IMG/VR virus record: IMGVR_UViG_3300027754_000063
Span: 1 to 64,000 of that record
Reading direction: 5' to 3' (one strand)
Source: a virus
DNA: 64,000 nt
Shown here: positions 1-64,000 of the stretch, piece after piece
Layout: each line of letters opens with the position of its first letter
Numbering within the stretch: the first letter of the stretch is position 1
The notes under the pieces: model-generated
Told to the model about the DNA's origin: nothing
Databases searched by the model: none
What the model saw: only the letters and a program-made list of their open reading frames with translations
Program-made: the position numbers and the translations under genes

Positions 1-1490
1 AGTCCTTGAGTACCTTGAGTGCCCTGAGATCCAGTGATGCCCTGTACTCCTTGTTGTCCTTGCGATCCAGTGATGCCCTGTTGTCCTTGTGTGCCTTGAG
101 ATCCAGTGATGCCCTGTTGTCCTTGTGTGCCTTGAGATCCAGTGATGCCTTGTACTCCTTGAGTACCTTGTGATCCAGTGATTCCCTGAATTCCTTGAGC
201 ACCCTGAGATCCAGTGATGCCCTGTACTCCTTGTGTACCTTGCGATCCAGTGATGCCTTGTACTCCTTGAGTACCTTGAGTGCCCTGAGATCCAGTGATG
301 CCCTGTGCTCCTTGTGTACCTTGCGATCCAGTGATGCCTTGAGCACCTTGAGATCCAGTAACTCCCTGTTGTCCTTGAGTGCCTTGAGTGCCTTGAGATC
401 CAGTGATTCCCTGACGTCCTTGTGTGCCTTGAGATCCAGTGATGCCCTGTTGTCCTTGTGTGCCTTGAGATCCAGTGATGCCTTGGATTCCTTGCGACCC
501 AGTAATACCTTGCGACCCAGTAATACCTTGAGATCCAGTAATACCTTGAATACCTTGTGATCCTTGTGTTCCTTGTACGCCTTGAGTACCTTGAGTGCCC
601 TGAGATCCAGTGATGCCTTGGATTCCTTGCGACCCAGTAATACCTTGCGACCCAGTAATACCTTGAGATCCAGTAATACCTTGAATACCTTGTGATCCTT
701 GTGTTCCTTGTACGCCTTGAGATCCTTGGGTTCCAGTAGTACCCTGTGTGCCTTGAGCACCTTGATAAGTACCTTGTGCACCTTCAATACCCTGAATACC
801 TTGTGAACCTTCAATACCCTGAATACCCTGAATGCCCTGAATCCCTTGAATGCCTTGCCTACCTTGTACTCCTTGAATGCCTTGCCTACCTTGTATTCCT
901 TGTGGACCAATAATACCGGCAGTGCCTTGGGTTCCTTGAGCACCTTGGGTGCTGTTTAAGGAAATTAATTCACCTTCTTCCCACAAACGATTTAAGCTAT
1001 CTTGATAGAAAAAATTATATGGTAAGTCTCTATATGAATAATTTCCATGGCTTTTAGCATCATTGCCAGGAGTTAATGGTGTAGACAATATAGATTTAAT
1101 GTTTAGTTCTTCTGATCTTCCTTTTCCTAATTCTTTTATAGAATATATGTTACTCATGCCTATGTTATATTTAAGAGCAGGCAATGTAAGTGCGGAGAGT
1201 TGGTCAGATTGGGCTGTTACTGTAGATTGAACATTGATTAAAATCGTTAATTCTGATTCTTCCCATAAACGATTTAAGCTGTCTTGATACAAAACATTAG
1301 AAGTTAATTTTTTATTGTTTTTAGCATCATTGCTAGGATTTAATGGCTTCTGAAATATAGCTTTAATGCTCAGTTCGCCTGCTTTTCTTCTTTCTATTTC
1401 TTTTATAGAGTATATGCCACTCATCCCTATGGCGTACTTAAGGTTCAGCAGTGTGAGTTCATCGACTGGAATTAACTCATTTTTTTGCAT
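1..1490 (-). CDS. Collagen-like tail fibre/adhesin (C-terminus beyond left edge)
   Basis: The frame from ATG 1490 (AGGTA about 8 bases upstream) stays open for 496 codons and runs off the left edge. Residues 12-82 and 101-175 are two copies of one module: both contain LKY-IGMS-IYSIKE and YQDSLNRLWEE. From about residue 181 the protein is pure Gly-X-Y repeat, largely GITGSQG and GTQG units, the signature of a collagen triple helix. Collagen-like stretches are common in phage tail fibres, where they form thin trimeric shafts, so a virion fibre with a duplicated N-terminal attachment or trimerisation module is likely (inference). The receptor-binding tip would lie outside the window. The DNA is highly repetitive and prone to recombination or assembly collapse. 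Open frames on the opposite strand here are shadows of the repeat. Confidence 0.85.
   Translation of the reverse strand, partial: MQKNELIPVDELTLLNLKYAIGMSGIYSIKEIERRKAGELSIKAIFQKPLNPSNDAKNNKKLTSNVLYQDSLNRLWEESELTILINVQSTVTAQSDQLSALTLPALKYNIGMSNIYSIKELGKGRSEELNIKSILSTPLTPGNDAKSHGNYSYRDLPYNFFYQDSLNRLWEEGELISLNSTQGAQGTQGTAGIIGPQGIQGRQGIQGVQGRQGIQGIQGIQGIQGIEGSQGIQGIEGAQGTYQGAQGTQGTTGTQGSQGVQGTQGSQGIQGITGSQGITGSQGITGSQGIQGITGSQGTQGTQGVQGTQGSQGIQGITGSQGITGSQGITGSQGIQGITGSQGTQGQQGITGSQGTQGRQGITGSQGTQGTQGQQGVTGSQGAQGITGSQGTQGAQGITGSQGTQGTQGVQGITGSQGTQGVQGITGSQGAQGIQGITGSQGTQGVQGITGSQGTQGQQGITGSQGTQGQQGITGSQGQQGVQGITGSQGTQGTQG
466..721. repeat. Exact 121-bp direct repeat inside the collagen gene
   Basis: Positions 466-586 recur base for base at 601-721, an offset of 135 bases (45 codons), so the frame is kept. 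The surrounding 1-900 is a looser array of 9-bp Gly-X-Y units. The long exact copy points to a recent in-frame duplication on top of the old repeat. Confidence 0.85.
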
Positions 1491-1574
1491 TAAAAATTTA
1501 CCTGTTATTGGAGTTTGTACAATATATATATAATATTATACAAAAAGGTAAATAATCCGACCTATTGAATGAAT

Positions 1575-2345
1575 TTAGGTGGAGGAAAAATTTTTCCAAA
1601 TCACTTCTGACTTCTTCCCTTTTTTCTTTATTTTACAACGATGCATCGACCAATTCTTATATAATCTATTATAAAGAGGAGATGTGACACCACTTATAAT
1701 AACTTTCCCTTTAAAAGAATTAAGTGCATGAGATAATTGTATGTGATCATTTGTATCCATATCAGAAAAATAAACTGTTTTACTATTTTTATTTTCGTAA
1801 AGGTGTGGAGGGTCACAGTATAGTAATGTTTTATCTGAGTCGAAAACCTTTATAATATCAATTGCTTTATTATTAAAAAAGAAAACCTCTTGTAGTCTAT
1901 TTGACAAATAATTCAAGTTTAATAATGATTTTTCCCATTCAATGGAAGACTTTTTACAAAAATTCTTTTTTAGTTCTAATTGACTCATTTTTCTTAAAAC
2001 ATATTCACTAACTGCTCGCTCTAAATAGTCTTTTGCACTAGTTTTATTTTTCATTTTTATGAAAGTTTCTTCACAAAAACTGAAACGTTCTAATCTTTTT
2101 AAAAATTCTTTTGGTTCATCTCTTAAGCATCTAAAAATTTCCAATGCCAAAGCATCAGAATCATTAAGAATTTCCATATAAGATTTTTCTTTGGATATCA
2201 ATAAATTAGCCCCGACACAATACGGTTCTAAATAGCACAAATCCTTATAGTTTTCTGGCAAATGTGTTTTTATCCATTTTGCAATTATTTGTCTATTATG
2301 ATTTGCTTTGAAAATAGATGTAATGTTTTTAAGTTTCACTTTCAT
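1575..2345 (-). CDS. D12-class DNA adenine methyltransferase-like protein
   Basis: This 256-aa protein resembles Dam/D12 class N6-adenine methylases, which move a methyl group from S-adenosylmethionine to adenine in DNA. The AdoMet-binding motif I is recognisable at about residues 38-51 (YLEPYCVGANLLI, for the usual F-EPF-GGG). The catalytic motif IV is LLYCDPPH at residues 174-181. Canonical enzymes have DPPY, so the final aromatic is replaced by His, and the glycines of motif I are also weakened; activity is uncertain. A likely role is protection of phage DNA from host restriction. The start overlaps the end of the upstream 70-aa gene by 17 bases, suggesting co-translation. It could also be a degenerate, inactive methylase. 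Confidence 0.7.
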   Translation of the reverse strand: MKVKLKNITSIFKANHNRQIIAKWIKTHLPENYKDLCYLEPYCVGANLLISKEKSYMEILNDSDALALEIFRCLRDEPKEFLKRLERFSFCEETFIKMKNKTSAKDYLERAVSEYVLRKMSQLELKKNFCKKSSIEWEKSLLNLNYLSNRLQEVFFFNNKAIDIIKVFDSDKTLLYCDPPHLYENKNSKTVYFSDMDTNDHIQLSHALNSFKGKVIISGVTSPLYNRLYKNWSMHRCKIKKKGKKSEVIWKNFSST

Positions 2346-2541
2346 TCGTGACTTTCTGTTCAGCTTGATATATTACGTGTTGGCATAAACAACATACAAA
2401 ACTAAATGGTCCATATCCAAGTTTTGAACCTTCCCAAAACCAATGTGCATTTGTATCTTCTTTTTTTTCAGTAACGCAATTCAAGCAAAAAACATTTATT
2501 TTTTCATCTTTGGCATCTACTCCAAAATAACAATCTTCCAT
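2329..2541 (-). CDS. Small two-CxxC protein, putative zinc ribbon
   Basis: A 70-aa protein of unknown function. Two cysteine pairs, CLNC (residues 19-22) and CCLC (50-53), with about 28 residues between, fit a small zinc ribbon. The middle is aromatic-rich (HWFWEG). It is the first gene of a two-gene - strand unit with the D12 methylase, whose start codon lies inside its last codons. A helper or regulator of the methylase is possible, but that rests only on position. Confidence 0.6.
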   Translation of the reverse strand: MEDCYFGVDAKDEKINVFCLNCVTEKKEDTNAHWFWEGSKLGYGPFSFVCCLCQHVIYQAEQKVTNESET

Positions 2542-2660
2542 ATTAAATATTCACTGGTTTTGTGTTTTGTCTAAAATAACATAGTGCCAAATTTGTATTT
2601 TTCTAAAATAGCCTTGGAACATAAGATTTTTTGCCGGATTATGTGAATATTGCATATATA

Positions 2661-2670
2661 CGCTATATAG
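2661..2670 (+). promoter_or_regulatory. CTATATA-type putative promoter
   Basis: CGCTATATAG lies 28 bases before the ATG at 2698 in the 156-base divergent gap between the methylase unit and the helicase unit. It matches the element recurring upstream of other genes here. AT-rich background makes any single copy weak evidence. Confidence 0.35.
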
Positions 2671-2697
2671 TTTTGTTGTTAATAACGAAAGATTAAT

Positions 2698-3000
2698 ATG
2701 GAAATTTCTTTTCATGAGCTTTGGGAAAACTTAAAGAATTCTGACGAATCTGTTGAGAATGATTCAATGGCTGCTATTAGAAATGGTATTGGTATACGTG
2801 AGGATTTTTGGACGGACTTTTTATTGTTTTTAAATGACTCTAAAGGCATTTCTTCTTTACTGGATATTCCAATTGAAAAAATCAGCTCTTGGCATGATAA
2901 AATCAAACATAATATTAAAAAGGTAGAAAAAGCTGATAATAATGTAGTAACTAAAGATCGAGGGAAAGTAATGAAAACTGGGGCAAAAAACAATGTTTAA
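2698..3000 (+). CDS. Hypothetical protein upstream of helicase
   Basis: A 100-aa hydrophilic protein that I do not recognise. The N-terminal half is acidic and contains FHELWENLKNSDES. The C-terminal 40 residues are Lys-rich. There is no signal peptide or membrane segment. Its end overlaps the start of the helicase frame by 8 bases, so the two are probably translated together. The only Shine-Dalgarno-like stretch upstream is a weak GAAAGA. Confidence 0.6.
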   Translation: MEISFHELWENLKNSDESVENDSMAAIRNGIGIREDFWTDFLLFLNDSKGISSLLDIPIEKISSWHDKIKHNIKKVEKADNNVVTKDRGKVMKTGAKNNV

Positions 3001-5233
3001 GCGTTGGTTAAATATAGATGAGATGGCGATTGCACAATTTGGTAAGCATGGACCAAAAGATGGAAAGCCACCTAAACACATTAATGACATTGATACGGGA
3101 TATTTGAATTGGCTGCTTCAACAAATTGAACAAGAAAAAAGAGGAGTCATTGATCCCAAAACCGGTCTTCCAATAAAAACGAGTTTTAATTTTATGGCAG
3201 ATGATGGATCCGGTAGATTAACGAAACAACAGGTAGAGGATGCTATTAAAATTCGTATTAACGGCAGCAAAATAGCGAGCACAAGTGCGAACAGCCCAAT
3301 CGTTGCTTTCTCAGAAAAACCAACAAAAGAACCAATTCCACCTCAAGAAGAACCCAAACAACCCGCATTGAACAATGTTGATAAAAGCAAGTATTTAATT
3401 TCACCAGAAAAAATAAGTGAATATCAAAAAGATATAGAGGAAGCTTTTTCTAGAACGAATAAGCACATGGTCATTAACGCTCTTGCCGGAACGGGCAAAA
3501 GCACTGTACTAAAACATCTAGCAGCTAAATTCCAACATGGGAAAAAATGGCTGTATCTAGTCTTTAATAATCGCAATGCTGCTGAGGCAACATCAGGAGA
3601 AAAAGCATTTCCTCCTGGCGTCGAAACTTTCACAAGTCATAGTTTCTTGGGTAGAGTATTAAAAGATACAAATAGATACAAACCAGAGGTTATGAAAGAT
3701 ACATCGTTGCCTCTGAAGGGGGACAAAGGTACCAAATTAGGAAAAGTTTTAGATAGTAATTGGTTTAAGAGTATAGCGAAACAAATACAAAGTCAACGAG
3801 GTTTTCCAGGAAGAGAAAGTGAATTTGTTTACTATAGTAAGGTCAAAAATTCCGAACAAGTTAATTATAATTTAAAAACAAAAATAACAAAATTAGTTTC
3901 ATTGTCAAAAGCTTTTGCTATCAATCCTGATAAACAGGACGCCAGAGATAAAATTGCTTCGATTATGAGCAAATATAGTATGGATGGATACTTGGTAAAA
4001 CCAAGCAATGATAAAGATGATGAGATGCCAACAGATTTCACGGATCAAATTATACAATTATCTTTGGAAGTTCTCAAAAAATCGAAACCCTCAGAATCTA
4101 TGGGAGATACATCTTTAGATTCAATGAGAGATCATGATGATACTGTGTGGTGGCCATCTTTAAACCCAGATAAAATGGTTTGGCCCACGAATAGAACTTA
4201 CGAAGTAGCTTTAGTAGACGAAGTTCAAGATTTCAATGAAGCTCAAAAAATAATGCTTGAACATTTAGCTAAAAACGGCATTAGAATTATTATGGTAGGT
4301 GACAAAAATCAATCTTTGTACAGATTCAGAGGAGCAGATGCTAACTCTTTTTCTAACATAGAAACCATGTTAAAAGGCACAAATCTTGGAGCAACATCTC
4401 ATGAACTGCCAGTCAATTACAGAAGCGGCAAAAAAATTATTGATTATGTAAATAAAAACACCCACGTTAAAGATCTAAAATCGGGACGGGATCATGAAGG
4501 TGAGGTTAACAATACAACTTATGAAAAAGTAATGGGTGACATTGAACAAGAATGGGAAGAAAACAAAGAATTAAAACATGAGACTGCTTTTATTGCTAGA
4601 GGAAACAAGCCTTTGGCTGCGGCTGCTATGGAACTGTTAAAAAATAATATTCCTTTCATCATTATAGGAAAAGATTTTTCTAATGAGATTACAGATTTTA
4701 TTTATAAAGTAGTTGGAAACGATAAGGTTGGACTTGGGAAAAGTAACGCACGCTCTTATAAAGCAAAAGAATTTGGTCAAATAATGACCAATTATATTGA
4801 ACAAAAAAATCATAAATATGAAGGCGAAAAAGATAAAGAAAAATATTTAGAAGAACTTTCTCAAACCTATGAAGCTCTAAGCAGTTTGCTTAGTCATATT
4901 CAAGACAATGAATGGAAGGACCAATATTCCAAAGAAATAAAAAATGTAGAAGATTTATGCGAATATATCAGAAATATATTTAAAGGAATAGACCCTCAAG
5001 ATTCAGAGAAAGACGCCGAAAATTATGCCAACAGAAATAAAAAGCGTGCTGTAATTTTAACTACTGCTCACAAATCTAAAGGGCTAGAATTTGAAAGAGT
5101 AAATATATTAGAAAATGATAAATTCCCTGCCGGAGACACTTACAACCCATCAGATGAAGAAGCAGAGCAAGAGCACAATGCTAAATACGTCGCATATACA
5201 AGAGGAACGCATGTTCTTAACGTTGCTGATTAA
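2993..5233 (+). CDS. UvrD/Rep-type superfamily 1 DNA helicase with DUF3820-like N-terminus
   Basis: A 746-aa SF1A helicase that would unwind DNA using ATP during phage replication, repair or recombination. Seen motifs: Walker A NALAGTGKST (about residues 162-171), Walker B DEVQDF (about 408), GDKNQSLYRFRGA (motif III, about 432), AHKSKGLEFERVN (motif V, about 692) and VAYTRG (motif VI, about 733). Residues 11-45 (AQFGKHG...YLNWLLQQ) resemble the small DUF3820 domain, which is also found fused to nucleases and helicases. A Pro-rich linker at about 105-125 joins it to the helicase core. The start at 2993 overlaps the upstream gene; the in-frame ATG at 3023 is an alternative. T4 Dda and UvrD are functional analogues. 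Confidence 0.9.
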   Translation: MFKRWLNIDEMAIAQFGKHGPKDGKPPKHINDIDTGYLNWLLQQIEQEKRGVIDPKTGLPIKTSFNFMADDGSGRLTKQQVEDAIKIRINGSKIASTSANSPIVAFSEKPTKEPIPPQEEPKQPALNNVDKSKYLISPEKISEYQKDIEEAFSRTNKHMVINALAGTGKSTVLKHLAAKFQHGKKWLYLVFNNRNAAEATSGEKAFPPGVETFTSHSFLGRVLKDTNRYKPEVMKDTSLPLKGDKGTKLGKVLDSNWFKSIAKQIQSQRGFPGRESEFVYYSKVKNSEQVNYNLKTKITKLVSLSKAFAINPDKQDARDKIASIMSKYSMDGYLVKPSNDKDDEMPTDFTDQIIQLSLEVLKKSKPSESMGDTSLDSMRDHDDTVWWPSLNPDKMVWPTNRTYEVALVDEVQDFNEAQKIMLEHLAKNGIRIIMVGDKNQSLYRFRGADANSFSNIETMLKGTNLGATSHELPVNYRSGKKIIDYVNKNTHVKDLKSGRDHEGEVNNTTYEKVMGDIEQEWEENKELKHETAFIARGNKPLAAAAMELLKNNIPFIIIGKDFSNEITDFIYKVVGNDKVGLGKSNARSYKAKEFGQIMTNYIEQKNHKYEGEKDKEKYLEELSQTYEALSSLLSHIQDNEWKDQYSKEIKNVEDLCEYIRNIFKGIDPQDSEKDAENYANRNKKRAVILTTAHKSKGLEFERVNILENDKFPAGDTYNPSDEEAEQEHNAKYVAYTRGTHVLNVAD

Positions 5234-5259
5234 CTGTACAAATTTTTTACATTAAAAGA

Positions 5260-5268
5260 TACTATATA
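5260..5268 (+). promoter_or_regulatory. TACTATATA putative promoter
   Basis: TACTATATA sits 22 bases before the ATG at 5290, followed by a near-perfect Shine-Dalgarno AAAAGGAGGTG at 5277-5287. This is one of the clearest instances of the recurrent element. Confidence 0.45.
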
Positions 5269-5289
5269 CATTAGACAAAAGGAGGTGTC

Positions 5290-5712
5290 ATGAATATAGA
5301 TATACAAATTGATCCAAAAGTTTTATCTGAATTAAATATTTATTTAGATACATTAAAGAAGAAATGGGATGATCAATATCCTGATAAAAAGTCTTGGTTC
5401 TCACTTCATAAGACTTATGTACTTAATAGCACAATATTTTTAATTTCTGTTTTAGATGATCTTATAGTTTTTGTGCAGTCATCTATACCACGAGGAGCAG
5501 ATAAAAAATTGGCTGTTATGGCTGTTGTATCAAAAATATTTGATTATATAGTAGTTCAAGCGTTCCCAGTGTGGATGACTCCATTCGCTGCTATTATCAA
5601 AGAAATGATTGTAGGAGTTGTCATAAGTCAGTTAGTTGAATTCATAGTTTCTAAATATAAAAATGGAGAATGGAAAACAAATTCGAATTTGAAAATTGAG
5701 GTGAAAAATTAA
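5290..5712 (+). CDS. Hypothetical protein with hydrophobic helices
   Basis: A 140-aa protein of unknown function. A strong ribosome binding site (AAAGGAGG) fixes the start. Two hydrophobic stretches are seen, at about residues 52-66 (STIFLISVLDDLIVFV) and 93-125 (around PFAAIIKEMIVGVVISQLVEFIV). They could be membrane or membrane-associated helices. The stop codon overlaps the proposed ATT start of the subtilase (ATTAA), so the two are likely translationally coupled. It might be an inhibitor or chaperone of that protease or a holin-like protein; neither is shown. Confidence 0.7.
   Translation: MNIDIQIDPKVLSELNIYLDTLKKKWDDQYPDKKSWFSLHKTYVLNSTIFLISVLDDLIVFVQSSIPRGADKKLAVMAVVSKIFDYIVVQAFPVWMTPFAAIIKEMIVGVVISQLVEFIVSKYKNGEWKTNSNLKIEVKN
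5698..5701 (+). promoter_or_regulatory. Shine-Dalgarno GAGG that decides the subtilase start
   Basis: GAGG lies six bases before an in-frame ATT at 5708. The next usable codon, TTG at 5729, is 27 bases away and has no binding site of its own. Confidence 0.5.
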
Positions 5713-6640
5713 GAATAAAACCATTCACTTGTTGCCATATAAAAGAGAAGACATTCTTAGCATACAAGATGCAAAACAAAAATTAGGCTGGGAAATAACA
5801 GCATTTGACTTGCCAAAAACATGGAATTTGACACAAGGGGAAGGCACGGTTGTTGCTGTTTTAGACACAGGAGCAGACTTACAGCACGAAGATTTAGTGG
5901 AAAATTTACTTCCAGGAAAGAATTTTGTAAATAAAAAATCTTCCCCACAAGATGACCAAGGACATGGATCGCATGTTACAGGAATTATTTGTGCTTCTAA
6001 CAATGAAAAAGGTATCGTTGGTGTGGCACCCAAAGCGAAAGTTATACCTGTTAAGGTTCTGGATAAAAGCGGGTCAGGAGATGTGAAAAATGTAGCTGAC
6101 GGAATTAAATGGGCAGCAGATCAAGGTGTAGACTTTATAACTATGTCTTTGGGGTCTCCATCGCCCGTGAGTATCGTCCATAAGGCAATTCAGTATGCGG
6201 TATCTAAAGGAGTAGTTGTGTGGTGTGCAGCAGGAAATGCTGGACAAACACATAATATATTTTATCCAGCAGCATATCCAGAAACAATTGGTATTGGAGC
6301 TATTGACGAAAAATTTGATAGGGCTAATTTTAGTTGTACAGGACCGGATCTTGATTTCTTAGCACCAGGTGTAAAAATATTGAGCACAGTGCCAACTAAT
6401 TGGTATGCAATTCTTTCTGGAACAAGCATGGCAAATCCATTTGCTGTTGGAATTGGATGCTTACTTCTTTCTTATAAAAGAAAAAATAATTTACCTTTAG
6501 CTTTGTCATCAAGTAAAGATTATATAGATTTTTTGAAAAACCACACTATTCCGACAAGCTCTTTTGCAAATAAATCTTTTTTTGAAGGATTTGGTATTAT
6601 AGATCCTAGAAAAATGCAAGAATGGCTCTTGGCTAAATAA
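5708..6640 (+). CDS. Subtilase (S8), intracellular-subtilisin-like, probable ATT start
   Basis: A serine endopeptidase with the full subtilisin triad: Asp in VVAVLDTGAD, His in GHGSHVTGI, Ser in GTSMANP, plus the oxyanion Asn in AAGNAG. There is no signal peptide. Bacillus intracellular subtilisins begin with a short inhibitory propeptide containing LIPY. Reading from ATT 5708 gives KNKTIHLLPYKRE at the same distance from the catalytic domain, which supports this start; a TTG at 5729 would cut inside that motif. The GAGG six bases upstream agrees. The enzyme would act in the host cytoplasm, perhaps on host proteins or prohead components (inference). The length (about 310 aa) is normal for the family. 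It ends 8 bases inside the convergent gene. Confidence 0.9.
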   Translation: MKNKTIHLLPYKREDILSIQDAKQKLGWEITAFDLPKTWNLTQGEGTVVAVLDTGADLQHEDLVENLLPGKNFVNKKSSPQDDQGHGSHVTGIICASNNEKGIVGVAPKAKVIPVKVLDKSGSGDVKNVADGIKWAADQGVDFITMSLGSPSPVSIVHKAIQYAVSKGVVVWCAAGNAGQTHNIFYPAAYPETIGIGAIDEKFDRANFSCTGPDLDFLAPGVKILSTVPTNWYAILSGTSMANPFAVGIGCLLLSYKRKNNLPLALSSSKDYIDFLKNHTIPTSSFANKSFFEGFGIIDPRKMQEWLLAK

Positions 6641-6956
6641 CAGATATTTTTTCCATCGCTTTTCTAACTTTATCTGCTAATTCATAGTCTTCCATCGCCA
6701 AGGCAGAACGCATTGCTTTTTTAAGGAATTCTTTTTTTTCTTCTAAATTTAATTTAGATTTTTTATCTTGATTTGAAAGAATGAAATCCAATTCTATGTT
6801 TTCTAAAGTTTGAATTATATTAAAAGATTCTTGTTCAAAACAATTAGAAACACAATCCTTACAAATATTTATTTCTGTTACAATGCCTTTTTTAAAGTTA
6901 ATTACATTGATAGCTTTTTCACTTGTACACTTTTTTTTGTCAAACGGGCAATTCAT
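6633..6956 (-). CDS. McsA-like zinc-finger protein with UVR motif
   Basis: A 107-aa protein. Cysteine pairs near the N-terminus (CPF...C at residues 3-10 and CKDCVSNC at about 32-39) resemble the zinc-binding half of McsA. The C-terminal 40 residues contain LKKAMRSALAMEDYELADKVRKAM, split here by the helix turn, which is a good UVR motif of the type found in UvrB, UvrC, McsA and ClpC. In Bacillus, McsA activates the arginine kinase McsB that marks proteins for ClpCP. A phage copy next to a cytoplasmic subtilase suggests interference with host proteolysis or repair, but this is inference. GGAATAA precedes ATG 6956. Confidence 0.65.
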   Translation of the reverse strand: MNCPFDKKKCTSEKAINVINFKKGIVTEINICKDCVSNCFEQESFNIIQTLENIELDFILSNQDKKSKLNLEEKKEFLKKAMRSALAMEDYELADKVRKAMEKISVI

Positions 6957-6973
6957 TTATTCCTTTTCAATTT

Positions 6974-7717
6974 TCAAGGACTCTGTGATGTTTCTGTCAC
7001 TGTTGCCGAACCACCGACATATCCAGTCCTCGTTGTCGTTATTGTAGCCGTTGAACTCGTAGCTGCGGTAACACCGGTTACCGTGACCAGACCACTTCCG
7101 CTGACAACTACTGTTCCCGATGCTGTTGCCGTACCAGCCCATGTGTAGGCGGCGTCATAGTTGCTGATCTGGACTGTGAAGCCATCAGCCGTTGCTGTTG
7201 TGCTTCCAAATGTTGGGGTCAATGCAACAGCCAGTGAGGTTGCCGTAACTGGTGCCGTTCCACCTGCATACCCCGTCCTCGTTGTCGTTATTGTAGCCGT
7301 TGAACTCGTAGCTGCGGCAACACCGGTTACCGTGACCAGACCACTTCCGCTGACAACCACTGTTCCCGATGCTGTTGCAGTACCAGTCCATGTGTACAAT
7401 GCGTCATAGTTGCTGATCTGGACTGTGAAACCAGAAGCCGTTGCTGTTGTGCTTCCAAATGCTGGTGTTCTCGCAGCAAGCAGCGAGGTTGCCGTAACTG
7501 GTGCGGTTCCACCGACATACCCAGTTCTCGTTGTAGTAATTGTAGCCGTTGAACTCGTAGCAGCGGCAACACCGGTTACCGTGACCAGACCACTTCCGCT
7601 GACAACCACTGTTCCCGATGCTGTTGCAGTACCAGCCCATGTGTAGTCAGAATAGTAATTGCTGATCTGCACTGTGAATCCATCAGCAGTTGCTGTTGTG
7701 CTTCCAAATGTTGGTGT
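6974..7717. repeat. Three tandem 249-bp repeats
   Basis: Copies span roughly 7717-7469, 7468-7220 and 7219-6974 (the last is 246 bp with the stop). The landmark GTTGCTGTTG occurs at 7191, 7440 and 7689, exactly 249 bases apart. Each copy encodes one 83-aa domain. Near-identity at DNA level implies recent amplification or ongoing homogenisation. Confidence 0.9.
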
Positions 7718-8566
7718 GTGTGCAGGACCAAAAGTTTCACCTGTTAGCCTAAAAGTGAATCCGTCATCATCAATTGCATTTGTGTCTGCCGGAACAATTC
7801 TTTTAACCCAAACTGGTACACTATCTAAATACTTAAAATTTCCAATACTATATGGTGTATCAATCATATAATCACTAAAACTTACACTTGCCGGAGCAGT
7901 TGAGTCTGATGATATTTCGTCGGGTATGTAGTTTACAGGTCCTCCAGAAAGATTTCTTGTAATTGCAATAGACGGTTGAGCACCAGTTGTTGTTAAAGAC
8001 GATGAATCTAACGCCAACATTTCATGGAATCTATTTCCAGATGTTCCTGTAAAAACTATTGTAAATACGTAATAATTAGATCCAGAATCAACTCCAGTTA
8101 CGACAACGTCTTTTAGTGCCTCAATAGTTCTTAAAGACGTTTGCAAGTTTCCCGCCCACGTAGCAACAGAAGCGTTCCAACTAATAGTTTTAGATGAGGT
8201 TCCGTCAATATCTGTATATGCTATATCAAAAGATCCTCCATTTATTAACAAAACATTTTGTATTGTGATATTCTGTTGTTCGTCTTGTGTTATAAATCCA
8301 AGTTCAATTTGAATTTCACTTTCGGCTTTATAAGAAAAATATAATTCGGATGTCCATAGCGTTGAATCTTCCGAGTCATTATTTATGTAAAAACATCTGT
8401 AATCTGTTTTGCCTTCTTTGGCCTCAGCATCGGATACATTTGAAAACAATCTTTCTGCAATTATAGGATGAGTCGAAGATTCTCCTCCTAAGGATAAATT
8501 GTGATTTAAGTTGTTTTCCCCGCCAGATAATGTAAATCTTATGTCTGATCCAAGAATAATAGTCAT
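6974..8566 (-). CDS. Virion fibre/decoration protein with three Ig-like 83-aa repeats
   Basis: A 530-aa protein. The N-terminal about 280 residues are a unique, beta-rich Ser/Thr/Asp region without a signal peptide. The C-terminal half is three near-identical 83-residue repeats, each running TPTFGSTTATA-GFTVQISNY ... W-GTATASGTVVVSGSGL. The alternating small and aromatic residues suggest Ig-like or fibronectin-like beta sandwiches. Such repeats are common on phage surfaces, where they bind host glycans weakly. GC content rises in the repeat block compared with the first half. The third copy ends at the stop codon (VTETSQSP). Frames on the opposite strand through the repeats are shadows. Confidence 0.75.
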   Translation of the reverse strand: MTIILGSDIRFTLSGGENNLNHNLSLGGESSTHPIIAERLFSNVSDAEAKEGKTDYRCFYINNDSEDSTLWTSELYFSYKAESEIQIELGFITQDEQQNITIQNVLLINGGSFDIAYTDIDGTSSKTISWNASVATWAGNLQTSLRTIEALKDVVVTGVDSGSNYYVFTIVFTGTSGNRFHEMLALDSSSLTTTGAQPSIAITRNLSGGPVNYIPDEISSDSTAPASVSFSDYMIDTPYSIGNFKYLDSVPVWVKRIVPADTNAIDDDGFTFRLTGETFGPAHTPTFGSTTATADGFTVQISNYYSDYTWAGTATASGTVVVSGSGLVTVTGVAAATSSTATITTTRTGYVGGTAPVTATSLLAARTPAFGSTTATASGFTVQISNYDALYTWTGTATASGTVVVSGSGLVTVTGVAAATSSTATITTTRTGYAGGTAPVTATSLAVALTPTFGSTTATADGFTVQISNYDAAYTWAGTATASGTVVVSGSGLVTVTGVTAATSSTATITTTRTGYVGGSATVTETSQSP

Positions 8567-8674
8567 GTGTAAAATCTCTAGATTTTATTGTTTCCATATA
8601 TAGATAATTTTAGTTAATTTCCATCTTTTAAAAAATATAAAATTTTGTTATTATGGCAATTAGGAAATAAAATT

Positions 8675-9586
8675 ATGCATACATTTGGTTTAGACCCAGA
8701 GTTCATGCTGGTAAGTAGAGGGCAATTAAAAAGTGCTATAGGGGTATTGCCTAAAAAAATAAAAGCCAAGCATTTTGAAGGTAATTATTTTTATTATGAT
8801 AATGTTCTTGCAGAAATAGCGGTTAAGCCAGCATATAGCAAAGAAAACACTATTTATAATGTAGAAAAAGCTTTAAAAGGATTAGTAAAAATAATTCATC
8901 CGATTAAATTTGATTTATGTGCCGCAGACAACTATCCAAAAAAAGAGCTAAATAGTTTTGATGCAAGACTTGCAGGGTGCAATCCAGAATGGAATGTTTA
9001 TACGCTGCAATGCATTCTCCCTCCAAAAGATATTATTTCTGAAACTTCTTTCCGAACAGCAGGAGGGCATATTCATCTTGGGTCAAAATCTTTGCAAGAA
9101 CCTGATATGGTTTTCAAAGCAGTAAGAATGTTAGACCTTTTTGTTGGAATTCCTTCTATTTTATTGGATAGAGATCCTACATCTAAAAAAAGAAGAAAAA
9201 TTTATGGTCAAGCAGGATCACATAGAATAACAAAATATGGATTAGAATATAGGTGTTTAGGAAATTTTTGGCTTTCTTCACCAGAACACGTTGGTTTCAT
9301 ATATGATCTGTGCTATTTTATTTTAGAATTTATAGAAGGTAGTGGTTATAACAAGTTTTGGTACACAAATGAGTTATTACTAGAAAAAGAAAATCCAAGT
9401 GAAGCGTATGCCTGCTATGGATATGATGTAGCAGCATTAATTAAATGCATAAATTGTTGTGATATTGTTGTTGCAAAAAAGTTTATGAATTTTCTGAGTC
9501 ATTATCTGCCAAAGTGCCTTTTAATAAACTTTGAGGAACTAATGGAAAGGGAAAAAACTGATCCTTACTGTTCTTGGCATCTTTGA
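8675..9586 (+). CDS. phiEco32-type COOH-NH2 amidoligase
   Basis: A 303-aa protein of the phiEco32-like amidoligase family (COOH-NH2 ligase of the glutamine synthetase/GCS fold). These enzymes are predicted to use ATP to join a carboxyl to an amine, making peptide-like tags on proteins or metabolites. Typical signatures are seen: GLDPEFML near the start (nucleotide/metal site), AGGHIHLG in the middle and the RRK-YGQAG-HR ... YGLEYRCLGNFWL block. AGGA at 8662-8665 favours ATG 8675; the TTG 30 bases upstream has no binding site. Its end overlaps the convergent prim-pol gene by 22 bases. The substrate is unknown. Confidence 0.85.
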   Translation: MHTFGLDPEFMLVSRGQLKSAIGVLPKKIKAKHFEGNYFYYDNVLAEIAVKPAYSKENTIYNVEKALKGLVKIIHPIKFDLCAADNYPKKELNSFDARLAGCNPEWNVYTLQCILPPKDIISETSFRTAGGHIHLGSKSLQEPDMVFKAVRMLDLFVGIPSILLDRDPTSKKRRKIYGQAGSHRITKYGLEYRCLGNFWLSSPEHVGFIYDLCYFILEFIEGSGYNKFWYTNELLLEKENPSEAYACYGYDVAALIKCINCCDIVVAKKFMNFLSHYLPKCLLINFEELMEREKTDPYCSWHL

Positions 9587-10236
9587 AGCTCTACTCTGCA
9601 CTTTTTGCATATCCACATCATATTTTTTTTCTTAAAATAATTTACTTCTTTAATAAGTCTTTTCTTATGGATACAAGTCTCTCCTTGGCAACGGTTACAA
9701 ATACTTACTGTTTTTTCTTTATTAATTATTTTTATTTTTTTTTGTTGAAAATAAATTGCTTTTAATTCATTTGGAAAATCCGGTGGTGGCCAAAAGTTAT
9801 TTATAAATTCGTAAGTTGATATACCATCAGAATGTATAGAAGGAGGAGCTATTGAAAAGCATTTTCTACCTATTATTTCTATCTTTTCTTTTCTTTTTCC
9901 ATAAATGTTTACTTTAGTTAATTCTTTATTTGGAGTTAAAAATAAATTATGGTAAGATCTTTTACTCTTATAAATTGGTCTAGGAATATCTCCTATTATT
10001 CTATTTAAAAAACCATTGGACATTGCATCGTCTGTTTCTACGTCCACAAAACCCTGATTCCACAAAAGACCAAGTTCATATTCATCTTTACAAAAATAAT
10101 GTCTCCATCTTTTTACACCCCAGTTTATATTCCATTTTAATTCAACCGGCATTTTCGTTCCTTTGTGTATTGCAATAGGCATTAATCCTTTGGATACGTA
10201 ATCATCAAAAAATTTTAAATATATTGACATATGCAT
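9565..10236 (-). CDS. Archaeo-eukaryotic-type primase (prim-pol) domain protein with C-terminal zinc ribbon
   Basis: A 223-aa protein matching the N-terminal prim-pol domain of bifunctional primase/polymerases. Seen: LGLLWNQGFVDVETDD with the acidic metal ligands (residues 65-69), RSYHNLFL carrying the conserved His, and GRKCFSIAPPSIHSDG, the usual PPS-H-G block. The C-terminal 45 residues carry CNRC, a further Cys/His cluster and CKKC, a plausible zinc ribbon. It lacks the helicase or large C-terminal region often fused to prim-pol. Primer synthesis or repair polymerisation is the expected role. A DnaG-type primase is also present at 21222-22280. Start ATG 10236 or ATG 10230. Confidence 0.7.
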   Translation of the reverse strand: MHMSIYLKFFDDYVSKGLMPIAIHKGTKMPVELKWNINWGVKRWRHYFCKDEYELGLLWNQGFVDVETDDAMSNGFLNRIIGDIPRPIYKSKRSYHNLFLTPNKELTKVNIYGKRKEKIEIIGRKCFSIAPPSIHSDGISTYEFINNFWPPPDFPNELKAIYFQQKKIKIINKEKTVSICNRCQGETCIHKKRLIKEVNYFKKKNMMWICKKCRVELQRCQEQ

Positions 10237-10298
10237 CCATCTCAGGTTGACTTGTAAACTATAAGATAATATGATATCATAATTAATGGTGAAATAAA

Positions 10299-10469
10299 AT
10301 GCAAATCAACTTAGCAGTTAAAAACTTTTGGCTAATTAAGTCTAAGGAAAAAAATATTCTTAAAGTTTTAGATTGGTCGCATAAAAATAAAAAGCAAGCC
10401 CAGCTACTTAGCATAACAGAAATAGTTTTTGCTTTAAAGTCCTATGTGAGAGATTCATTGCATTCCTAG
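10299..10469 (+). CDS. Small basic hypothetical protein (56 aa)
   Basis: An ATG at 10299 opens a 56-codon frame ending TAG at 10469, 12 bases before the epimerase. The product begins MQINLAVKNFWLIKSK and is Lys-rich with no recognised domain. A weak GGTG lies upstream. It fills the gap on the same strand as the epimerase, which makes it plausible; short length keeps the call tentative. Confidence 0.4.
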   Translation: MQINLAVKNFWLIKSKEKNILKVLDWSHKNKKQAQLLSITEIVFALKSYVRDSLHS

Positions 10470-10481
10470 GATTTTCAATTC

Positions 10482-11369
10482 ATGCGTATATTAATAACAG
10501 GTTCTTCTGGATTCATAGGATCTCATTTGTGCAATCAGCTTTATGCTGATGGGCATGAAATTGTTGCTCTTGGTTCCGAAGGCGAAAACAAGCCTTTGTG
10601 CAAATTTTTCATAAAAGAACAATTGCATAAAATTAATTGGGGGGAAAAAATATTTGACGATATTGATGTTGTTTTTCATCAAAGTGCAAATAACAACACA
10701 CTAGACAACGATGAAGCAAACATGATGTCCGCAAACTACTACGAACCAATACGTATGTTTAATGAACTTAAATTAAAAAATTGTAAAAGATTTGTCTATG
10801 CAAGTTCCACCGCAGTTTACGGCAATGAGCGTGCACCATACGTAGAAAATATCACACCAATACAACCGCTTAATGTATACGGACGTAGTAAAGCCAAATT
10901 TGACGAATTTGCAATGCAATTTGCTTTAGATACTGGTTCTAATGTCGTTGGGCTTCGTTATTGTAATGTATATGGAAGCGGAGAAAATATAAAAGGCAAA
11001 AGAGCGAGTATGGTCAGCCAGATAATTAAAAAAATGAAAAATTTTGAAAGTATAAGTTTGTTTAAAGATGGAACACAACTACGTGAGTGGATTTATGTAA
11101 AGGATGTTGTTAGAGCTAATATTTTAGCCATGCAATTTGAAGGAAGAGAAATTTTTAATTGTGGTACTGGAAAGCCTTGTACTTTTAATAAGCTTGTTGA
11201 GATATTAAGCGAATTCTTATCTTTAAAAAGCTGCGAAATAAAATATGTGGACAATCCTTACTATAAGACTTATCAAAATCATGTAGAAACAGATATGAAT
11301 AAATCTGAAAAAGAACTTGGCTTCATTCCTTCTTTACCACTGCTTGCAGAGAATCTCAGTCTAGTCTAG
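10482..11369 (+). CDS. NAD-dependent sugar-nucleotide epimerase (HldD/RfaD-like SDR)
   Basis: A 295-aa extended short-chain dehydrogenase. The NAD site TGSSGFIGSHL is at the N-terminus; YASSTAVYG and YGRSK give the Ser/Tyr/Lys catalytic set. Downstream, GLRYCNVYGSGE, KGKRASM and LREWIYVKDVVRANILAM closely resemble ADP-L-glycero-D-manno-heptose 6-epimerase, although UDP-hexose epimerases are related. With the nucleotidyltransferase at 15136 it suggests the phage makes or alters a nucleotide sugar, for glycosylating virion, DNA or host surface (inference). AGGA lies about 14 bases before ATG 10482. Confidence 0.85.
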   Translation: MRILITGSSGFIGSHLCNQLYADGHEIVALGSEGENKPLCKFFIKEQLHKINWGEKIFDDIDVVFHQSANNNTLDNDEANMMSANYYEPIRMFNELKLKNCKRFVYASSTAVYGNERAPYVENITPIQPLNVYGRSKAKFDEFAMQFALDTGSNVVGLRYCNVYGSGENIKGKRASMVSQIIKKMKNFESISLFKDGTQLREWIYVKDVVRANILAMQFEGREIFNCGTGKPCTFNKLVEILSEFLSLKSCEIKYVDNPYYKTYQNHVETDMNKSEKELGFIPSLPLLAENLSLV

Positions 11370-11378
11370 CGATTTAAT

Positions 11379-12404
11379 TTATGACTTTGGTTTTCTGCCT
11401 TGCATGATATGTCTTTTTACCGTGTGCAGAGACGCTTTTGGATCTTCCTCTCCAGATTCATTATCGGCTGTAACCTCTTCGTCACGATCCTGAGCATTTG
11501 GTCCAGTCTTTCGCTTTGGTTTATTTTGCATGGATGTTATAGAGCCTTCTTCAACAGAATTAGAAGCCAAATCATTTCCTAGTTTGCCTACCGGTGCAAA
11601 ACCAACATCTCCAGCTTGTGGCTCTGGACGCACTGCTTGTGTCAGGTTTTCAGTGTCAACAGGAGTAAATAGAGAATCTTTCTGATACTCTGTCCAACCA
11701 TCATGGAATTTTTGATCGGGGTCATGTCCGGTCATTTTGTTTACACTGTCCCACCAAGCAGCATTAGATTCTTCTTTCATCTTTTTGCTTTTTTTGTTCA
11801 TTTTGTTCATTTTTTTGAAATCTTTGCCTGTTATTTTTCCATCGCCGTCAACATCTAGCTTTTTTTGATTTCCTTTTAGCATTTTCTTTTTTGATTTTTT
11901 GCTAAATTTAAGACTCTCATCCTCATCCTCATCCTCATCCTCATCCTCATCCTCATCCTCATCCTCATCCTCATCCTCGTCCTCATCCTCATCCTCATCC
12001 TCGTCCTCGTCCTCGTCCTCGTCCTCATCCTCATGATCATGATGATGCTCGTCATCATCTTTGTCCTCTTCCTCTTCCTCCTCACCGCCATTATCTTCAT
12101 CATCTGAAAACATTTTCTTTTTGCTCATTTTGCCGCATTTCATTCCACATTTCTTGTTATCTTTTTTCTCTTTTTTCTCTTTCTCTTTTACTTCCACATC
12201 TACATCTACATCTGAATCTTTAACAATTTCTCCGTCACTATCTTTATCTTTTTTGTGTTTTTCTTTTTTCTTTGCATGTTTTGTTTCTTCAATATCGAAA
12301 CCACTTTGTAGCTGTATTCCGAGGTTAGAGTGGTTCCCTAGACCAAGATTGAAACTTGGTAGAATTGACTCGTTTAAATTTTTCCACTGTTTGTACGATA
12401 ACAT
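11379..12404 (-). CDS. Polyacidic protein with EF-hand-like loop and capsid-targeting-like N-terminus
   Basis: A 341-aa protein of unknown function. It starts MLSYKQWKNLNES, resembling the capsid-targeting motif seen in several genes of this window, with L-N-E as a possible prohead-protease site. A Lys-rich stretch follows, then a long run of alternating Glu and Asp (about residues 120-165). Next come a KKSKKK segment and LDVDGDGKITGKDF, a textbook EF-hand/dockerin calcium loop with ligands at positions 1, 3, 5 and 12. The C-terminal 130 residues are ordinary. AAGGAAA precedes ATG 12404. A packaged protein that balances charge or binds calcium is my inference. The GAG/GAT repeat DNA is slippage-prone. 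Confidence 0.7.
   Translation of the reverse strand: MLSYKQWKNLNESILPSFNLGLGNHSNLGIQLQSGFDIEETKHAKKKEKHKKDKDSDGEIVKDSDVDVDVEVKEKEKKEKKDNKKCGMKCGKMSKKKMFSDDEDNGGEEEEEEDKDDDEHHHDHEDEDEDEDEDEDEDEDEDEDEDEDEDEDEDEDEDEDEDESLKFSKKSKKKMLKGNQKKLDVDGDGKITGKDFKKMNKMNKKSKKMKEESNAAWWDSVNKMTGHDPDQKFHDGWTEYQKDSLFTPVDTENLTQAVRPEPQAGDVGFAPVGKLGNDLASNSVEEGSITSMQNKPKRKTGPNAQDRDEEVTADNESGEEDPKASLHTVKRHIMQGRKPKS
11919..12042. repeat. ATCCTC-type hexanucleotide repeat
   Basis: A run of TCATCC/TCGTCC units on the + strand encodes the alternating Glu-Asp tract of the - strand gene. It is an uninterrupted microsatellite-like array in which copy number could vary by slippage without a frameshift. Confidence 0.8.
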
Positions 12405-12468
12405 ATTTTCCTTCTTTTAATTTAAAGATAGCTACAGTCATTACGATTGTTAGTATATATATACCAAT

Positions 12469-13266
12469 ATGAAAATTAAAATATTTATTATTTTATTATT
12501 TTTTGCAATAATACTGCAAATAAATCAAAAAACAACTCAATTACAAGATTTTTCTGCTCTTTCTTTTCAAGAAAATCAAGAAGCAGAGATCATAATAGAT
12601 AAAATTAATAATATAAATTCTCAATTTGATAGTGTTATTTATAATAATATTTCAATAAAATTTAATTTTTTTATCTCTATTCATGCAAATGCACAGCTTT
12701 TTTTTGAAAAAACTAAAAGACTAAGAATTAAGATAGATCGTGGTATAATGGGATCTGAAATGGATATTGGATCAAATGAAAAAATATTTTGGTTTTGGTC
12801 AAAAAGGATGAAGCCACCAGTATTGTACTATTCTGAACATGAAGATTTTAAAAAATCTATGCTAAAAACACCACTGAATCCGGATTGGATAATTGAGTGT
12901 TTTGGATTTAATCAAATAGACAAGAGAAATATAAACGTTTTTAAAAAGAATGAATTACTATATGTAAAACAGGAAAGAAAAGGTTCATTAGGTGAAAAAG
13001 TATACTTTTTCACTATAATAGACCCAAAAAACTTAGTTGTAGTTGGAAGATATCTTCATGACGAAAATTATAAGATAATAGCAAGTTTTGAATCAAAATC
13101 TTTTTTTAGGGATGAAGAAACAGGATCTGTATTTGCCGATAATATCGTTATATCTTGGCCAGATGAAAACATATTCATGGAATGGTCCATAGATGGCATA
13201 CAAGTTAATAAGAAGATAGACAAAAAGACTTGGATATTGCCTTCAAAAGAGAATGTCAGGCTATGA
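12469..13266 (+). CDS. Secreted LolA-like/DUF4292-like protein
   Basis: A 265-aa protein with a clear N-terminal hydrophobic segment (MKIKIFIILLFFAIILQ) that is either a signal peptide or an anchor. The body has alternating strands and the stretch DIGSNEKIFWFWSKRMKPP, like LolA-fold lipoprotein-handling or DUF4292-type proteins of Gram-negative bacteria. The expected location is the host periplasm or envelope. No lipobox cysteine follows the signal. A TATATATA run ends about six bases before ATG 12469 and no Shine-Dalgarno is visible, so translation start is uncertain. Fold assignment rests on motif resemblance only. Confidence 0.5.
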   Translation: MKIKIFIILLFFAIILQINQKTTQLQDFSALSFQENQEAEIIIDKINNINSQFDSVIYNNISIKFNFFISIHANAQLFFEKTKRLRIKIDRGIMGSEMDIGSNEKIFWFWSKRMKPPVLYYSEHEDFKKSMLKTPLNPDWIIECFGFNQIDKRNINVFKKNELLYVKQERKGSLGEKVYFFTIIDPKNLVVVGRYLHDENYKIIASFESKSFFRDEETGSVFADNIVISWPDENIFMEWSIDGIQVNKKIDKKTWILPSKENVRL

Positions 13267-13305
13267 TTTTCCTTTAAAATTTATTGAAAAATTTTGTTTT
13301 GATAC

Positions 13306-13315
13306 TGCTATATAA
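13306..13315 (+). promoter_or_regulatory. TGCTATATAA putative promoter
   Basis: CTATATAATTTAACGGTC here and CTATATTAATCTAACGGTC at 13941-13959 share both the box and the following TAACGGTC. That makes these two the best-matched promoter pair in the window. Confidence 0.45.
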
Positions 13316-13353
13316 TTTAACGGTCGAAAAAAAAGAATGGAGACATCACCAAA

Positions 13354-13539
13354 ATGAAGACTTTCATGCAATGGGCTGGTAATGAGAAAAAAGAATTGCC
13401 AATGATATCAGAAAAAACGCACAGAGGTGGTATTGCACATTGGGCTTATCCTGATGCTTATGCAAGGTCACAATACCCCGATTTATATTTTACTCCAATC
13501 GCAGCAGACGCAATACAAAAGATGGGCATTAAGAAGTAA
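13354..13539 (+). CDS. Small protein with capsid-targeting-like N-terminus
   Basis: A 61-aa protein starting MKTFMQWAGNEKKE, a good match to the T4 internal-protein targeting sequence MKTYQEFIAE. The rest is Ala/Tyr/Pro-rich (GGIAHWAYPDAYARSQYPD) and not recognised. A small packaged head protein is the best guess. A CTATATAA element lies about 40 bases upstream and GGAGAC precedes the start. Confidence 0.65.
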   Translation: MKTFMQWAGNEKKELPMISEKTHRGGIAHWAYPDAYARSQYPDLYFTPIAADAIQKMGIKK

Positions 13540-13617
13540 TATTGACAGAATGCCATTGTTCTTGTTATCCTACGGACAGCAGTATAATGCTTTCTGCTAG
13601 TTAAAAAGGAGTTACAA

Positions 13618-13926
13618 ATGCCTCCAAGATGGTCAGATGTGTACCCACAAGGCACAAAAGAAGGCGATGAAGAACAAGGATTGTTCCTTGCCTTATCAAG
13701 AAATTTAACATATGCGTACAGATCAGTAGGTCAGCTTTCAAAAGATTCAAATTTATCTAAAGAGCGAACAGAAGAGATTTTAAATAAGTATTGGAAAAAA
13801 GGCATGACTTTCCAAAATAATGATAATAAATGGGCTTATTGGGAACGTGTTCCAGAATTGTTGCCAGTTGTATTAAAATCCATCACAAAAGAAGACCAAG
13901 AAAAAAGAACAAGTAAAAAATTATGA
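13618..13926 (+). CDS. Hypothetical protein (102 aa)
   Basis: AAAAAGGAG seven bases upstream fixes ATG 13618. The protein starts MPPRWSDVYPQGTKEGDEEQG; its middle (VGQLSKDSNLSKERTEEILNKYW, split after SKER by a likely turn) looks like a winged-helix or helix-turn-helix unit. That would fit a DNA-binding regulator, but no family is recognised. Confidence 0.65.
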   Translation: MPPRWSDVYPQGTKEGDEEQGLFLALSRNLTYAYRSVGQLSKDSNLSKERTEEILNKYWKKGMTFQNNDNKWAYWERVPELLPVVLKSITKEDQEKRTSKKL

Positions 13927-13939
13927 AATATAATTTTCA

Positions 13940-13949
13940 TACTATATTA
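13940..13949 (+). promoter_or_regulatory. TACTATATTA putative promoter
   Basis: It lies 108 bases before ATG 14057. The intervening leader (13960-14056) has no reading frame of note. I see no tRNA fold and only short helices such as ATTCA/TGAAT. Confidence 0.45.
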
Positions 13950-14056
13950 ATCTAACGGTCAGAATGATCTGCCCGCCGCTTGTTCTAAGACTGCGTTGTT
14001 TGTAGCGTAAATTCAAGTGAATCGTTCGTTGTTTAATTCCTTAAAGAGAATGTAAA

Positions 14057-14515
14057 ATGAGAAAGAAAATTAGTAGAGCTGATAAAAAAATAAATCAAAA
14101 AAACAAGTTTATACGAGACATGTCTGGAAGTGGCGTTTTTGTGTACGAGAATAACACTGACGCAGACCTAAATCTTCCAAAGCCAACGAGCACTGGAACT
14201 AGAACAATAGGTCCAAGAAAAAGATTTCAAGGAGATAGTTACTATCTAACTTGGGTCGGAAGCCCAATGAATTTACTTCGATTTATAGAAGAAATAGTTC
14301 CAAAGGATAATCCTTTAAAAACTTTGAATGAAAGTGAGACGAACAAAATGAGTGATAATAAATTAATTTTAGACCAGCCAGAGACAGTAACAAGTCAAGG
14401 TCAAGTAGAGCATGTTGTTGTAAATGAATCCCCAGATCAAGACTCTTCAGAAAAAAAGACGGAGATTCTTTTGAATGAATCTCCTATTGAAGGTCTAGAA
14501 ATTATACTAGGTTGA
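14057..14515 (+). CDS. Hypothetical protein with C-terminal SPIEGLEI motif
   Basis: A 152-aa protein of unknown function. The first 100 residues are basic, with FVYENNTDADLNLP and a TGTRTIGPRKRF segment; the rest is acidic and Ser/Glu-rich. It ends ESPIEGLEIILG. The neighbouring 91-aa protein ends ISPIKGLEIMNSI, so the two share a C-terminal motif. It begins about 100 bases after a promoter-like element and is 18 bases upstream of the next gene, so the three genes 14057-15035 look like one unit. Confidence 0.65.
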   Translation: MRKKISRADKKINQKNKFIRDMSGSGVFVYENNTDADLNLPKPTSTGTRTIGPRKRFQGDSYYLTWVGSPMNLLRFIEEIVPKDNPLKTLNESETNKMSDNKLILDQPETVTSQGQVEHVVVNESPDQDSSEKKTEILLNESPIEGLEIILG

Positions 14516-14533
14516 ACCTAATTAGGAATAATT

Positions 14534-14809
14534 ATGATAGATGAAATTAAAGAAAAAAACTTACATTATCAAAATGAAGTGCGTGATATCGCAAAAATGA
14601 TATTTCATGCTTTTTATTTTGACGAACAAGAAAGTTTATCCTACCCACCAGAATCAAAACAATATGAAAAAGATTGTTTAGAAACACTTCTTGCAAAAGC
14701 AGAAAAAATTTATAGATTTTTTCCATCAGCGGAAGAAGCAAAAAAAAGTTTAAAATTTTTACATGAAATTAGTCCCATTAAAGGACTAGAAATAATGAAC
14801 TCAATCTAA
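14534..14809 (+). CDS. Hypothetical protein with C-terminal SPIKGLEI motif
   Basis: A 91-aa, mostly helical acidic protein (IKEKNLHYQNEVRDIAKMIFHAF). TTAGGAAT precedes ATG 14534. The last dozen residues, ISPIKGLEIMNSI, echo the end of the upstream protein. No family is recognised. Confidence 0.6.
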   Translation: MIDEIKEKNLHYQNEVRDIAKMIFHAFYFDEQESLSYPPESKQYEKDCLETLLAKAEKIYRFFPSAEEAKKSLKFLHEISPIKGLEIMNSI

Positions 14810-14822
14810 AAAGGCAAGTACA

Positions 14823-15035
14823 ATGAAAAACACTCTTTCTGTTAAAATTACTCATGCAAAAAATGGTGGATTCGAGGGTACAGTAAGTATATCTGGACTA
14901 AAACCTACTAAATTATCTAGAAAAGTAGATGGAGCAACTAATTTCCCAACTAAATCTTCAATTGGTGGTGCTGCCAGAAATCTTGCCAAATCTTTAGGCT
15001 TTACTGATATTGAACTATCAGATGCAACTCATTAA
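14823..15035 (+). CDS. Hypothetical protein (70 aa)
   Basis: A small basic protein starting MKNTLSVKITHAKNGGFEG. AAAAGGCAAG lies upstream and the gene is 13 bases after the previous one. The pattern of short strands plus one helix (SSIGGAARNLAKSLGF) suggests a small alpha/beta fold. Function unknown. Confidence 0.6.
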   Translation: MKNTLSVKITHAKNGGFEGTVSISGLKPTKLSRKVDGATNFPTKSSIGGAARNLAKSLGFTDIELSDATH

Positions 15036-15135
15036 TCATTCTTGATAACGGAAAATGGTTTCCATTGCATAATATAGGCTAGAAGTCTATAATGGCATTA
15101 GTTTTCCTTTCAAAATTCCAGGAATCAGGTGCTTC

Positions 15136-15912
15136 ATGCGTGGAGTAATACTAGCAGGTGGCTTAGCAAAACGTATGCTGCCTGCTTCCAAAGTAATCAA
15201 TAAACATCTTATGCCTGTTTATATGGATGCTATAGGTGCCGTTCCAATGATTTATTTCCCATTAAATACATTGATAAAATCTGGAATAAAAGAAATATTA
15301 ATTGTTACATCTGAAAAATCTGCCGGAATGATGGTTGATATGTTGGGAGATGGCAATAAGTTTGGAGAAAATGTAGATTTTACATATAAAGTTCAAAATA
15401 TGAATAATGAAAAAAGACCTGTCGGTATTGCTGGTGCATTAAAATTAGCAAGAGTATTTACTGAAAATGAAAAGTTTGCGGTTATATTAGGCGATAATTT
15501 CTTTGAGGACTCTTTTGAAAAAGAAATTAAACAATTCGAATCAGGTCGTCATGTTGGACATATATTTTTAAAGTCTGTGAACGACCCAGAAAGATTTGGT
15601 GTTGTAAACATGAACAGCAATAATGAGATTATTGATATTGAAGAAAAACCAAATAATCCTAAATCCAACTATGCTTCTACTGGAATGTATCTCTTTGATA
15701 AGGCTGTTTACAATATTGCAAACAACTTAGTTGTTTCAAATAGAAAAGAGCTTGAAATAGTTGATATTCATAACCAATTAATTGCTAGAAAAGAGTTAAG
15801 TCTATCATTTGTCAATAAATTTTGGCACGATTTAGGAACACCAAAAAGTATAAGATTTGCTGAAAAATACTTGCAACAAGTTAATTTTGAATTCGAATTT
15901 CCTGTAAACTAA
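15136..15912 (+). CDS. Sugar-1-phosphate nucleotidyltransferase (RmlA-like)
   Basis: A 258-aa enzyme expected to join a sugar-1-phosphate to an NTP. The signature is RGVILAGGLAKRMLPAS...NKHLMPVY at the N-terminus (the usual G-G-x-x-x-R-L-x-P and K-x-x-x-P). VILGDNFFED carries the metal-binding Asp; EEKPNNPKS and ASTGMYLFD are typical of glucose-1-phosphate thymidylyltransferases. Leu is replaced by Met in the L-x-P step. AGGTG precedes ATG 15136. It ends by overlapping the convergent gene by 4 bases. With the epimerase at 10482 it forms a partial nucleotide-sugar pathway. Confidence 0.85.
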   Translation: MRGVILAGGLAKRMLPASKVINKHLMPVYMDAIGAVPMIYFPLNTLIKSGIKEILIVTSEKSAGMMVDMLGDGNKFGENVDFTYKVQNMNNEKRPVGIAGALKLARVFTENEKFAVILGDNFFEDSFEKEIKQFESGRHVGHIFLKSVNDPERFGVVNMNSNNEIIDIEEKPNNPKSNYASTGMYLFDKAVYNIANNLVVSNRKELEIVDIHNQLIARKELSLSFVNKFWHDLGTPKSIRFAEKYLQQVNFEFEFPVN

Positions 15913-16616
15913 CCAGTCGGTGCTACGTCTTGTCTTCTTCGTTGCTGGCGTTGCGGGCGTTGCATTTGAGTAACATTAGGCTGAGCGGCGTCAGGCTGAG
16001 CAACGGTCTGAGCAGCATTCTGAGGGACAGGTTGAGCAGCCGCCTGACCAGGAGGCACAACATTTTTTGCACCAACAACATTAGTGTCTGCAACATAAGA
16101 ACCCTGTTGAGCATGTGTTTGCAGTATATTTTTTACGTTTACAGATTGCTGCTGCAATTGTTTCATAATTCCTTGCAAATTACCAACAAGCTTTTTAGCT
16201 TCTGGATCTGTTTTAGAAGCTGATTGTACCGCAACGTTTTGATTTAATTCTTTTGATAAGGCATTTAGTGCTTCTAAGGAAGCAGCATAATGGGCTTCAG
16301 GACCTGCAACCGCTGCTCGAAATTGACCAGCAGATTGTGAGGCTTTATCTGCTATTTGACCAGCAGCAGACTTGACGCCTCCAATCATGTTCTTTCCAGC
16401 ATCTAATACAGCACTACCAAACCGTTTTACTCCATCCATAAATCCTTCTGAAACACTCTTATGCTCTTCTAATGCAATAATCATGTCGGCATTGCCTTCG
16501 TAGTATTCCAATAAAAACTTCCAAGGGTTAATGTTTTTTTCAACCATTAGTGTTGCAATTTCTTTTTTAATAGAATTTGCTGTTTTATTCTCTAAAAAGG
16601 ATTCAAATGATTTCAT
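15909..16616 (-). CDS. Capsid-targeting-like head protein, Ala/Gln-rich
   Basis: From ATG 16616 the protein starts MKSFESFLENKTANSIKKE, close to T4 MKTYQEFIAE, so I prefer this start over a longer frame reaching 16667. Residues about 20-70 are helical and end EEHKSVSEGF. A central amphipathic Ala/Gly segment follows, and the C-terminal 80 residues are Ala/Gln/Pro low complexity ending in Arg-rich RRRQD. No enzyme motif is seen. It probably is an internal prohead protein (inference). It overlaps the nucleotidyltransferase end by 4 bases. Confidence 0.65.
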   Translation of the reverse strand: MKSFESFLENKTANSIKKEIATLMVEKNINPWKFLLEYYEGNADMIIALEEHKSVSEGFMDGVKRFGSAVLDAGKNMIGGVKSAAGQIADKASQSAGQFRAAVAGPEAHYAASLEALNALSKELNQNVAVQSASKTDPEAKKLVGNLQGIMKQLQQQSVNVKNILQTHAQQGSYVADTNVVGAKNVVPPGQAAAQPVPQNAAQTVAQPDAAQPNVTQMQRPQRQQRRRQDVAPTG

Positions 16617-16720
16617 GTTTTTCTTTCTAAAATGGAGTATACGTTTAGAATTATATAGCAACAACATAAAAAATTTTTTTAGTTTGAATATATATTATAA
16701 TCATTAAACAGGAGGTCAAT

Positions 16721-16948
16721 ATGTGTGGTTGCAATAAACGAGCAGGTAGAAGCACGCAAGGAATGCGGGCAGGACTGACAACAACAAACAAAACAAGTAG
16801 AACTTTAGCTGCTTTAAACAGCAATAATGTGCGGAATGCTGGAATTGCCCCGCAAAGTGCCAAGGTAATAGGGGCTCAAGCAGAGAAAAGAAGAGTTCAG
16901 GCAGCTAGAAGAAATGCTATAATAAAATCTTTAAATAGAAGTTCTTGA
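16721..16948 (+). CDS. Small basic Cys-N-terminal protein
   Basis: A 75-aa, strongly basic protein beginning MCGCNKRAGRSTQG; residues from about 55 on are an Arg/Ala helix (EKRRVQAARRNAI). ACAGGAGGTC gives an excellent ribosome binding site. Similar tiny MCxC-type basic proteins occur in T4-like marine phages, but function is unknown. DNA or RNA binding is plausible from charge. The next gene starts 17 bases after its stop. Confidence 0.65.
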   Translation: MCGCNKRAGRSTQGMRAGLTTTNKTSRTLAALNSNNVRNAGIAPQSAKVIGAQAEKRRVQAARRNAIIKSLNRSS

Positions 16949-16965
16949 AAAACGGTAATAATAAT

Positions 16966-17442
16966 ATGAAAAATTTCAAAGAATGGAAGGATGCTGAAGA
17001 TTCATTTATTGAATCTGTAGAGGTATCTAGATATTCCATAGAAGTTAACTATAGAACCACTAGCGAAGAAGCATTAGAAGGTTTTGCGAAATTATGCTTA
17101 GGATATATAAGTGCAGCATTAAAAAAACATGGATACCACACAAAACATGTTTTTACAGAAAAGCCTCTAAGGTTAATGGTTTCTTCTAGAAATTGGGATG
17201 ATGGAGAATGGACAGGATTAGTTACATGGAACCCTGAGCATCTTTGTTTTATAATAAGCAAAGGGTTTTATAACAAAACCCGTAGTACGGTGTCAGTTAA
17301 AAAATCAATGAAATGTGTTGGCAAATCTGCATCAGAAATAACAAAAGAATTACACAATATGATGCATGCATTAAAAGAAGAACCGGATAGGCATGCAGAA
17401 AAACTAAAGCCAGTTGGTCTAAAACGAGGACCAAAAAAATAA
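16966..17442 (+). CDS. Capsid-targeting-like protein (158 aa)
   Basis: ATG 16966 gives MKNFKEWKDAEDSF, matching the targeting-like motif; an earlier TTG at 16945 adds only KNGNNN and has no binding site. The body is an alpha/beta protein with SRNWDDGEWTGLVTWNPEH and a C-terminal helix (ASEITKELHNMMHAL) ending in basic KRGPKK. No family is recognised. A packaged head protein is inferred. Confidence 0.65.
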   Translation: MKNFKEWKDAEDSFIESVEVSRYSIEVNYRTTSEEALEGFAKLCLGYISAALKKHGYHTKHVFTEKPLRLMVSSRNWDDGEWTGLVTWNPEHLCFIISKGFYNKTRSTVSVKKSMKCVGKSASEITKELHNMMHALKEEPDRHAEKLKPVGLKRGPKK

Positions 17443-17492
17443 ACAAGTCAACTGCTTGCTAAGTTACATTTTTTTTCTTAAAATCATGAAAA

Positions 17493-18365
17493 TTACATCA
17501 TTTTTATAGATAAAATATCACCATATCGACCTAGTAAGTCTTCTTGCCATTGCTTTTTTTCGTCCATGCCTTCTTGCAATATTTGTTGTCCATCTAACTG
17601 TACGCCACCATTCGGACCAGGTGGATTTTGAATTCTACTTCTAATTCTCCCGAGTATTATCTTAGCAAAACACAAAGCCCCCTCTTGCATACCTTGAGTT
17701 ACCTGATTGAAGTCTGGTCTTTTCTGTAAGTATCTTACAGCAACTGGATATGCTCTATAAGGTATTGGATATAATTTAATTGTATTGTATCCTGCCAACC
17801 ATTCCCAGCCACCTTGTTGCCCTGATATTCTACTATACATGTCTTCGTATTGTTTATACATAACCCAATCGCCCATCTTACCCCAAACAGGTTGCTGTGG
17901 ATTAATACCACCAGCTATAGAGCCATAAGCTCCAGCACCCATATACTCTAATGGGATAACGCCTCCAAGGTCAGAAGCAGAAAAAGCATAGTTTGATGTT
18001 TCCTTATATGAAACATGTCTTACAAAGCCTACATCTGCTGGTAAATTGTAAACGCTCTGTCCTGGAGTCGTGTAAAACGTGTAATACTGAAAGTATTCCA
18101 TTGGTGCATAATCTTCAAATATTTGCAATGCGAAATCTATAGAATTTTCTAGCTGCTGATCATCTAATTCTAAAGTTAAAACAGGTGCACCCAACATTGT
18201 TAAAACATATTCTTTAATTTGTTCTCTAACTTTTTGTCTTTGTCTTCTTGGACCAATCTTACTTAAAGGTTCGGTTGGTCCTAAATTTGTGCAGTTTTGA
18301 CCACATGAAAGCTGAGCATATTCATCTTGTGTAGGTCGTGGTATGAAAAGCAAATTATTATTCAT
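17493..18365 (-). CDS. gp13: gp13-like neck (head-completion) protein
   Basis: The protein's N-terminal helical block, VREQIKEYVLTMLGAPV then LTLELDDQQLENSIDFALQIFEDY, closely follows T4 gp13 ([34 protein letters not shown]). gp13 joins gp14 to close the portal vertex and connect the tail. At 290 aa it is near the T4 length (about 309). The start is ATG 18365 (MNNNLLFIPRP); a TTG 30 bases upstream is possible. The start lacks a Shine-Dalgarno and sits 7 bases after CTATATATAA on its own strand, so it may be leaderless. It is divergent from the 788-aa head-type protein. Confidence 0.75.
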   Translation of the reverse strand: MNNNLLFIPRPTQDEYAQLSCGQNCTNLGPTEPLSKIGPRRQRQKVREQIKEYVLTMLGAPVLTLELDDQQLENSIDFALQIFEDYAPMEYFQYYTFYTTPGQSVYNLPADVGFVRHVSYKETSNYAFSASDLGGVIPLEYMGAGAYGSIAGGINPQQPVWGKMGDWVMYKQYEDMYSRISGQQGGWEWLAGYNTIKLYPIPYRAYPVAVRYLQKRPDFNQVTQGMQEGALCFAKIILGRIRSRIQNPPGPNGGVQLDGQQILQEGMDEKKQWQEDLLGRYGDILSIKMM

Positions 18366-18421
18366 GATGCTTATATATAGTTGAGTAAAATACAAAATTT
18401 ATGTAATAAGGGAAAAATAAC

Positions 18422-20788
18422 ATGCCATTAATTTCTTACAAGTTGTTTTTAGAGATGGCACCACGGGGGCGGGGCGTTATTCACGGACATCTGTCTAAAT
18501 TTCCATTAAATTATGATGATGACGATTTAAAGTTCCTCAATCAGTTTGATATGAAGTATTACGCACAGGCAAGTGAACAAAGATTTGACATGCTTCATGA
18601 TGCTTTAAAAAAACTTCATGATAAAAGATTAGACATTATTAAAAGTGGTGATGAAAAAAAAGGTATACCAAGAAATTTTGATACAGAAATTAAGAATTTT
18701 TTATTAACTGGTAAATCAAAAAGCTTAAGTCAAGAAGACCAGAGAAAAATAAGAAGTTATAGAGAACTTCCTATAACTCCAGCTACAACGAGAGGCATGG
18801 GGGATAAGTTTGATGATAACGTTGCCGAAATTGCCAAAGAAGATGCTTTTGAAATAGTTAAGCAAAAAACAGAGAATCTGAAGGCTTTAGAATTAGATCC
18901 GCCTGCGGCAAATTTTTCGCTGAAGGGTTCCAAGATAACAGCAATTCCATATCTAAACAGATTGTATCACAGACTAGAGCGTACTAGAGGCGAAGCACAC
19001 ATAGGCATTGATGACAACGGCGTTCTTAGTGATTCTGAACATCCGGTCGGAAGTGTAGGAAAATATGGCTATGATTTGTCACACCCACACACGGAACATG
19101 ATCCTGAAAGTGGTTCGAAAAAGCATTACACAAGAGGCATGAGTTGGGTTGGTTCTGATGTTTGGGAGCGATCAATAAAAGAATATATTAAGCATAGTTC
19201 ACACGAACATTTTGGAGTTCACCCTAGAGTTGAGGAAGGTATTTTTAATCCAAAAATTGAAATAAAATGGCTCCCAATGGATGGTAAAGATGGACGTCCA
19301 AAAATTGAGGATCCAACATATGATTGGATGCTTGAAGATGAAATAGATAGACAAACAAAAAAAATGAAAGAAAATCTTCATCAAGGTCGACAAGCGAACG
19401 CAGCATCAAATCCGAAGAAAGTGGAGAGTAAGCCAGAAGGAAAAAAGCCACGACGAACCTTCAACCGTTTTGATAAAGCATTAACTGCCGACCAGAAGAA
19501 AGAAGTTAAAAAAAACGCTACCGATATAGTAAACAATAAAGTCAAAGCCGGTGAAGTATCTGCTCCATCTGTTCCTGGTGTCGATTCAGAAGAACGAAAA
19601 TTTGAGATTAGATCAAGTAAAACGGCATTTGGCGGACTAATTAGTCCATTTGTTTATTTGCCACATGAATATATTGATAAAAAATGGACACCACTTTTAA
19701 ATCCATCAACATATTTAAAAAAGGTTAAAGATGAAGCAGGAAATACTCAATATAAGCTAGATGATACTAATCGTATGGGCTCTCATTTTGGTGATACAAC
19801 TAATAGTAAAAATGTAGGCATTAGTCCCAATAAAAACGTTCCATCAAAAAATTATTTAGATCCTGATGATCCTGCAAACGCTACCGTCGTCAAAGAATTT
19901 GAGAAAGGAATTATTCCAGACGGAGAAATAAGGAAGGAATTCGAGCAGGGAGTTCGTAATTGTCTTACAGGAAATTGCGGTGGAGCGAACAGTGGTGTAA
20001 AAGATGCCATATTGAGAAATCCCAGCACATTTGAGGGGTTGGTCAATGATGTGATCATTGCAGCTTACAATCAATTAGGCGAACATTCACAAGTGTGGAG
20101 CGACCCTAAAACGTTTGCGATAGGCGTTGTGACCAATTATTTACAGGGTGCAGTGCATGATATGGCCACAAGAAGACTACGTGGAATACATGTACACGGC
20201 TTTACTTCACACGATCCATCTCAAAAAGGATACACTCCGGATGATAGAAGAAGACGAGGGGGCAGAATCCATTCTGTGAACCATAGGGATGCTATGAACA
20301 AAGCTCAAAAAGAATACGAGGCGGCGTTGAAAGCAGCGACACAGCAAAGTGGGACAGAAGGATTAAAAGATATTATTACTGCGGGAGAGGGAGCGTATGC
20401 TAATTTTTTTGATGCAGTCAAAGAAACACTAATAAAAACCCTCGGTGTAAACCAGACAAGAGCAGACTTATTAGTTAAAAATTGGATAAAGCAAGGGATC
20501 CATCCAGTTGATGTTGCTACCATTGTTAATGGTATGAAGCCTGAGAACGGCAACCCGATTAGCGGCGAGGGCGACAGCGGCGACTCTTCGCCTACGATTT
20601 TGCCACCTGCAAGGTTACCAATTTCAAAGCCTACGGCAACCTCCGTCAGAAACCCATTACTTGGGCGTGTTAAAAAAATAATTGGTGATTCGCCTACTGT
20701 TGATAACCCCCAAATAGACTGGAAAATTTTATCTGGTCTTACTTTTTTTGAACGTGTAGAAATACTAAAAAGAATAAGAAGAAGTTAA
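18422..20788 (+). CDS. Large capsid-targeting-like head protein (788 aa)
   Basis: A 788-aa hydrophilic protein of unknown function. The N-terminus MPLISYKLFLEMAPRG carries a variant targeting motif (SYKLFLE). The body mixes Lys-rich helical regions, a Pro/Lys linker at about 325-345 and a His-rich block (SHPHTEHDPESG, about 220-232). A long region around residue 410 reads FGGLISPFVYLPHEYIDKKW. The C-terminal 100 residues include Pro/Ser-rich linkers and end in RIRRS. There is no signal peptide or recognised catalytic motif. Large internal head proteins of giant phages look like this; packaging is inferred from the motif. GGGAAAAATA precedes ATG 18422. Confidence 0.65.
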   Translation: MPLISYKLFLEMAPRGRGVIHGHLSKFPLNYDDDDLKFLNQFDMKYYAQASEQRFDMLHDALKKLHDKRLDIIKSGDEKKGIPRNFDTEIKNFLLTGKSKSLSQEDQRKIRSYRELPITPATTRGMGDKFDDNVAEIAKEDAFEIVKQKTENLKALELDPPAANFSLKGSKITAIPYLNRLYHRLERTRGEAHIGIDDNGVLSDSEHPVGSVGKYGYDLSHPHTEHDPESGSKKHYTRGMSWVGSDVWERSIKEYIKHSSHEHFGVHPRVEEGIFNPKIEIKWLPMDGKDGRPKIEDPTYDWMLEDEIDRQTKKMKENLHQGRQANAASNPKKVESKPEGKKPRRTFNRFDKALTADQKKEVKKNATDIVNNKVKAGEVSAPSVPGVDSEERKFEIRSSKTAFGGLISPFVYLPHEYIDKKWTPLLNPSTYLKKVKDEAGNTQYKLDDTNRMGSHFGDTTNSKNVGISPNKNVPSKNYLDPDDPANATVVKEFEKGIIPDGEIRKEFEQGVRNCLTGNCGGANSGVKDAILRNPSTFEGLVNDVIIAAYNQLGEHSQVWSDPKTFAIGVVTNYLQGAVHDMATRRLRGIHVHGFTSHDPSQKGYTPDDRRRRGGRIHSVNHRDAMNKAQKEYEAALKAATQQSGTEGLKDIITAGEGAYANFFDAVKETLIKTLGVNQTRADLLVKNWIKQGIHPVDVATIVNGMKPENGNPISGEGDSGDSSPTILPPARLPISKPTATSVRNPLLGRVKKIIGDSPTVDNPQIDWKILSGLTFFERVEILKRIRRS

Positions 20789-20791
20789 GTC

Positions 20792-21211
20792 TCAATTATT
20801 TTTTTGTATCATCTTTTTTTGAATTTCTTGTGCTTGTTTTGCAAAAATAGCCATTGCATCTGGATCCACGTACAAAGATTTTCCAGAAGCAGGATCAATA
20901 GGCAGTATATTAGCCTGTCTTTCTACTGGGGCACTTTTTATTTCTTTTAATATTTCTTCGTATTTTGGATCGTTTTGTTCTATTACTTGCTCTTGGAAAA
21001 CACCTACTATATGTGGCCAGCTATAAAAATTTTTGCAACCTGTTATAGGATGCCTAGAAAAAACTCCATCTTCGTCTATGCTTTCAATTATACCTAAGAA
21101 AAAATCTGGAAATTGAACATCTGTAAAGTTTGGCTTACAAACAGAAGTCGTTAAAATTGTACAAACATGCCCAACGAACTCTTGCATTCTTTTAATTGTT
21201 GTGCTTTTCAT
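20792..21211 (-). CDS. Hypothetical protein downstream of primase
   Basis: AAAGGAAA upstream supports ATG 21211 (MKSTTIKRMQEF), giving 139 aa; a longer frame from 21256 would overlap the primase. The middle (DFFLGIIESIDEDGVFSRHP) suggests a small beta barrel, while the C-terminal 60 residues are helical and Lys/Gln-rich. Function unknown. It lies 10 bases after the primase and is probably co-transcribed. Confidence 0.6.
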   Translation of the reverse strand: MKSTTIKRMQEFVGHVCTILTTSVCKPNFTDVQFPDFFLGIIESIDEDGVFSRHPITGCKNFYSWPHIVGVFQEQVIEQNDPKYEEILKEIKSAPVERQANILPIDPASGKSLYVDPDAMAIFAKQAQEIQKKMIQKNN

Positions 21212-21221
21212 TTTTTTTCCT

Positions 21222-22280
21222 TTAATTCCAAATGTCGCTATACCCAAAAAAATCACAAACAGTACCGGTTGGTGCCGAATAGTCCAAAGCTTTTTGATTT
21301 TTAATTATGTAGTGATATAATAATTCCGAATTATTTCTTATTAAAAATTCATTCCAATCATTATATCCTTTTGGAGGAACAACAAACATAATTTTGTCAG
21401 ATCCTCCTCTTTTTGCACTTTCTATGGAGCTTACGATAGAACTCATTTTGATAGTACCAGCACTTCCAGCTTTATCTCTATCGAGACATATAACAACTTT
21501 ATATTCTGCTAGCAACATAGCTTGTTTCTTGCCCATATTTTTACCGCCGCATGCAACAGCATTTAGTTCAGATTGGTGTAGGCTTTTTGCATTAAATTCA
21601 CCCTCGCATATATAAACAAACTCTCCAGCTTTTGGCCATTTTCCAGCCATATAGACAACATCTTCTTTTCCTACACCAACTGATTTTGGTGGACCCAAAT
21701 ACTTACATTTTGAGTTTCCCAAAGCCCTGCCATTCCAATATACTAAATTTTCATTTTTGTCATAATAAGGAATTATTATCCTATTTTTATAACGATCCCC
21801 AGTACAAATATACAATCCGTCTATGATTATTTTTCTTTGTACAAGATATTCTTCTGCTTTTTTTCGCCACCAATTATTTGTTCCAAGGTCAGATATTAAA
21901 TGACATTCTTGAGGTAGGGTTAAAGAACCTTTTATTTCTTTTTCTACTTCTTTTTCTTGTGAAAGTAATTCTTCTAATTTTCTTTCAAGTTCTCTAATAG
22001 GCGTTCTGCCTTTTAGAATATCTAATGCACTATCTCTGTCGCATTTGTCTACTATTTGAACTAATTTGACTAAACTTCCTTTTTTATCTGTTTTAAAACA
22101 ATGGAAAACACCATTGTTGTGTCTTTTTTTACCTCCTCTTGGATTGCACCAAAGATGGTGACCTGTATCGTCTGGTTCGAATATTGTATTGATTCTTATT
22201 TCGCTACCTTTAACCAGAACGTTATCCTCTCCAAATTTGGATATTGCCCACTTCTCAAATTTTTTAAATTCAATTGACAT
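21222..22280 (-). CDS. DnaG-type DNA primase (zinc region plus Toprim)
   Basis: A 352-aa protein. The N-terminal 90 residues contain HHLWCNPRGGKKRHN, VFHCF and KKGSLVKLVQ, like the CHC2 zinc-binding domain of phage primases but with fewer Cys/His ligands. A charged coiled-coil linker (about 95-120) follows. The Toprim core is clear: VYICEGEFNAKSLH (catalytic Glu), ACGGKNM and VVICLDRDKAGSAGT (the D-x-D pair). Its role is synthesis of RNA primers for phage replication, T4 gp61 being the functional analogue. It pairs with the SF1 helicase and the prim-pol protein. No clear Shine-Dalgarno is seen before ATG 22280. Confidence 0.85.
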   Translation of the reverse strand: MSIEFKKFEKWAISKFGEDNVLVKGSEIRINTIFEPDDTGHHLWCNPRGGKKRHNNGVFHCFKTDKKGSLVKLVQIVDKCDRDSALDILKGRTPIRELERKLEELLSQEKEVEKEIKGSLTLPQECHLISDLGTNNWWRKKAEEYLVQRKIIIDGLYICTGDRYKNRIIIPYYDKNENLVYWNGRALGNSKCKYLGPPKSVGVGKEDVVYMAGKWPKAGEFVYICEGEFNAKSLHQSELNAVACGGKNMGKKQAMLLAEYKVVICLDRDKAGSAGTIKMSSIVSSIESAKRGGSDKIMFVVPPKGYNDWNEFLIRNNSELLYHYIIKNQKALDYSAPTGTVCDFFGYSDIWN

Positions 22281-22357
22281 TTGATATTGAGTGAATTTTT
22301 TGAGTCGATAGAATATAGCAGTTATTCATCTTCTCGGATATAGAGGTTTAAATTGTA

Positions 22358-23131
22358 ATGGAAGAAAACTTAATTTGTGAGCACATATCAGTATCTAGAC
22401 AACAAACATGGAATGAGTGCCAAGCACGTTATAAATATAGATATCATTTAAAAGTTGTTTCAGATGAGCCTGTGCAACCTTATTTTGTTTATGGAAAATT
22501 TGTGCATAAGGTAGCAGAAGTTTATGTGCAAGAGCAAGGGAAAAAAGATATTAAAGACATAGCAAAAGACTGTTTATCTGGGTCTATAGAAGTAGATAGC
22601 GGTAAAGGTAGAACAGTATTACAAAGTGAATATTTAAAACGTATTCCAGAGCATTTAAATAATATAAAAAAAATAAGCGACAAAATTGGCTATGATGGAA
22701 AATTAGAACATATTTTTCATTTTGATCTTAACCCTCCAAATAATCATTTTTTAACCGGTGTTATTGATCGTTTAATCATACGAGGCGACAAATTTTTTAT
22801 TTTAGATTATAAAACAACAAAAAAAGGCAAGTGGAGAAAGAATCAAAACACAATACGGAACGACATACAGCTCAGGTGTTACGCAAGAGTTGTTCAATTA
22901 GAGTTTGGAGCAAAAGCAGAAAACATACGATGTGCATTATTTTATCTTGATGGAGCAGATCTTGTAGCAACTAAGTTCACAGAGGAATCGTTAGAATCGG
23001 CTCAGAAAGATCTTCATGATACCTACAAGCACATAACATCTACAGGCGTGGACAGTGTTTATGGAAGAGTTGGTGACCAATGCCGACGATGCGACTATAG
23101 GAAAATATGTAGTTGGTATAGTTTAACTTGA
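22358..23131 (+). CDS. PD-(D/E)XK nuclease, Cas4/RecB-like
   Basis: A 257-aa nuclease of the PDDEXK_1 group. In order: HISVSRQQTWNECQARYKYRY, split from its following residues, as in AddB/Cas4 N-termini; FVYGKFVHKVAE with the motif I His; GVIDRLI with the metal-binding Asp; FILDYKTTK, the E/D-x-K core; and IQLRCYA, the QxxxY motif. The C-terminus, CRRCDYRKICSWY, keeps three of the cysteines that hold the iron-sulfur cluster in Cas4. DNA end processing in recombination or host DNA breakdown is likely. It is divergent from the primase and not near any CRISPR array. Confidence 0.85.
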   Translation: MEENLICEHISVSRQQTWNECQARYKYRYHLKVVSDEPVQPYFVYGKFVHKVAEVYVQEQGKKDIKDIAKDCLSGSIEVDSGKGRTVLQSEYLKRIPEHLNNIKKISDKIGYDGKLEHIFHFDLNPPNNHFLTGVIDRLIIRGDKFFILDYKTTKKGKWRKNQNTIRNDIQLRCYARVVQLEFGAKAENIRCALFYLDGADLVATKFTEESLESAQKDLHDTYKHITSTGVDSVYGRVGDQCRRCDYRKICSWYSLT

Positions 23132-23148
23132 AAAAGCAAATGAATGGA

Positions 23149-24021
23149 TTACGGCATTAAAATATAGTCTGGAGAATATTGCTGTTTAATTCCAGATCTA
23201 TCTATTATTTTTATTGTTTTTGCTTGTGGTTCTAGTAGGAAACTATAGCCTTTTTGTTTTGCCCAAAAATTGTGTATATTATATAAAGACGTAAAATATC
23301 CTAGTCCGCTACCATCCACATATTCTGTTCCCCAACAAGTTCCTATATAATATCCATTATCATCAAAAAGACCCCCGCCAGATCTTCCTGGACGAGGACT
23401 ATTATTTTCTGTAACAACATCGTTATTTACTTCTTTTATTTTTACAGAATAATGTGCAACTTCACCAGAATGGTCACATCCACAAGAATGAACGGATTTG
23501 ATTTTGTACTTATAATCTATAGGTGCAATTGGAAAATAAGTTGGAATCCAATCAGGTGTAAATACTACTAGAGATGTGTCTTGTTTTTCAGAATATGTGT
23601 AAAAAAGCACATCAGCGGTATATGTGATTGGTGTTTTTAGTTTGTTTTCATTTTTATAAAATATAGTTATTTCGCATTTCATTTTTTTATTTTTACAAGA
23701 TTCTTCTGACATTGTTCCTTTTTTCCACAAATGACCGCAAGATGCTACATATGCAAGATTTTTTTCTGGTTCATAATATATTATTGTGCCAGATCCTGAG
23801 GATTGCCCAACGCTTATTTTTACAGAAGGGGATAAAAATTTAACATATTCTTTTCCTCTTTGTTCCAATGGTGCATATCCAAATCGATCAGGCATAGCCC
23901 GAATGATTGGCATGTTGTCGAGAGGGTCTATTGTGAAGCCGAAGGGGGACAGGTCACGAGGGCTCTCTAATTGGTTCAATGTGATGCAAAAAGCCAAAAA
24001 AATAAAAATATATTTTTTCAC
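23149..24021 (-). CDS. Secreted trypsin-like serine protease with C-terminal YILMP motif
   Basis: A 290-aa chymotrypsin-fold protease. Residues 1-18 form a signal peptide. The triad is His97 (ASCGHLW), Asp148 (KQDTSLVVF) and Ser214 (PGRSGGGLF); several cysteines could form disulfides, as in an exported enzyme. The last 20 residues, IIDRSGI...YSPDYILMP, match the C-terminus of the secreted papain-like protein at 34031-34696. The start is GTG 24021, with AGGAGGG only a few bases upstream, a tight but strong site. It probably acts in the host periplasm, on envelope proteins or receptors (inference). Confidence 0.85.
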   Translation of the reverse strand: MKKYIFIFLAFCITLNQLESPRDLSPFGFTIDPLDNMPIIRAMPDRFGYAPLEQRGKEYVKFLSPSVKISVGQSSGSGTIIYYEPEKNLAYVASCGHLWKKGTMSEESCKNKKMKCEITIFYKNENKLKTPITYTADVLFYTYSEKQDTSLVVFTPDWIPTYFPIAPIDYKYKIKSVHSCGCDHSGEVAHYSVKIKEVNNDVVTENNSPRPGRSGGGLFDDNGYYIGTCWGTEYVDGSGLGYFTSLYNIHNFWAKQKGYSFLLEPQAKTIKIIDRSGIKQQYSPDYILMP

Positions 24022-24084
24022 GACCCTCCTAGTTGTAATTTATTGCTTCCTTGACTACATTATATATCCTATTGGAACCATAAA

Positions 24085-24486
24085 ATGAATTTAACAATAT
24101 CGCACTACATTTTTTTAAACAGAGAACAACGATATAGGTTATATGATGGAGATCTTATAGAAGTTGTAGGACACAATGTTCCATTTTTTAAAAAGAATAA
24201 AATAGAATCTGCAAAAGAGGTTTTTTGCCAGTATTATATTACTAGTCATAATTTACCGACAATGATTTTACGTTCTATAGATGGATATATTATTAATATA
24301 TCAAAAAACTTAACAAAAATAACAGATGTAGACATTAAAAAAATTTTAGATGTAAAAGATGGTGGGTGCGAAGAAATTAGTTGTAAGCATATTGGAAAAA
24401 CTCTTATAAATAAAAAAGCAGTTAGAACAAATCATTTCTTTGAAATAAAGACTATGGAGCTTTTATTGGATACAATTTCTTGTTAA
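24085..24486 (+). CDS. Hypothetical protein (133 aa)
   Basis: Starts MNLTISHYIFLNREQRYRL with GGAA upstream. It has mixed alpha/beta character, six cysteines and VKDGGCEEISCKHIG near the middle. No family is recognised. It is divergent from the trypsin-like gene and abuts the stop of the convergent structural gene. Confidence 0.6.
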   Translation: MNLTISHYIFLNREQRYRLYDGDLIEVVGHNVPFFKKNKIESAKEVFCQYYITSHNLPTMILRSIDGYIINISKNLTKITDVDIKKILDVKDGGCEEISCKHIGKTLINKKAVRTNHFFEIKTMELLLDTISC

Positions 24487-25005
24487 CTACGCACAGCCAT
24501 TCATTGTATCTACCAATGAAAGCGACATACGCATATTTATTGTGTCCGAAGCGGATAAAGAAACAGTGCCCGATAGCTTTGCTGTTGCTAGAAGAACGCC
24601 ACTAGATATATTTGAGGCAAGAAAAATATTACAAACAGGTCCCCAACCTGCATTAATTGCATAAAAAGATAAAATTCCGCTTGTAGCCTGATAAACACCA
24701 TCGACTAATTGAACCGTAAACCCAGTAGTAGAGCTTGCGGCTTGTCGAGCATACCCATTAGACGCAGGCTCATCAGTTAATTCGGTAATAGTATCTGCTG
24801 TAGAAATAACAGTTCTGTTATCAAGTCCGATATAGTAGTTTGCTGGAGGATACGACCCAGTATTGTTAAAACAGCATTTTAGAAAAAACTCTTCTCCTTT
24901 TGTGTGTAGCATATTGTACACATTTTTTTCTTCCCATATTACTTTTGAGTCTCTAACGTGTTGTACTTCTATAATTTTCATTATACCATGCCATGGTTTT
25001 TTCAT
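24487..25005 (-). CDS. Virion structural (decoration/fibre-type) protein
   Basis: A 172-aa beta-rich protein. HTKGEEFFLKCCFNNTG, NYYIGLDNRTVIS and EPASNGYARQAASSTTGFTV recall a family of small structural proteins found in many marine and environmental phages. It is the last gene of the - strand terminase unit, overlapping the previous gene by 4 bases (ATGA type). AAAGG before ATG 25005 is the likely binding site. A baseplate or fibre-adaptor role is possible. Confidence 0.6.
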   Translation of the reverse strand: MKKPWHGIMKIIEVQHVRDSKVIWEEKNVYNMLHTKGEEFFLKCCFNNTGSYPPANYYIGLDNRTVISTADTITELTDEPASNGYARQAASSTTGFTVQLVDGVYQATSGILSFYAINAGWGPVCNIFLASNISSGVLLATAKLSGTVSLSASDTINMRMSLSLVDTMNGCA

Positions 25006-25265
25006 TTTTGCCTTTCAATTTTTTCTTTTTCTTCATCTATCATTTTTTCAATAGCTTGCATTGAGAACCTCTGTGTACCTATTTTTTTATTTTCTTTTCT
25101 TTTTTGATTTTTAAGTTCTCTTTTGTTTCTTTTTAATTCGACTTCATTTAATTTGTATAAAGCCATTTGTATATACTGCTTAACGATAATAAGAGAAAAG
25201 TCTTCTGGGAAGTTTTGTAATGCTTTTTCCAAGCTGTTTTTAATTGTATTTATATTGTTTTTCAT
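25002..25265 (-). CDS. Hypothetical helical protein (87 aa)
   Basis: A small, very Lys/Glu-rich helical protein; the C-terminal 45 residues are probably coiled coil. It overlaps its neighbours by 4 bases on both sides, so it is translated as part of the terminase operon. Position after TerL invites a small-terminase comparison, but no motif supports that. Confidence 0.6.
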   Translation of the reverse strand: MKNNINTIKNSLEKALQNFPEDFSLIIVKQYIQMALYKLNEVELKRNKRELKNQKRKENKKIGTQRFSMQAIEKMIDEEKEKIERQK

Positions 25266-25948
25266 TTTTTAAGATAATTTATCAGGGAATTACAATCTTT
25301 TTGTAGTATTTCTGGTATAGATTTATTAGGAATTTCATTGATTTCATTATTCTCAAATTTAAATTTTATTTGTTTTTTATGGGTACTTCCAATTGTAACA
25401 ATAGCTTCTTCAGACAAATATGCTATATTCCCATATTCTGGAGTAGGGTACAGTGCTTCCACAAAAATATTGTGGTTGTGCCAGATTATATTCTTTACTG
25501 CTTTATCTATTTTTTCAGCTAATTCCTGTACTCTTTTTTTTGAATGGTAAGAATAATTACTAATAGCTTTATCTATCTCTATACAGTTAATTTCCTCTGC
25601 ATACAAACTAGTTTCATACTCTAATAACATTGAGTTTATTTTTTCTGCTGCTGTATTTGAATTTTTATATGCCCAATCAAATAGTTTTTTTCTTTCTTGT
25701 GATATCTTTTTTACTAAATGTGTAGCAACTGCCATCTCCAACAAAATTGAATTTGGGTACTGAGATTCTTCTAACAAATTTGTTAATTCTAGTTCATTAA
25801 TCGTATCGTTTTTAACAAATTTTATACGGTCTTTGCTTGGGTTCATTAGCAAGCCAGATAGTTCTTCTATCAAACTATTATTGTATTGTTCTATAGAAAA
25901 TTCTGTTTTCTTATTTTCTTTAATTTCTATGTATTTTTTGTAAGACAT
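25262..25948 (-). CDS. Hypothetical protein in terminase operon (228 aa)
   Basis: Starts MSYKKYIEIKENKKTEF. The first 170 residues are helical with coiled-coil character; the last 50 have strands (IAYLSEEAIVTIGSTHKKQ). AGAAAG precedes ATG 25948. It follows TerL by 9 bases and overlaps the next gene by 4. A virion or packaging accessory is possible from position; family unknown. Confidence 0.6.
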   Translation of the reverse strand: MSYKKYIEIKENKKTEFSIEQYNNSLIEELSGLLMNPSKDRIKFVKNDTINELELTNLLEESQYPNSILLEMAVATHLVKKISQERKKLFDWAYKNSNTAAEKINSMLLEYETSLYAEEINCIEIDKAISNYSYHSKKRVQELAEKIDKAVKNIIWHNHNIFVEALYPTPEYGNIAYLSEEAIVTIGSTHKKQIKFKFENNEINEIPNKSIPEILQKDCNSLINYLKK

Positions 25949-25957
25949 TTTTTCTTT

Positions 25958-27790
25958 CTACCAATCAAATTCACGTAAAATGTTGTTGTTTTTTCTTTGT
26001 TCGTTCATTATTGGACTTGCCGAGTTGTCCATATCTGGTGCCAGTAGATCTATTTCCTCTTCCTCAAGGTCGTCTATAGACATTTCGTCTATTTCTTTTT
26101 TAATTTCTTCATAAACTTGCGATTTTATGCTAGCATTATCCTCTCTAGTTCTTTCTTCTAATCCTATTGGAACATCTCTAGCTATTGACTCTCTAACATA
26201 TAATGCCATGCACATAGAAAGTATGGCATCATCATGTTTTCCTTTTTGTGCCTGTGCTTTTTTTGTTACGGCATTATATTCAAATGTTTGAAGTTCTGTA
26301 ACGAACCTTATGCTATTTATCAAAATAGAATTATTTATAAGTCTGTTTTGCAAAGACTCTAGGAATAAAGCCCTATTTGTCTGACCGATTTTTATTCCAG
26401 GCTTTGTATTAGAAGTTATTTTGTCTGTATCATAATAAAGATTATCATAATATAGGGTGTGTTGTAAGTTGCTTATTACAGCACCGCCTGGTCCCATATG
26501 TTCTATTGCCAGCATAGCATTATTGTAAAAAGTTCCCACTTCGTTTAGAACCTGAGCAAATTCATGTGGAACAATTGTGTTAGAATAAAATTCGGCTACT
26601 TGTTCAAGCGACATAGTGTCTATTATTTCAAAACAAGAATTATCATTATTTTCTCCTTGTCCTTCAGCACAATCTACTCCAATTATGTATTCATGACCTT
26701 CAATTGGCTCTTTCCAGACCCACAAGGCTCCCCTTAAATGTTCATTTTCTAATTGAGCCATTCGACCTGTACGATTAGACCATTTTGAAAATAATTTTCT
26801 GCTCGGATGATTTTCTCTCGTTTGTTCTGTTAGATCAGTTATCACTTTTGTAGGAAAATATGTTTCTCCTGATCCTAAAAACTCTCTCATTACTTCTTGT
26901 AAGAATCCTTTTGGTCCAAGCTGTGCTTTTTGCTCAGCAACCCATTTTGGATCATTATAATCGGGATGCTCCCAGTAATCTAAGTCTATAACATGAAATT
27001 TGTTTCTATTTTCTTTTGCATCAACATATGTTTGCTCATACCAATTACCCAATCCATTAACAGTAGAAATTAAAGTGCATGATCCACCGGTAGACAGTAC
27101 CGGCCACATAGCTTTCCAGTGCTTTTCCATATCGTCAATAAATGCGGCTTCGTCTACGATTAAAAATGTAACGGCTTTACCTCGTGCCGCCTCAGGAGAG
27201 TAAAACTTTATGGCGGAACCAGTGTCTGTAAACATTTTTAAATGATCGTTCCATTTTCCTTCTTTTTTTGGCTTTAACCAAATTGGAAAATGCTCGCAAG
27301 CCCTATCGATCATCATGCCAATGTCGGTTGCTTCTCTATCTGTTTTAGACAACAACATTATTTGTTGATCCATTTGAAACATACACCTCCATAGCCCCCA
27401 CAAAAGAGTAACGGTGGTGAGTCCTCCCTGCCTAAACTTGCTAATTATGTTGAATCTATAAACCTCGTAATCCTTAATTACCTTTCTTTGGTACCCATAT
27501 AAGACAAATGGAACAAGACCCTTCATTGGATGTAGAATCTTAATATATTTGTGGCAAAAATATGGAAAAGAATTACAACATTTTATAATTTCTTTTTGCC
27601 TTCTATCAGAGTCATACGCATCAACCTCTTCGGCTGATTCGCAGGGATCTATTTCAAGTTCGTATTTGTCAAATTCGTAATATTGAGGATCATACTGAAA
27701 TTGTTTCTTTTTTTTATCAAAAATGCCGCCAGATTCATAAAAGTCTTTTAAATTTTTATGTGATTTTTTCCAGAATTTTTCTTTAGACAT
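25958..27790 (-). CDS. terL: Terminase large subunit (gp17-like)
   Basis: A 610-aa packaging motor with ATPase and nuclease. The P-loop reads SKFRQGGLTTVT (residues 117-128). The usual Walker A Lys (T4 SRQLGKTT) is replaced by Leu124, while Lys118/Arg120 at the start could substitute, as in lambda-type deviant loops. Walker B is FLIVDEAAF (Asp213, Glu214). The RNase H-like nuclease has GVDCAEG (Asp373), AIEHMGPGG (Glu430) and GKHDDAILS (Asp520/521). The acidic tail past residue 560 ends LREFDW. It heads a - strand operon of four genes, separate from the head cluster on the + strand. Confidence 0.95.
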   Translation of the reverse strand: MSKEKFWKKSHKNLKDFYESGGIFDKKKKQFQYDPQYYEFDKYELEIDPCESAEEVDAYDSDRRQKEIIKCCNSFPYFCHKYIKILHPMKGLVPFVLYGYQRKVIKDYEVYRFNIISKFRQGGLTTVTLLWGLWRCMFQMDQQIMLLSKTDREATDIGMMIDRACEHFPIWLKPKKEGKWNDHLKMFTDTGSAIKFYSPEAARGKAVTFLIVDEAAFIDDMEKHWKAMWPVLSTGGSCTLISTVNGLGNWYEQTYVDAKENRNKFHVIDLDYWEHPDYNDPKWVAEQKAQLGPKGFLQEVMREFLGSGETYFPTKVITDLTEQTRENHPSRKLFSKWSNRTGRMAQLENEHLRGALWVWKEPIEGHEYIIGVDCAEGQGENNDNSCFEIIDTMSLEQVAEFYSNTIVPHEFAQVLNEVGTFYNNAMLAIEHMGPGGAVISNLQHTLYYDNLYYDTDKITSNTKPGIKIGQTNRALFLESLQNRLINNSILINSIRFVTELQTFEYNAVTKKAQAQKGKHDDAILSMCMALYVRESIARDVPIGLEERTREDNASIKSQVYEEIKKEIDEMSIDDLEEEEIDLLAPDMDNSASPIMNEQRKNNNILREFDW

Positions 27791-27901
27791 AATACTAACT
27801 TAGTTAATGTTTGCGAGAAACATATCTAGTAGACTTGACTCTCTGTTTAAATTATTATAATATATCTCAATCAATATAATTAAATTAAAAAGGAACGTTA
27901 A

Positions 27902-28342
27902 ATGGGCGAAAAATCAATACAATTAGCAGATATGCTGGAGATACTTAATGGAGACTTAAGAAATGAATGGAAGCACTTAAGATTTTACCTATTCCATGCT
28001 AGTGCTGTAACAGGTCTTCATGCTACAGAGTATAAAGAGTTTTTTCTTGAAGAAGCAGCAGGCGAAATGGTGCATGTAACGCAGTTTTCTGACTTAATCA
28101 TAGGATTAGGGGGAACCGCAACAGATAAGTCTAATGACTTTTTAAAGTTTAAAAAGCCAAAAGAAATATTAGAATATGCTTACGAAATGGAAAAAGAAGT
28201 TGTTTCAAATTATTCTGAGCGAATAAAACACGCCCAAATATTGGGTGGCGTCGACGGGCAATGGTTAGAAATTTTCCTAGAAACACAAATACAAAAGAGT
28301 CGAGAAGATGTAGACCATTATAAACAAATAATTCAAGAATAG
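27902..28342 (+). CDS. Ferritin-like diiron protein
   Basis: A 146-aa, all-helical protein. Pairs such as NEWKHLRFYLFHAS, EEAAGEMVHVTQF (E...H) and EKEVVSNY resemble the diiron ligand pattern of bacterioferritin/Dps-type four-helix bundles. Known members bind and oxidise iron or protect DNA; a phage copy could limit oxidative damage or scavenge iron (inference). AAAAAGGAACG precedes ATG 27902. The CYTH gene starts 12 bases after its stop. Confidence 0.65.
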   Translation: MGEKSIQLADMLEILNGDLRNEWKHLRFYLFHASAVTGLHATEYKEFFLEEAAGEMVHVTQFSDLIIGLGGTATDKSNDFLKFKKPKEILEYAYEMEKEVVSNYSERIKHAQILGGVDGQWLEIFLETQIQKSREDVDHYKQIIQE

Positions 28343-28347
28343 AGGAG
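28342..28347 (+). promoter_or_regulatory. Shine-Dalgarno GAGGAG that decides the CYTH start
   Basis: GAGGAG lies six bases before an in-frame ATT at 28354. No ATG or GTG occurs between the upstream in-frame stop at 28321 and the conserved N-terminal motif. Confidence 0.55.
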
Positions 28348-28353
28348 ATCCAA

Positions 28354-28884
28354 ATTCCTATTGAAAACGAAGTTAAGTTTGTATTGCTTGAAACAATAGA
28401 GTCCGAGCAATCAATAGCAGAACAAGCAGAACAAAAACTTCATATAGAACAAAAATACCTTACTATAGAAAAAGGAATATCTGTTCGTATAAGACGCACA
28501 ATAAATAATAGTATTTCTTCATATTCTATGACAGTTAAGAAAAATGTTTCAGGGCAATGCATAGAAATTGAATGTTTAATATCCAAAGATGACTTTGATA
28601 AATTGTGGACCACGGGACACAATAAAGTCACCAAAATAAGGTACCTATACAAAGGTTGGGATATTGATTTTTTTAAACGCCATAATGGTAAAAATTATAT
28701 CGCAATTGCAGAAATTGAGATGTTACCATTACAAAAGGCTCCTAAATTCATTCCAATTATAATAAAAAGAAATATAATCCATAATGTTGATATTAATGAT
28801 AATCGTTTTTCCAACAAAAAGTTAGGAAATATAAAATATGCCAACCAACTTCTTAAAAAAATTAAAAAAATAATAAAGATTTGA
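28354..28884 (+). CDS. CYTH/triphosphate tunnel protein, probable ATT start
   Basis: A 176-aa protein of the CYTH superfamily (class IV adenylate cyclase, triphosphatases), which act on triphosphate compounds inside an eight-strand tunnel. Reading from ATT 28354 gives PIENEVKFVL, the family's essential ExExK motif; the first later start-like codon, TTG 28384, would remove it. Further motifs: ISVRIRRT, YSMTVKK, IEIECLIS, KIRYLYKGWDIDFF and YIAIAEIEM, covering the alternating basic and acidic strands. GAGGAG at 28342-28347 has ideal spacing. The likely activity is inorganic triphosphatase or nucleotide-derivative hydrolysis. Confidence 0.8.
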   Translation: MPIENEVKFVLLETIESEQSIAEQAEQKLHIEQKYLTIEKGISVRIRRTINNSISSYSMTVKKNVSGQCIEIECLISKDDFDKLWTTGHNKVTKIRYLYKGWDIDFFKRHNGKNYIAIAEIEMLPLQKAPKFIPIIIKRNIIHNVDINDNRFSNKKLGNIKYANQLLKKIKKIIKI

Positions 28885-28947
28885 CCCAGAAATTTAATTG
28901 TGTTATAATAAAAAGGTGTCAAATAACAAAAGAATTAAGGAGTTAAA

Positions 28948-29247
28948 ATGAAGTACAATTTAGTAGAAAACTATCCGGTTGCAAGATTTTGGTATAAAGG
29001 AACTCACACGCACCCAGTTCGTAGAACTGTACTCGTTACAGAGTCTACAAAAACGCATTTGAGTGGATACGAACTTAGAGATGGAAATATTGTAAGACAG
29101 ACAATAAACGCACCTGTAAAAACATACATAAGAAAGAAAATTGCAAAAGGAAGAAATTTGAGAGCAAGGCAAAAGAGCGTAATCAATCTTTCTAAAACTA
29201 CTTTAGTGAGAAAAAGCCTCATGAGTCTCATAGAATCTGGAATTTAG
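28948..29247 (+). CDS. Hypothetical basic protein (99 aa)
   Basis: TTAAGGAGTTAAA fixes ATG 28948. The protein starts MKYNLVENYPVARFWYKGTH and its C-terminal half is strongly Lys/Arg-rich (YIRKKIAKGRNLRARQKS). The N-terminal half looks like a small SH3-like barrel. Nucleic-acid binding is plausible. TTATAATAAAA, about 30 bases upstream, could be its promoter. Confidence 0.65.
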   Translation: MKYNLVENYPVARFWYKGTHTHPVRRTVLVTESTKTHLSGYELRDGNIVRQTINAPVKTYIRKKIAKGRNLRARQKSVINLSKTTLVRKSLMSLIESGI

Positions 29248-29268
29248 AAAATTTTTTACAAATTGTAC

Positions 29269-29278
29269 ACTATATTAA
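29269..29278 (+). promoter_or_regulatory. CACTATATTA putative promoter
   Basis: It is followed by a 130-base leader before ATG 29413, much longer than usual here. Confidence 0.45.
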
Positions 29279-29412
29279 GATTAAGAACGAACGTAATATC
29301 CGCTCCTACTGATTTTAGACAATCATAAGATTGCATTTAGTGGGAGAGGAAACTCACCCGCATTTAGCGTGTGTGTAGCTCAACGTCCACGAATTAGAAA
29401 AGGGTAAAAAAA
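29279..29412 (+). promoter_or_regulatory. Structured 5' leader with two competing hairpins
   Basis: Hairpin A pairs CTCCTACTGA (29303-29312) with TTAGTGGGAG (29337-29346) and has an inner CAATC-ATAA-GATTG stem. Hairpin B pairs GGGAGAG (29342-29348) with CTCACCC (29353-29359) around a GAAA tetraloop, with one A-A mismatch. The GGGAG at 29342-29346 is needed by both, so they cannot form together. This looks like a cis-regulatory RNA for the gene at 29413; no known riboswitch class is recognised. Confidence 0.45.
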
Positions 29413-29913
29413 ATGAATAATGTTGAAAAATGGACACTTGATGACGGAAGACGAGCTGAAAAAACAACCACAGAAAAACAAGTTAATGAGTTAGAGTTTG
29501 AGAGAGTTATAGAAATTAGTGTAGAAGAAGAGCGAACATTAAATTTGCAAAAAAGAATAACAGAAAAAACTCGACCATTTGTTTATGAAAGAACAATAGA
29601 AACAATTAACGCAACTGGTGAAGTCGTTGACAAAGTGGTTGAGTCTATTGATCCTGAAGTTAACCTTAAATTAGTACAATTGAATAATGATAGTTATGTT
29701 ACAAAAAACGAAATGATTGAAACAATTGTAGAAGCTATAAAGTCTTCAAAAGATTTGCCTGTTAGTGCATGTCAAATTAATACGAGAGGTGCCGCAGAAG
29801 AAATATCAAATTTAAAAGTAGTTGGCTATTCTGTTAAGGATATTGTTTTAACGCTTGTTATTGTATTACAGGTTGCATTCTTAGCCTATTTGCTTGTTAC
29901 TAAACCCAACTAA
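29413..29913 (+). CDS. Tail-anchored membrane protein, function unknown
   Basis: A 166-aa protein with a charged, Glu/Thr-rich N-terminal 135 residues and one C-terminal membrane helix (VKDIVLTLVIVLQVAFLAYLL) followed by VTKPN. It is thus probably a tail-anchored inner-membrane protein facing the cytoplasm. AAAAGGG precedes ATG 29413. It sits behind a structured leader. Spanin or holin roles are possible, but size and charge are not diagnostic. Confidence 0.65.
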   Translation: MNNVEKWTLDDGRRAEKTTTEKQVNELEFERVIEISVEEERTLNLQKRITEKTRPFVYERTIETINATGEVVDKVVESIDPEVNLKLVQLNNDSYVTKNEMIETIVEAIKSSKDLPVSACQINTRGAAEEISNLKVVGYSVKDIVLTLVIVLQVAFLAYLLVTKPN

Positions 29914-29927
29914 AATAAGGAACCCAA

Positions 29928-30785
29928 ATGTCTTTTTACCAAAATGTATTTAATCAAGAGTTCAAAGGAAATTGGGTTCTGTCAGATAGACAATATTCTC
30001 TTACTTTTACGTGCCCTGCAAATAGAAACTCCTCAGAGTATCAGTATGCATATACAAACGGACCTTGGGACTTAACAAATGGTAAAGATCATTTATTATT
30101 AAACTATGCATGGGATGTTGATTTTAAGAACTACGCAGTATTAGATGTAGATCTTCTACCAGCCGGAGCATTAGCTCCAGCTTTAGATACTGCTGTTACC
30201 GCATACGAAGTAGTAGCAATTTTAAATGCAAACGCAACATTTTCGGATATGTTCGTTGCAGAAACATCTGTTGATCGGTCTAATCCAAGCTTAATAACCG
30301 TTATAATAAAATCGAAAACTGGAAGAGCAAAGAAAGATATTAAGCTATGGATAAGCAATAGCGGGTCAGAAAGATCCATGAAATTCAATAAGTATGCAGG
30401 TGTTGCAGAACTACCAACTTATTTTGATAGGCACACAATCAGCAGTAGATTCAGTTTTTCTGATTCTGCTGGTGCTCTCATACTGCTTGACAACACGGAT
30501 GGTGCGGAAGACGAAGACGTTATAACACTTGCGGGATTCGATCCAGCTAATCCTCTAGAAGATTGGGCGTTGCTTCGAGGAAGAGCATCTGGACTTTTTT
30601 CCTTTAAAAAGCAAACAGTAGACGGGGCAAGTAGGATTACGGAGATAATTGAGTATCCAGCAGGAGCAGCGGCTGGTGATTTTGCTAGAAAAACATTAAT
30701 GACTTACACAGGTGATCAGACGGCTCCAGATGAGATTCTGCAAATTCCTTATGTATTAGCAGATGGTGATTTGATAGAGCCTTAA
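29928..30785 (+). CDS. Virion structural protein (beta-rich)
   Basis: A 285-aa protein starting MSFYQNVFNQEFKGNWVLSDRQ, beta-rich with many Asp, Asn and aromatic residues and no signal peptide. Stretches such as ILLDNTDGAEDED and LTFTCPANRNSSEYQY are typical of tail, baseplate or decoration proteins. TAAGGAACC precedes the start. No closer family is recognised. Confidence 0.55.
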   Translation: MSFYQNVFNQEFKGNWVLSDRQYSLTFTCPANRNSSEYQYAYTNGPWDLTNGKDHLLLNYAWDVDFKNYAVLDVDLLPAGALAPALDTAVTAYEVVAILNANATFSDMFVAETSVDRSNPSLITVIIKSKTGRAKKDIKLWISNSGSERSMKFNKYAGVAELPTYFDRHTISSRFSFSDSAGALILLDNTDGAEDEDVITLAGFDPANPLEDWALLRGRASGLFSFKKQTVDGASRITEIIEYPAGAAAGDFARKTLMTYTGDQTAPDEILQIPYVLADGDLIEP

Positions 30786-30800
30786 TAGCTAATTAGTTAA

Positions 30801-31157
30801 TTATAGTTGCCTTAATTTAACTTCAATTATAGTAGAATCTTTTAGTATTTTTTCTGCGTTATTTACTGCTATTATTTTTGCTTCTTCTTTTGTTAAAGCA
30901 AATATAGAAAAAATATTTTTGTATTCTATACCAAGACCTCTATCATATCTAACAATTGCTTGCCATTCTTTCTGGCGATTCACAAGCAACCATCCGGCAG
31001 CGGCAGCATCATCAAAACTTTTGTATTCCAATTTATTTTGGAAAGAATCATTCGTTTGTGTTGAAATTTTTTCTAAAATGAATTTACCATGCATATTTGC
31101 ATAAATTATAATTCCATTTAAAGAAAACACTTCTTGTTGATTGACTAAATCCCCCAT
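30801..31157 (-). CDS. Hypothetical protein (118 aa)
   Basis: Starts MGDLVNQQEVFSLNG. Pattern: beta strands, a helix with SFDDAAAAGW, more strands, and a final helix (TKEEAKIIAVNNAEKIL). It looks like a small alpha/beta domain. It overlaps the end of the upstream gene by 13 bases and is probably co-translated. Function unknown. Confidence 0.6.
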   Translation of the reverse strand: MGDLVNQQEVFSLNGIIIYANMHGKFILEKISTQTNDSFQNKLEYKSFDDAAAAGWLLVNRQKEWQAIVRYDRGLGIEYKNIFSIFALTKEEAKIIAVNNAEKILKDSTIIEVKLRQL

Positions 31158-31666
31158 TTTTTTCTCAAATTTTCTAATATTGTGTTTTTCTGTTTTTCTT
31201 TTTTATTTATATTTTCTTTTTTATCTCTTATTTTAACTTCTTTGTCAATGCCTTTTGCAATATTATAAAAATATTCTATTTTTTCTTGCCACTTTTCTTG
31301 TGGAGCATAGTTTTCTAATTCTCCAGATACCTCCTTATAAACTACATTGCTTTCGTTTGTTACTATTATTTCTCTTAAATGGAATCTAACAAGAATAGAG
31401 ATATTTGATCCACGTGATAATCCATCAAAGTGTAAACCAATTTCTTGCGTTTGTTCCATATCATCCATTGTGTGTATGGTTTCTTCTGTTTCCTGAAACT
31501 CATATGGATCTGCAAACTCGGTGCAGTCGGAGTACAGTCCTCCTTGCCTTATGATGGGGAACCCAAGTCTTTTTGCAATTAAGCAAAATTTACCACCAAG
31601 ACCCATATAGCCATTTTTCATTGCTTCTAATGTTCTTGCCTCTTGAACTCTTTGATAAGGATCCAT
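31145..31666 (-). CDS. Hypothetical protein (173 aa)
   Basis: Starts MDPYQRVQEARTLEAMKNGYMG with GGAAATTAAA upstream. The acidic middle (DPYEFQETEETIHTMDDMEQ) is followed by strands and a Lys-rich coiled-coil C-terminus. No family is recognised. First of a two-gene - strand unit. Confidence 0.6.
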   Translation of the reverse strand: MDPYQRVQEARTLEAMKNGYMGLGGKFCLIAKRLGFPIIRQGGLYSDCTEFADPYEFQETEETIHTMDDMEQTQEIGLHFDGLSRGSNISILVRFHLREIIVTNESNVVYKEVSGELENYAPQEKWQEKIEYFYNIAKGIDKEVKIRDKKENINKKEKQKNTILENLRKKWGI

Positions 31667-31745
31667 TTTAATTTCCGTTAATTGTTAAATTTTGATATAA
31701 AAGTCATATATATATATGTACATCTACAAAACAAAAGGAGTTGTT

Positions 31746-33245
31746 ATGTTGAGTTTCTTAAATAAATTTTATAATATTTTGACTTTAAGACAAGAGTCAA
31801 TCCATGGAGAACCGTTATTTTTTCATAATGGAACAAATAGCACAAGATTCTATCTTAATGATCCAACCACGCCACAATTAATTAATGAGCAAGATGCTAC
31901 GTTTAAAACAGCTTTACCAATTAGTTCTTTAAACGATAAAGGCGGAGGATTTGAATTAGGAAGCCTTCAACAACAAGCCAGTGCGTGCAGTATAATGATA
32001 AACAATATATTGTCGTACATGATGGTTGCATATAAAACATCTGGGCCATTAAAAACGATATCAAAATGGGCAGCAACAAACAACTTGGCGATTAAATCCA
32101 GAGCTGGAGTCGATATAAACGCTTATTATGATAGAAAATCATTAAAATTCTTTTATTTTAAAGATACTGTTAAAAATAAAACTGTTTACGCTTGCGACTC
32201 TAACTCTGTCGTCTCACACGAATTCGGACATGCTTTTTTAGACATAATGCGCCCAGACTTTTGGTCAACACAAGCCCCAGAAATATGGGCATATCACGAA
32301 GCATTCGGAGACATTACAGCATTAATAGCATCGCTTCAATACGATTCTTTAATTAACTGTGCCCTAGAAGAAACAAAAGGCAATATGATGCAGTCTAATG
32401 TTATTTCAAGACTGGCTTCAGAAATGGGAATAGGACTTAACAATGTGTCCAGAGATAAAGATCCTGGACGTAACTGCCTTAGAGATCTTTCTACTGTATT
32501 TGTTTATCAAACACCAGAAAGCCTGCCTAAATCTGGTCCAGAAAGTATGCTTATTAATGAATGCCATAGTTTTAGTCGAGTTTTTAGCGGTGCATTTTAT
32601 GAGATTTTAATACTGATCAATAAACATCATATAGCTTTAGGAAGATCGCCATTAGATGCTATGAAAATTTCAAGAGACGTTATGGCAAGATATCTATTAA
32701 AAGCAACAGCAGCAGTTCCTGTAACAGTAAGACTATTTGATGCTTTATCCAGACAAATACTACAAGTAGATCAAAGCGAAGGTGGTAAATATCAGGATAT
32801 AATAAAAGATGTTTTTACAAGACGCAAAATTTTAATTCAAAGAATTTTAATGCTAGATAATGCAAATATTGATTCTGTAAAAAAAACCATTTCAGATAAT
32901 CCATATGAATTGCACCTTTTGAACAAAAATAAGCTTTTAAGAACAATTTCTAAAAAAACAATAAATTTATCTAAAATGGATAAAAAAATATCTATTTTAA
33001 GTAATAACCCTTTATTAAAATTAGACATAGATGTTCCAAGTGAAACAGGTTACTATTTTGATGAAAATAATATGCTTTTTGATGTAGTAGAAACAACGAA
33101 CGAGGAGATGATTACTGCTGCATATGACTGTTTAGAGTTTTTAGACAAAAAGCACTTGGTCGGAAGCCATGGTAATGCTTTATTTGAAATCAAACACGGT
33201 AAGCTCATAAGAAAACAAATTGTGTGCAGATGTGGAGGTGCATAA
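31746..33245 (+). CDS. Zinc metallopeptidase (HExxH, gluzincin/M4-like)
   Basis: AAAGGAG supports ATG 31746, giving 500 aa. The zinc site is VSHEFGHAF (His158, Glu159, His162), and the third ligand is probably Glu185 in YHEAFGD, 23 residues later. This is the thermolysin/M4-like spacing and wording (HE-GH ... EAFGDI). No signal peptide is visible, so it may act in the cytoplasm or in the virion. The C-terminal 200 residues are helical and Lys-rich without a recognised domain, ending VCRCGGA. The stop overlaps the next ATG by one base. Confidence 0.75.
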   Translation: MLSFLNKFYNILTLRQESIHGEPLFFHNGTNSTRFYLNDPTTPQLINEQDATFKTALPISSLNDKGGGFELGSLQQQASACSIMINNILSYMMVAYKTSGPLKTISKWAATNNLAIKSRAGVDINAYYDRKSLKFFYFKDTVKNKTVYACDSNSVVSHEFGHAFLDIMRPDFWSTQAPEIWAYHEAFGDITALIASLQYDSLINCALEETKGNMMQSNVISRLASEMGIGLNNVSRDKDPGRNCLRDLSTVFVYQTPESLPKSGPESMLINECHSFSRVFSGAFYEILILINKHHIALGRSPLDAMKISRDVMARYLLKATAAVPVTVRLFDALSRQILQVDQSEGGKYQDIIKDVFTRRKILIQRILMLDNANIDSVKKTISDNPYELHLLNKNKLLRTISKKTINLSKMDKKISILSNNPLLKLDIDVPSETGYYFDENNMLFDVVETTNEEMITAAYDCLEFLDKKHLVGSHGNALFEIKHGKLIRKQIVCRCGGA

Positions 33246-33475
33246 TGTGTAAATGCTTGCCAAATTACTGCGACCCCTCGGCACCAGAATACCAAAAACC
33301 ATGGAAACCAGCCAATAATTCCAGTTGTAGTGGGGCAGCATGCCTTCCAAGGAGTTGTGACTGCTCTCAAACAGTTAATATTCAAACAGAGAAAAAAGGT
33401 TGTTTTTTGACTGTAAAAAATTGTTTTAAAAATACATATCAAGTTGGTCAGAAGATAAGTAGGAAAAGTTGCTAA
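33245..33475 (+). CDS. Cysteine-rich small protein
   Basis: A 76-aa protein with ten cysteines (MCKCLPNYCD at the start, then CSGAAC and CDC). TAATG overlaps the metallopeptidase stop, and GGAGGTG lies upstream, so it is translationally coupled. The cysteine spacing does not match a zinc finger I know. A knottin-like or metal-binding peptide, perhaps partner of the metallopeptidase, is inferred. Confidence 0.65.
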   Translation: MCKCLPNYCDPSAPEYQKPWKPANNSSCSGAACLPRSCDCSQTVNIQTEKKGCFLTVKNCFKNTYQVGQKISRKSC

Positions 33476-33567
33476 AATATAAATATATAAACCATAAATT
33501 TTTTTCACCTTTTTAATACATAGTTACATTCTAATTAGCGTTATAAAAAAAATAAGAGAGGAATTCA

Positions 33568-33966
33568 ATGAAGAAACTTGTACTTTTAAAAGAAAAATCA
33601 CCTAGCTGCCATTTGATAAATTATTTTTTTGTATCCGTTACTTGCGAACTCGATACCGTTGTGAATCATGAATTTATAGGTTCGAATGAATCATGCAGCT
33701 ATGACGATTATGACGACGATGAAGATGAAGATTACGATGATGACGATGATGATGATGAAGATGATGACGAGGACGATAGTGACGATGGTTACAATGACTA
33801 CAAATATGAAAAGTATGATGATGATGATGATGATTACGAAGATGATGATGAGGATGATGATGAGGACGAGAACGATGATGAGGACGATGAGGACGAGGAT
33901 GAGGATGAAGACGACGATGAGGATGAAGACGACGATGAAGATGATGATTGGTCCATAGATGGATAA
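33568..33966 (+). CDS. Polyacidic Asp/Glu protein (132 aa)
   Basis: AGAGAGGAATTC precedes ATG 33568. The first 45 residues are ordinary (MKKLVLLKEKSPSCHLINYFF). The remaining about 85 are almost only Asp, Glu and Tyr, ending WSIDG. Such polyacidic proteins can mimic DNA, bind basic proteins or bind calcium. It differs from the EF-hand polyacidic protein at 11379 in lacking both the targeting motif and the EF-hand loop. The opposite-strand poly-Ser frame is a shadow. Confidence 0.7.
   Translation: MKKLVLLKEKSPSCHLINYFFVSVTCELDTVVNHEFIGSNESCSYDDYDDDEDEDYDDDDDDDEDDDEDDSDDGYNDYKYEKYDDDDDDYEDDDEDDDEDENDDEDDEDEDEDEDDDEDEDDDEDDDWSIDG
33700..33955. repeat. GAT/GAC/GAG low-complexity tract
   Basis: A long run of GAY and GAR codons on the + strand encoding the acidic tail of the 33568-33966 protein. 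It is prone to in-frame slippage. Confidence 0.75.
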
Positions 33967-34030
33967 TTGATATGTAATATATAATATTTGTACTTACACG
34001 ATGTAAGTATTGTTTGAAACAAGGAGGTTT

Positions 34031-34696
34031 ATGGTCAAAGTAATTTGTTTTTTTACACTTCTATGCTTTTTAAGCTTTTCTTATAAAATAAATTCAGATT
34101 TTGGTAGCGAAAAACAAGAGCTAACAGAAAATGAAGATGAACTTAAGAATGTTATGGTGCCTATCCAAATGCAAGATAGGGTCTATAATAAAACCGGTGT
34201 GCAATGTGTGTGGGCGTCTATTGAATGTGTAGGACGATATGCAGAGGAGCCAAAATTAATTGGGCTTACTAAAGATAAAGAATGTCAGAGCTATGCAAGT
34301 CCATCATCACTCTCAGCTAAACTGAAGAAATTAAATGTAAGATATGAACAGACAACAAGCCGTAATGATCGTAGTCTTATAATTAAATCCGTTGTTAAAG
34401 AAAGACGAGGTTGCCTGTTCGCAGTTCCAGGACATGCTATGACATTAGTGCATTATGATGCAATAAAAGGAGTAGTTAAGTATATCAACAACAGCGACAG
34501 AAGCTTACAAATTAGAACATGGACTATGAAAGAATTTGAACAAAGATGGGACGGATGGATTTGTGCAATATATGCTGATAATGATATTATTCCCAAAAAA
34601 TACACTATAATGTATCCAATATCAATAATCGATAGAAGTGCAATACAAGGCGATTACGATAAGAGCTACATATTGATGCCACGCCAGCTAAACTGA
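34031..34696 (+). CDS. Secreted papain-like (C39-type) cysteine protease with C-terminal YILMP motif
   Basis: ACAAGGAGG supports ATG 34031, giving 221 aa. Residues 1-18 (MVKVICFFTLLCFLSFSY) are a signal peptide. Gln58/Cys59 in VQCVWASIE, His135 in PGHAMTLVHYD and Asn153 or Asp156 in INNSD give the papain-like Gln-Cys-His-Asn pattern, closest to bacteriocin-processing C39 domains. The C-terminus IIDRSAI...DKSYILMP matches that of the secreted trypsin-like protease at 23149. Periplasmic action is inferred. Confidence 0.75.
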   Translation: MVKVICFFTLLCFLSFSYKINSDFGSEKQELTENEDELKNVMVPIQMQDRVYNKTGVQCVWASIECVGRYAEEPKLIGLTKDKECQSYASPSSLSAKLKKLNVRYEQTTSRNDRSLIIKSVVKERRGCLFAVPGHAMTLVHYDAIKGVVKYINNSDRSLQIRTWTMKEFEQRWDGWICAIYADNDIIPKKYTIMYPISIIDRSAIQGDYDKSYILMPRQLN

Positions 34697-34915
34697 ATGA
34701 TTGTCCAAATTAACAGGCTTCGGAAAAGCTTTTTTTGGAGAAGCGTTTGTTTTTGGCAATCGAACATGTGGCGGTGGATTTTTTTTTGTTATAGGCAAAT
34801 CATCCTTATATGTTGGGAAAGCTCCTATAACTTCACCAGGCTTTTCATCGTCCACTCCAGAAACATTGCCGACAGACCCACCATAATTTTCTAACCATTT
34901 TTTAAAATAAAACAT
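34688..34915 (-). CDS. Small protein with capsid-targeting-like N-terminus
   Basis: A 75-aa protein starting MFYFKKWLENYGGS, a match to the targeting-like motif. The rest is Pro/Lys-rich and probably disordered (KKNPPPHVRLPK). AGGTG precedes ATG 34915. It overlaps the convergent papain-like gene by 9 bases. A packaged head protein is inferred. Confidence 0.6.
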   Translation of the reverse strand: MFYFKKWLENYGGSVGNVSGVDDEKPGEVIGAFPTYKDDLPITKKNPPPHVRLPKTNASPKKAFPKPVNLDNHSV

Positions 34916-34989
34916 ATAGCACCTAAAAATATTTAATTATAATGTATATATATTAAGTAATGGAATTCTATTGTTCGACAAGGAGGATT

Positions 34990-35166
34990 ATGAAAAAAAT
35001 AGTCAATATATTGATTTTAGTTAATTTGTTAAGTGCTGGTTATTTAATCTGTTCTATTTATGAAGAAAACTTTTTAAATAAGCAAGAAGATAATTCAAAA
35101 AATTATGGTATAGAAAGCAATTACTATAATTATCAAAAAAGCATTCTGCATTTTAGTTGCGAATAA
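34990..35166 (+). CDS. Small signal-anchored protein (58 aa)
   Basis: AAGGAGG supports ATG 34990: MKKIVNILILVNLLSAGYLI is a signal peptide or N-terminal anchor, followed by a short polar Asn/Tyr-rich part ending HFSCE. It is probably an envelope-located peptide of unknown role. Frame from an earlier ATG at 34960 has no binding site. Confidence 0.6.
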   Translation: MKKIVNILILVNLLSAGYLICSIYEENFLNKQEDNSKNYGIESNYYNYQKSILHFSCE

Positions 35167-35168
35167 TA

Positions 35169-35795
35169 TTAATTCAAAAAACCAGTAGAAAAAATATTTT
35201 TTTGTTGGCTTAAAAAGTAATTATACCTTTCGTAACAATCATCAGCTTCTTTCATAACGTTTAATGAAATACAATCTTTTTCTTTGTTAAAAGTTATTGG
35301 AGATAAAAGCTCTTTTTTAAAATTTATTTTCTCTTTTAAATCAAAAATGTCTTCAATTAAAGACATGCCTTTTTCCTTATATAAATCATCAAAAGTTAAA
35401 AGAATAGAATTTGGTGCTATTTTTGCAACCTCACATATTCTTCTAAGCCTATATTCATAATAACGAGCAGCAAATATCTCGTTTATATTTTCTTTTATAA
35501 CCATAAAATTTAAAACATCTTGTGGTCTTCTTATAATGTTTATCAAGAAAAACTTAGAATAATCTAGTTTTGTTGAAAGTTGATGGTTTTTTAGTATTTC
35601 ATCAATATAAACTGCCGACTTATTTTTCTTTTTATGCAACTGCTTTGTAAGGCTAAGAAGATCTATATTGGTTAAATAATTGTTTTCTGTCCTATATCTT
35701 TTATAACCTTGAATATTACCAATATCGCATAAGGATTCATACAAAGCAGAGCTGCCTGAATAGAAATGGCTGTTTAATATGATTATTTTTTTCAT
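35169..35795 (-). CDS. Sulfotransferase-like protein
   Basis: A 208-aa alpha/beta protein. The N-terminus IIILNSHFYSGSSALYESL resembles the phosphosulfate-binding loop of sulfotransferases, and FFLINIIRRPQDVLNFM resembles the R-x-P-x-D motif that follows. The C-terminal half is helical. If correct it would transfer sulfate from PAPS to a sugar or protein; such enzymes occur in large phages. The loop lacks the usual Lys/Arg before S-G-S, so this is tentative. Confidence 0.45.
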   Translation of the reverse strand: MKKIIILNSHFYSGSSALYESLCDIGNIQGYKRYRTENNYLTNIDLLSLTKQLHKKKNKSAVYIDEILKNHQLSTKLDYSKFFLINIIRRPQDVLNFMVIKENINEIFAARYYEYRLRRICEVAKIAPNSILLTFDDLYKEKGMSLIEDIFDLKEKINFKKELLSPITFNKEKDCISLNVMKEADDCYERYNYFLSQQKNIFSTGFLN

Positions 35796-35823
35796 ATATG
35801 TCCGACAAAATTAAAGATTGACA

Positions 35824-35833
35824 TACTATAATA
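35824..35833 (+). promoter_or_regulatory. TACTATAATA putative promoter of portal
   Basis: It lies 46 bases before ATG 35880. TTGACA at 35818 abuts it and is far too close to be a -35 box. Confidence 0.4.
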
Positions 35834-35879
35834 GTAATAAAACAAAAAGTCTGTTTACTTTGTAGAAAAGAGAAGAACA

Positions 35880-38414
35880 ATGCCCATATGGAGTGATTTT
35901 TTTAAACTGTTCACGTACGCCGGTGAGCAGGATCCTTTGTCAAAACAAAAGGATAACAATCAATTTCAAGGAGCTGGAATTGCACAACCGGATGCTATGG
36001 GCGTCGATTTCGCTGGAAGCGGTCCCAATTCGGGCACAGCCGGATTGCGTCAAACGAATGATATGATCGATACGACCACTCTCACAAATCGGTCGATGAG
36101 ATACAAAGAATACGAAAGACTAAGAAACGTACCAGAAATAGAAATGGCTATGACAGTGTTCTCTGATGAGGCATGTGTCGTTGGAGACACAAAAGTAGCT
36201 ACTCCTTTTGGAATGATTAGTATAAAAGAACTAGCAGAGGAAAAAGGTAAAGAAAGATTCTTGGTTTATTGCTATGATTTTGAAAGTAAAGACTACTCAT
36301 TAGGATGGGCTTTTTCTCCAAGATTAGTAAAAGAAGAAAAAACACTAACACTTGTGCTAGACAATGGCACTACTTTAACATGCACCGAAGATCATAAAAT
36401 ATTGAAAAGAGATGGAACTTGGGCAGAAGCTGGCGAATTAAAACTATTTGAAGAGTTAATGCCCTTTTATAGAAAGCCAGCAAATTTTAGATTAACTAAA
36501 ATAAGACAAAAACAATACCCAAGATTGTTTACTTTTTCTCATGGATGGATTCACGAAAGAAAATTTATAGACGATTGGAAATCAGGTAATAAAAAATCAG
36601 ATTATAAAAGCGAAGTTGTAAGCAAAGCAATGAGAATGATCGGAGCAGGCATATCTGTTCGAAAAATAGTAGCAGAAATAAAAAAAGATTGGCTTACCAT
36701 AGAAAGTTGGATAAAAGCACAAGGCTTTTCACACCAAGAAACAAAGAATTTATTCAAATTAGAAGATAGAAGAAAAATTGTAGGAATACATCAAAATGAA
36801 GACCCGCAACCTGTTTATGATCTTTCTGTAGAAAATCACAAATGCTTTGCAACAGATAGCTTAATAATTCACAATTGCCAAAAAGATGAAACAGGAAATA
36901 TCCTGAAAGTTGTTGCAAATAATGAAGAAGTTAAAAAAGAAATAGAATTTCTAATGCTTCATCGAAAAATGCTGAACATAAACAGAAACGGATGGGGATG
37001 GTTTAAGAGCTTGTGTATATCAGGAGATTTATTTCTAGAAATAATTATCAATCCTGATAGCCCAAAAGATGGAATATACAAAACTGTACCGCTACCGCCC
37101 GACACAATGTACAAAATAGAAACAGTTAAAGGAAAGGTAATAGAATACCAACAGTCAAAAGAAGGACCAGACTATCAGGCTATAGTAAGAGGATCAGCGG
37201 ATGGATTCAATGACACAGAACTAAACAACACAACAGCAATACGATTTGCTACAAATCAAATCGTACATTTTAAAATAGGAGATGATAGAAAAACATTTTA
37301 TCCATACGGACAGTCTTTAGTAGAACCAGCAAGAGGTCCAGCACATAACCTCAGAATGCTAGAAGATGCTATGGTAATTTATAGGCTCACCCGCGCCCCT
37401 GAGAGGCGTGTTTTTTACATAGATGTAGGGCAATTACCTCCATTCAAAGCAGAAGCTTTCCTAGAAAGAGTAAAAGATCAATTCCGCAAAAGAAAAGTAA
37501 CAAGCAATAGAGGAAATAGTGCAGGAGCTAATCAAGTAGACGAAAGATGGCAACCTCCTGCACAAGATGAAGATTATTGGTTGCCAACGAGACCAAATAG
37601 CAACACTAGAATTGAAACTCTTCCAGGTGCTGAAAACTTAGGAGAAATTGACGATGCTATATATTTTAGAAATAAATTACTTACTTCACTTAACTTTCCT
37701 AAAAATTATTTTAATAACGAAGATCCTACTGCAACAAGAATAACTTTGTCTTCGCAAGATGTAAAATTTGCACGAATGATAGAAAGATTACAAAGCAATT
37801 TTGAAGACGGACTTTTAGCAATAGCTGAAACGCATTTACATCTAAGAGGTTTTCCTGAATCATCTTATCAAGATATTAGAATAAAAATGACGCCACCATC
37901 CGATTGGAGAGAACTCTCTCGATCAGAAGTCATTACCGCTCGATACGGAAATGCAGCAAATCTAAAAAGCTCACTTCTTATGTCAGATTATGACATAATA
38001 AATAAAATACTAAAGTATGGGGAAAACGAAACAGAAGAAATGATTGCAAGATTAAAAATACAAAAACTTGAAGATCTTAAACTTCAAGTTATGGCTCAAA
38101 ATCCACAGCTTCTAGGCGTGGGAATACCAGGACAAGAAGAATCTTCAACAGAACTAGGCACAGATCCAAGTGGACCGAATCCCATGATATCGCCAGAAGG
38201 ACAACCAGAAGGACAACCCGAGGGACAACCCGAAGGACAACCTGATGAACAATCCGACGAACCACAAGGACCAGAAAAAGAGCAAACACCAGAACCAATT
38301 AATTTAGAAGAACCATCAAAAGACGATATAAAGAAATATGATCTAGAATTACAAGGATACGAAGCAGAACAAGACCTTGAAGATATAGATTATAGCGTCG
38401 GGGACAACGGATGA
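35880..38414 (+). CDS. gp20: Portal protein (gp20-like) carrying an intein
   Basis: An 844-aa precursor. The exteins are portal: residues 1-98 and 333-844 join as FSDEA|CQKDETGN. Downstream blocks such as WGWFKSLCISGDLFLE, IVHFKIGDDRKTFYPYG, MVIYRLTRAPERRVFYIDVG and TPPSDWRE are typical of T4-like portals. The spliced length is about 610 aa, close to T4 gp20 (524) with a longer acidic C-terminus. That C-terminus carries EGQPEGQPEGQPEGQPDEQ repeats (about 777-795). It would form the dodecameric DNA channel and start the prohead. The next gene starts inside the stop (ATGA). Confidence 0.92.
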   Translation: MPIWSDFFKLFTYAGEQDPLSKQKDNNQFQGAGIAQPDAMGVDFAGSGPNSGTAGLRQTNDMIDTTTLTNRSMRYKEYERLRNVPEIEMAMTVFSDEACVVGDTKVATPFGMISIKELAEEKGKERFLVYCYDFESKDYSLGWAFSPRLVKEEKTLTLVLDNGTTLTCTEDHKILKRDGTWAEAGELKLFEELMPFYRKPANFRLTKIRQKQYPRLFTFSHGWIHERKFIDDWKSGNKKSDYKSEVVSKAMRMIGAGISVRKIVAEIKKDWLTIESWIKAQGFSHQETKNLFKLEDRRKIVGIHQNEDPQPVYDLSVENHKCFATDSLIIHNCQKDETGNILKVVANNEEVKKEIEFLMLHRKMLNINRNGWGWFKSLCISGDLFLEIIINPDSPKDGIYKTVPLPPDTMYKIETVKGKVIEYQQSKEGPDYQAIVRGSADGFNDTELNNTTAIRFATNQIVHFKIGDDRKTFYPYGQSLVEPARGPAHNLRMLEDAMVIYRLTRAPERRVFYIDVGQLPPFKAEAFLERVKDQFRKRKVTSNRGNSAGANQVDERWQPPAQDEDYWLPTRPNSNTRIETLPGAENLGEIDDAIYFRNKLLTSLNFPKNYFNNEDPTATRITLSSQDVKFARMIERLQSNFEDGLLAIAETHLHLRGFPESSYQDIRIKMTPPSDWRELSRSEVITARYGNAANLKSSLLMSDYDIINKILKYGENETEEMIARLKIQKLEDLKLQVMAQNPQLLGVGIPGQEESSTELGTDPSGPNPMISPEGQPEGQPEGQPEGQPDEQSDEPQGPEKEQTPEPINLEEPSKDDIKKYDLELQGYEAEQDLEDIDYSVGDNG
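36174..36875 (+). other. Intein in portal (234 aa), degenerate homing domain
   Basis: Block A starts at Cys99 (CVVGDTKVATPFG). Block B is LTCTEDHKI with Thr and His. Block F is PVYDLSVENHKCFATD. Block G is IIHN, with penultimate His331, terminal Asn332 and the +1 extein Cys333. All residues needed for splicing are present. Between B and F are about 100 residues with LMPFYRK and HGWIHERKF, like HNH-type phage inteins, then an HTH-like helix pair. I see no intact HNH catalytic motif, so the homing nuclease is probably decayed. Confidence 0.92.
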
Positions 38415-38656
38415 TAAAAATTTTTCCTAGAATAGCAATGAAAAATAGGAAAATGATAGAACAATCATCTTTAGTGGGATGCTATTCATGTTGCAAAATA
38501 TTTGATTCAAAAGACGTAAAAGAATACACAGACCGTAATGAAACGGCATTATGCCCGCATTGCAACGTCGATTGCTTGGTCGGAAATCAATGCGGATTCG
38601 TTCTAGAAGAAAGTATATTAATAAAAGCACGCCAATACTGGTTTAATAATTGTTAA
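38411..38656 (+). CDS. Small zinc-ribbon protein
   Basis: An 81-aa protein starting within the portal stop (ATGA). VGCYSCCKIFDSKDVKEY, then DRNETALCPHCNVDCLVG is a CxxC...CxxC zinc ribbon like small bacterial and phage proteins with CPxCxxD. It lies where T4 has the small head genes 67/68, but nothing else links them. Function unknown. Confidence 0.7.
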   Translation: MIKIFPRIAMKNRKMIEQSSLVGCYSCCKIFDSKDVKEYTDRNETALCPHCNVDCLVGNQCGFVLEESILIKARQYWFNNC

Positions 38657-39020
38657 CTGCTGGGTTGGCATTAGGATCCTTAGAAACATCACCTAAACCT
38701 TGTGTAATCATTCCGCTAACACGCTTGCCACCACGAGTTACGCCAGTTCTTAAGTCTGATAGTGACTCAAAGTCATGTTGCTTTAGTATTGCTTCAACTG
38801 TATCTCTTACCTCTGGAATACTATTGCTTTGAGCTTTAAGCCACGATATAGCAGCACCCGGCCTTTCGCCAAGTATTAACTCAAAAGCCTCTATTGCAGC
38901 ACTTAAAGCAGCTTGTGTTCTTGCATCTAATCCAATGCTTCCCGCTCCTCCAAGCATCTCTTTGCCCATGTTCATGGCACTTATTTCTTGTAGTTTTACG
39001 TAATCTATAAATTTTTTCAA
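38643..39020 (-). CDS. Capsid-targeting-like protein, TTG start
   Basis: A 125-aa protein beginning at TTG 39020 with AGGAG nine bases upstream. The N-terminus MKKFIDYVKLQEISAMNMG fits the targeting motif and has L-Q-E as a prohead-protease site. The rest is helical, Ala/Gly/Glu mixed (AALSAAIEAFELILGE), ending NANPAVNNY. It is a likely internal head protein lying inside the head gene cluster on the opposite strand. It overlaps the convergent zinc-ribbon gene by 14 bases. Confidence 0.65.
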   Translation of the reverse strand: MKKFIDYVKLQEISAMNMGKEMLGGAGSIGLDARTQAALSAAIEAFELILGERPGAAISWLKAQSNSIPEVRDTVEAILKQHDFESLSDLRTGVTRGGKRVSGMITQGLGDVSKDPNANPAVNNY

Positions 39021-39175
39021 TGTATTACTCTCCTAATTTTTAGCTTAGATGTATATCTATGTATTAGTCACTAATAAAAAATTATTATATAAAAAAATAT
39101 TTTATTTGTTAAAAATTTGCATTGAATATATATATAACTCATTCGGATCAAACAATACAGGGAGTCAATTGACCT

Positions 39176-41020
39176 ATGAAAAGAAAACTAATTAGTTTCG
39201 ATGTCTTCAAGAATCTTGAAGAACAGTCACTTACAAACGCTCAGAGAGAATTGGTTGAGGCTCAAGATGTTTTGGCCGAAGCACTAGGCGTAGAAAGCAT
39301 CAAACTGTTTACCTTCGGAGAATCCGAAGTAACATATGAAGTACAAGATGGTACTTACATTCATGCAACATATACCATAAAAGATAATAGCATCATATTA
39401 GAAAATATAGAGCAACTTGTTGTTGACGAAGAAGGCGAAAGAAAGAATACAAGAGAAATCATCTCGCAAATGGTGGAATCTATTATAAGCAATGATGAAA
39501 ACAAAGCCAATCAAAAGTTTGAGCAGTACATAAATACACCCGCTGTTAAAAGAAGCCTAAACGAAGCAGCGTTCAAAGTTACAACATCAAGACCAACCGG
39601 TAAACGTTCTGAACTATGGCACAAGCGCCAGTCACGCTCAACGGTTGCTAAAAGAACCAGAGCTAGGAAAATGACACTTTCCAGAATGTCACCTTCACAG
39701 AAGAAGCAACTCGCCAGAGCAAGAGCTATTGCGAAAAGAAAGTTGGGCGGCACGACAAACAGCAGAGCACGTGTTTATGCAAGGAAAATCAAGAAAAGTC
39801 ATATGAAAGAATGGAACACAATAATTGAAAATGTAACTAATTATATTAATTACAAACAATTCGGTTCTGTTATGACTGAGTCCTTCGTAAAACATGATAA
39901 AAATGGAGAAATATCATCGCTATCAGTGCCAACAACCTCTAAAAGAAATGAAGGAAAGATTCTTTCTTTTAATTGGGACACAATGGATCACGAAGTAAAG
40001 TGCATGCGTAGCAAAATGAAGAATATAAAAGAAGATCAGAATTTTATCAAAGCTATGGCAGATCTAAAAAGATATAACAACATATCAGACAACACTTCGC
40101 TAGAAAGTACATTGGAAGCTATTGTAACTCGTTGGCCTGAAATGATCTATATGACAGAGTCGGAACTAGCTACACAAATTTCAAAGGCACTAGAATCAGC
40201 AAATATTAAAAACTTTGATGATAAAACTTGCTTGTTTATGGCAGAAGCTGTGCTGCGAACTGCACACAATGCATATGCAGACAGAGTTAAAAATATAAGC
40301 AAATTAGCCGGAGAAACAAAAGATGTAACAAGCGAATGCAAAGATTGCGAAGATGCTTATAATGACTTTAAAAATGTTGTAGAACAGTTTTATGTCAAAT
40401 TAGACGAATCAGAAGAAAAAGAACTAAAGGTTTTTGAAGACCTGTTTAACGCTTTGAGAGAAGTACATGCTTTTGCTGTAGAAGCCGAAGACAAAGAAGA
40501 ACTAGAAGAGATTGAAGGTCTTCTCGAAAGATGCGTTTCTGTACTTAAAAAAGAAAGCGAAATCGATCTTGAACTCGCAGAAGAAATGACAGACTATTTG
40601 GCATATTTCTCTGAGGCAAATGTCGATGGAGCATCACAGGATTGGGATGTCGAAGAGAAACCTCATCATTCCGTATCAGGAAATCATCCTTATGTTGATA
40701 AACTTGCAAAATCAGATGCTGTAGCAAGTTTGTACAACGGTGACTGGAAAAGCCCAGCACCTGTGAGTGATGGAAAAAGTCACCATGGTAATCTTGATGA
40801 TGAAATGAAAAATGATGGATGGAGCAATTGTGGAGGCGATGACACATGGCCAACACTAGATAATCCATATGTTCCTAAATCCGATACATATAAAATGAAA
40901 GAAAAGTCTGTTGTTGATGATGGTGATGAACTCGCTCAGAATCAATCAAATGACACATGGCCAAATTTGAGTAATCCTTATGCTAAAGTAGGAAAAAATA
41001 CACCCAAAGACGTAGAGTAA
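39176..41020 (+). CDS. Head/prohead core protein (614 aa)
   Basis: Located between portal and prohead protease, where T4 has core genes 67 and 68. The start MKRKLISFDVFKNLEEQSL is a longer variant of the targeting motif with L-E-E. Residues about 140-200 are very basic (VAKRTRARKMTL, ARARAIAKRKLGG), a feature of prohead core proteins. The rest is acidic helical. The C-terminus has two copies of DTWP-L-NPY (about 557 and 592). Processing by the downstream protease is expected. GGGAGTC precedes ATG 39176. Confidence 0.65.
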   Translation: MKRKLISFDVFKNLEEQSLTNAQRELVEAQDVLAEALGVESIKLFTFGESEVTYEVQDGTYIHATYTIKDNSIILENIEQLVVDEEGERKNTREIISQMVESIISNDENKANQKFEQYINTPAVKRSLNEAAFKVTTSRPTGKRSELWHKRQSRSTVAKRTRARKMTLSRMSPSQKKQLARARAIAKRKLGGTTNSRARVYARKIKKSHMKEWNTIIENVTNYINYKQFGSVMTESFVKHDKNGEISSLSVPTTSKRNEGKILSFNWDTMDHEVKCMRSKMKNIKEDQNFIKAMADLKRYNNISDNTSLESTLEAIVTRWPEMIYMTESELATQISKALESANIKNFDDKTCLFMAEAVLRTAHNAYADRVKNISKLAGETKDVTSECKDCEDAYNDFKNVVEQFYVKLDESEEKELKVFEDLFNALREVHAFAVEAEDKEELEEIEGLLERCVSVLKKESEIDLELAEEMTDYLAYFSEANVDGASQDWDVEEKPHHSVSGNHPYVDKLAKSDAVASLYNGDWKSPAPVSDGKSHHGNLDDEMKNDGWSNCGGDDTWPTLDNPYVPKSDTYKMKEKSVVDDGDELAQNQSNDTWPNLSNPYAKVGKNTPKDVE

Positions 41021-41044
41021 TTTATAAAAAAAAGGAGTACGTTA

Positions 41045-41725
41045 ATGGAACAAAAACAAACACTTTTCGTAGATTGCTGCTGCAATTCTGGCTTTACTCT
41101 GGACTTAAATGAGTCCACTGAAAAAGGCACAACCGTTTTTAAAGGTAAATTCCAAGAAGCAGAGGCTGTTAATAAAAACAAAAGAATATACCCATATGCT
41201 GTATTAGATGAAAATGTTAAAAAACTAATACCAATAATCGAAGCAAGAGGACTTGTAGGTGAATTAGACCACCCAGCAGATAGTATTATTCATTTTGAAA
41301 AATGTTCCCACATAATTACTAAGCTATGGTGGGAAGGTAATAGCCTCATGGGACAAGGAGAGATACTGAACACACCACACGGTAGAATATTAAAAGGATT
41401 GCTAAATGATGGCGTTAGAATAGGAATCAGTAGCCGTGGGGTAGGGAATGGGAAAAATGATGATAATGGTATTTTAATAATTGGAGAAAGTTATAAACTC
41501 ATCACGTTTGATGCTGTAGCTGATCCAAGTACATATTCTGCTTTTCAAGAAAAAGTAGTAGGGAAAAAAGAAAATTATGAAGCACATGCAAACAAAGATC
41601 TTCAATTAACAAAAAAAGCAGAAAAAATTGACTCGAGCTGCATACATAAAGTTAACAAAGAAGCACTCATTGCTTGCTTGGGCGGAATAATAGAACAAAA
41701 AACAGAAACATTAAAGCGAGGTTAG
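41045..41725 (+). CDS. gp21: Prohead core protease (gp21-like)
   Basis: A 226-aa serine protease with the herpes-assemblin-like fold of T4 gp21. His76 in GELDHPAD, and Ser129/Ser130 in IGISSRG, are the expected catalytic residues. VFKGKFQEAEAVNKNKRIYP is the conserved N-terminal substrate strand region. It would cleave scaffold, capsid and targeting peptides after (L/I)-x-E during maturation. AAAAAGGAG precedes ATG 41045. The Cys-rich CCC near the N-terminus is unusual. The scaffold starts 6 bases after the stop. Confidence 0.92.
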   Translation: MEQKQTLFVDCCCNSGFTLDLNESTEKGTTVFKGKFQEAEAVNKNKRIYPYAVLDENVKKLIPIIEARGLVGELDHPADSIIHFEKCSHIITKLWWEGNSLMGQGEILNTPHGRILKGLLNDGVRIGISSRGVGNGKNDDNGILIIGESYKLITFDAVADPSTYSAFQEKVVGKKENYEAHANKDLQLTKKAEKIDSSCIHKVNKEALIACLGGIIEQKTETLKRG

Positions 41726-41731
41726 ACTAAT

Positions 41732-42631
41732 ATGGAAAAGATTGTAGAAGCATTAAGAAAACTTTTGCCAGAAAATGAAATCAATGAGGTTTCATCCGCC
41801 GTTCAACAAATGTTGGAACAAGCAAAGCTTGATCTAGAAACAGAATTCAACGAGAAACTTGAAGAAGCGTATGGCGACCTATCCAGCGAAGTAGCCGAAG
41901 CAGAAAAAATTGCAGAAGCTGGATATGAAGAAGCATATGCAATTATTGCAGATCTTAGAAACAGATTAGAAATTCAAGGCGAAGAATATAAAGCCGCATT
42001 AGAAGAAGGATACGAAGAAGCATACGAAATGCTCACCCAAGAAAAGGGAAAGAATCAAACACTCGAAGTAGAAATGTACGAAGAGTATGACAAAAAGCTT
42101 TCCGAAATGAAAGAATATATCGTAGACAAAGTCGACCAGTTCCTACAGTTTAAAGGTCAAGAGATTTATGAACAAGCTAAACTTGAGATCGTAAATGATC
42201 CTCGTATGGCAGAACATAAAGTCGCTCTTAACAAAATTGTAGACATAACTGCAAACTACCTGTCTGACGATGACTTTGCTGCTGTATCTTCAAATAAAGT
42301 TGAAGAAGCAAATAAGAAGATAGAAGAAATGAAAGGACAGCTTCGAATCATGGAAGCCCGCAACATCAGAGTTTCAACAGAAAATACCAAGCTCAATGAA
42401 ACCGTACGACACGCTCAAGAAGTAATCAACGAAAGCCGAAAAGCTGTCGTGGAAAGCAAAAAGGAAGCTGTCGTTAACGAACAGAAAGAAAGAACTGAAA
42501 AAGCAAAGAATGTAACGGGGAGAGGAAGAACAAGTGATGGTGAAGTCGTATCGGAATACGCATCACCCAATAATAATAATTCTGGTGCAGATCAATTATT
42601 GATCCTATCAGGATTGAAACAAGCTCAATAA
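41732..42631 (+). CDS. gp22: Prohead scaffold protein (gp22-like)
   Basis: A 299-aa, highly acidic, almost wholly helical coiled-coil protein between protease and capsid genes, as T4 gp22. Repeats EAxYGDLSSEVAEAEKIAE, GYEEAYAIIADL and GYEEAYEML suggest heptad packing. Several I/L-x-E sites allow degradation by the prohead protease. GAGG lies about 10 bases before ATG 41732. Confidence 0.88.
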   Translation: MEKIVEALRKLLPENEINEVSSAVQQMLEQAKLDLETEFNEKLEEAYGDLSSEVAEAEKIAEAGYEEAYAIIADLRNRLEIQGEEYKAALEEGYEEAYEMLTQEKGKNQTLEVEMYEEYDKKLSEMKEYIVDKVDQFLQFKGQEIYEQAKLEIVNDPRMAEHKVALNKIVDITANYLSDDDFAAVSSNKVEEANKKIEEMKGQLRIMEARNIRVSTENTKLNETVRHAQEVINESRKAVVESKKEAVVNEQKERTEKAKNVTGRGRTSDGEVVSEYASPNNNNSGADQLLILSGLKQAQ

Positions 42632-42660
42632 ATTTAACTCATATAAATTATAAGGAAAAT

Positions 42661-44100
42661 ATGAACGCAAATTCGCAATTTCTCAATGAAGCAAAAGAGT
42701 TAGAATCTCGCTGGGCGCAGACAGGTCTCCTCGAAGGCATTACAGACAGGTTCACTCGATCTGCTACAGCGGTTCTACTCGAAAATCAAAGGCTTATGAA
42801 CGAAGCCAGCACCGACACAGGTGACGTTGCTCAGTTCAAACGAATCAGTATACCACTCGTTCGTCGTATCTATCCACAGCTTATCGCTAACAAAATTGTT
42901 AGCGTTCAGCCACTACTCGGACCAACAGGTCTAGTGTATTATCTCCGATTCCGATATGGTAGCAATAAGGGTGCAACTCGAGGTGCTGACAAGAACGGTT
43001 TCCCAACTGATGATGCAAACAGCTTGATGCAGTTGGCAGACGGTACTGCCAATTTAGATATTTTCTATAGCAGCCAGTTCGTTCAGAATGAAGTATCCAA
43101 TACGGATACAGGCACCGGAACCACAGTTGTGTACACCGGAACTGAACACACTCCAATCCTAGCAGGAACCATCACTGGTACTGTTTATGATAATGCTACT
43201 GCAATTCAGACGTTTGTTGTATCAGCGGCTGGCGTTTTTACATTTACTGATATTGGTAGTCCAAATCCTAAAGCTCAATCTGCTGGATCAAGCGTTAACA
43301 CAACAACGGGCGAACTAACAGTTGTGTGGACCGGTGTTGCAGGAGATAATCATCTTGTATTCAGCTATGAATACAATATGGAATGTAATCAGGATCTACC
43401 AGAAATCAACCTAGTTATTGAGTCAGAAGAAATTGCTGCAAAAACACGCAAGCTAAAAGCTGTGTGGAGCTATGAAGCTCAGCAAGATCTACGCTCACAG
43501 CACAATCTTGATGCTGAAGCTGAGTTGACTGCTGTTCTAGCTCAGGAAATTAACCTTGAAATCGACCGTGAAGTTCTAACCGATCTTCGTAACAATGCTG
43601 GTACCGTATCAGCTTGGGATTTCAATACCGCTCTTGGTGATACCATCAAAGAGAAGTATGAATCACTATATGTTAAGGTTGTCGAAATCAGCAACGTAAT
43701 TCATCGTAAGACATTACGTGGTGGTGCCAATTGGCTCGTAACAAGCCCAGAAGTTGCCTCAATATTTGAGACGGCAACCGCCGGCTTCGCTCCAGCCCCA
43801 AGTGAGACGTTCACAAGCTCACTCGGTGTTCAGTATGTTGGTACTGTCAATAACAGATGGAGACTCTACAAGGATCCACTATTCCCAAGCAATCAGGTAT
43901 TGATGGGATATAAGGGCGACAGCTACATGGACAGCGGATATTTCTACTGCCCATACGTGCCACTCACCCAGACTCCAGTGGTTCTTGACCCAGAATCCTT
44001 CTGCCCACGCAAGGGAATCTTGACTCGTTACGGAAAAAAATTATTAAGGGAAGGGGCAAAATTCTACGCCAGATTATCTATCGCTAATTTTGTGATATAG
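42661..44100 (+). CDS. gp23: Major capsid protein (gp23-like)
   Basis: A 479-aa HK97-fold capsid protein of the T4 type: LLENQRLMNEAS, FKRISIPLVRRIYPQLIANKIVSVQPL, split here by family convention, and GPTGLVYYLRFRYG are signature blocks; the C-terminal part has TRYGKKLLREGAKFYARL. Residues about 148-245 are a beta-rich Thr/Gly insertion, like the Ig-like insertions of related large phages. GLLE at about residue 25 is a candidate prohead cleavage site. GAAGGAAAAT-like ATAAGGAAAAT is a strong binding site. GC and codon use rise here, as expected for high expression. A strong terminator follows. Confidence 0.95.
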   Translation: MNANSQFLNEAKELESRWAQTGLLEGITDRFTRSATAVLLENQRLMNEASTDTGDVAQFKRISIPLVRRIYPQLIANKIVSVQPLLGPTGLVYYLRFRYGSNKGATRGADKNGFPTDDANSLMQLADGTANLDIFYSSQFVQNEVSNTDTGTGTTVVYTGTEHTPILAGTITGTVYDNATAIQTFVVSAAGVFTFTDIGSPNPKAQSAGSSVNTTTGELTVVWTGVAGDNHLVFSYEYNMECNQDLPEINLVIESEEIAAKTRKLKAVWSYEAQQDLRSQHNLDAEAELTAVLAQEINLEIDREVLTDLRNNAGTVSAWDFNTALGDTIKEKYESLYVKVVEISNVIHRKTLRGGANWLVTSPEVASIFETATAGFAPAPSETFTSSLGVQYVGTVNNRWRLYKDPLFPSNQVLMGYKGDSYMDSGYFYCPYVPLTQTPVVLDPESFCPRKGILTRYGKKLLREGAKFYARLSIANFVI

Positions 44101-44129
44101 GCATGAATATTTGTTCGCTATAAAAACTA

Positions 44130-44160
44130 AACCTCGACTGGAAACAGTCGAGGTTTTTTT
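44130..44160 (+). terminator. Rho-independent terminator after capsid gene
   Basis: AACCTCGACTG (44130-44140), GAAA loop, CAGTCGAGGTT (44145-44155), then a T run. Perfect 11-bp stem with a GNRA loop. It ends the head operon. Confidence 0.95.
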
Positions 44161-44168
44161 GTAGAATT

Positions 44169-44178
44169 TACTATACTA
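44169..44178 (+). promoter_or_regulatory. TACTATACTA putative promoter
   Basis: Just after the capsid terminator and 36 bases before the HNH endonuclease start; it would restart transcription for the mobile gene. Confidence 0.4.
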
Positions 44179-44213
44179 AATTAAACGTAAAAACCAAAAA
44201 AAGGACAAATAAA

Positions 44214-45035
44214 ATGCCTAGTGGTGGATCCAATAAACTTTCTTATGAAGATGTCAAAATTATTTTTGAACAAAATGGACTTAAGTTATTGGAAAAAGAC
44301 TATGTAAACAATAATACTCCTCTTGAGTGCATTTGTGTTTGTGGAAATAAAGTTAAACTACGTCTGTCTCATGTGAAAAAAGGCGAAAAATGTCAAAAAT
44401 ATTGTATGCCTAAAATTCTTTCTGATAAATTTAAAACTAAAGATGAAGAAATTAAAAAAGTATGTGATGAAAATGGTTGCAAACTTATAAAATCATGGAT
44501 TCATAAAAAAAGAACTCGAATAAAATATATTTGTAAATGTGGAAATGATTGGGAAGCTTATCTTTGTAACTTTAGACGTTGTCCCAACTGTAAAAAGTGT
44601 GGAAATGCAAAAGTATCAGGAGAGAATTGTTATATGTACGATCCTGATAGAGATGCTGTTAAATTAAGAAAAAGATTCCGTAAAATGTGTGGTCAATATA
44701 TTAAACGGTTTATGGATGCCACAGGACAATGTAAAACACGTCATACGCACGAATTATTAGGTTACACGCCACAGCAGTTGCAAGCACACATATTAAATCA
44801 TCCTGACTATGAAGCTCTTAAAAATGAAGAGTGGCACGTTGACCACATTACGCCTATTCAAGCATTTTTAGATCATGATATATTAGACTTAAAGATAATT
44901 AATGCTTTAGATAATTTGAGACCAATGAAAGGATTTGAAAACTTATCAAAGGCAGACGAATATTCTAAGGAAGAATTTAAGAACAAATATAAAATAGATT
45001 TATTTTTTCAAGATAAACCATCCCTACTCAATTAA
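44214..45035 (+). CDS. HNH homing endonuclease with zinc ribbons
   Basis: A 273-aa nuclease. The N-terminal 150 residues carry repeated zinc ribbons for DNA binding (CICVCGNK, YICKCGNDW, CPNCKKCG). The HNH core is EWHVDHITPI, then a helix, then NALDNLRPM. Such genes insert beside conserved phage genes and cut the empty allele. Here the conserved neighbour is the capsid gene. AAAGGAC precedes ATG 44214. Lone homing endonucleases often follow their own promoter, as seen. Confidence 0.88.
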   Translation: MPSGGSNKLSYEDVKIIFEQNGLKLLEKDYVNNNTPLECICVCGNKVKLRLSHVKKGEKCQKYCMPKILSDKFKTKDEEIKKVCDENGCKLIKSWIHKKRTRIKYICKCGNDWEAYLCNFRRCPNCKKCGNAKVSGENCYMYDPDRDAVKLRKRFRKMCGQYIKRFMDATGQCKTRHTHELLGYTPQQLQAHILNHPDYEALKNEEWHVDHITPIQAFLDHDILDLKIINALDNLRPMKGFENLSKADEYSKEEFKNKYKIDLFFQDKPSLLN

Positions 45036-45088
45036 ATCAAATCATTTATTTCTGCACCAACTCCTATTGATTCAATCATAAGCTGTGA

Positions 45089-45098
45089 TACTATATAA
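45089..45098 (+). promoter_or_regulatory. TACTATATAA putative promoter
   Basis: Only five bases before ATG 45103; if it is a -10-like box the transcript would be almost leaderless. Confidence 0.4.
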
Positions 45099-45102
45099 CG
45101 TT

Positions 45103-46539
45103 ATGATAAAAGACCCCACAGAGTTCGAATTTTCTTCTAAAAAGCTAAAAATCGACTGTTCATGTGATTATTGTGGACTTCCATTTCAAAGAACTATATC
45201 TAATCTTGAAAGATCCCACAAACATATAAAAAAAGATTCTTGTGGCAAAAAAGAGTGTGTACAGAAGAAGAAAAAAGAAGTATTTAATTTGAAATATGGC
45301 TGTGATAATCCATTTCAATCACAAGAGATAAAACAGAAAATAGCAGATTCTAATCTGCAAAAATATGGTGTTGTTAATCCTACACAAAATGAAGAAATAA
45401 GAAAAAAACAAAAGAGTACATGTTTAGAAAAATATGGAGTTGAGAATCCTTTTCAGTCACAAGAAATAAAGGACAAAATAAAGAGGCAGAATATTAATTT
45501 GTATGGTGTTGAGAATAGTTTTCAAAGAAAAGAAGTTCAAGAAAAACAAAGGAATACCATACAGAGAAACTATAAAGTTAGTCATTATTCAAAGACTCAG
45601 GAATGTAGAAGTAAAGTAGTCGCCACCAACATAGAAAAATATGGCTCACCTTTTCCAAATCATAAATATGGCAAAACACAAGATGAAATAAAAGAATGGC
45701 TTAATAGTTTTGGGTTTAATTTTTCATCTGACTATGAAATCTTAGAAAATAAAGAAATAGACCTTTTAGATAAAGACAAGAAGGTGGGAATAGAATATTG
45801 TGGCTTATATTGGCACAACGATACATCACCAGAGCCTAGAGATCGTACGTATCATATTGGCAAGTATAAAAATTGTCTTAAGAAGGATGTACAGCTTTTA
45901 ACTATATTTGAAGATGAGTGGAAATCGAGACAAGATCAGTGTAAGTCTCATATTAAGTCTATTTTGGGAATATACAATAATAAGGTTTTTGCTAGAAAGT
46001 GTAAGGTTGTAGAAATTTCAAAAGAAGAGGCGAGACGGTTTTTTGATTCTTATCATATACAGGGATCTAATAGTCTTGGATTGGTATTTTTTGGTTTATT
46101 TTTTCAAGATGAGTTGTGTGCTGTTATGAGTTTAGGAAGGCATACTAGAAAAACAGATATTTCTAAAAAAGAAATAACATTAGATCGTCTTTGTTTCAAG
46201 GACGGTTTTAATGTTGTTGGTGGAGCAAGTAAGTTGTTCTGTCAGTGTTTAGAGTGGGCAAAAATCCATGGATATAAAAAAGTAATTAGCTTCAGTGATA
46301 ACAGGTGGAGTTTAGGTCGTGTATATGAAAAAATGGGATTTATTTTAGACGAAGAATATGGTGCAGACTATAGTTATGTAGAAATTAAAAATCCTAGAAA
46401 AAGACTGAGCAAGCAAAGTCAGAAGAAGTCAATTACTAATTGTCCTGCTGAATTAACTGAGCACACATGGGCGGTACAGAGGGGCTTGGCAAGAATTTAT
46501 GATTGTGGCAAGAAAAGGTGGACGTTTAATGTTGGATAG
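45103..46539 (+). CDS. VSR/PD-(D/E)XK-type homing endonuclease fused to GNAT-like domain
   Basis: From ATG 45103 (478 aa). An N-terminal zinc ribbon (CSCDYCGLPF, CGKKEC) is followed by four to five repeats of the type KYGVENPFQ-QEIK, about 33 residues each, that look like DNA-contacting modules. Residues about 215-290 form a VSR-like nuclease: EIDLLDKDKKVGIEYCGLYWHN, LLTIFEDEW. The last 160 residues resemble a GNAT/Mom-like acetyltransferase fold (YHIQGSNSLGLVFFG, VVGGASKLF, FSDNRWSLGRVYEKMGF). Families with this layout are common in large phages and spread like homing genes. The role of the acyltransferase part is unknown. Confidence 0.75.
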   Translation: MIKDPTEFEFSSKKLKIDCSCDYCGLPFQRTISNLERSHKHIKKDSCGKKECVQKKKKEVFNLKYGCDNPFQSQEIKQKIADSNLQKYGVVNPTQNEEIRKKQKSTCLEKYGVENPFQSQEIKDKIKRQNINLYGVENSFQRKEVQEKQRNTIQRNYKVSHYSKTQECRSKVVATNIEKYGSPFPNHKYGKTQDEIKEWLNSFGFNFSSDYEILENKEIDLLDKDKKVGIEYCGLYWHNDTSPEPRDRTYHIGKYKNCLKKDVQLLTIFEDEWKSRQDQCKSHIKSILGIYNNKVFARKCKVVEISKEEARRFFDSYHIQGSNSLGLVFFGLFFQDELCAVMSLGRHTRKTDISKKEITLDRLCFKDGFNVVGGASKLFCQCLEWAKIHGYKKVISFSDNRWSLGRVYEKMGFILDEEYGADYSYVEIKNPRKRLSKQSQKKSITNCPAELTEHTWAVQRGLARIYDCGKKRWTFNVG

Positions 46540-46549
46540 ATTATTCGTA

Positions 46550-47002
46550 TCAGTTTAACTCCCAAACGACCATAGCAACATCTTGTTGAGTGGAGATAAC
46601 TATCTTGGCATTTGGAAATTCTTGGGGAAAGTGTGTTGCGTATTTCATCCAAGAGAATTTTTTAAGAAAAACCCTACAAACTAATTTGTTGCATCGCTTC
46701 AGCATCTTTTCTACTAATTGCATTCCCTCCAGATTTATAACTCCATCTCCAATTATAGCATCAGCATATTCTTCAAATTCATTCCAATTTTTTTCGATTA
46801 CTGGTTTCGATTGTTTTGTAGGATGCAATTCGACCATATAATCACAAAGTGGTTGCATGTCTTTAGTCATACCTAAAAGGCATACTGGGGAGCACCCTTT
46901 AACATACTTTTTATACAAACTAATTTCGTATTCGTTTGGACATAGGGGAGGGCTCAGATTATCCCAATACTCTGTATTTTTTTCTATTTCCATATAATTC
47001 AA
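46550..47002 (-). CDS. Small Rossmann methyltransferase-like protein
   Basis: A 150-aa protein. SPVCLLGMTKDMQPL resembles a SAM-binding motif I, EKNWNEFEEYADAIIGDGVINL resembles motifs II and IV, split in the alignment, and LVCRVFLKK matches motif VI. It is shorter than full methyltransferases (usually 200+ aa). Cysteine-rich for its size. It could be a minimal or inactive methyltransferase. It lies 7 bases after the delta-60 gene. Confidence 0.45.
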   Translation of the reverse strand: MNYMEIEKNTEYWDNLSPPLCPNEYEISLYKKYVKGCSPVCLLGMTKDMQPLCDYMVELHPTKQSKPVIEKNWNEFEEYADAIIGDGVINLEGMQLVEKMLKRCNKLVCRVFLKKFSWMKYATHFPQEFPNAKIVISTQQDVAMVVWELN

Positions 47003-47009
47003 ATTTTAT

Positions 47010-49220
47010 TTAGAATAGTCTTTGATTACAAATAGTAACAGCAGGAACCCAAGCACCAGATCGACCACTACAGGTTCCTAGTGCTTGTAAAATCCTGCTG
47101 CATCGTGGATAGAAGATCTTCCATTTTCTGCATGAGCATGTTGACTTTTTTAAACAGCTAAATCCAGTTGATCCGCATGGTTGCCCACAAGTCTCAACAA
47201 TTACGGGTACGGTTGCGTTGATTGTATCTAAGAACTTTTGGGATAAGTCTGTGTACTCTTCTGTTGTAAAAAGAGTTCCATCTTTCTTAGAAACAGTTAA
47301 AGCATACAACTCTGTCTTACCGCTTATTCCTTCGACGGCATGGTCATCATATTCGGTTGATGTGTCATAGGAGTGAGTTATTCCTTCGCTAGTTCCGGGC
47401 ACTATTATCAAGTGAGTAGGAGCGGTTTCATTATTCTCTGCTTCAACAGTTTTAACAAATACAGAGTATAGATTTCCTTTTGATGTTAATGAAAGAGCGT
47501 CCACGGCATAAGTGGTATCGCCATCTGCACCAATGTCTCCTGTTATAGAGAATTCATCAACATTTACGCTTGTAGCTACCAAAACAAACATTCCGGGATA
47601 CATGTTTGTAAAGTAGCTGCTGCCAGCACCGAAGTAACTTGTCCCGTCTTCTACACTTCCGTCAGGATTACTAGGTATATAAGCATATCCCATTGAATCT
47701 TCGGGATTGTCAGCAACGTCATTTGTCATTTGCGTGTGTGTTGATGGAATGGATAGATCGCTATTTCCCTCGCCACCATCTATACTGCTATAAGGTTGTG
47801 TTAAATCAGTGTTATAATAATTAGCACCATCATACATATCAAAATTACTATCGCTGATTCCTGTTGTGCGAATCTTGAATGGACTACCGAAGCTTGCAAC
47901 TCCTGATCCATTAAGTTTTGCATAATATCTCTTTGGTTGTATGAAATAGCCACCAACCCATATTTCACTAGATGAAACAATATAAATATCATAAATACAG
48001 TTGTAATAACTACTATTATCGATTCCTTGTTGGTAAGTATTTGAATTATCATTGTAGAAATCTGTTGGATTTCCAAAAGATGAGTCTAAACTACCATTAA
48101 TGTTTAATCTGCATATGTAGTTTCTTGTACTTTCGTTGTATGAGTTAAAGTCGCCAACAACAATTAGCTTGTCGTCTGATTGAACTTTAATTTGGGAAAC
48201 GTATGGATAATAAAAACCATCATCATTATCTGGGTTGCTATAATATTGAAGTCCCGCTCCTGTTTGGGAGAAGGTATTATCATAATTACCAATGGAATTT
48301 AATCTTGCAATAGAAATAGCAGCGTGAGAATCTACACCGCAAATGATAGTATCAAATACGCCTCCGATGATAATTTTATTATTGCTCTGCACTTCCACAG
48401 TTCTTAAAAAGCAGTCATAAGCTCCCGTTTGTATAACAGTGGGTGCTGTGAAACTTCCATCAGTTGTTCCGTTATCGTTTAGTTTGGCTATAAAACCTGT
48501 GTTGTTACTTTTTCCGCCTACTACAATAATTTTTGCTGATGAATCAATAGCAATATCATAAATAGCAGAAACATCAAAATTGCTTCCTAAAACATTGTTG
48601 GTAAATGTTTCATCTAGAGTACCGTCGCTGTTTAGTTTAATTAGTCTTGTATGGTCTGAGTCTACGCTATAATCAAATCTGCCGCAAACTAAGATTGAGT
48701 CGTCCGAAAGAACAACAACTTTATTTACAACATGGTCTGCACCACTATTAATTATGTTGTTTAGGTTGGTGTCAAAAGTTGAATCAAAAGTTCCATCTGC
48801 ATTTAATCTTGCAAGTCCCCAGTTCTGTCCTGGCGTCAGATCAACCCAGCCAGCACCAGAATTATACTGCTGAATCACTCCACCGACTATAATTTTACCA
48901 GTTGATTGAATGCCTAGCGTGTAAACACTTAGGTCAAATTTGGTTTTTGTAAAGCTTTCATCCGTTACGTTTGAACTGCTTACTTTGGTGACATAGCTAA
49001 AACAACAGCCACCATCAAGTTGTATGTCTAAAAAACCTTCTCCTGCGAGAATCATGTCGCCACTAGTGTGTTTGGCTACAGCCATAACTTCTTGGCCATT
49101 ACAGTCGCAGCCTAGGGTCGTAGATCTATCGTCTGTAAAGTAGAATAAATCATTTACTGTATTGGTGATTTGCTCATGGCTGGTGTTTAATTTGGATAGA
49201 ACGTAATTAATATTTGTCAA
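47010..49220 (-). CDS. Delta-60 repeat beta-propeller adhesin
   Basis: A 736-aa protein with at least five delta-60 repeats: GTFDSTF, GTLDETF, GTTDGSF, GNYDNTF and GSLDSSF, each followed by a V/I-rich strand with GK-IV-G. These repeats build beta-propeller-like domains in large surface proteins. The C-terminal 65 residues are Cys-rich (CGQPCGSTGFSC, CSCRKW) and may be a disulfide cap. The start is TTG 49220 with a perfect AAGGAGGG five bases upstream. It is probably a virion fibre or host-binding protein. No signal peptide. Confidence 0.8.
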   Translation of the reverse strand: MTNINYVLSKLNTSHEQITNTVNDLFYFTDDRSTTLGCDCNGQEVMAVAKHTSGDMILAGEGFLDIQLDGGCCFSYVTKVSSSNVTDESFTKTKFDLSVYTLGIQSTGKIIVGGVIQQYNSGAGWVDLTPGQNWGLARLNADGTFDSTFDTNLNNIINSGADHVVNKVVVLSDDSILVCGRFDYSVDSDHTRLIKLNSDGTLDETFTNNVLGSNFDVSAIYDIAIDSSAKIIVVGGKSNNTGFIAKLNDNGTTDGSFTAPTVIQTGAYDCFLRTVEVQSNNKIIIGGVFDTIICGVDSHAAISIARLNSIGNYDNTFSQTGAGLQYYSNPDNDDGFYYPYVSQIKVQSDDKLIVVGDFNSYNESTRNYICRLNINGSLDSSFGNPTDFYNDNSNTYQQGIDNSSYYNCIYDIYIVSSSEIWVGGYFIQPKRYYAKLNGSGVASFGSPFKIRTTGISDSNFDMYDGANYYNTDLTQPYSSIDGGEGNSDLSIPSTHTQMTNDVADNPEDSMGYAYIPSNPDGSVEDGTSYFGAGSSYFTNMYPGMFVLVATSVNVDEFSITGDIGADGDTTYAVDALSLTSKGNLYSVFVKTVEAENNETAPTHLIIVPGTSEGITHSYDTSTEYDDHAVEGISGKTELYALTVSKKDGTLFTTEEYTDLSQKFLDTINATVPVIVETCGQPCGSTGFSCLKKSTCSCRKWKIFYPRCSRILQALGTCSGRSGAWVPAVTICNQRLF

Positions 49221-49224
49221 ACTG

Positions 49225-49232
49225 CCCTCCTT
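49225..49232 (-). promoter_or_regulatory. Shine-Dalgarno AAGGAGGG for a TTG start
   Basis: It sits four to five bases before TTG 49220 and fixes that non-ATG start. Confidence 0.7.
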
Positions 49233-49311
49233 GAGTTAATCACATGTATCTTATATATATTTTGTGTATAAATTTTTTTTAAAAAATTTTACCAATTGAG
49301 TATTATAAAAT

Positions 49312-50361
49312 ATGTTTAATAGTAATAAAATTATTGAAAAAGTACAACTTCTTTTAGAAGTATTTGAAGATTCACAATGGAATCATGTTGTCAATTTCGA
49401 TTATGTTTCTGATTTTAAAGTCATGACTAGGAGCGACCTTCAGACTTTGAAAATGAAAAGATATTTATGTTCTACTAGAACATCTGGATCTACTGGTGAG
49501 CCTATTACTATAGAAAAAACTATCCTTGATCATATTTGGTATGTTGCTACAAATATAAGAGAAATTAGATGGAGAAAGTGGGACGCAACAAAGAATATAG
49601 CTATAATAAAACCTGGTCATAAAAAACAAGATAAAAATTCTTGGGGCATTCCTAATATTATCAATAAAGAACAAGGCAAGTCATTTATAAATGGTTACGC
49701 CACTATAGCAGAACTTCAATGTTGGCTAGAAGAAAAAAACCCTCATTACCTGCATTGTGCTCCATCTATACTAACTCAACTAGACTTGTCTAAGATGCCT
49801 AATTTCATAGACCACAAAGGCACAGGAGAGGCCGGTGGTTCAATGTATTCTAGTGAAGAGTGTGGGACTATATCTATAAGATGTCCTGACAATTCTGATT
49901 TCCACCATGTTATGGAAAATCAAATAGTAGAGGTAGATTATGATGGCGGGATAATCATAACTACTACTACTAACCCTTACATTAAAAGATACAAGCATGG
50001 TGATCACATAGAACTTGGTGAGTGCACATGTGGTAGAAAACTACAGGCTATTAAGAAAATTAATGGAAGAATAAGAAACATGTTTATTCTTCCAAATGGC
50101 GATAAAAAATGGCCTCTTTTTGGTTCTAGAGATTATTATGAAGTATTCGGAATTAAAAGGTATAAGATAGTTCAGACTACTTTAAATGATTTAGAAGCTC
50201 AGATAATTTCGGAACCTTTAGGAGACAAAGAGGAAGCATTTATTAGGCTAATTAAAGATACATTAAATTCGCCAATAAACGTAAAAATCAAGTATGTAAA
50301 TGAATTTCCAATGTATAAATTTGAAGAATTTGTTTCTTTGGTGGATATATCTTCATCGTAA
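49312..50361 (+). CDS. PaaK-like acyl-adenylate-forming enzyme (ANL superfamily)
   Basis: A 349-aa protein like phenylacetate-CoA ligase/coenzyme F390 synthetase. STRTSGSTGEP is the ATP loop (A3), GEAGGSMYSSEECG corresponds to the A5 Y-x-x-x-E region, YKHGDHIELG to A7, and INGRIRNMFILPNG to A8 (usually GR-D-D). It lacks the long N-terminal half of acyl-CoA synthetases, like PaaK. It should activate a carboxylic acid as an acyl-AMP. The substrate is unknown. No carrier protein or CoA-binding partner is visible nearby. GAGTATTATAAAAT upstream may serve as promoter; no Shine-Dalgarno. Confidence 0.75.
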   Translation: MFNSNKIIEKVQLLLEVFEDSQWNHVVNFDYVSDFKVMTRSDLQTLKMKRYLCSTRTSGSTGEPITIEKTILDHIWYVATNIREIRWRKWDATKNIAIIKPGHKKQDKNSWGIPNIINKEQGKSFINGYATIAELQCWLEEKNPHYLHCAPSILTQLDLSKMPNFIDHKGTGEAGGSMYSSEECGTISIRCPDNSDFHHVMENQIVEVDYDGGIIITTTTNPYIKRYKHGDHIELGECTCGRKLQAIKKINGRIRNMFILPNGDKKWPLFGSRDYYEVFGIKRYKIVQTTLNDLEAQIISEPLGDKEEAFIRLIKDTLNSPINVKIKYVNEFPMYKFEEFVSLVDISSS

Positions 50362-50384
50362 CATGATGGATCGCTGTATTTAAA

Positions 50385-50471
50385 TCAAAACATGGTTGTT
50401 CCTAAAACATATCCAACAACAAAAAATGCAATAATAATGAAAATTGCAGTTATTTCTTTTCTGTGCTTCAT
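50385..50471 (-). CDS. Tiny membrane peptide (28 aa)
   Basis: ATG 50471 opens MKHRKEITAIFIIIAFFVVG followed by YVLGTTMF and a stop: a basic start plus one membrane helix. It lies 8 bases after the phosphoesterase stop on the same strand. No Shine-Dalgarno is seen. It fills the gap neatly, but very short frames in AT-rich DNA are unreliable. Confidence 0.35.
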   Translation of the reverse strand: MKHRKEITAIFIIIAFFVVGYVLGTTMF

Positions 50472-50479
50472 ATTATAGT

Positions 50480-51157
50480 TTAGAAAAAATTAAATAAATC
50501 TATTTTTCCATCCTTTACAACAAGATAATTACAGGGAATTTCAGTCCAACTTCCACTATTATAGTAACCTGTGTGCGGTTTTGCGTCTGCATAATGCACA
50601 TGACCACAACAAACCATATCGCAGCCAATTTTTCTCATATAATCAGTTGATTTTTTCTCTATAATTTCTGCATTTCTTAAAAAAGTTTTGCTACTTTTCT
50701 TGGCAAGTTTAGCCAAATAAAAACTCTTATCTATTTTTTGAATAAACTTGTATATTTTATCTGCAAAATATACTAATATTGGTCTGTCTATTATAACGCT
50801 ATCGAATCTATCGCCGTGTAAAGCCAAAATTTTCTTGCCACCGCTCTCAAAAACATATTCCTCTAAAAAATCTATTCCTAATAGATGTGAAAGAACTTCA
50901 GCAGGACCATCATGATTGCCCAAAATTAAAACAACCTTAATATGATCGGACATACTTCTTATGAGCGAAAGAACTTTCCAGTGATGTTTCTTTAAACGAC
51001 GAAAATCCATATTATCAAAAAAATCACCGTTCAAAATAATACACTTTGTTGAGTTTTCTTTTTCAATTTTTTCTAAAAAAGTAGTTAGTAATTTTGCTTG
51101 ACTAACATCACTACCCAAATGAATATCGCTTATTATGATAGCATCAGCATTTTCCAT
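50480..51157 (-). CDS. Calcineurin-like metallophosphoesterase (LpxH-like)
   Basis: A 225-aa enzyme with all five metal motifs: IISDIHLG (D-x-H), LNGDFFD (GD), LGNHDG (GNHD), ALHGDRFD and CCGHVHYA (GH-H). The layout and GDRFD resemble UDP-2,3-diacylglucosamine pyrophosphatase LpxH, which acts in lipid A synthesis, but general phosphodiesterases share it. It could act on host lipid A precursors or on nucleotides. The insert at about residues 120-165 is helical and basic. Confidence 0.85.
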   Translation of the reverse strand: MENADAIIISDIHLGSDVSQAKLLTTFLEKIEKENSTKCIILNGDFFDNMDFRRLKKHHWKVLSLIRSMSDHIKVVLILGNHDGPAEVLSHLLGIDFLEEYVFESGGKKILALHGDRFDSVIIDRPILVYFADKIYKFIQKIDKSFYLAKLAKKSSKTFLRNAEIIEKKSTDYMRKIGCDMVCCGHVHYADAKPHTGYYNSGSWTEIPCNYLVVKDGKIDLFNFF

Positions 51158-51202
51158 GATATTATTTATTATAATGATTTAATTATTATAATGATATTCG
51201 TA

Positions 51203-51376
51203 TCAGTTTTTCTTCAAAGAAGCGTTCTTTTTCTTTTTTATAGATTTTTTCCCACAATTTAAATCAGAAAGTGCACCCCAAATTTGAAAATTAGCATTAC
51301 TTCTATCTTTGCAACCTACTATGGCATCACCGCCTGCGTTCTCTTTAATTTTTAACCAATTATAAAATGTTTTCAT
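51203..51376 (-). CDS. Small protein with capsid-targeting-like N-terminus (57 aa)
   Basis: ATG 51376 opens MKTFYNWLKIKENAGGDA, the best match in the window to T4 MKTYQEFIAE, with I-K-E followed by Asn as a candidate prohead-protease cut. The remaining about 43 residues contain two Cys and a Lys-rich tail (KKSIKKKKNASLKKN). It lies 45 bases upstream of the phosphoesterase on the same strand. Too short for many gene finders. Confidence 0.6.
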   Translation of the reverse strand: MKTFYNWLKIKENAGGDAIVGCKDRSNANFQIWGALSDLNCGKKSIKKKKNASLKKN

Positions 51377-51404
51377 GATATATTAATGCTGGAAGCGAAA
51401 GAAA

Positions 51405-51434
51405 AAAGCCCTTAATTCTTCAATTAAGGGCTTT
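51405..51434. terminator. Bidirectional terminator, copy 1
   Basis: AAAGCCCTTAATT (51405-51417), CTTC loop, AATTAAGGGCTTT (51422-51434), flanked by A/T runs. It terminates the decoration gene 51460-52167 on the - strand. A near-identical copy lies at 62669-62696 after the paralog. Confidence 0.9.
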
Positions 51435-51459
51435 AAAAATGTTTAATTTTTTCTAATTA

Positions 51460-52167
51460 TTATGATACGGCTGCACTGAACGGAGTAACCTCGGTGGCAG
51501 TCTGAGTAAGAACAGCTTTTACATGGAATAATCCGGCGGCAATGTCGAGTATTTCAACATAATTTCCTCTTCTACCACCTTTGGTAGAGCCATCCATAGT
51601 AATCGTATCATCGGTTCCACCTGCAATCCACATATCGATTGCTGTAGGCGTACCAGTCAGTGGTGTCTCGTCATCTGAACCAAAAGCAACTCCGGTCATT
51701 ACGTCAGTAGCATTAGCGACCTGAACTACGTATGTACCAGGACTTACAACAAGAGTATCTACATAAAACTTATAATTATTACCAGATCCAGATGCGGCTG
51801 GAAGCGTTGCAACAACGCCTGCGGCTCTTGTTAAAACGAGCGGCACATTAGCATGTGTGGCGGCTGTAAGCGTCACAGTCGCTGTATTTAGAACCACAGG
51901 GGCTTTTGATAGAGCGGTATTTGCTATCTTCGCCTGCGTAACGGCTAAAGCATCTAATTTAGCAGTTGTAACGGCTAGAGCATCTAATTTAGCAGTTGTA
52001 ACGGCTAGAGCGGCTAATTCGGCGGTTGAAATCGCTGAATCTGCGACGTCTACATTTACAACAGCATCTGTTGCCAAATTAACTGTTTTAACGACACCAT
52101 TTAATATTCTTGGTTTTAGTAGCTCGACAGAGCCAGGACCAGTACCTTCAGTTGTTTGTGTTGACAT
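51460..52167 (-). CDS. Virion decoration/fibre protein, paralog 1
   Basis: A 235-aa protein, start ATG 52167 with AAAGGAT. The N-terminal third has three AVTTAKLDAL-type repeats (AALAVTTAKLDALAV), as in phage fibre stalks. The rest is beta-rich with VPLVLTRAAGVVATLPAASGSG, YKFYVDT, VQVANATDVM, MDGSTKGG and VEILDIAAGLFHVKA. The 183-aa gene at 62722 shares all these but lacks most stalk repeats. Both begin MSTQTT and both have the same kind of terminator. GC-richer than neighbours, so probably highly expressed. Confidence 0.75.
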   Translation of the reverse strand: MSTQTTEGTGPGSVELLKPRILNGVVKTVNLATDAVVNVDVADSAISTAELAALAVTTAKLDALAVTTAKLDALAVTQAKIANTALSKAPVVLNTATVTLTAATHANVPLVLTRAAGVVATLPAASGSGNNYKFYVDTLVVSPGTYVVQVANATDVMTGVAFGSDDETPLTGTPTAIDMWIAGGTDDTITMDGSTKGGRRGNYVEILDIAAGLFHVKAVLTQTATEVTPFSAAVS

Positions 52168-52271
52168 TTTAAAATCCTTTCAAAGAAATACCTAGTACAT
52201 TATATATTATTTTATAAATAAAATTTAAAATTTGTTATCAGAATTTCTTTGAATTTCGCAGAAATCTGTAG

Positions 52272-55200
52272 TTAAGGAATAGACCAAGTATTGTTTTGAA
52301 CATTAAAAGTTCCTTCTTGAACATAATATCCTGCTGGAGGCGTGTTGGATGCAGTTGCATAGTTAAAATAACCTCTATTATATCTCATTTCGTCTCCACC
52401 AACTCCGTTTTTGTAATAAGCTGCTTTATACCATTCATTTTCTGTAGGAATCCAGCAATCGCTCATAACTTCAATAGACATTTCTCCATAATACGAAGTA
52501 TTTGGGAAAATATACGAACCAGTTTCTGTGTCAGCATGAAAAGTTATACTAACTGTTCCGCTTGCAGTAGCAGGTGCCGACATAATAATTGTTGCATCCT
52601 CATAATCTGGTATGTCTATAACAGAGGCACCGGTATCTATTCCCGTTCCAGTCATTAGCATTCCAATACAAACATCAAGAACACCAGGATCTGTATCCGC
52701 TGTAAAAATTACAGAGCTGCTCCCGTTTGTTGTGGTGCCTGTCAGAACTATCGTGTAAACGGCGGGAGTTTGTGCACCATTGTGAATCCAATTGCAGTAC
52801 CGTGCTGCTGCATGCCATTTCGTTGCTATCGGTTTTTTGTGCATTCCGCTTCTAATTTGCAAAATATCCAGTGTAGAATCAAAATATATTCCTAACCATT
52901 GACCGGATAAGTTTGGATTTGCACCTTCTTGATCTTGAATAAGATCTAGGTCTACTATGCGTTGCATGCTGCCGTCTATTACATTAGCCTGTAAAAAAAG
53001 CATATATTGTTCTACAGTTATATTCAAAGCACTAATATAAAAATCATAATGTACATTACCACAATTCTTTTTAAGTGCTTTTGTGGATAACAAGCCATCT
53101 CCGAACCTGCTTTCCACCACATCAGCATTGTTACCTGCTTCATCAATGTCAATTAGATTTACTAATTTAAGCGATGCGTTTCCATCATAAAAATCTTTGT
53201 GAAAACTTGCAATTCTAAATGTTGAAAGGTTTTCTATATCCCATGATATTTCATGTTTATTGGTAGATCGAAAAACTTTAGTTCTTTTATCTGGTCTGTT
53301 GTCTTCAATTTCATATAAAGATCGTTTATTAGGAAATAAAGTTCTTCCTCCTGTGAGACCTACTCCTCTTACAATGTATTCTGCATCTTGTTCTAACTGT
53401 TCTGGAGCATCGAAAGAATCTTCTACGTAAACAGCACTGCTAGATATACGAACATCATCAATATATCCATTAAAAACTTCGGCTAAATTGTGTCGACCGG
53501 CACCAATAGTAAGGTCGTGTGTGGCTGGAGAATCTGGATCCGTTATTACCGTGTTGTTGAAGAATTCGTATACATTTACACCATTCGCATATATGCGGTA
53601 ATTGTTAGTATTTTCATCTACAAGCCAAGCATTATTTCTTACTAATGCAAGGTGCGTCCATGATCCAACGGGAGCATGAACCTCAGCGTTCCAATCATAA
53701 TGCAGAACGCTTGTTCCTGTTATTTCTGCATAACCAGACGTACTACAACCATCACTATCGTTGAAGTGTGCGGATTGTGCAACTGTAAAAGCCGTATCCG
53801 TAACAGTAAGTATTGTATAGGTTATTGTAACATCGTGTAGACAAGCGGTACACTGTGCATATTTAAGCCTTGTTATTGTAACGCTACCACCAACTGAAAA
53901 TCCGTGGGAGCGTTCAGCGATAGGATCAGCAAAGCCTCCAATTTCACTTGTATCTCCTACATACGTGATTGTAATCGTAGCACCACTTCTATTATAAGAT
54001 CCCGTAAATGATTTATTCCCACTGATATATAAAGAATCTGAATTGCTCCCGTGTCTCCAAAGGATACCATCGTTATACTCTCCTACACTGAACAAGCCTC
54101 CTACTAAAGTTTGAGATGTTGGGTAAACCCATGCTTCTAAAGTAAAGTCTCCTATTCCAAAATCAAAAACTTCGTTTGCCGCGATATACGCAAAATTGCC
54201 AGAACAAGCCATAGCAGATGCACCAAATTTCTTTTCAGCACTAGTTGTAATACTTATTGGACTGCCAATTGATCCGTTGTATCCCAATACTTCCAAACCA
54301 AAATAACTGTTATCCGTTAATTCGTCCTCGAAATTTAGAATTAATATGGCATTTACACCTTCCCATGTGCTTGTAAGTTCTCTACCGTTTCCACCTTGAT
54401 CGAATGTGCCATAAGCACTCGTGCTTTTTATTGTGCCAACATCCAGTATAACACCTCCAGAGCTATGGCTATAGCCGCTGCCGCCGTTTGTAACAGTTAC
54501 AGCGGTTATAACGCCGTTGCTTGTGTTTATTATACCCGTAGCACCTGAACCATTTGAAGCTGTGAAAATAATTTTTGATCCATTTCCATACCCTGTGCCT
54601 CCTTTAGGATCATATTTCCCGAACCCTACAACATTAACGCCGCTGATGGATGTACTAGGTTCTGGGCTTACAACTACAAAGAATTCTGCTCCTACACCGT
54701 CAACCACAGATGCTGTAATGTACCCAGAAACTTCAGGATCGTTAGTAGAGATGTAGCCACTGCCGCCATTTGTAATATTTACGCTAGTAACAATACCAGA
54801 AGAAGTAACAATTGTTGCTGTGGCTCCAGAACCATTTGAAGTTGTAAAAGAAATGTTTGATCCACTTCCATAATCTGCACCTCCTCTGATAATGCCTACG
54901 CCTGTTATCGCACCAGAAGATACTGTTATATTTCCAAACACAACTCCAGAACCGCTTTTAACATAAGCTTGAACAGGATCTTCGGGTTGAGTATTATTTT
55001 CTGTTGAATCTCCATGCGTAAATTGATCTTCTTTAACATCAACATTAAAATGAAAGGTAGAGCAGTTGTCAGCACACCTTGGATCTGCTTGTGTTTCTAT
55101 CATGAGTCGAATAGTTTTTGTTTCAAAAGGTAGAGCTATTACATACCCTTCTTCTTCTTGCGATCCAGTCCAAACCTGAAAATCATCAGCCCATATATGA

Positions 55201-57341
55201 AATACATTCGGGTTCTCAATTTGACCACCGCATGTGAATGTCAAGGACTTTATTCCAATAGGGCGTATAAAATTGTGAGTAAACCAAGAGCCATCTGGTT
55301 CTGCTGTAACCTGACACTTACAATTTTCAACAGGAGTTGTTGGAGGGGCTCCAGGATCTGTGCCGCATGTATAGGTGTGGGTTCCTATGGATGGTTCGTA
55401 ACTATCAACGATGCAAACTTCTGGGGCACAACAATTCGGACACGTCCTTTGTAACGGAAATTGTTTCGGTAGATAGTTGGCTTGATTAGAATCGCTTCCA
55501 ATCGTTGTGCCTGGAGGTGTTTCACTCTGTGTGGCGAAAGACCAGTATCCGCCGACGCCAGATCCACAGCGATTTGGTGAGTAGTACCCAGCTTTGTACC
55601 ACTCGTCTATAGTTGGCATCCGATACGTAGGAGCTAAACCCGTATTTGGGTTTATGTCGTTGACGGTATATATTAAGTTTGATACACTTAGTAGTGTAGG
55701 TTGACCGTATTGGTCCAATGCACTCTCATCAAAATTGTATGCACCGTTTTCTGTTGTCGTTCCGTCTTGTGCTCCGCTCGGTTTGCCATTACTCATCCAA
55801 TTGCAAAATCTCGCACATGAATCAAAGCTAACAAACTCGACCGGATGGTTACCAGCACTGTTCAAAACGGCATATACGTAGCCGCCGTTTGTACCAGAAC
55901 GGCTGATTGATGGTATATAAGATGTTTGATAGACTGTTGTGTTCATTAGGGTACTGTAGAGACCACCAACGGGATCAGTGGCAGCTACCGCATTTAAGAA
56001 CTCCGTGTACTGATCGACCGTCACTGCGTACTTGCCGATCTGGTATTCGTATGACACGGAACCCGCATCTCGTGCCGGGTTCCCGCAAACCGAAGAAGAG
56101 TCGTACGCCGCACCGAGGATGGCGGCATCCCGCCGTGCCTGCAAAGCCTGCGAGGGTGACAAGCTGTTACCACAAGGGACCAGTAAGCCACTTTCTTTGG
56201 CGGCGTTTCCAGGATTGCCAACCGGCACCATGTCAGGGAGTTCTTCCATTGATGAACTTGCGAGGCGAAAACCGATGTAGTAACCCCCGTAACGAGGGTC
56301 CTGCTCCTCGACCATGGGTCTGCTGTAACTCCAGAGGGAGGAATATATGCTGATATTAACAGTGCTTCCCGTGAAACCAGTAGCTACACCATTAAGTTTA
56401 ATTTCGATAACCTCTCCGGTCCACTCATTTACATTGCCAAACTGATCAAATGTGCCGTAGAAGCTCTCGCTGCCAGTAAATGAGCCTACGTCAGTTACGT
56501 GCCCGATCCAGTTTTCACTAGTCCAGATGTCTTCTTCTGATACTACTGGTTGGTCATTAACTAGCGTAACAGGCGATGTATCAGGTACAAGAGCGTCAAG
56601 TTCTGCTCCACTACCTTTGTCTCCTCCGTCCCCTCCAGACAACGGAGTTATTTCAGGTGCTCCAGTTGCTCCAACTTTAACGTTCAAAACAGTCCAAGAA
56701 ATGTCTCTGAATGTTCCTTGTCCTGGCAAGTCATTATTATCAAGAATATAAGATACGGTTGTGTGGTTTGTTTGTACTAAGTATCCAGGAACGAGTGTTG
56801 CTGTACCTTGCCAAGATTTGTCGCCAAATTTTTGATCTATTATGGCTAATTCTCCAATATCTGAAAGATTAAATGAGAATTTGTCAGGACGATAACTAGC
56901 GTCTTTCCTTGTCCATACTCTATTTCCATTTGCTCGTATAAGATTTCCTTTAACATCATATGAGGGTCCATTCATGTCTGCTGCTGTACATTCCCAGTAA
57001 ACAGTCATGCCTGTAATGTTTACTCTAATTTTATCGATTCTTCTTTTGTCTCCGATTTTAAAGTGTGCATCAAGCAGTCCTTGTGCATACATAAGCGGTC
57101 CTTTTCCGTCTATTGTGTATTCAGCAGGACTAAGATCTGATGGAACTCTATCTTCTGGATCGGTGCTAGCATTTTCAAAATAGAAAGTTTTTATTCCAGT
57201 TTCAGGCATGTCATTGTCTGTTGTGAAACTGTTACAGCTTTCAATTGACAGTATGTGTGTGTCTGCTGGTACATTTTCTCCTGTAACCTTAAGACCAACA
57301 CGCAAGAATGCTGTCGGGCACGATCCGGCTATTTTTGTCAT
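52272..57341 (-). CDS. Giant adhesin with FGE/C-type-lectin-like and LamG domains (1689 aa)
   Basis: A multidomain surface protein. Residues 1-330: beta-rich, ending in GNVNEWTGEV. About 375-640: FGE-sulfatase-type (C-type-lectin fold) domain with YQIGKYAVTVDQYTEFLNA and YRMPTIDEWYKAGYY. About 645-800: Cys-rich and beta regions. About 800-960: Gly-rich modules with NGGSGY. About 1000-1290: LamG/concanavalin-like domain (FTLEAWVYP). About 1440-1689: second FGE-like domain (ITVEQYMLFLQ, CWIPTENEWYKAAYY). As a fold, this is used for binding in phage receptor-binding proteins, so adhesion rather than enzyme activity is likely. The DNA near 56000-56330 is markedly GC-rich. Confidence 0.8.
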   Translation of the reverse strand: MTKIAGSCPTAFLRVGLKVTGENVPADTHILSIESCNSFTTDNDMPETGIKTFYFENASTDPEDRVPSDLSPAEYTIDGKGPLMYAQGLLDAHFKIGDKRRIDKIRVNITGMTVYWECTAADMNGPSYDVKGNLIRANGNRVWTRKDASYRPDKFSFNLSDIGELAIIDQKFGDKSWQGTATLVPGYLVQTNHTTVSYILDNNDLPGQGTFRDISWTVLNVKVGATGAPEITPLSGGDGGDKGSGAELDALVPDTSPVTLVNDQPVVSEEDIWTSENWIGHVTDVGSFTGSESFYGTFDQFGNVNEWTGEVIEIKLNGVATGFTGSTVNISIYSSLWSYSRPMVEEQDPRYGGYYIGFRLASSSMEELPDMVPVGNPGNAAKESGLLVPCGNSLSPSQALQARRDAAILGAAYDSSSVCGNPARDAGSVSYEYQIGKYAVTVDQYTEFLNAVAATDPVGGLYSTLMNTTVYQTSYIPSISRSGTNGGYVYAVLNSAGNHPVEFVSFDSCARFCNWMSNGKPSGAQDGTTTENGAYNFDESALDQYGQPTLLSVSNLIYTVNDINPNTGLAPTYRMPTIDEWYKAGYYSPNRCGSGVGGYWSFATQSETPPGTTIGSDSNQANYLPKQFPLQRTCPNCCAPEVCIVDSYEPSIGTHTYTCGTDPGAPPTTPVENCKCQVTAEPDGSWFTHNFIRPIGIKSLTFTCGGQIENPNVFHIWADDFQVWTGSQEEEGYVIALPFETKTIRLMIETQADPRCADNCSTFHFNVDVKEDQFTHGDSTENNTQPEDPVQAYVKSGSGVVFGNITVSSGAITGVGIIRGGADYGSGSNISFTTSNGSGATATIVTSSGIVTSVNITNGGSGYISTNDPEVSGYITASVVDGVGAEFFVVVSPEPSTSISGVNVVGFGKYDPKGGTGYGNGSKIIFTASNGSGATGIINTSNGVITAVTVTNGGSGYSHSSGGVILDVGTIKSTSAYGTFDQGGNGRELTSTWEGVNAILILNFEDELTDNSYFGLEVLGYNGSIGSPISITTSAEKKFGASAMACSGNFAYIAANEVFDFGIGDFTLEAWVYPTSQTLVGGLFSVGEYNDGILWRHGSNSDSLYISGNKSFTGSYNRSGATITITYVGDTSEIGGFADPIAERSHGFSVGGSVTITRLKYAQCTACLHDVTITYTILTVTDTAFTVAQSAHFNDSDGCSTSGYAEITGTSVLHYDWNAEVHAPVGSWTHLALVRNNAWLVDENTNNYRIYANGVNVYEFFNNTVITDPDSPATHDLTIGAGRHNLAEVFNGYIDDVRISSSAVYVEDSFDAPEQLEQDAEYIVRGVGLTGGRTLFPNKRSLYEIEDNRPDKRTKVFRSTNKHEISWDIENLSTFRIASFHKDFYDGNASLKLVNLIDIDEAGNNADVVESRFGDGLLSTKALKKNCGNVHYDFYISALNITVEQYMLFLQANVIDGSMQRIVDLDLIQDQEGANPNLSGQWLGIYFDSTLDILQIRSGMHKKPIATKWHAAARYCNWIHNGAQTPAVYTIVLTGTTTNGSSSVIFTADTDPGVLDVCIGMLMTGTGIDTGASVIDIPDYEDATIIMSAPATASGTVSITFHADTETGSYIFPNTSYYGEMSIEVMSDCWIPTENEWYKAAYYKNGVGGDEMRYNRGYFNYATASNTPPAGYYVQEGTFNVQNNTWSIP

Positions 57342-57357
57342 TTAATTTCTTTCTATG

Positions 57358-58623
57358 TTAGTTTTTATAGACGCCTCCGCGTCCCTTACGTGCAGGAGGA
57401 GCACATCCTACACATCCACGACGTCTTGGCGGACGAGCACCATCGCATCTACGGCAGCAACATGGTGGTTTGTAGCCGTTTGCTGCTGGATATGGGGGCG
57501 GAGGAGCACCATTGTTCGTTGCTCTGGAGAAAAACAAACGTCCTACAAGACCCCTACGCTGGCCACGTGGTCTGCAAGTGCTTGGAATGCACTTCGGTTC
57601 GGCCTGCGGCGGGCAAAGATAGCATCGTTCTGGTACTTCTTTAGGAGGCAGGTCTGGTACTGTACCTGATGGCGGTGTTGGTGGTAATGGGCTTTGTCTC
57701 GGCAGCGGAGTTATTGTTATAACTGGTGAGTCATGAGTTGTGTTTACAATAATAGGCGTGCGTGTAGTTGGAGTGATAGGATCAGGATAATCAGGTCCAA
57801 CAGTCATTGTCGTTGTTGCTCTCTTGTTATAAGTCTGCTCACCAAATCCAAACTTGTGGTAGCAATTCGCTTCCATGGTATCGGTTGCAGGATCAAAACA
57901 CCCATCAAACATTAATCTTGTTGGTTGGTATTCGTCGTCAACGTCAGGTGAGTTCGGGGAGTTATCTAAAATTCGTAAAACAGAGTCGACAGTAAGATCA
58001 TCAGAGAATTCTGTCAGCATTTGGCTTACATTAGGAGCATGCTTATTGCAGTTGTATTCTCCATCTGGTCCTGTATAAACATCCGGAAAACCAGGCGGAG
58101 TGTTGCTGCTGTACACGCACGGTTGTCCATATCCTGGTCTGTACCATCCCTCACAACCTCCAGGACAGAATGGTTTTGGGTTTGGTGGTTTTGGTGGTAT
58201 TGGTATTGGTGTCATTGGGAGCCATGTTATTACTGGTACATGCTCAGGAGGGCTGGCACATGCACGAGATGAATCGCCTTCGTCGTATCCGTCGCAATTA
58301 ATAAACCAAGTAACAAAGAATGAATTTGTTGGCGATACTGTGTCTCGATTATCATTTGACTGCATTGCATGGATTTCTTCTGCTGTTGCAAATGTAATTT
58401 TTTGAAAAACTTGTGCCGAACTGCAGTCATCTGTAAGCATTTCTTCTGAGTCTGCTATTTGCCCACAAGGTCTTAATGGATGTGATGGAGGCGGGCTAAC
58501 TTCCTCTTCCAAAGGCAAAGGCGTAGTTTCTTCAAGAGATTTAACGTATTCGGAAATTATATCTTCTGCATAAGACTTTTTCTGATTCCATAATACTTTG
58601 TGTTCAAATTGAATTTCACTCAT
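57358..58623 (-). CDS. Pro/Cys-rich virion protein
   Basis: Start ATG 58623 (MSEIQFEHKVLWNQKK); a TTG 15 bases upstream has no better site. Residues about 40-60, 125-150 and 310-340 are Pro-rich; the C-terminal 90 are extremely Pro/Arg/Cys-rich (CCCRRC, RRRGCVGCAPP). FVTWFINCDGYDEGD suggests a folded domain early on. There is no signal peptide. It lies 16 bases downstream... in transcription order it precedes the giant adhesin gene, so the two may form a fibre complex. The GC-rich 3' end differs from the genome. Confidence 0.6.
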   Translation of the reverse strand: MSEIQFEHKVLWNQKKSYAEDIISEYVKSLEETTPLPLEEEVSPPPSHPLRPCGQIADSEEMLTDDCSSAQVFQKITFATAEEIHAMQSNDNRDTVSPTNSFFVTWFINCDGYDEGDSSRACASPPEHVPVITWLPMTPIPIPPKPPNPKPFCPGGCEGWYRPGYGQPCVYSSNTPPGFPDVYTGPDGEYNCNKHAPNVSQMLTEFSDDLTVDSVLRILDNSPNSPDVDDEYQPTRLMFDGCFDPATDTMEANCYHKFGFGEQTYNKRATTTMTVGPDYPDPITPTTRTPIIVNTTHDSPVITITPLPRQSPLPPTPPSGTVPDLPPKEVPERCYLCPPQAEPKCIPSTCRPRGQRRGLVGRLFFSRATNNGAPPPPYPAANGYKPPCCCRRCDGARPPRRRGCVGCAPPARKGRGGVYKN

Positions 58624-58782
58624 ATATGGATTTGGCAAGGAAACAGTCCATAAGTGGAATGCAATGAATTGCCTTTAGCTCCTAAGCATTTTTATTAAAA
58701 GTTTATTTACATTATATATATTGTTTTTTTTAAATTTTATTATATATAGATTGTCAGTATAATCTACAATTTAAGGGTTTTT

Positions 58783-58824
58783 ATGCAATTTAATCAATGG
58801 TTAGAATGTAATAATACCAGATAG
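58783..58824 (+). pseudogene. 13-codon fragment of a capsid-targeting-like gene
   Basis: ATG 58783 encodes MQFNQWLECNNTR and a stop, so only the targeting motif remains. It lies 48 bases before the intact motif gene at 58873, whose start is MNFKQWLVSC. A truncated duplicate or a true minigene are both possible. AAGGG lies about 8 bases upstream. Confidence 0.5.
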
Positions 58825-58872
58825 CTACGAAGCAATTTTTAGAAAAATTATACTTACAGTACTAGGAATAAT

Positions 58873-59388
58873 ATGAATTTTAAACAGTGGTTAGTTAGTT
58901 GCAAGTCACCAAGTATTTTTGAAAACTCTAAAGGCTTAGACTTCTTGCGGGCTGACAGCTCTGAACGTGCTAGATTCCAGTCCCTAAGTCAGCAAATAGA
59001 TCAAGCATATGCGATAAAAGATTATAAAAAAGCAGAAGAACTAGAAGTTGAATTAGAAGACCTGTCTAATAATTTGGAAGATAAACTAAGTGATATTGGT
59101 CAAGAAGGTGGAGAGGAAGATGATGTTGATCAAGATTGGAGTGTTCAAGATGACTTTGCAAATATATATGCTAGATATTTAAGCAATAAGATAAGCGATG
59201 CTGATATTTTCCCTATTCTTAAAGATGCTATACTTGCACCTAATATTAATTTATCTTTTCCAAATATGAAGCTAATAAATAGTCTTGACAAAGAGTCTTT
59301 ACTTGCGATGGCAAAAGATGCTTATTTACATAAGAAAAATATGCATGCTTCTTTAAAAGGAGCCGGTAGTTTGTGGGGTAAAAAGTAA
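58873..59388 (+). CDS. Capsid-targeting-like protein coupled to ART-like gene
   Basis: A 171-aa, acidic, helical protein starting MNFKQWLVSCKSPSIFENS. The middle is coiled coil (AYAIKDYKKAEELEVELED); the C-terminus is basic and ends SLWGKK. CTAGGAATAAT supplies a binding site. TAATG overlaps the next gene by one base, so the pair is made together. It may carry the ADP-ribosyltransferase-like protein into the head (inference). Confidence 0.65.
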   Translation: MNFKQWLVSCKSPSIFENSKGLDFLRADSSERARFQSLSQQIDQAYAIKDYKKAEELEVELEDLSNNLEDKLSDIGQEGGEEDDVDQDWSVQDDFANIYARYLSNKISDADIFPILKDAILAPNINLSFPNMKLINSLDKESLLAMAKDAYLHKKNMHASLKGAGSLWGKK

Positions 59389-62081
59389 TGAGTTTTTCTG
59401 GAATAATATTAGCTAAGGCGACAAGCAAAGATGGCGTAGATTCCATATTGAAAAATGGTTTTCAAACGCAAGAAAAGCATATATCTTCTACAAAAACTTT
59501 TGAAAAGCATGCGGAAACAGACACGGATCAAATGTATGGTGCTGGTTTATATTTTTCTATTGCTTATTCTATGGATCAGGTAAAAAATAATTGTGGAAAG
59601 TATGCCGATACGTGGGGTAGCGAGATCATAATTGCCACCTTAAACGGTAAGTATAAAATACTTAATACAGCTTTCTCAATGCCGGAAAGCCATCCTATAT
59701 GGAGTGCATCAACCGCTGGCAGAGCAGGCATTTATAACCAGCTAGTAAATCTTGGTATTATAAGCTTGTTTCCCGATTATAAAGATGGCGATACACACTT
59801 TCCTTCTGAATACGGATACAAAATTTCTCATAGCATTGATGCGTGGGTTCACGAGCACAATCAAATCGCACATATTGTTGTTTATAACCCTAAAATATTA
59901 AAATATGTTACATCTTTTGAGTGCAAAAAAGAAGAAAAACAATTCAAAGTTCTACAACCATCAGAGAAAAAAGAGCAGCCAAAAATAGATCTTTTGCAAC
60001 AAGCTGCACAGCGAAGAAAAGAAAAAGAAGCATTAAGTTTAAAAGTTCCAAAGGCTTCAAATGATCTTAATCTAGAAAATAATTTTAAAGCTTGGTTGGA
60101 ATCAATTGAAGATTACGAGCCATTTAGAAGCAAGATAGATAAAATAGGAGCTAATAGAACATTTCCTTTTGAAAAATGGTTTTCCAACTCAGAAAACGGA
60201 AGAATTTATATTCCCTTATCGGAGGTACAGGAAGAAGATATAAAGTCTACAAAATATTTACGTGATTATCTTGAATCTCGTGGATATCAAATCATAGATT
60301 TAAAAAAAGGATATGCAAAGCAGGATAATAAACAAAATATTTTTAAAATAGGCAAACTTCTAGACACTTTATTATACAAAGACCTAAAGCTATTAGATAT
60401 AGAATTACAAGATAATAAAATTTCTTTGTTGAAATACAATAAAGAAAAATTAAATATGAATCAAAATCATACGTCTATGAAAACTAAATTTGAGAATCTT
60501 AACTCTAGGGTTAGCGGCGTATTGTATGTTGTAATAAGCAGCAATATTCATGATTTAGCATCTATGAGCACAGGAAGAGGATGGAGTAGCTGCATGAATC
60601 TTGATGGCGGCGAGAAGAAAGACGATGTTTATTGTGAAGTAGAGAGAGGCGGATTTGTTGCGTATGTAATAAAAGATAACGACAGAGAAATACAGCAGCC
60701 AATAGCAAGATTACATATACGTAGGTTTGACAGTAAAAAAGGACTTTCCATAGCCGTACCAGAAGAAACAATATATGGAAAAGAAATAAATGGTTTTATA
60801 GAAAAAGTAAAAGACTGGATACAGTCTAAACAAGGAAGTAAGGCAGGTCGATATCGAAAAGTAGGTGGCAATTATTCAGATACATTTAGTTCTTCTAACA
60901 ATATATTAATCTCTCCAAAAGAAGGCAACAAAATAAGGCAATGGCTAACGAAATGGCTTGATATTAAGCAAGAAGATAAGAGCAAGTACGCAGATTATTT
61001 TAGTAAGTCATTGATTTCTCTTTTTAATTCTAGTGAAAAATATCCAGATAAATTTTTAAACAGACTAAAAGAATATATATTTAATTCTAATATATGGTAT
61101 AAACCTACTAAAGGATTTGCACAAACCACAGATCAGTTCATGAGTAAATTTGCAATAAGGTTTCCAGACTTAATAAGCAAAGAAGATTTTTTTAAAGCTT
61201 ATGCAAAAAATATAAACAGCGAAGGCGGTATTGGCAAGCAGCTACTGGAAAAATTCCCCCAGTATATTGACGAAAAGATATTATCAATAACATCAAATAG
61301 AAATAAGTCAGCAGTTATACAATCAGCTCCTCATCTAAGTCCTGTTCATAAAGAGATCATAGAGGACGAATTAGACAACAAATTAACTATTAGTAATCCA
61401 GATTTCACTCCCAGCAATAAAAATGGCATATATCAAGTAAGAAATTACATACATAATGAAATAGAAAAATTATCAATTTGGAAGCCTATACCAGAAAGAA
61501 TTGCATCAAAGGCAATTAAGTTTGCAGAAGATATAATGCGTAAAGACTTCGATGAAGAAAAAGAAGGATCTAAAGATGATAAAGACCTAATTACAGACTT
61601 TAAAAGATTGAAAATTTCTCCTTCTGATTTTGAAGAAATGAAGGAATCTGTTATAGAATCTCTTCTACACGTTTTCACACAAACAAAAACGGATGTGCCA
61701 GTTGTACAAAAGTTCTATAAATCTTTGCTGCCAAATTGGGAGAAATATGGAGGAATAGGAATTATAGGATATGCCATCTCTTCTCTTCGAGAAAATGGTC
61801 GACAATTTTTGCCATTTATAAAACAAAAGAAGCAAGACTTCATACGAGAAAACAGCATTGGCACTCCGGAGTCAGAACTTCATCAAGGCTACAAGGGTTT
61901 GACACCACTAACGAACTCTGAGTACGCTAGGATTGCCAAAGACAAGGATGAGGTAGTTGAATCTTTTAACTATGTCATTGATACATTAGAAACTGGAAGT
62001 CCCTCTAAAAAATATTCCATGAAATTTGGGGTTAATTATGACAACTATATGCACAGGCAAAAAAGAAGGACAACAAATTAA
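59388..62081 (+). CDS. Putative ADP-ribosyltransferase-like multidomain protein (897 aa)
   Basis: The N-terminal about 180 residues resemble PARP/ART folds: SILKNGF near the start, MYGAGLYFS (the conserved G-x-Y-F step), and strands around EIIIATLNGKYKIL. The catalytic Glu and the His of the H-Y-E triad are not clear. Residues about 380-470 contain DLASMSTGRGWSSCMNL, GGFVAYVI and ARLHIRR, a block I associate with other large-phage proteins. The C-terminal 400 residues are helical and Lys/Glu-rich. T4 Alt is a packaged ART that modifies host RNA polymerase; an analogous role here is inference. Confidence 0.5.
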   Translation: MSFSGIILAKATSKDGVDSILKNGFQTQEKHISSTKTFEKHAETDTDQMYGAGLYFSIAYSMDQVKNNCGKYADTWGSEIIIATLNGKYKILNTAFSMPESHPIWSASTAGRAGIYNQLVNLGIISLFPDYKDGDTHFPSEYGYKISHSIDAWVHEHNQIAHIVVYNPKILKYVTSFECKKEEKQFKVLQPSEKKEQPKIDLLQQAAQRRKEKEALSLKVPKASNDLNLENNFKAWLESIEDYEPFRSKIDKIGANRTFPFEKWFSNSENGRIYIPLSEVQEEDIKSTKYLRDYLESRGYQIIDLKKGYAKQDNKQNIFKIGKLLDTLLYKDLKLLDIELQDNKISLLKYNKEKLNMNQNHTSMKTKFENLNSRVSGVLYVVISSNIHDLASMSTGRGWSSCMNLDGGEKKDDVYCEVERGGFVAYVIKDNDREIQQPIARLHIRRFDSKKGLSIAVPEETIYGKEINGFIEKVKDWIQSKQGSKAGRYRKVGGNYSDTFSSSNNILISPKEGNKIRQWLTKWLDIKQEDKSKYADYFSKSLISLFNSSEKYPDKFLNRLKEYIFNSNIWYKPTKGFAQTTDQFMSKFAIRFPDLISKEDFFKAYAKNINSEGGIGKQLLEKFPQYIDEKILSITSNRNKSAVIQSAPHLSPVHKEIIEDELDNKLTISNPDFTPSNKNGIYQVRNYIHNEIEKLSIWKPIPERIASKAIKFAEDIMRKDFDEEKEGSKDDKDLITDFKRLKISPSDFEEMKESVIESLLHVFTQTKTDVPVVQKFYKSLLPNWEKYGGIGIIGYAISSLRENGRQFLPFIKQKKQDFIRENSIGTPESELHQGYKGLTPLTNSEYARIAKDKDEVVESFNYVIDTLETGSPSKKYSMKFGVNYDNYMHRQKRRTTN

Positions 62082-62658
62082 ATATATTTTTTTGTTTTTT
62101 CTTTTGATACCATTTTTTTTAATTTATTTTTTTATTTGTCTAACAATTCCTTTGATTAAATTTGGTAAAATTAAAAAAAATAAAGGAATAGTTTTTTTTG
62201 TTAGAAAAGACATCATACACGCAGACTATGTCTTTCCAGTAAACTTATGGGAAGAATTGGAAACAGAAAAAAAATATGTTGCTATAGGTTGGGGCGAAAG
62301 ATCAATGTTCTTAGAAACACAAAAGTGGTCTGAAGTAAAATTAAATAATTTGCTAAAAGCTTTTTTTGGAATTAACAAGACGGTTGTAAGGATTGAATTT
62401 TTAGATAATATACCAAAAAACAACAAAAAGTTTGAATGCAACTCAGAGCAATTTGAAACAATTAAAAAACATATATTACAGTCATTTGATTTAAATAAAC
62501 TTATATTAAAGAAAAAATCAGATTATCAAATAGGATCATATTATGAATCTGAACTTAATTATAACTTAATTTTAACTTGCAATAACTGGATTAATTTAGG
62601 TCTTAAAAAATGCAAATTATCGAATAGATTTTGGTGCCCTTTAAGCTTTTGGATTTGA
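62038..62658 (+). CDS. DUF2459-like membrane protein
   Basis: From ATG 62038 (MTTICTGKKEG...), 206 aa; an ATG 12 bases earlier is possible. One N-terminal membrane helix (YIFLFFLLIPFFLIYFFI) is followed by a domain with IIHADYVFPV, YVAIGWGERSMF, YYESELNYN and LTCNNWINLGL. This is the H...GWG-R...CN-W pattern of DUF2459, thought to be a periplasmic cysteine-peptidase-like fold. The start overlaps the ART-like gene by 44 bases in another frame. Confidence 0.7.
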   Translation: MTTICTGKKEGQQIKYIFLFFLLIPFFLIYFFICLTIPLIKFGKIKKNKGIVFFVRKDIIHADYVFPVNLWEELETEKKYVAIGWGERSMFLETQKWSEVKLNNLLKAFFGINKTVVRIEFLDNIPKNNKKFECNSEQFETIKKHILQSFDLNKLILKKKSDYQIGSYYESELNYNLILTCNNWINLGLKKCKLSNRFWCPLSFWI

Positions 62659-62668
62659 CAAAAGAAAA

Positions 62669-62696
62669 AAGCCCTTAATTTTTCAATTAAGGGCTT
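62669..62696. terminator. Bidirectional terminator, copy 2
   Basis: AAGCCCTTAATT (62669-62680), TTTC loop, AATTAAGGGCTT (62685-62696). On the - strand it is followed by a U-rich tract. It serves the decoration paralog at 62722 and the convergent DUF2459-like gene. Confidence 0.9.
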
Positions 62697-62721
62697 AAAA
62701 ATGTTTAATTTTTTTTAATTA

Positions 62722-63273
62722 TTATGCTACGGCTGCACTGAACGGAGTAGCTTCGGTACCAGTCTGAGTCAAGTAAGCTTTTACAACGAACAATCCAGCG
62801 GCAATGTCGAGTATTTCTACGCTGTCGCCTTTGTATCCACCTTGTGTGCTACCATCCATTGTGAACGTATCGCTTGTAGACGAGGTTGCCCATCCATTGC
62901 CTGGTTCTCCGTCGCCATCATCACCGAACGCCTGACCTTGAATTACGTCAGTAGCATTAGCGACCTGAATTTTATATGAATTCGATGTAACAGTAGTATC
63001 TACATAAAATTTATAACTATTGCCAGATCCAGATGCTTTTGGAAGCGTTGCAACAACGCCAGCAGCTCTTGTTAGCACTAGTGGTAAATTAGCGTGAGTT
63101 TCGGCTGTGATCGTCACAGTCGATGCACTTAGAACCACAGGTGCTGAAACTGCTAGCTTTTCTCTTGTTACTGCTTTTGCCGCTAAATTTGCGGTTACGA
63201 TTTTATTACGAATAATTGGGTAAACAGATTCTATAGATCCATTTCCTGTACCCATTGTTGTTTGTGTGCTCAT
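62722..63273 (-). CDS. Virion decoration/fibre protein, paralog 2
   Basis: A 183-aa paralog of 51460-52167: same MSTQTT start, LPLVLTRAAGVVATLPKASGSG (split from its next strand), YKFYVDT, VQVANATDVI, FTMDGSTQGG, VEILDIAAGLFVVKAYLTQTG and a TPFSAAVA end. It has one AVTREKLAV stalk unit instead of three. AAAAAGGAAT precedes ATG 63273. Its own terminator and higher GC suggest strong expression. Confidence 0.75.
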   Translation of the reverse strand: MSTQTTMGTGNGSIESVYPIIRNKIVTANLAAKAVTREKLAVSAPVVLSASTVTITAETHANLPLVLTRAAGVVATLPKASGSGNSYKFYVDTTVTSNSYKIQVANATDVIQGQAFGDDGDGEPGNGWATSSTSDTFTMDGSTQGGYKGDSVEILDIAAGLFVVKAYLTQTGTEATPFSAAVA

Positions 63274-63428
63274 TTAAATTCCTTTTTAAAAAGTATGGGA
63301 ACAAAATATTCCCTACATTGTATATATGCAAATTGAAATCATTTTTAAATTATCTATTTATTTTTTTCTTAAAATATGTTATATAGTGTTTTGCAATAAC
63401 AGTTTACATCACAAAAGTAATAAATAAC

Positions 63429-63689
63429 ATGAATGGCAAAGGTTCCAAAAGAAGAAAAAAAATAGTTACTCAAGAAATTTGGGACGAAAATTGGACTAGG
63501 ATTTTCAAAAAGGGAAAAAAAATGAGTCAAGGTATTAAAGTGTTAATAAATACAAAAGACGGAAACAACCATGATGTTTGTGATTATGGTTATATTGTCA
63601 GAAGAATGAACGCACAGCTATATGAAATTTGGTCAGAAACATATCAAGTTTCTATGCTTCTTTCGCCTGATGAGTTTACAGAAATTTAA
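63429..63689 (+). CDS. MNGKG-type small phage protein with C-terminal extension
   Basis: An 86-aa protein. MNGKGSKRRKKIV...ENWTRIFKK matches a family of 30-40 aa phage peptides that begin MNGKG and end near the F-K-K. Here the frame continues through an internal Met (MSQGIKVLINT) into a further 55-residue small beta domain. Either a fusion or two overlapping products (internal start at 63522) are possible. Function unknown. Confidence 0.6.
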   Translation: MNGKGSKRRKKIVTQEIWDENWTRIFKKGKKMSQGIKVLINTKDGNNHDVCDYGYIVRRMNAQLYEIWSETYQVSMLLSPDEFTEI

Positions 63690-63718
63690 GCGGCAGAAAA
63701 CCACAAGCGGTTAATTTT

Positions 63719-64000
63719 GTGAAACAAATAATAAATTTAAAAAAAATTACTGAAATTAGTATGGCGTTAGCAGGCAGGAGTTTAACCAACAAAAGATGTA
63801 AACACTTTAGTTTTATTTTTAAAGGGAAAAGACTTTTATCAATAGGAATAAATAGTTCTAAAACTCATCCTGCTAATTTAAAATATAATTATAGAAACAA
63901 GCAGAATCATAATATTAGTGAGTTTGTTGGAACCCACTCGGAATTAAGTGCAGTGCTAAGATTAGGACTTGAAGACTGTTCTGGACTTACCATTGTGAAC
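63719..64000 (+). CDS. Zinc-dependent deaminase-like protein (C-terminus beyond right edge)
   Basis: GTG 63719 opens 94 codons to the window edge. SFIFKGKRLLSIGINSSKTHP followed by EFVGTHSELSAVLRLG (split by about 18 residues) carries H-S-E, the zinc-binding H-x-E of cytidine/dCMP deaminases. The partner C-x-x-C would lie past the edge. It could act in pyrimidine nucleotide supply. An internal ATG at 63761 is an alternative start. Confidence 0.6.
   Translation, partial: MKQIINLKKITEISMALAGRSLTNKRCKHFSFIFKGKRLLSIGINSSKTHPANLKYNYRNKQNHNISEFVGTHSELSAVLRLGLEDCSGLTIVN

Follow-up and report, generated by a model that had tools for sequence, protein, structure and literature searches.

Introduction

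In bacteriophage T4 a short N-terminal tag sends proteins to the capsid (PMC3012670), and the biology of this targeting is described in PMC3012670, PMC9391042 and PMC12373910. The T4 internal proteins IPI, IPII and IPIII carry the same MKT(F/Y)xxF(I/L)xE-like leader on unrelated bodies, and the T4 Ips known so far, according to PMC12373910, are inhibitors of GmrSD enzymes. The same paper reports at least 10 Ips among the T-even relatives and cites Repoila 1994 for the finding of T-even ip genes through their signal sequence. Prediction of cargo from the leader is already established for T-even ip genes but limited to T-even phages; the set described here is genome-wide and comes from a distant clade.

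Two other systems are close. In SPN3US and phiKZ, many head proteins are cut by the prohead protease and ejected with the DNA (PMC5694885), with propeptides mostly longer than 100 residues, whereas the motif described below is confined to the first ~14 residues. In P1, the N-terminal 30 residues of DarB are enough to bring a reporter into the capsid; that study (PMC9024508) found no consensus for the Dar N-termini, whereas the present tag has one.

The DNA analysed (the window, 64,000 nucleotides) is part of an 89-kb record from a phage of a huge-phage clade. Its best named relative is LR756511.1 (595 kb), and the capsid proteins of the two share 79% identity. Our literature searches found no report of a capsid-targeting tag in this clade. 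The signal itself is of a known kind, and its scale here is far greater. The majority of huge-phage genes are anonymous; with a tag that can be recognised in the sequence alone, 20 to 46 genes per large genome would be classed as particle-borne and first-acting.

Tagged genes of the record

The tag has the approximate consensus (K/L/M)(T/S/N)F(K/R)(Q/E)(W/F/Y)(L/V)xxxE, is about 12 residues long and probably forms a short helix. Genes were called with a home-made caller. For held-out scores the motif model was trained on five other clade genomes; since its seed pattern was composed after the window had been seen and some training genomes contain orthologues of window families, the 10 of 70 window genes that score at least 8 are to be read with this in mind. 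The preliminary description had claimed one start motif on a series of otherwise unrelated genes. All the starts that it listed exist, and its eight intact genes score at least 7.7.

These eight are as follows. The acidic protein at 11379-12404 (minus strand; MLSYKQWKNLNES; score 17.6) belongs to a family of 6 members that carries the tag in each of the six clade genomes analysed. The small protein at 13354-13539 (plus; MKTFMQWAGNEKKELP; 17.6) has a family of 9 members over six genomes, with tandem copies in three. For the protein at 15909-16616 (minus; MKSFESFLENKT; 13.2) no homologue was found among the collected proteins. Homologues of 16966-17442 (plus; MKNFKEWKDAEDS; 16.0) occur in all six genomes and are tagged in four; the structure model of this family is poor (mean pLDDT 65.1). 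The 75-residue protein at 34688-34915 (minus; MFYFKKWLENYGG; held-out score 7.7) has tagged relatives in L011 and L012. The gene at 38643-39020 (MKKFIDYVKLQEIS; TTG start; 13.7) lies within the head gene cluster, on the minus strand opposite to it, and has many homologues in which the tag is conserved. The last two are a 57-residue protein at 51203-51376 (minus; MKTFYNWLKIKENAG; 15.6) and the protein at 58873-59388 (plus; MNFKQWLVSCKSPS; 16.1). The reported fragment, 90 bases ahead of the latter, is also there: at 58783-58824 (plus; MQFNQWLECNNTR; 12.8) a truncated copy of the tag is followed by a stop.

Of two longer variants that had been proposed, one holds. The 788-residue protein at 18422-20788 (plus; MPLISYKLFLEMAP) scores 8.7; its relatives G003:124609, G004:143056 and W01:469121 are tagged, G001:401718 has the tag at an alternative start and G002:179417 is untagged. 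The other, at 39176, scores only 4.2, shows no clear tag and was rejected; it has its own N-terminus, conserved among proteins at the gp68 position.

Two window genes were absent from the earlier list. The UvrD/REP-type helicase at 2993-5233 (plus; MFKRWLNIDEMA; held-out score 12.4) matches PF00580 (5.5e-22) and phrog_1967 (2.1e-68), its helicase part starting at about residue 138-147; one relative is tagged (L054:5946) and one is not (G002:326071). A weaker tag is found on the gene adjoining the large terminase at 25262-25948 (minus; MSYKKYIEIKENKK; 9.9), whose relatives are tagged (G001:315885), tagged from an alternative start (G003:208023) or score 2.2 (G002:262996). The gene at 21222 (score 7.7) was set aside as a probable false positive, being a member of a DnaG-like primase family in which the motif is part of the body.

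Beyond the window, tagged genes are located at 64703-64966 (score 11.8) and 64122-64706 (9.0). HExxH is present in 9/9 rows of the alignment of the 64122 family, and this conservation alone raises the idea of a metallopeptidase. The structure model of the family is poor (mean pLDDT 62.6). Foldseek with the 64122 and 16966 family models gave no match at E<=0.001, and when PDB sequences were searched with a profile of the 64122 family, the hits (E>=0.012) were all designed or unrelated chains.

Adjacent pairs of tagged genes exceed the random expectation in W01 (p 0.003), G002 (0.02) and G004 (0.03); no excess was present in G000, G001 and G003.

Head genes and possible cleavage

The head genes of the record follow the T4 order. 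A T4 gp20-like portal protein with an intein-like insert (35880-38414, plus; phrog_213 2.3e-77) is followed by a prohead core protein, named gp68 by position only (39176-41020, plus), and by the prohead protease that the preliminary description had likened to gp21 (41045-41725, plus). The latter is indeed of the T4 gp21 family, Peptidase_S77 (PF03420 2.0e-28; phrog_207 2.7e-48). Next come a probable scaffold in the gp22 position (41732-42631, plus), assigned by position and strong conservation in relatives and with no Pfam family match at 0.01, and the major capsid protein of the T4 gp23 family (42661-44100, plus; phrog_138 7.1e-85). The S77 protease was found in 15/15 huge-phage records searched. 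No S77 match was obtained in phiKZ, lambda or phage G, in a search that had no positive at all and is no proof of absence. In the capsid protein a Phi-N-E at residue 48, kept in 25/25 distinct N-termini, is likely the processing site.

The best explanation, which we hold with high confidence, is a T4-type capsid-targeting tag that would provide prohead docking, trimming where a site is present, and injected cargo. Late in infection the tag would dock its protein onto the gp22-like core inside the forming prohead, where the 41732 scaffold is the expected partner. The S77 protease would then trim the tag at a hydrophobic-x-E site where there is one, and the cargo would stay beside the DNA within the capsid and reach the cell together with it. 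Much of the set may serve counter-defence and take-over in the first minute of infection, the role of T4 IPI-III on a far larger scale, as the many recognisable bodies with RNA-repair, cyclic-nucleotide and peptidase domains suggest.

Cleavage of the tag is partly supported by sequence. The (L/I)-x-E cut, as it had been proposed, is found within the first 14 residues at 12404, 39020 and 51376 and is lacking in the other five of the eight intact genes. Over the whole set, [LIVM]-x-E occurs at F+5 to F+18 in 98/197 tagged genes as against 701/2,985 untagged ones, and E is enriched at F+5, F+6 and F+8 in a set picked on FxxW alone. A docking signal that is uncut, or cut elsewhere, so that cargo may keep its tag and part of the set may serve in assembly without being injected, is the strongest competitor, although we consider it rather unlikely. 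It would account for the half of the tags that have no nearby [LIVM]-x-E, for the low number of [LIVMF]-x-E sites at F+6 or F+8 (26 instances in 88 FxxW starts), and for possible C-terminal copies; the T4-like protease and the T4-like site in the capsid protein argue against it.

Comparison with T4

The likeness to the T4 capsid-targeting sequence, claimed earlier from the letters alone, is borne out by a model built without T4, which, applied to 268 T4 genes, puts 61.1, ipII, ipI and ipIII in the first four places. Gene 61.1 outscores all three known internal proteins. From this ranking by a T4-free model, the shared tag can very probably be equated with the T4 capsid-targeting sequence. The gp21-family protease and the gene order of the head cluster are common to both. 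T4 has F where the huge-phage tag favours W, and it has 4 tagged genes, as against 20 to 46 per large huge-phage genome, where the bodies include recognisable enzymes.

The same N-terminus could instead be an address for some other site, whether the membrane, a partner in the host, or a replication compartment or phage nucleus. The tagging of replication- and RNA-type enzymes (UvrD, CCA-adding enzyme) would suit a replication site. However, PHIKZ054, which we take to be chimallin, had no sequence match in G001-G004, W01 and W02, although a distant one could be missed, and the best matches outside the clade are the three internal head proteins of T4. The T4 tag is moreover known as capsid-directing (PMC3012670). 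We regard such an address as improbable. With the capsid-targeting reading, the tag predicts which anonymous genes are likely injected at the start of infection, because T4 uses the same tag for particle loading.

Bodies behind the tag

The tag rides on modular, often enzymatic bodies. By blastp (E<=1e-3), the bodies of the 14 record genes with a full-model score of at least 7 each belong to a different family, in agreement with the earlier claim that the bodies are unrelated, and the bodies of 197 tagged genes split into 141 families. Pfam matches over cut-off are UvrD, PolyA_pol, 2'-5' RNA ligase/Acb1, tRNA_lig_CPD, HAD_SAK_1, NIF, Peptidase_C39 and Radical_SAM; recognisable bodies include helicase, CCA-adding enzyme, 2H/Acb1-like, HAD RNA-repair and C39-peptidase domains. 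Untagged relatives are known for several of the tagged enzyme families, and a single genome holds both a tagged (G002:242461) and an untagged (G002:241116) C39 peptidase.

Divergent paralogy, in which the bodies are diverged copies of a single, repeatedly duplicated internal protein and the start is a relic of common descent, finds some encouragement in families that are paralogous, e.g. the 13354 type with two copies in three genomes. It is nevertheless very improbable, as the bodies fall in unrelated Pfam folds and the tagless homologues begin near the body.

Specificity for gene starts

The tag is far above chance and specific to gene starts. When the N-termini of the 70 window genes were shuffled 500 times, a mean of 0.22 (maximum 2) scored at least 8. 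A motif scan of the whole record found it at 12/106 N-termini versus 0/396 internal Met windows. The set is much larger than first described and includes recognisable enzymes: across six clade genomes, the held-out scan at threshold 8 gave 174/3,182 N-termini versus 28/10,424 internal Met windows. In 71 further loci, genes less than 60% identical to the training set had the tag in 50/312 cases versus 4/1,102 in the control, with a gap in N-terminal scores between 4.6 and 7.2; 19 of these 50 have no blastp match in the training genomes. Tagged gene starts in control phages, counted over partial genomes, were 0/218 in phiKZ (over 200 kb), 0/262 in phage G and 1/547 in LR756508.1. The internal-Met control of T4 was not clean (4/855 at threshold 8).

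False positives also turned up in the motif scan: besides the primase family they comprise the terminase G002:263951, the tail-tube protein G002:241773 and a P-SSM4 protein that is likely a clamp-loader ATPase. A chance or compositional effect, or a common helical start open to any phage gene, could draw on such hits and on the FxxW/FxxF helices of ordinary proteins, but counts close to zero after shuffling of the N-termini, at internal Met windows and in control phages leave it a negligible probability.

The tag is selected at the protein level, not as DNA. Synonymous codons within it are mixed and mostly follow genome usage. Conservation of the tag falls below that of the body in 5/8 measured families, which speaks against the capsid-targeting reading.

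Internal and possible C-terminal copies

The 897-residue protein at 59388-62081 (plus) has an internal tag-like motif at residue 233 (NNFKAWLESIEDYEPF; internal score 16.0), and no homologue of it was found among the collected proteins. A C-terminal form of the tag may exist. NUDIX proteins have the motif at the C-terminus in 4/5 genomes, the G004 homologue being without it; another G004 protein was considered for this group and rejected, having no NUDIX match. Dihydroorotate-dehydrogenase-like enzymes also have the motif at the C-terminus, and in one family it seems to have shifted from the N- to the C-terminus.

These C-terminal copies and the end-switched family may point to a code read at either protein end. 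We tentatively extend this to an open and portable code in the huge phages of this clade, a possible but doubtful reading, in which a 12-residue tag would pre-load any protein in the head. Enzymes by the dozen, among them the helicase, peptidases and those for tRNA repair and cyclic-nucleotide hydrolysis, would then enter with the DNA as a counter-defence kit. Through the tag, each tagged gene would gain a testable early role, and counter-defence enzymes directed at systems acting ahead of phage transcription could be picked out. The tag would also provide signals ready for use in loading very large capsids.

Promoter tests

As a shared late promoter, the T4 TATAAATA (<=1 mismatch) was not convincingly enriched relative to its anagrams. 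Five of the six genomes had it more often ahead of tagged genes, and there 2 to 9 of 40 anagrams did equally well or better; in this record it showed no enrichment, and 40/40 anagrams were equal or better. A late promoter common to the tagged genes was dropped after these controls. The string TGCTATAT, a post-hoc k-mer, precedes four tagged genes of this record.

The N-terminal motif in the window

Genes were called with our own script, which gives 106 in the record (108 with an earlier version). A position-specific motif model of 11 columns was trained on five other large genomes with the window held out; its seed pattern was drawn up after the window had been seen. Ten of 70 window genes scored 8 or more, while shuffled N-termini of window genes (500 shuffles) gave a mean of 0.22 and a maximum of 2. 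Eight intact genes that the preliminary description had read as starting with one motif scored 7.7 to 17.6, and the truncated copy at 58783 scored 12.8, in agreement with that reading. Of the two longer variants it proposed, 18422 stands (8.7) but 39176 is not a clear case (only 4.2). Genes that the model adds are 2993 (the helicase), 25262 (weaker) and, past the window end in the same record, 64122 and 64703. The motif of about 12 residues is called the tag here, and the remainder of the protein the body.

Spread across the clade

A motif scan of the whole genome and related phages, suggested beforehand, covered six clade genomes (G001 to G004, LR756511.1 and the window's own record), each excluded from its own training, at threshold 8 and with internal Met windows as control. 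N-termini and internal windows passing were 12/106 and 0/396 in the window's record, 28/855 and 11/2,769 in G001, 38/450 and 4/1,914 in G002, 20/303 and 3/1,227 in G003, 30/356 and 1/1,474 in G004, and 46/1,112 and 9/2,644 in LR756511.1. Over the six genomes the tag is thus concentrated at gene starts (174/3,182 versus 28/10,424); at the internal rate, chance would account for about 9 of the 174, and the percentages of G001 and LR756511.1 are lowered because the gene caller over-calls short genes there. A further sample of 71 clade loci (872,218 bases, 887 genes) retained 312 genes after those at least 60% identical to training genomes or to each other were taken out. Fifty of the 312 scored at least 8, against 4 of 1,102 internal windows, and no N-terminus scored between 4.6 and 7.2. 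Among control phages, phiKZ gave 0/218 and phage G 0/262 gene starts (200 kb scanned of each), and LR756508.1 gave 1/547 (400 of 484 kb scanned).

Kinship with the T4 internal proteins

At the same threshold the other controls gave 4/268 (T4), 4/215 (P-SSM4) and 3/234 (Mel-JY01). The model was trained without any T4 data, and its best four of 268 T4 gene calls were 18966-19130 (15.2), 65416-65718 (10.6), 73591-73878 (10.1) and 65834-66415 (9.8), which the T4 record names 61.1, ipII, ipI and ipIII; 61.1 is thus joined there by the full set of three classical internal head proteins. The fifth-best call scored 6.0, and internal T4 windows passed in 4/855 cases at 8 and 1/855 at 9. Foreign proteins have been loaded into heads by means of the T4 capsid-targeting sequence (PMC3012670, PMC9024508), so the recovery of the ip genes ties the clade motif to a sequence of tested role. 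Gene 61.1 (T4 AF158101, 18966-19130) outscored each of the three known internal proteins and is a candidate for a further, so far unrecognised, member of that group.

The tag as a protein module

Synonymous codon choices in the tag are mixed and mostly follow the usage of each genome, which points to a protein signal and not a DNA signal. Blastp sorted the bodies of 197 genes scoring at least 7 into 141 families, 117 with a single member; within the window's record all 14 bodies were in separate families, in keeping with the earlier statement that the rest of these genes is unrelated. In cross-genome homologue pairs of tagged bodies, both sides were tagged in 202 cases, an alternative start gave the tag in 30, and 82 were untagged, counts that take in the primase family (21222), a probable false positive. 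The C39 peptidase is tagged in three genomes, and in G002 an untagged relative (46% identical) adjoins the tagged copy. Among CCA-adding enzymes, those of LR756511.1 and G004 carry the tag, one in G002 is borderline, one in G001 scores 3.8, and the tag is missing at G002:56147 and LR756508.1:87173. Three genomes have a tagged 2H/Acb1-like protein, whose LR756511.1 and LR756508.1 homologues lack the tag; the HAD domain has a tag in LR756511.1 but none in G004, and the helicase has one in the window but none in G002. The tag thus behaves as a module. Of 8 families measured, 3 showed a tag core better conserved than the body and 5 the reverse.

A C-terminal form is likely, if unproven. With 8 motif columns and threshold 10 in the six genomes, the motif occurred at 22/37,098 C-terminal and 80/432,376 internal positions (p=1.3e-5, homologues counted more than once); other thresholds gave p of 2.0e-4 to 3.8e-4, except 2.0e-5 at 11, and control phages 6/20,417 and 57/301,934 (p=0.21). 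NUDIX proteins near the 16966-type gene have the C-terminal motif in 4 of 5 genomes (Pfam confirms NUDIX for three of the four), and two more distant NUDIX-like proteins lack it. Two dihydroorotate-dehydrogenase-like proteins end in the motif, and a G001 member of the 64703 family has a tag at its C-terminus instead of its N-terminus.

Head genes and cleavage site

The record is 89,276 bases long, the window being its bases 1-64000. The best named relative is the uncultured phage LR756511.1 (595,163 bases), which has a capsid protein sharing 78.9% identity with that of the window; for the next named records the figure is at most 44%. A relative is encoded on 385 IMG/VR stretches, and the best 80, retained here, lie on contigs up to 532,729 bases long. 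The window is therefore a fragment of a huge-phage genome. As in T4, the head genes run in the order portal (35880), gene at the gp68 place (39176), S77 protease (41045), probable scaffold (41732) and capsid protein (42661). The gp21-like protease reported earlier at 41045 is confirmed as an S77 member inside a T4-ordered cluster; the family was present in 15/15 huge-phage records searched, the window's own among them.

Among 88 starts picked on FxxW plus a hydrophobic residue alone, Glu was enriched at F+5 (29/88 versus 223/3,094), F+6 (20) and F+8 (23), and hydrophobic-x-Glu at F+6 (15) and F+8 (11). [LIVM]-x-E at F+5 to F+18 occurred in 98/197 tagged and 701/2,985 untagged genes, an enrichment that is partly circular because the model itself scores Glu at F+5 and F+8. 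All 25 distinct capsid N-termini have hydrophobic-N-E at residue 48, close to the position at which T4 gp23 is cleaved. The S77 protease probably prefers T4-like sites; a hydrophobic-x-E site that would suit the proposed cut after the tag is present in part of the set, but many tags lack a visible one.

Tagged bodies and their proposed role

The Pfam scan covered 106 tagged proteins, each representing a different body family, at least 90 residues long, scoring at least 8.5 and in one locus (133 families when length was not limited). They hit 38 Pfam families, 25 of them among the matches listed. Individual checks identified a UvrD/REP helicase (window 2993; L054:5946, a further clade locus), PolyA_pol as in CCA-adding enzymes (G004:23801), a tRNA-ligase phosphodiesterase domain (LR756511.1:411779), the RNA-repair HAD domain HAD_SAK_1 (LR756511.1:582920), a NIF-type phosphatase (G001:346338), a C39-like peptidase (G002:242461) and radical SAM (G002:122708). 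They also gave a 2'-5' RNA ligase domain at G001:315000, which was above cut-off for Acb1, an anti-CBASS family, as well, a phosphoribosyltransferase-like protein (LR756511.1:520504) and, at other clade loci, an AAA_33 kinase-like protein and an FMN reductase. A second batch of ten tagged proteins gave a single, sub-cut-off match, and among ten window proteins the helicase alone passed a Pfam cut-off. HExxH, a metallopeptidase-like motif, is kept in 9/9 rows of the 64122 family.

We propose that a tagged protein would dock on the gp22-like core (41732) and be loaded into the head, that the S77 protease would trim part of the tags, and that the cargo would be ejected with the DNA. The internal proteins of T4 are injected, and each inhibits a GmrSD restriction enzyme of its own (PMC12373910, PMC9391042). 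RNA repair, 2H phosphoesterases and Nudix enzymes of jumbo phages have been proposed as counter-defence, with no loading signal mentioned in the passages covered (PMC7824862). Taken with the inferred loading and ejection, the tagged proteins look like a kit for counter-defence and take-over that is loaded in advance. In the giant phages SPN3US and phiKZ many head proteins are ejected, but these have long propeptides (PMC5694885). The use of the leader to find ip genes is long established for T-even phages, where at least 10 are on record (PMC12373910); in the open-licence literature covered, we found no report of the tag outside T-even phages or at the present scale.

Other features

The portal gene (35880-38414) has an intein-like insert that starts CVVGDTKVATPFG and ends IIHN before C, and PHROG portal matches pick up again only past residue 347. 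An ORF immediately after the capsid gene (44214-45035) reads by eye as HNH or homing-endonuclease-like. Outside the window, record positions 67917-68453 encode a small sigma-70 region 2 protein (PF04542, 3.6e-7), possibly a T4 gp55-like late sigma factor. The 897-residue product of 59388-62081 has a strong tag-like motif at residue 233 and a first part resembling ADP-ribosyltransferases by eye; it matched neither Pfam at 0.01 nor any of the clade proteins compared, and is possibly an upstream domain fused to a tagged protein. Subtilisin-like, trypsin-like, M4-like (PF01447 at 0.0057, under its cut-off) and C39-like peptidases were predicted by eye at 5729-6640, 23149-24021, 31746-33245 and 34031-34696, some with signal-like N-termini. 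Low-complexity repeat frames with few signs of a gene lie near the record start (195-560 and 746-1230), and clade locus L003 (5558-9244) encodes more than 1,200 residues of FGPIPTG-like repeats continuing past the record end. TIGR02996, a repeat typical of planctomycetes, was found in two of the 106 scanned tagged proteins, in related genomes (best E 1.3e-16), and may hint at the host.
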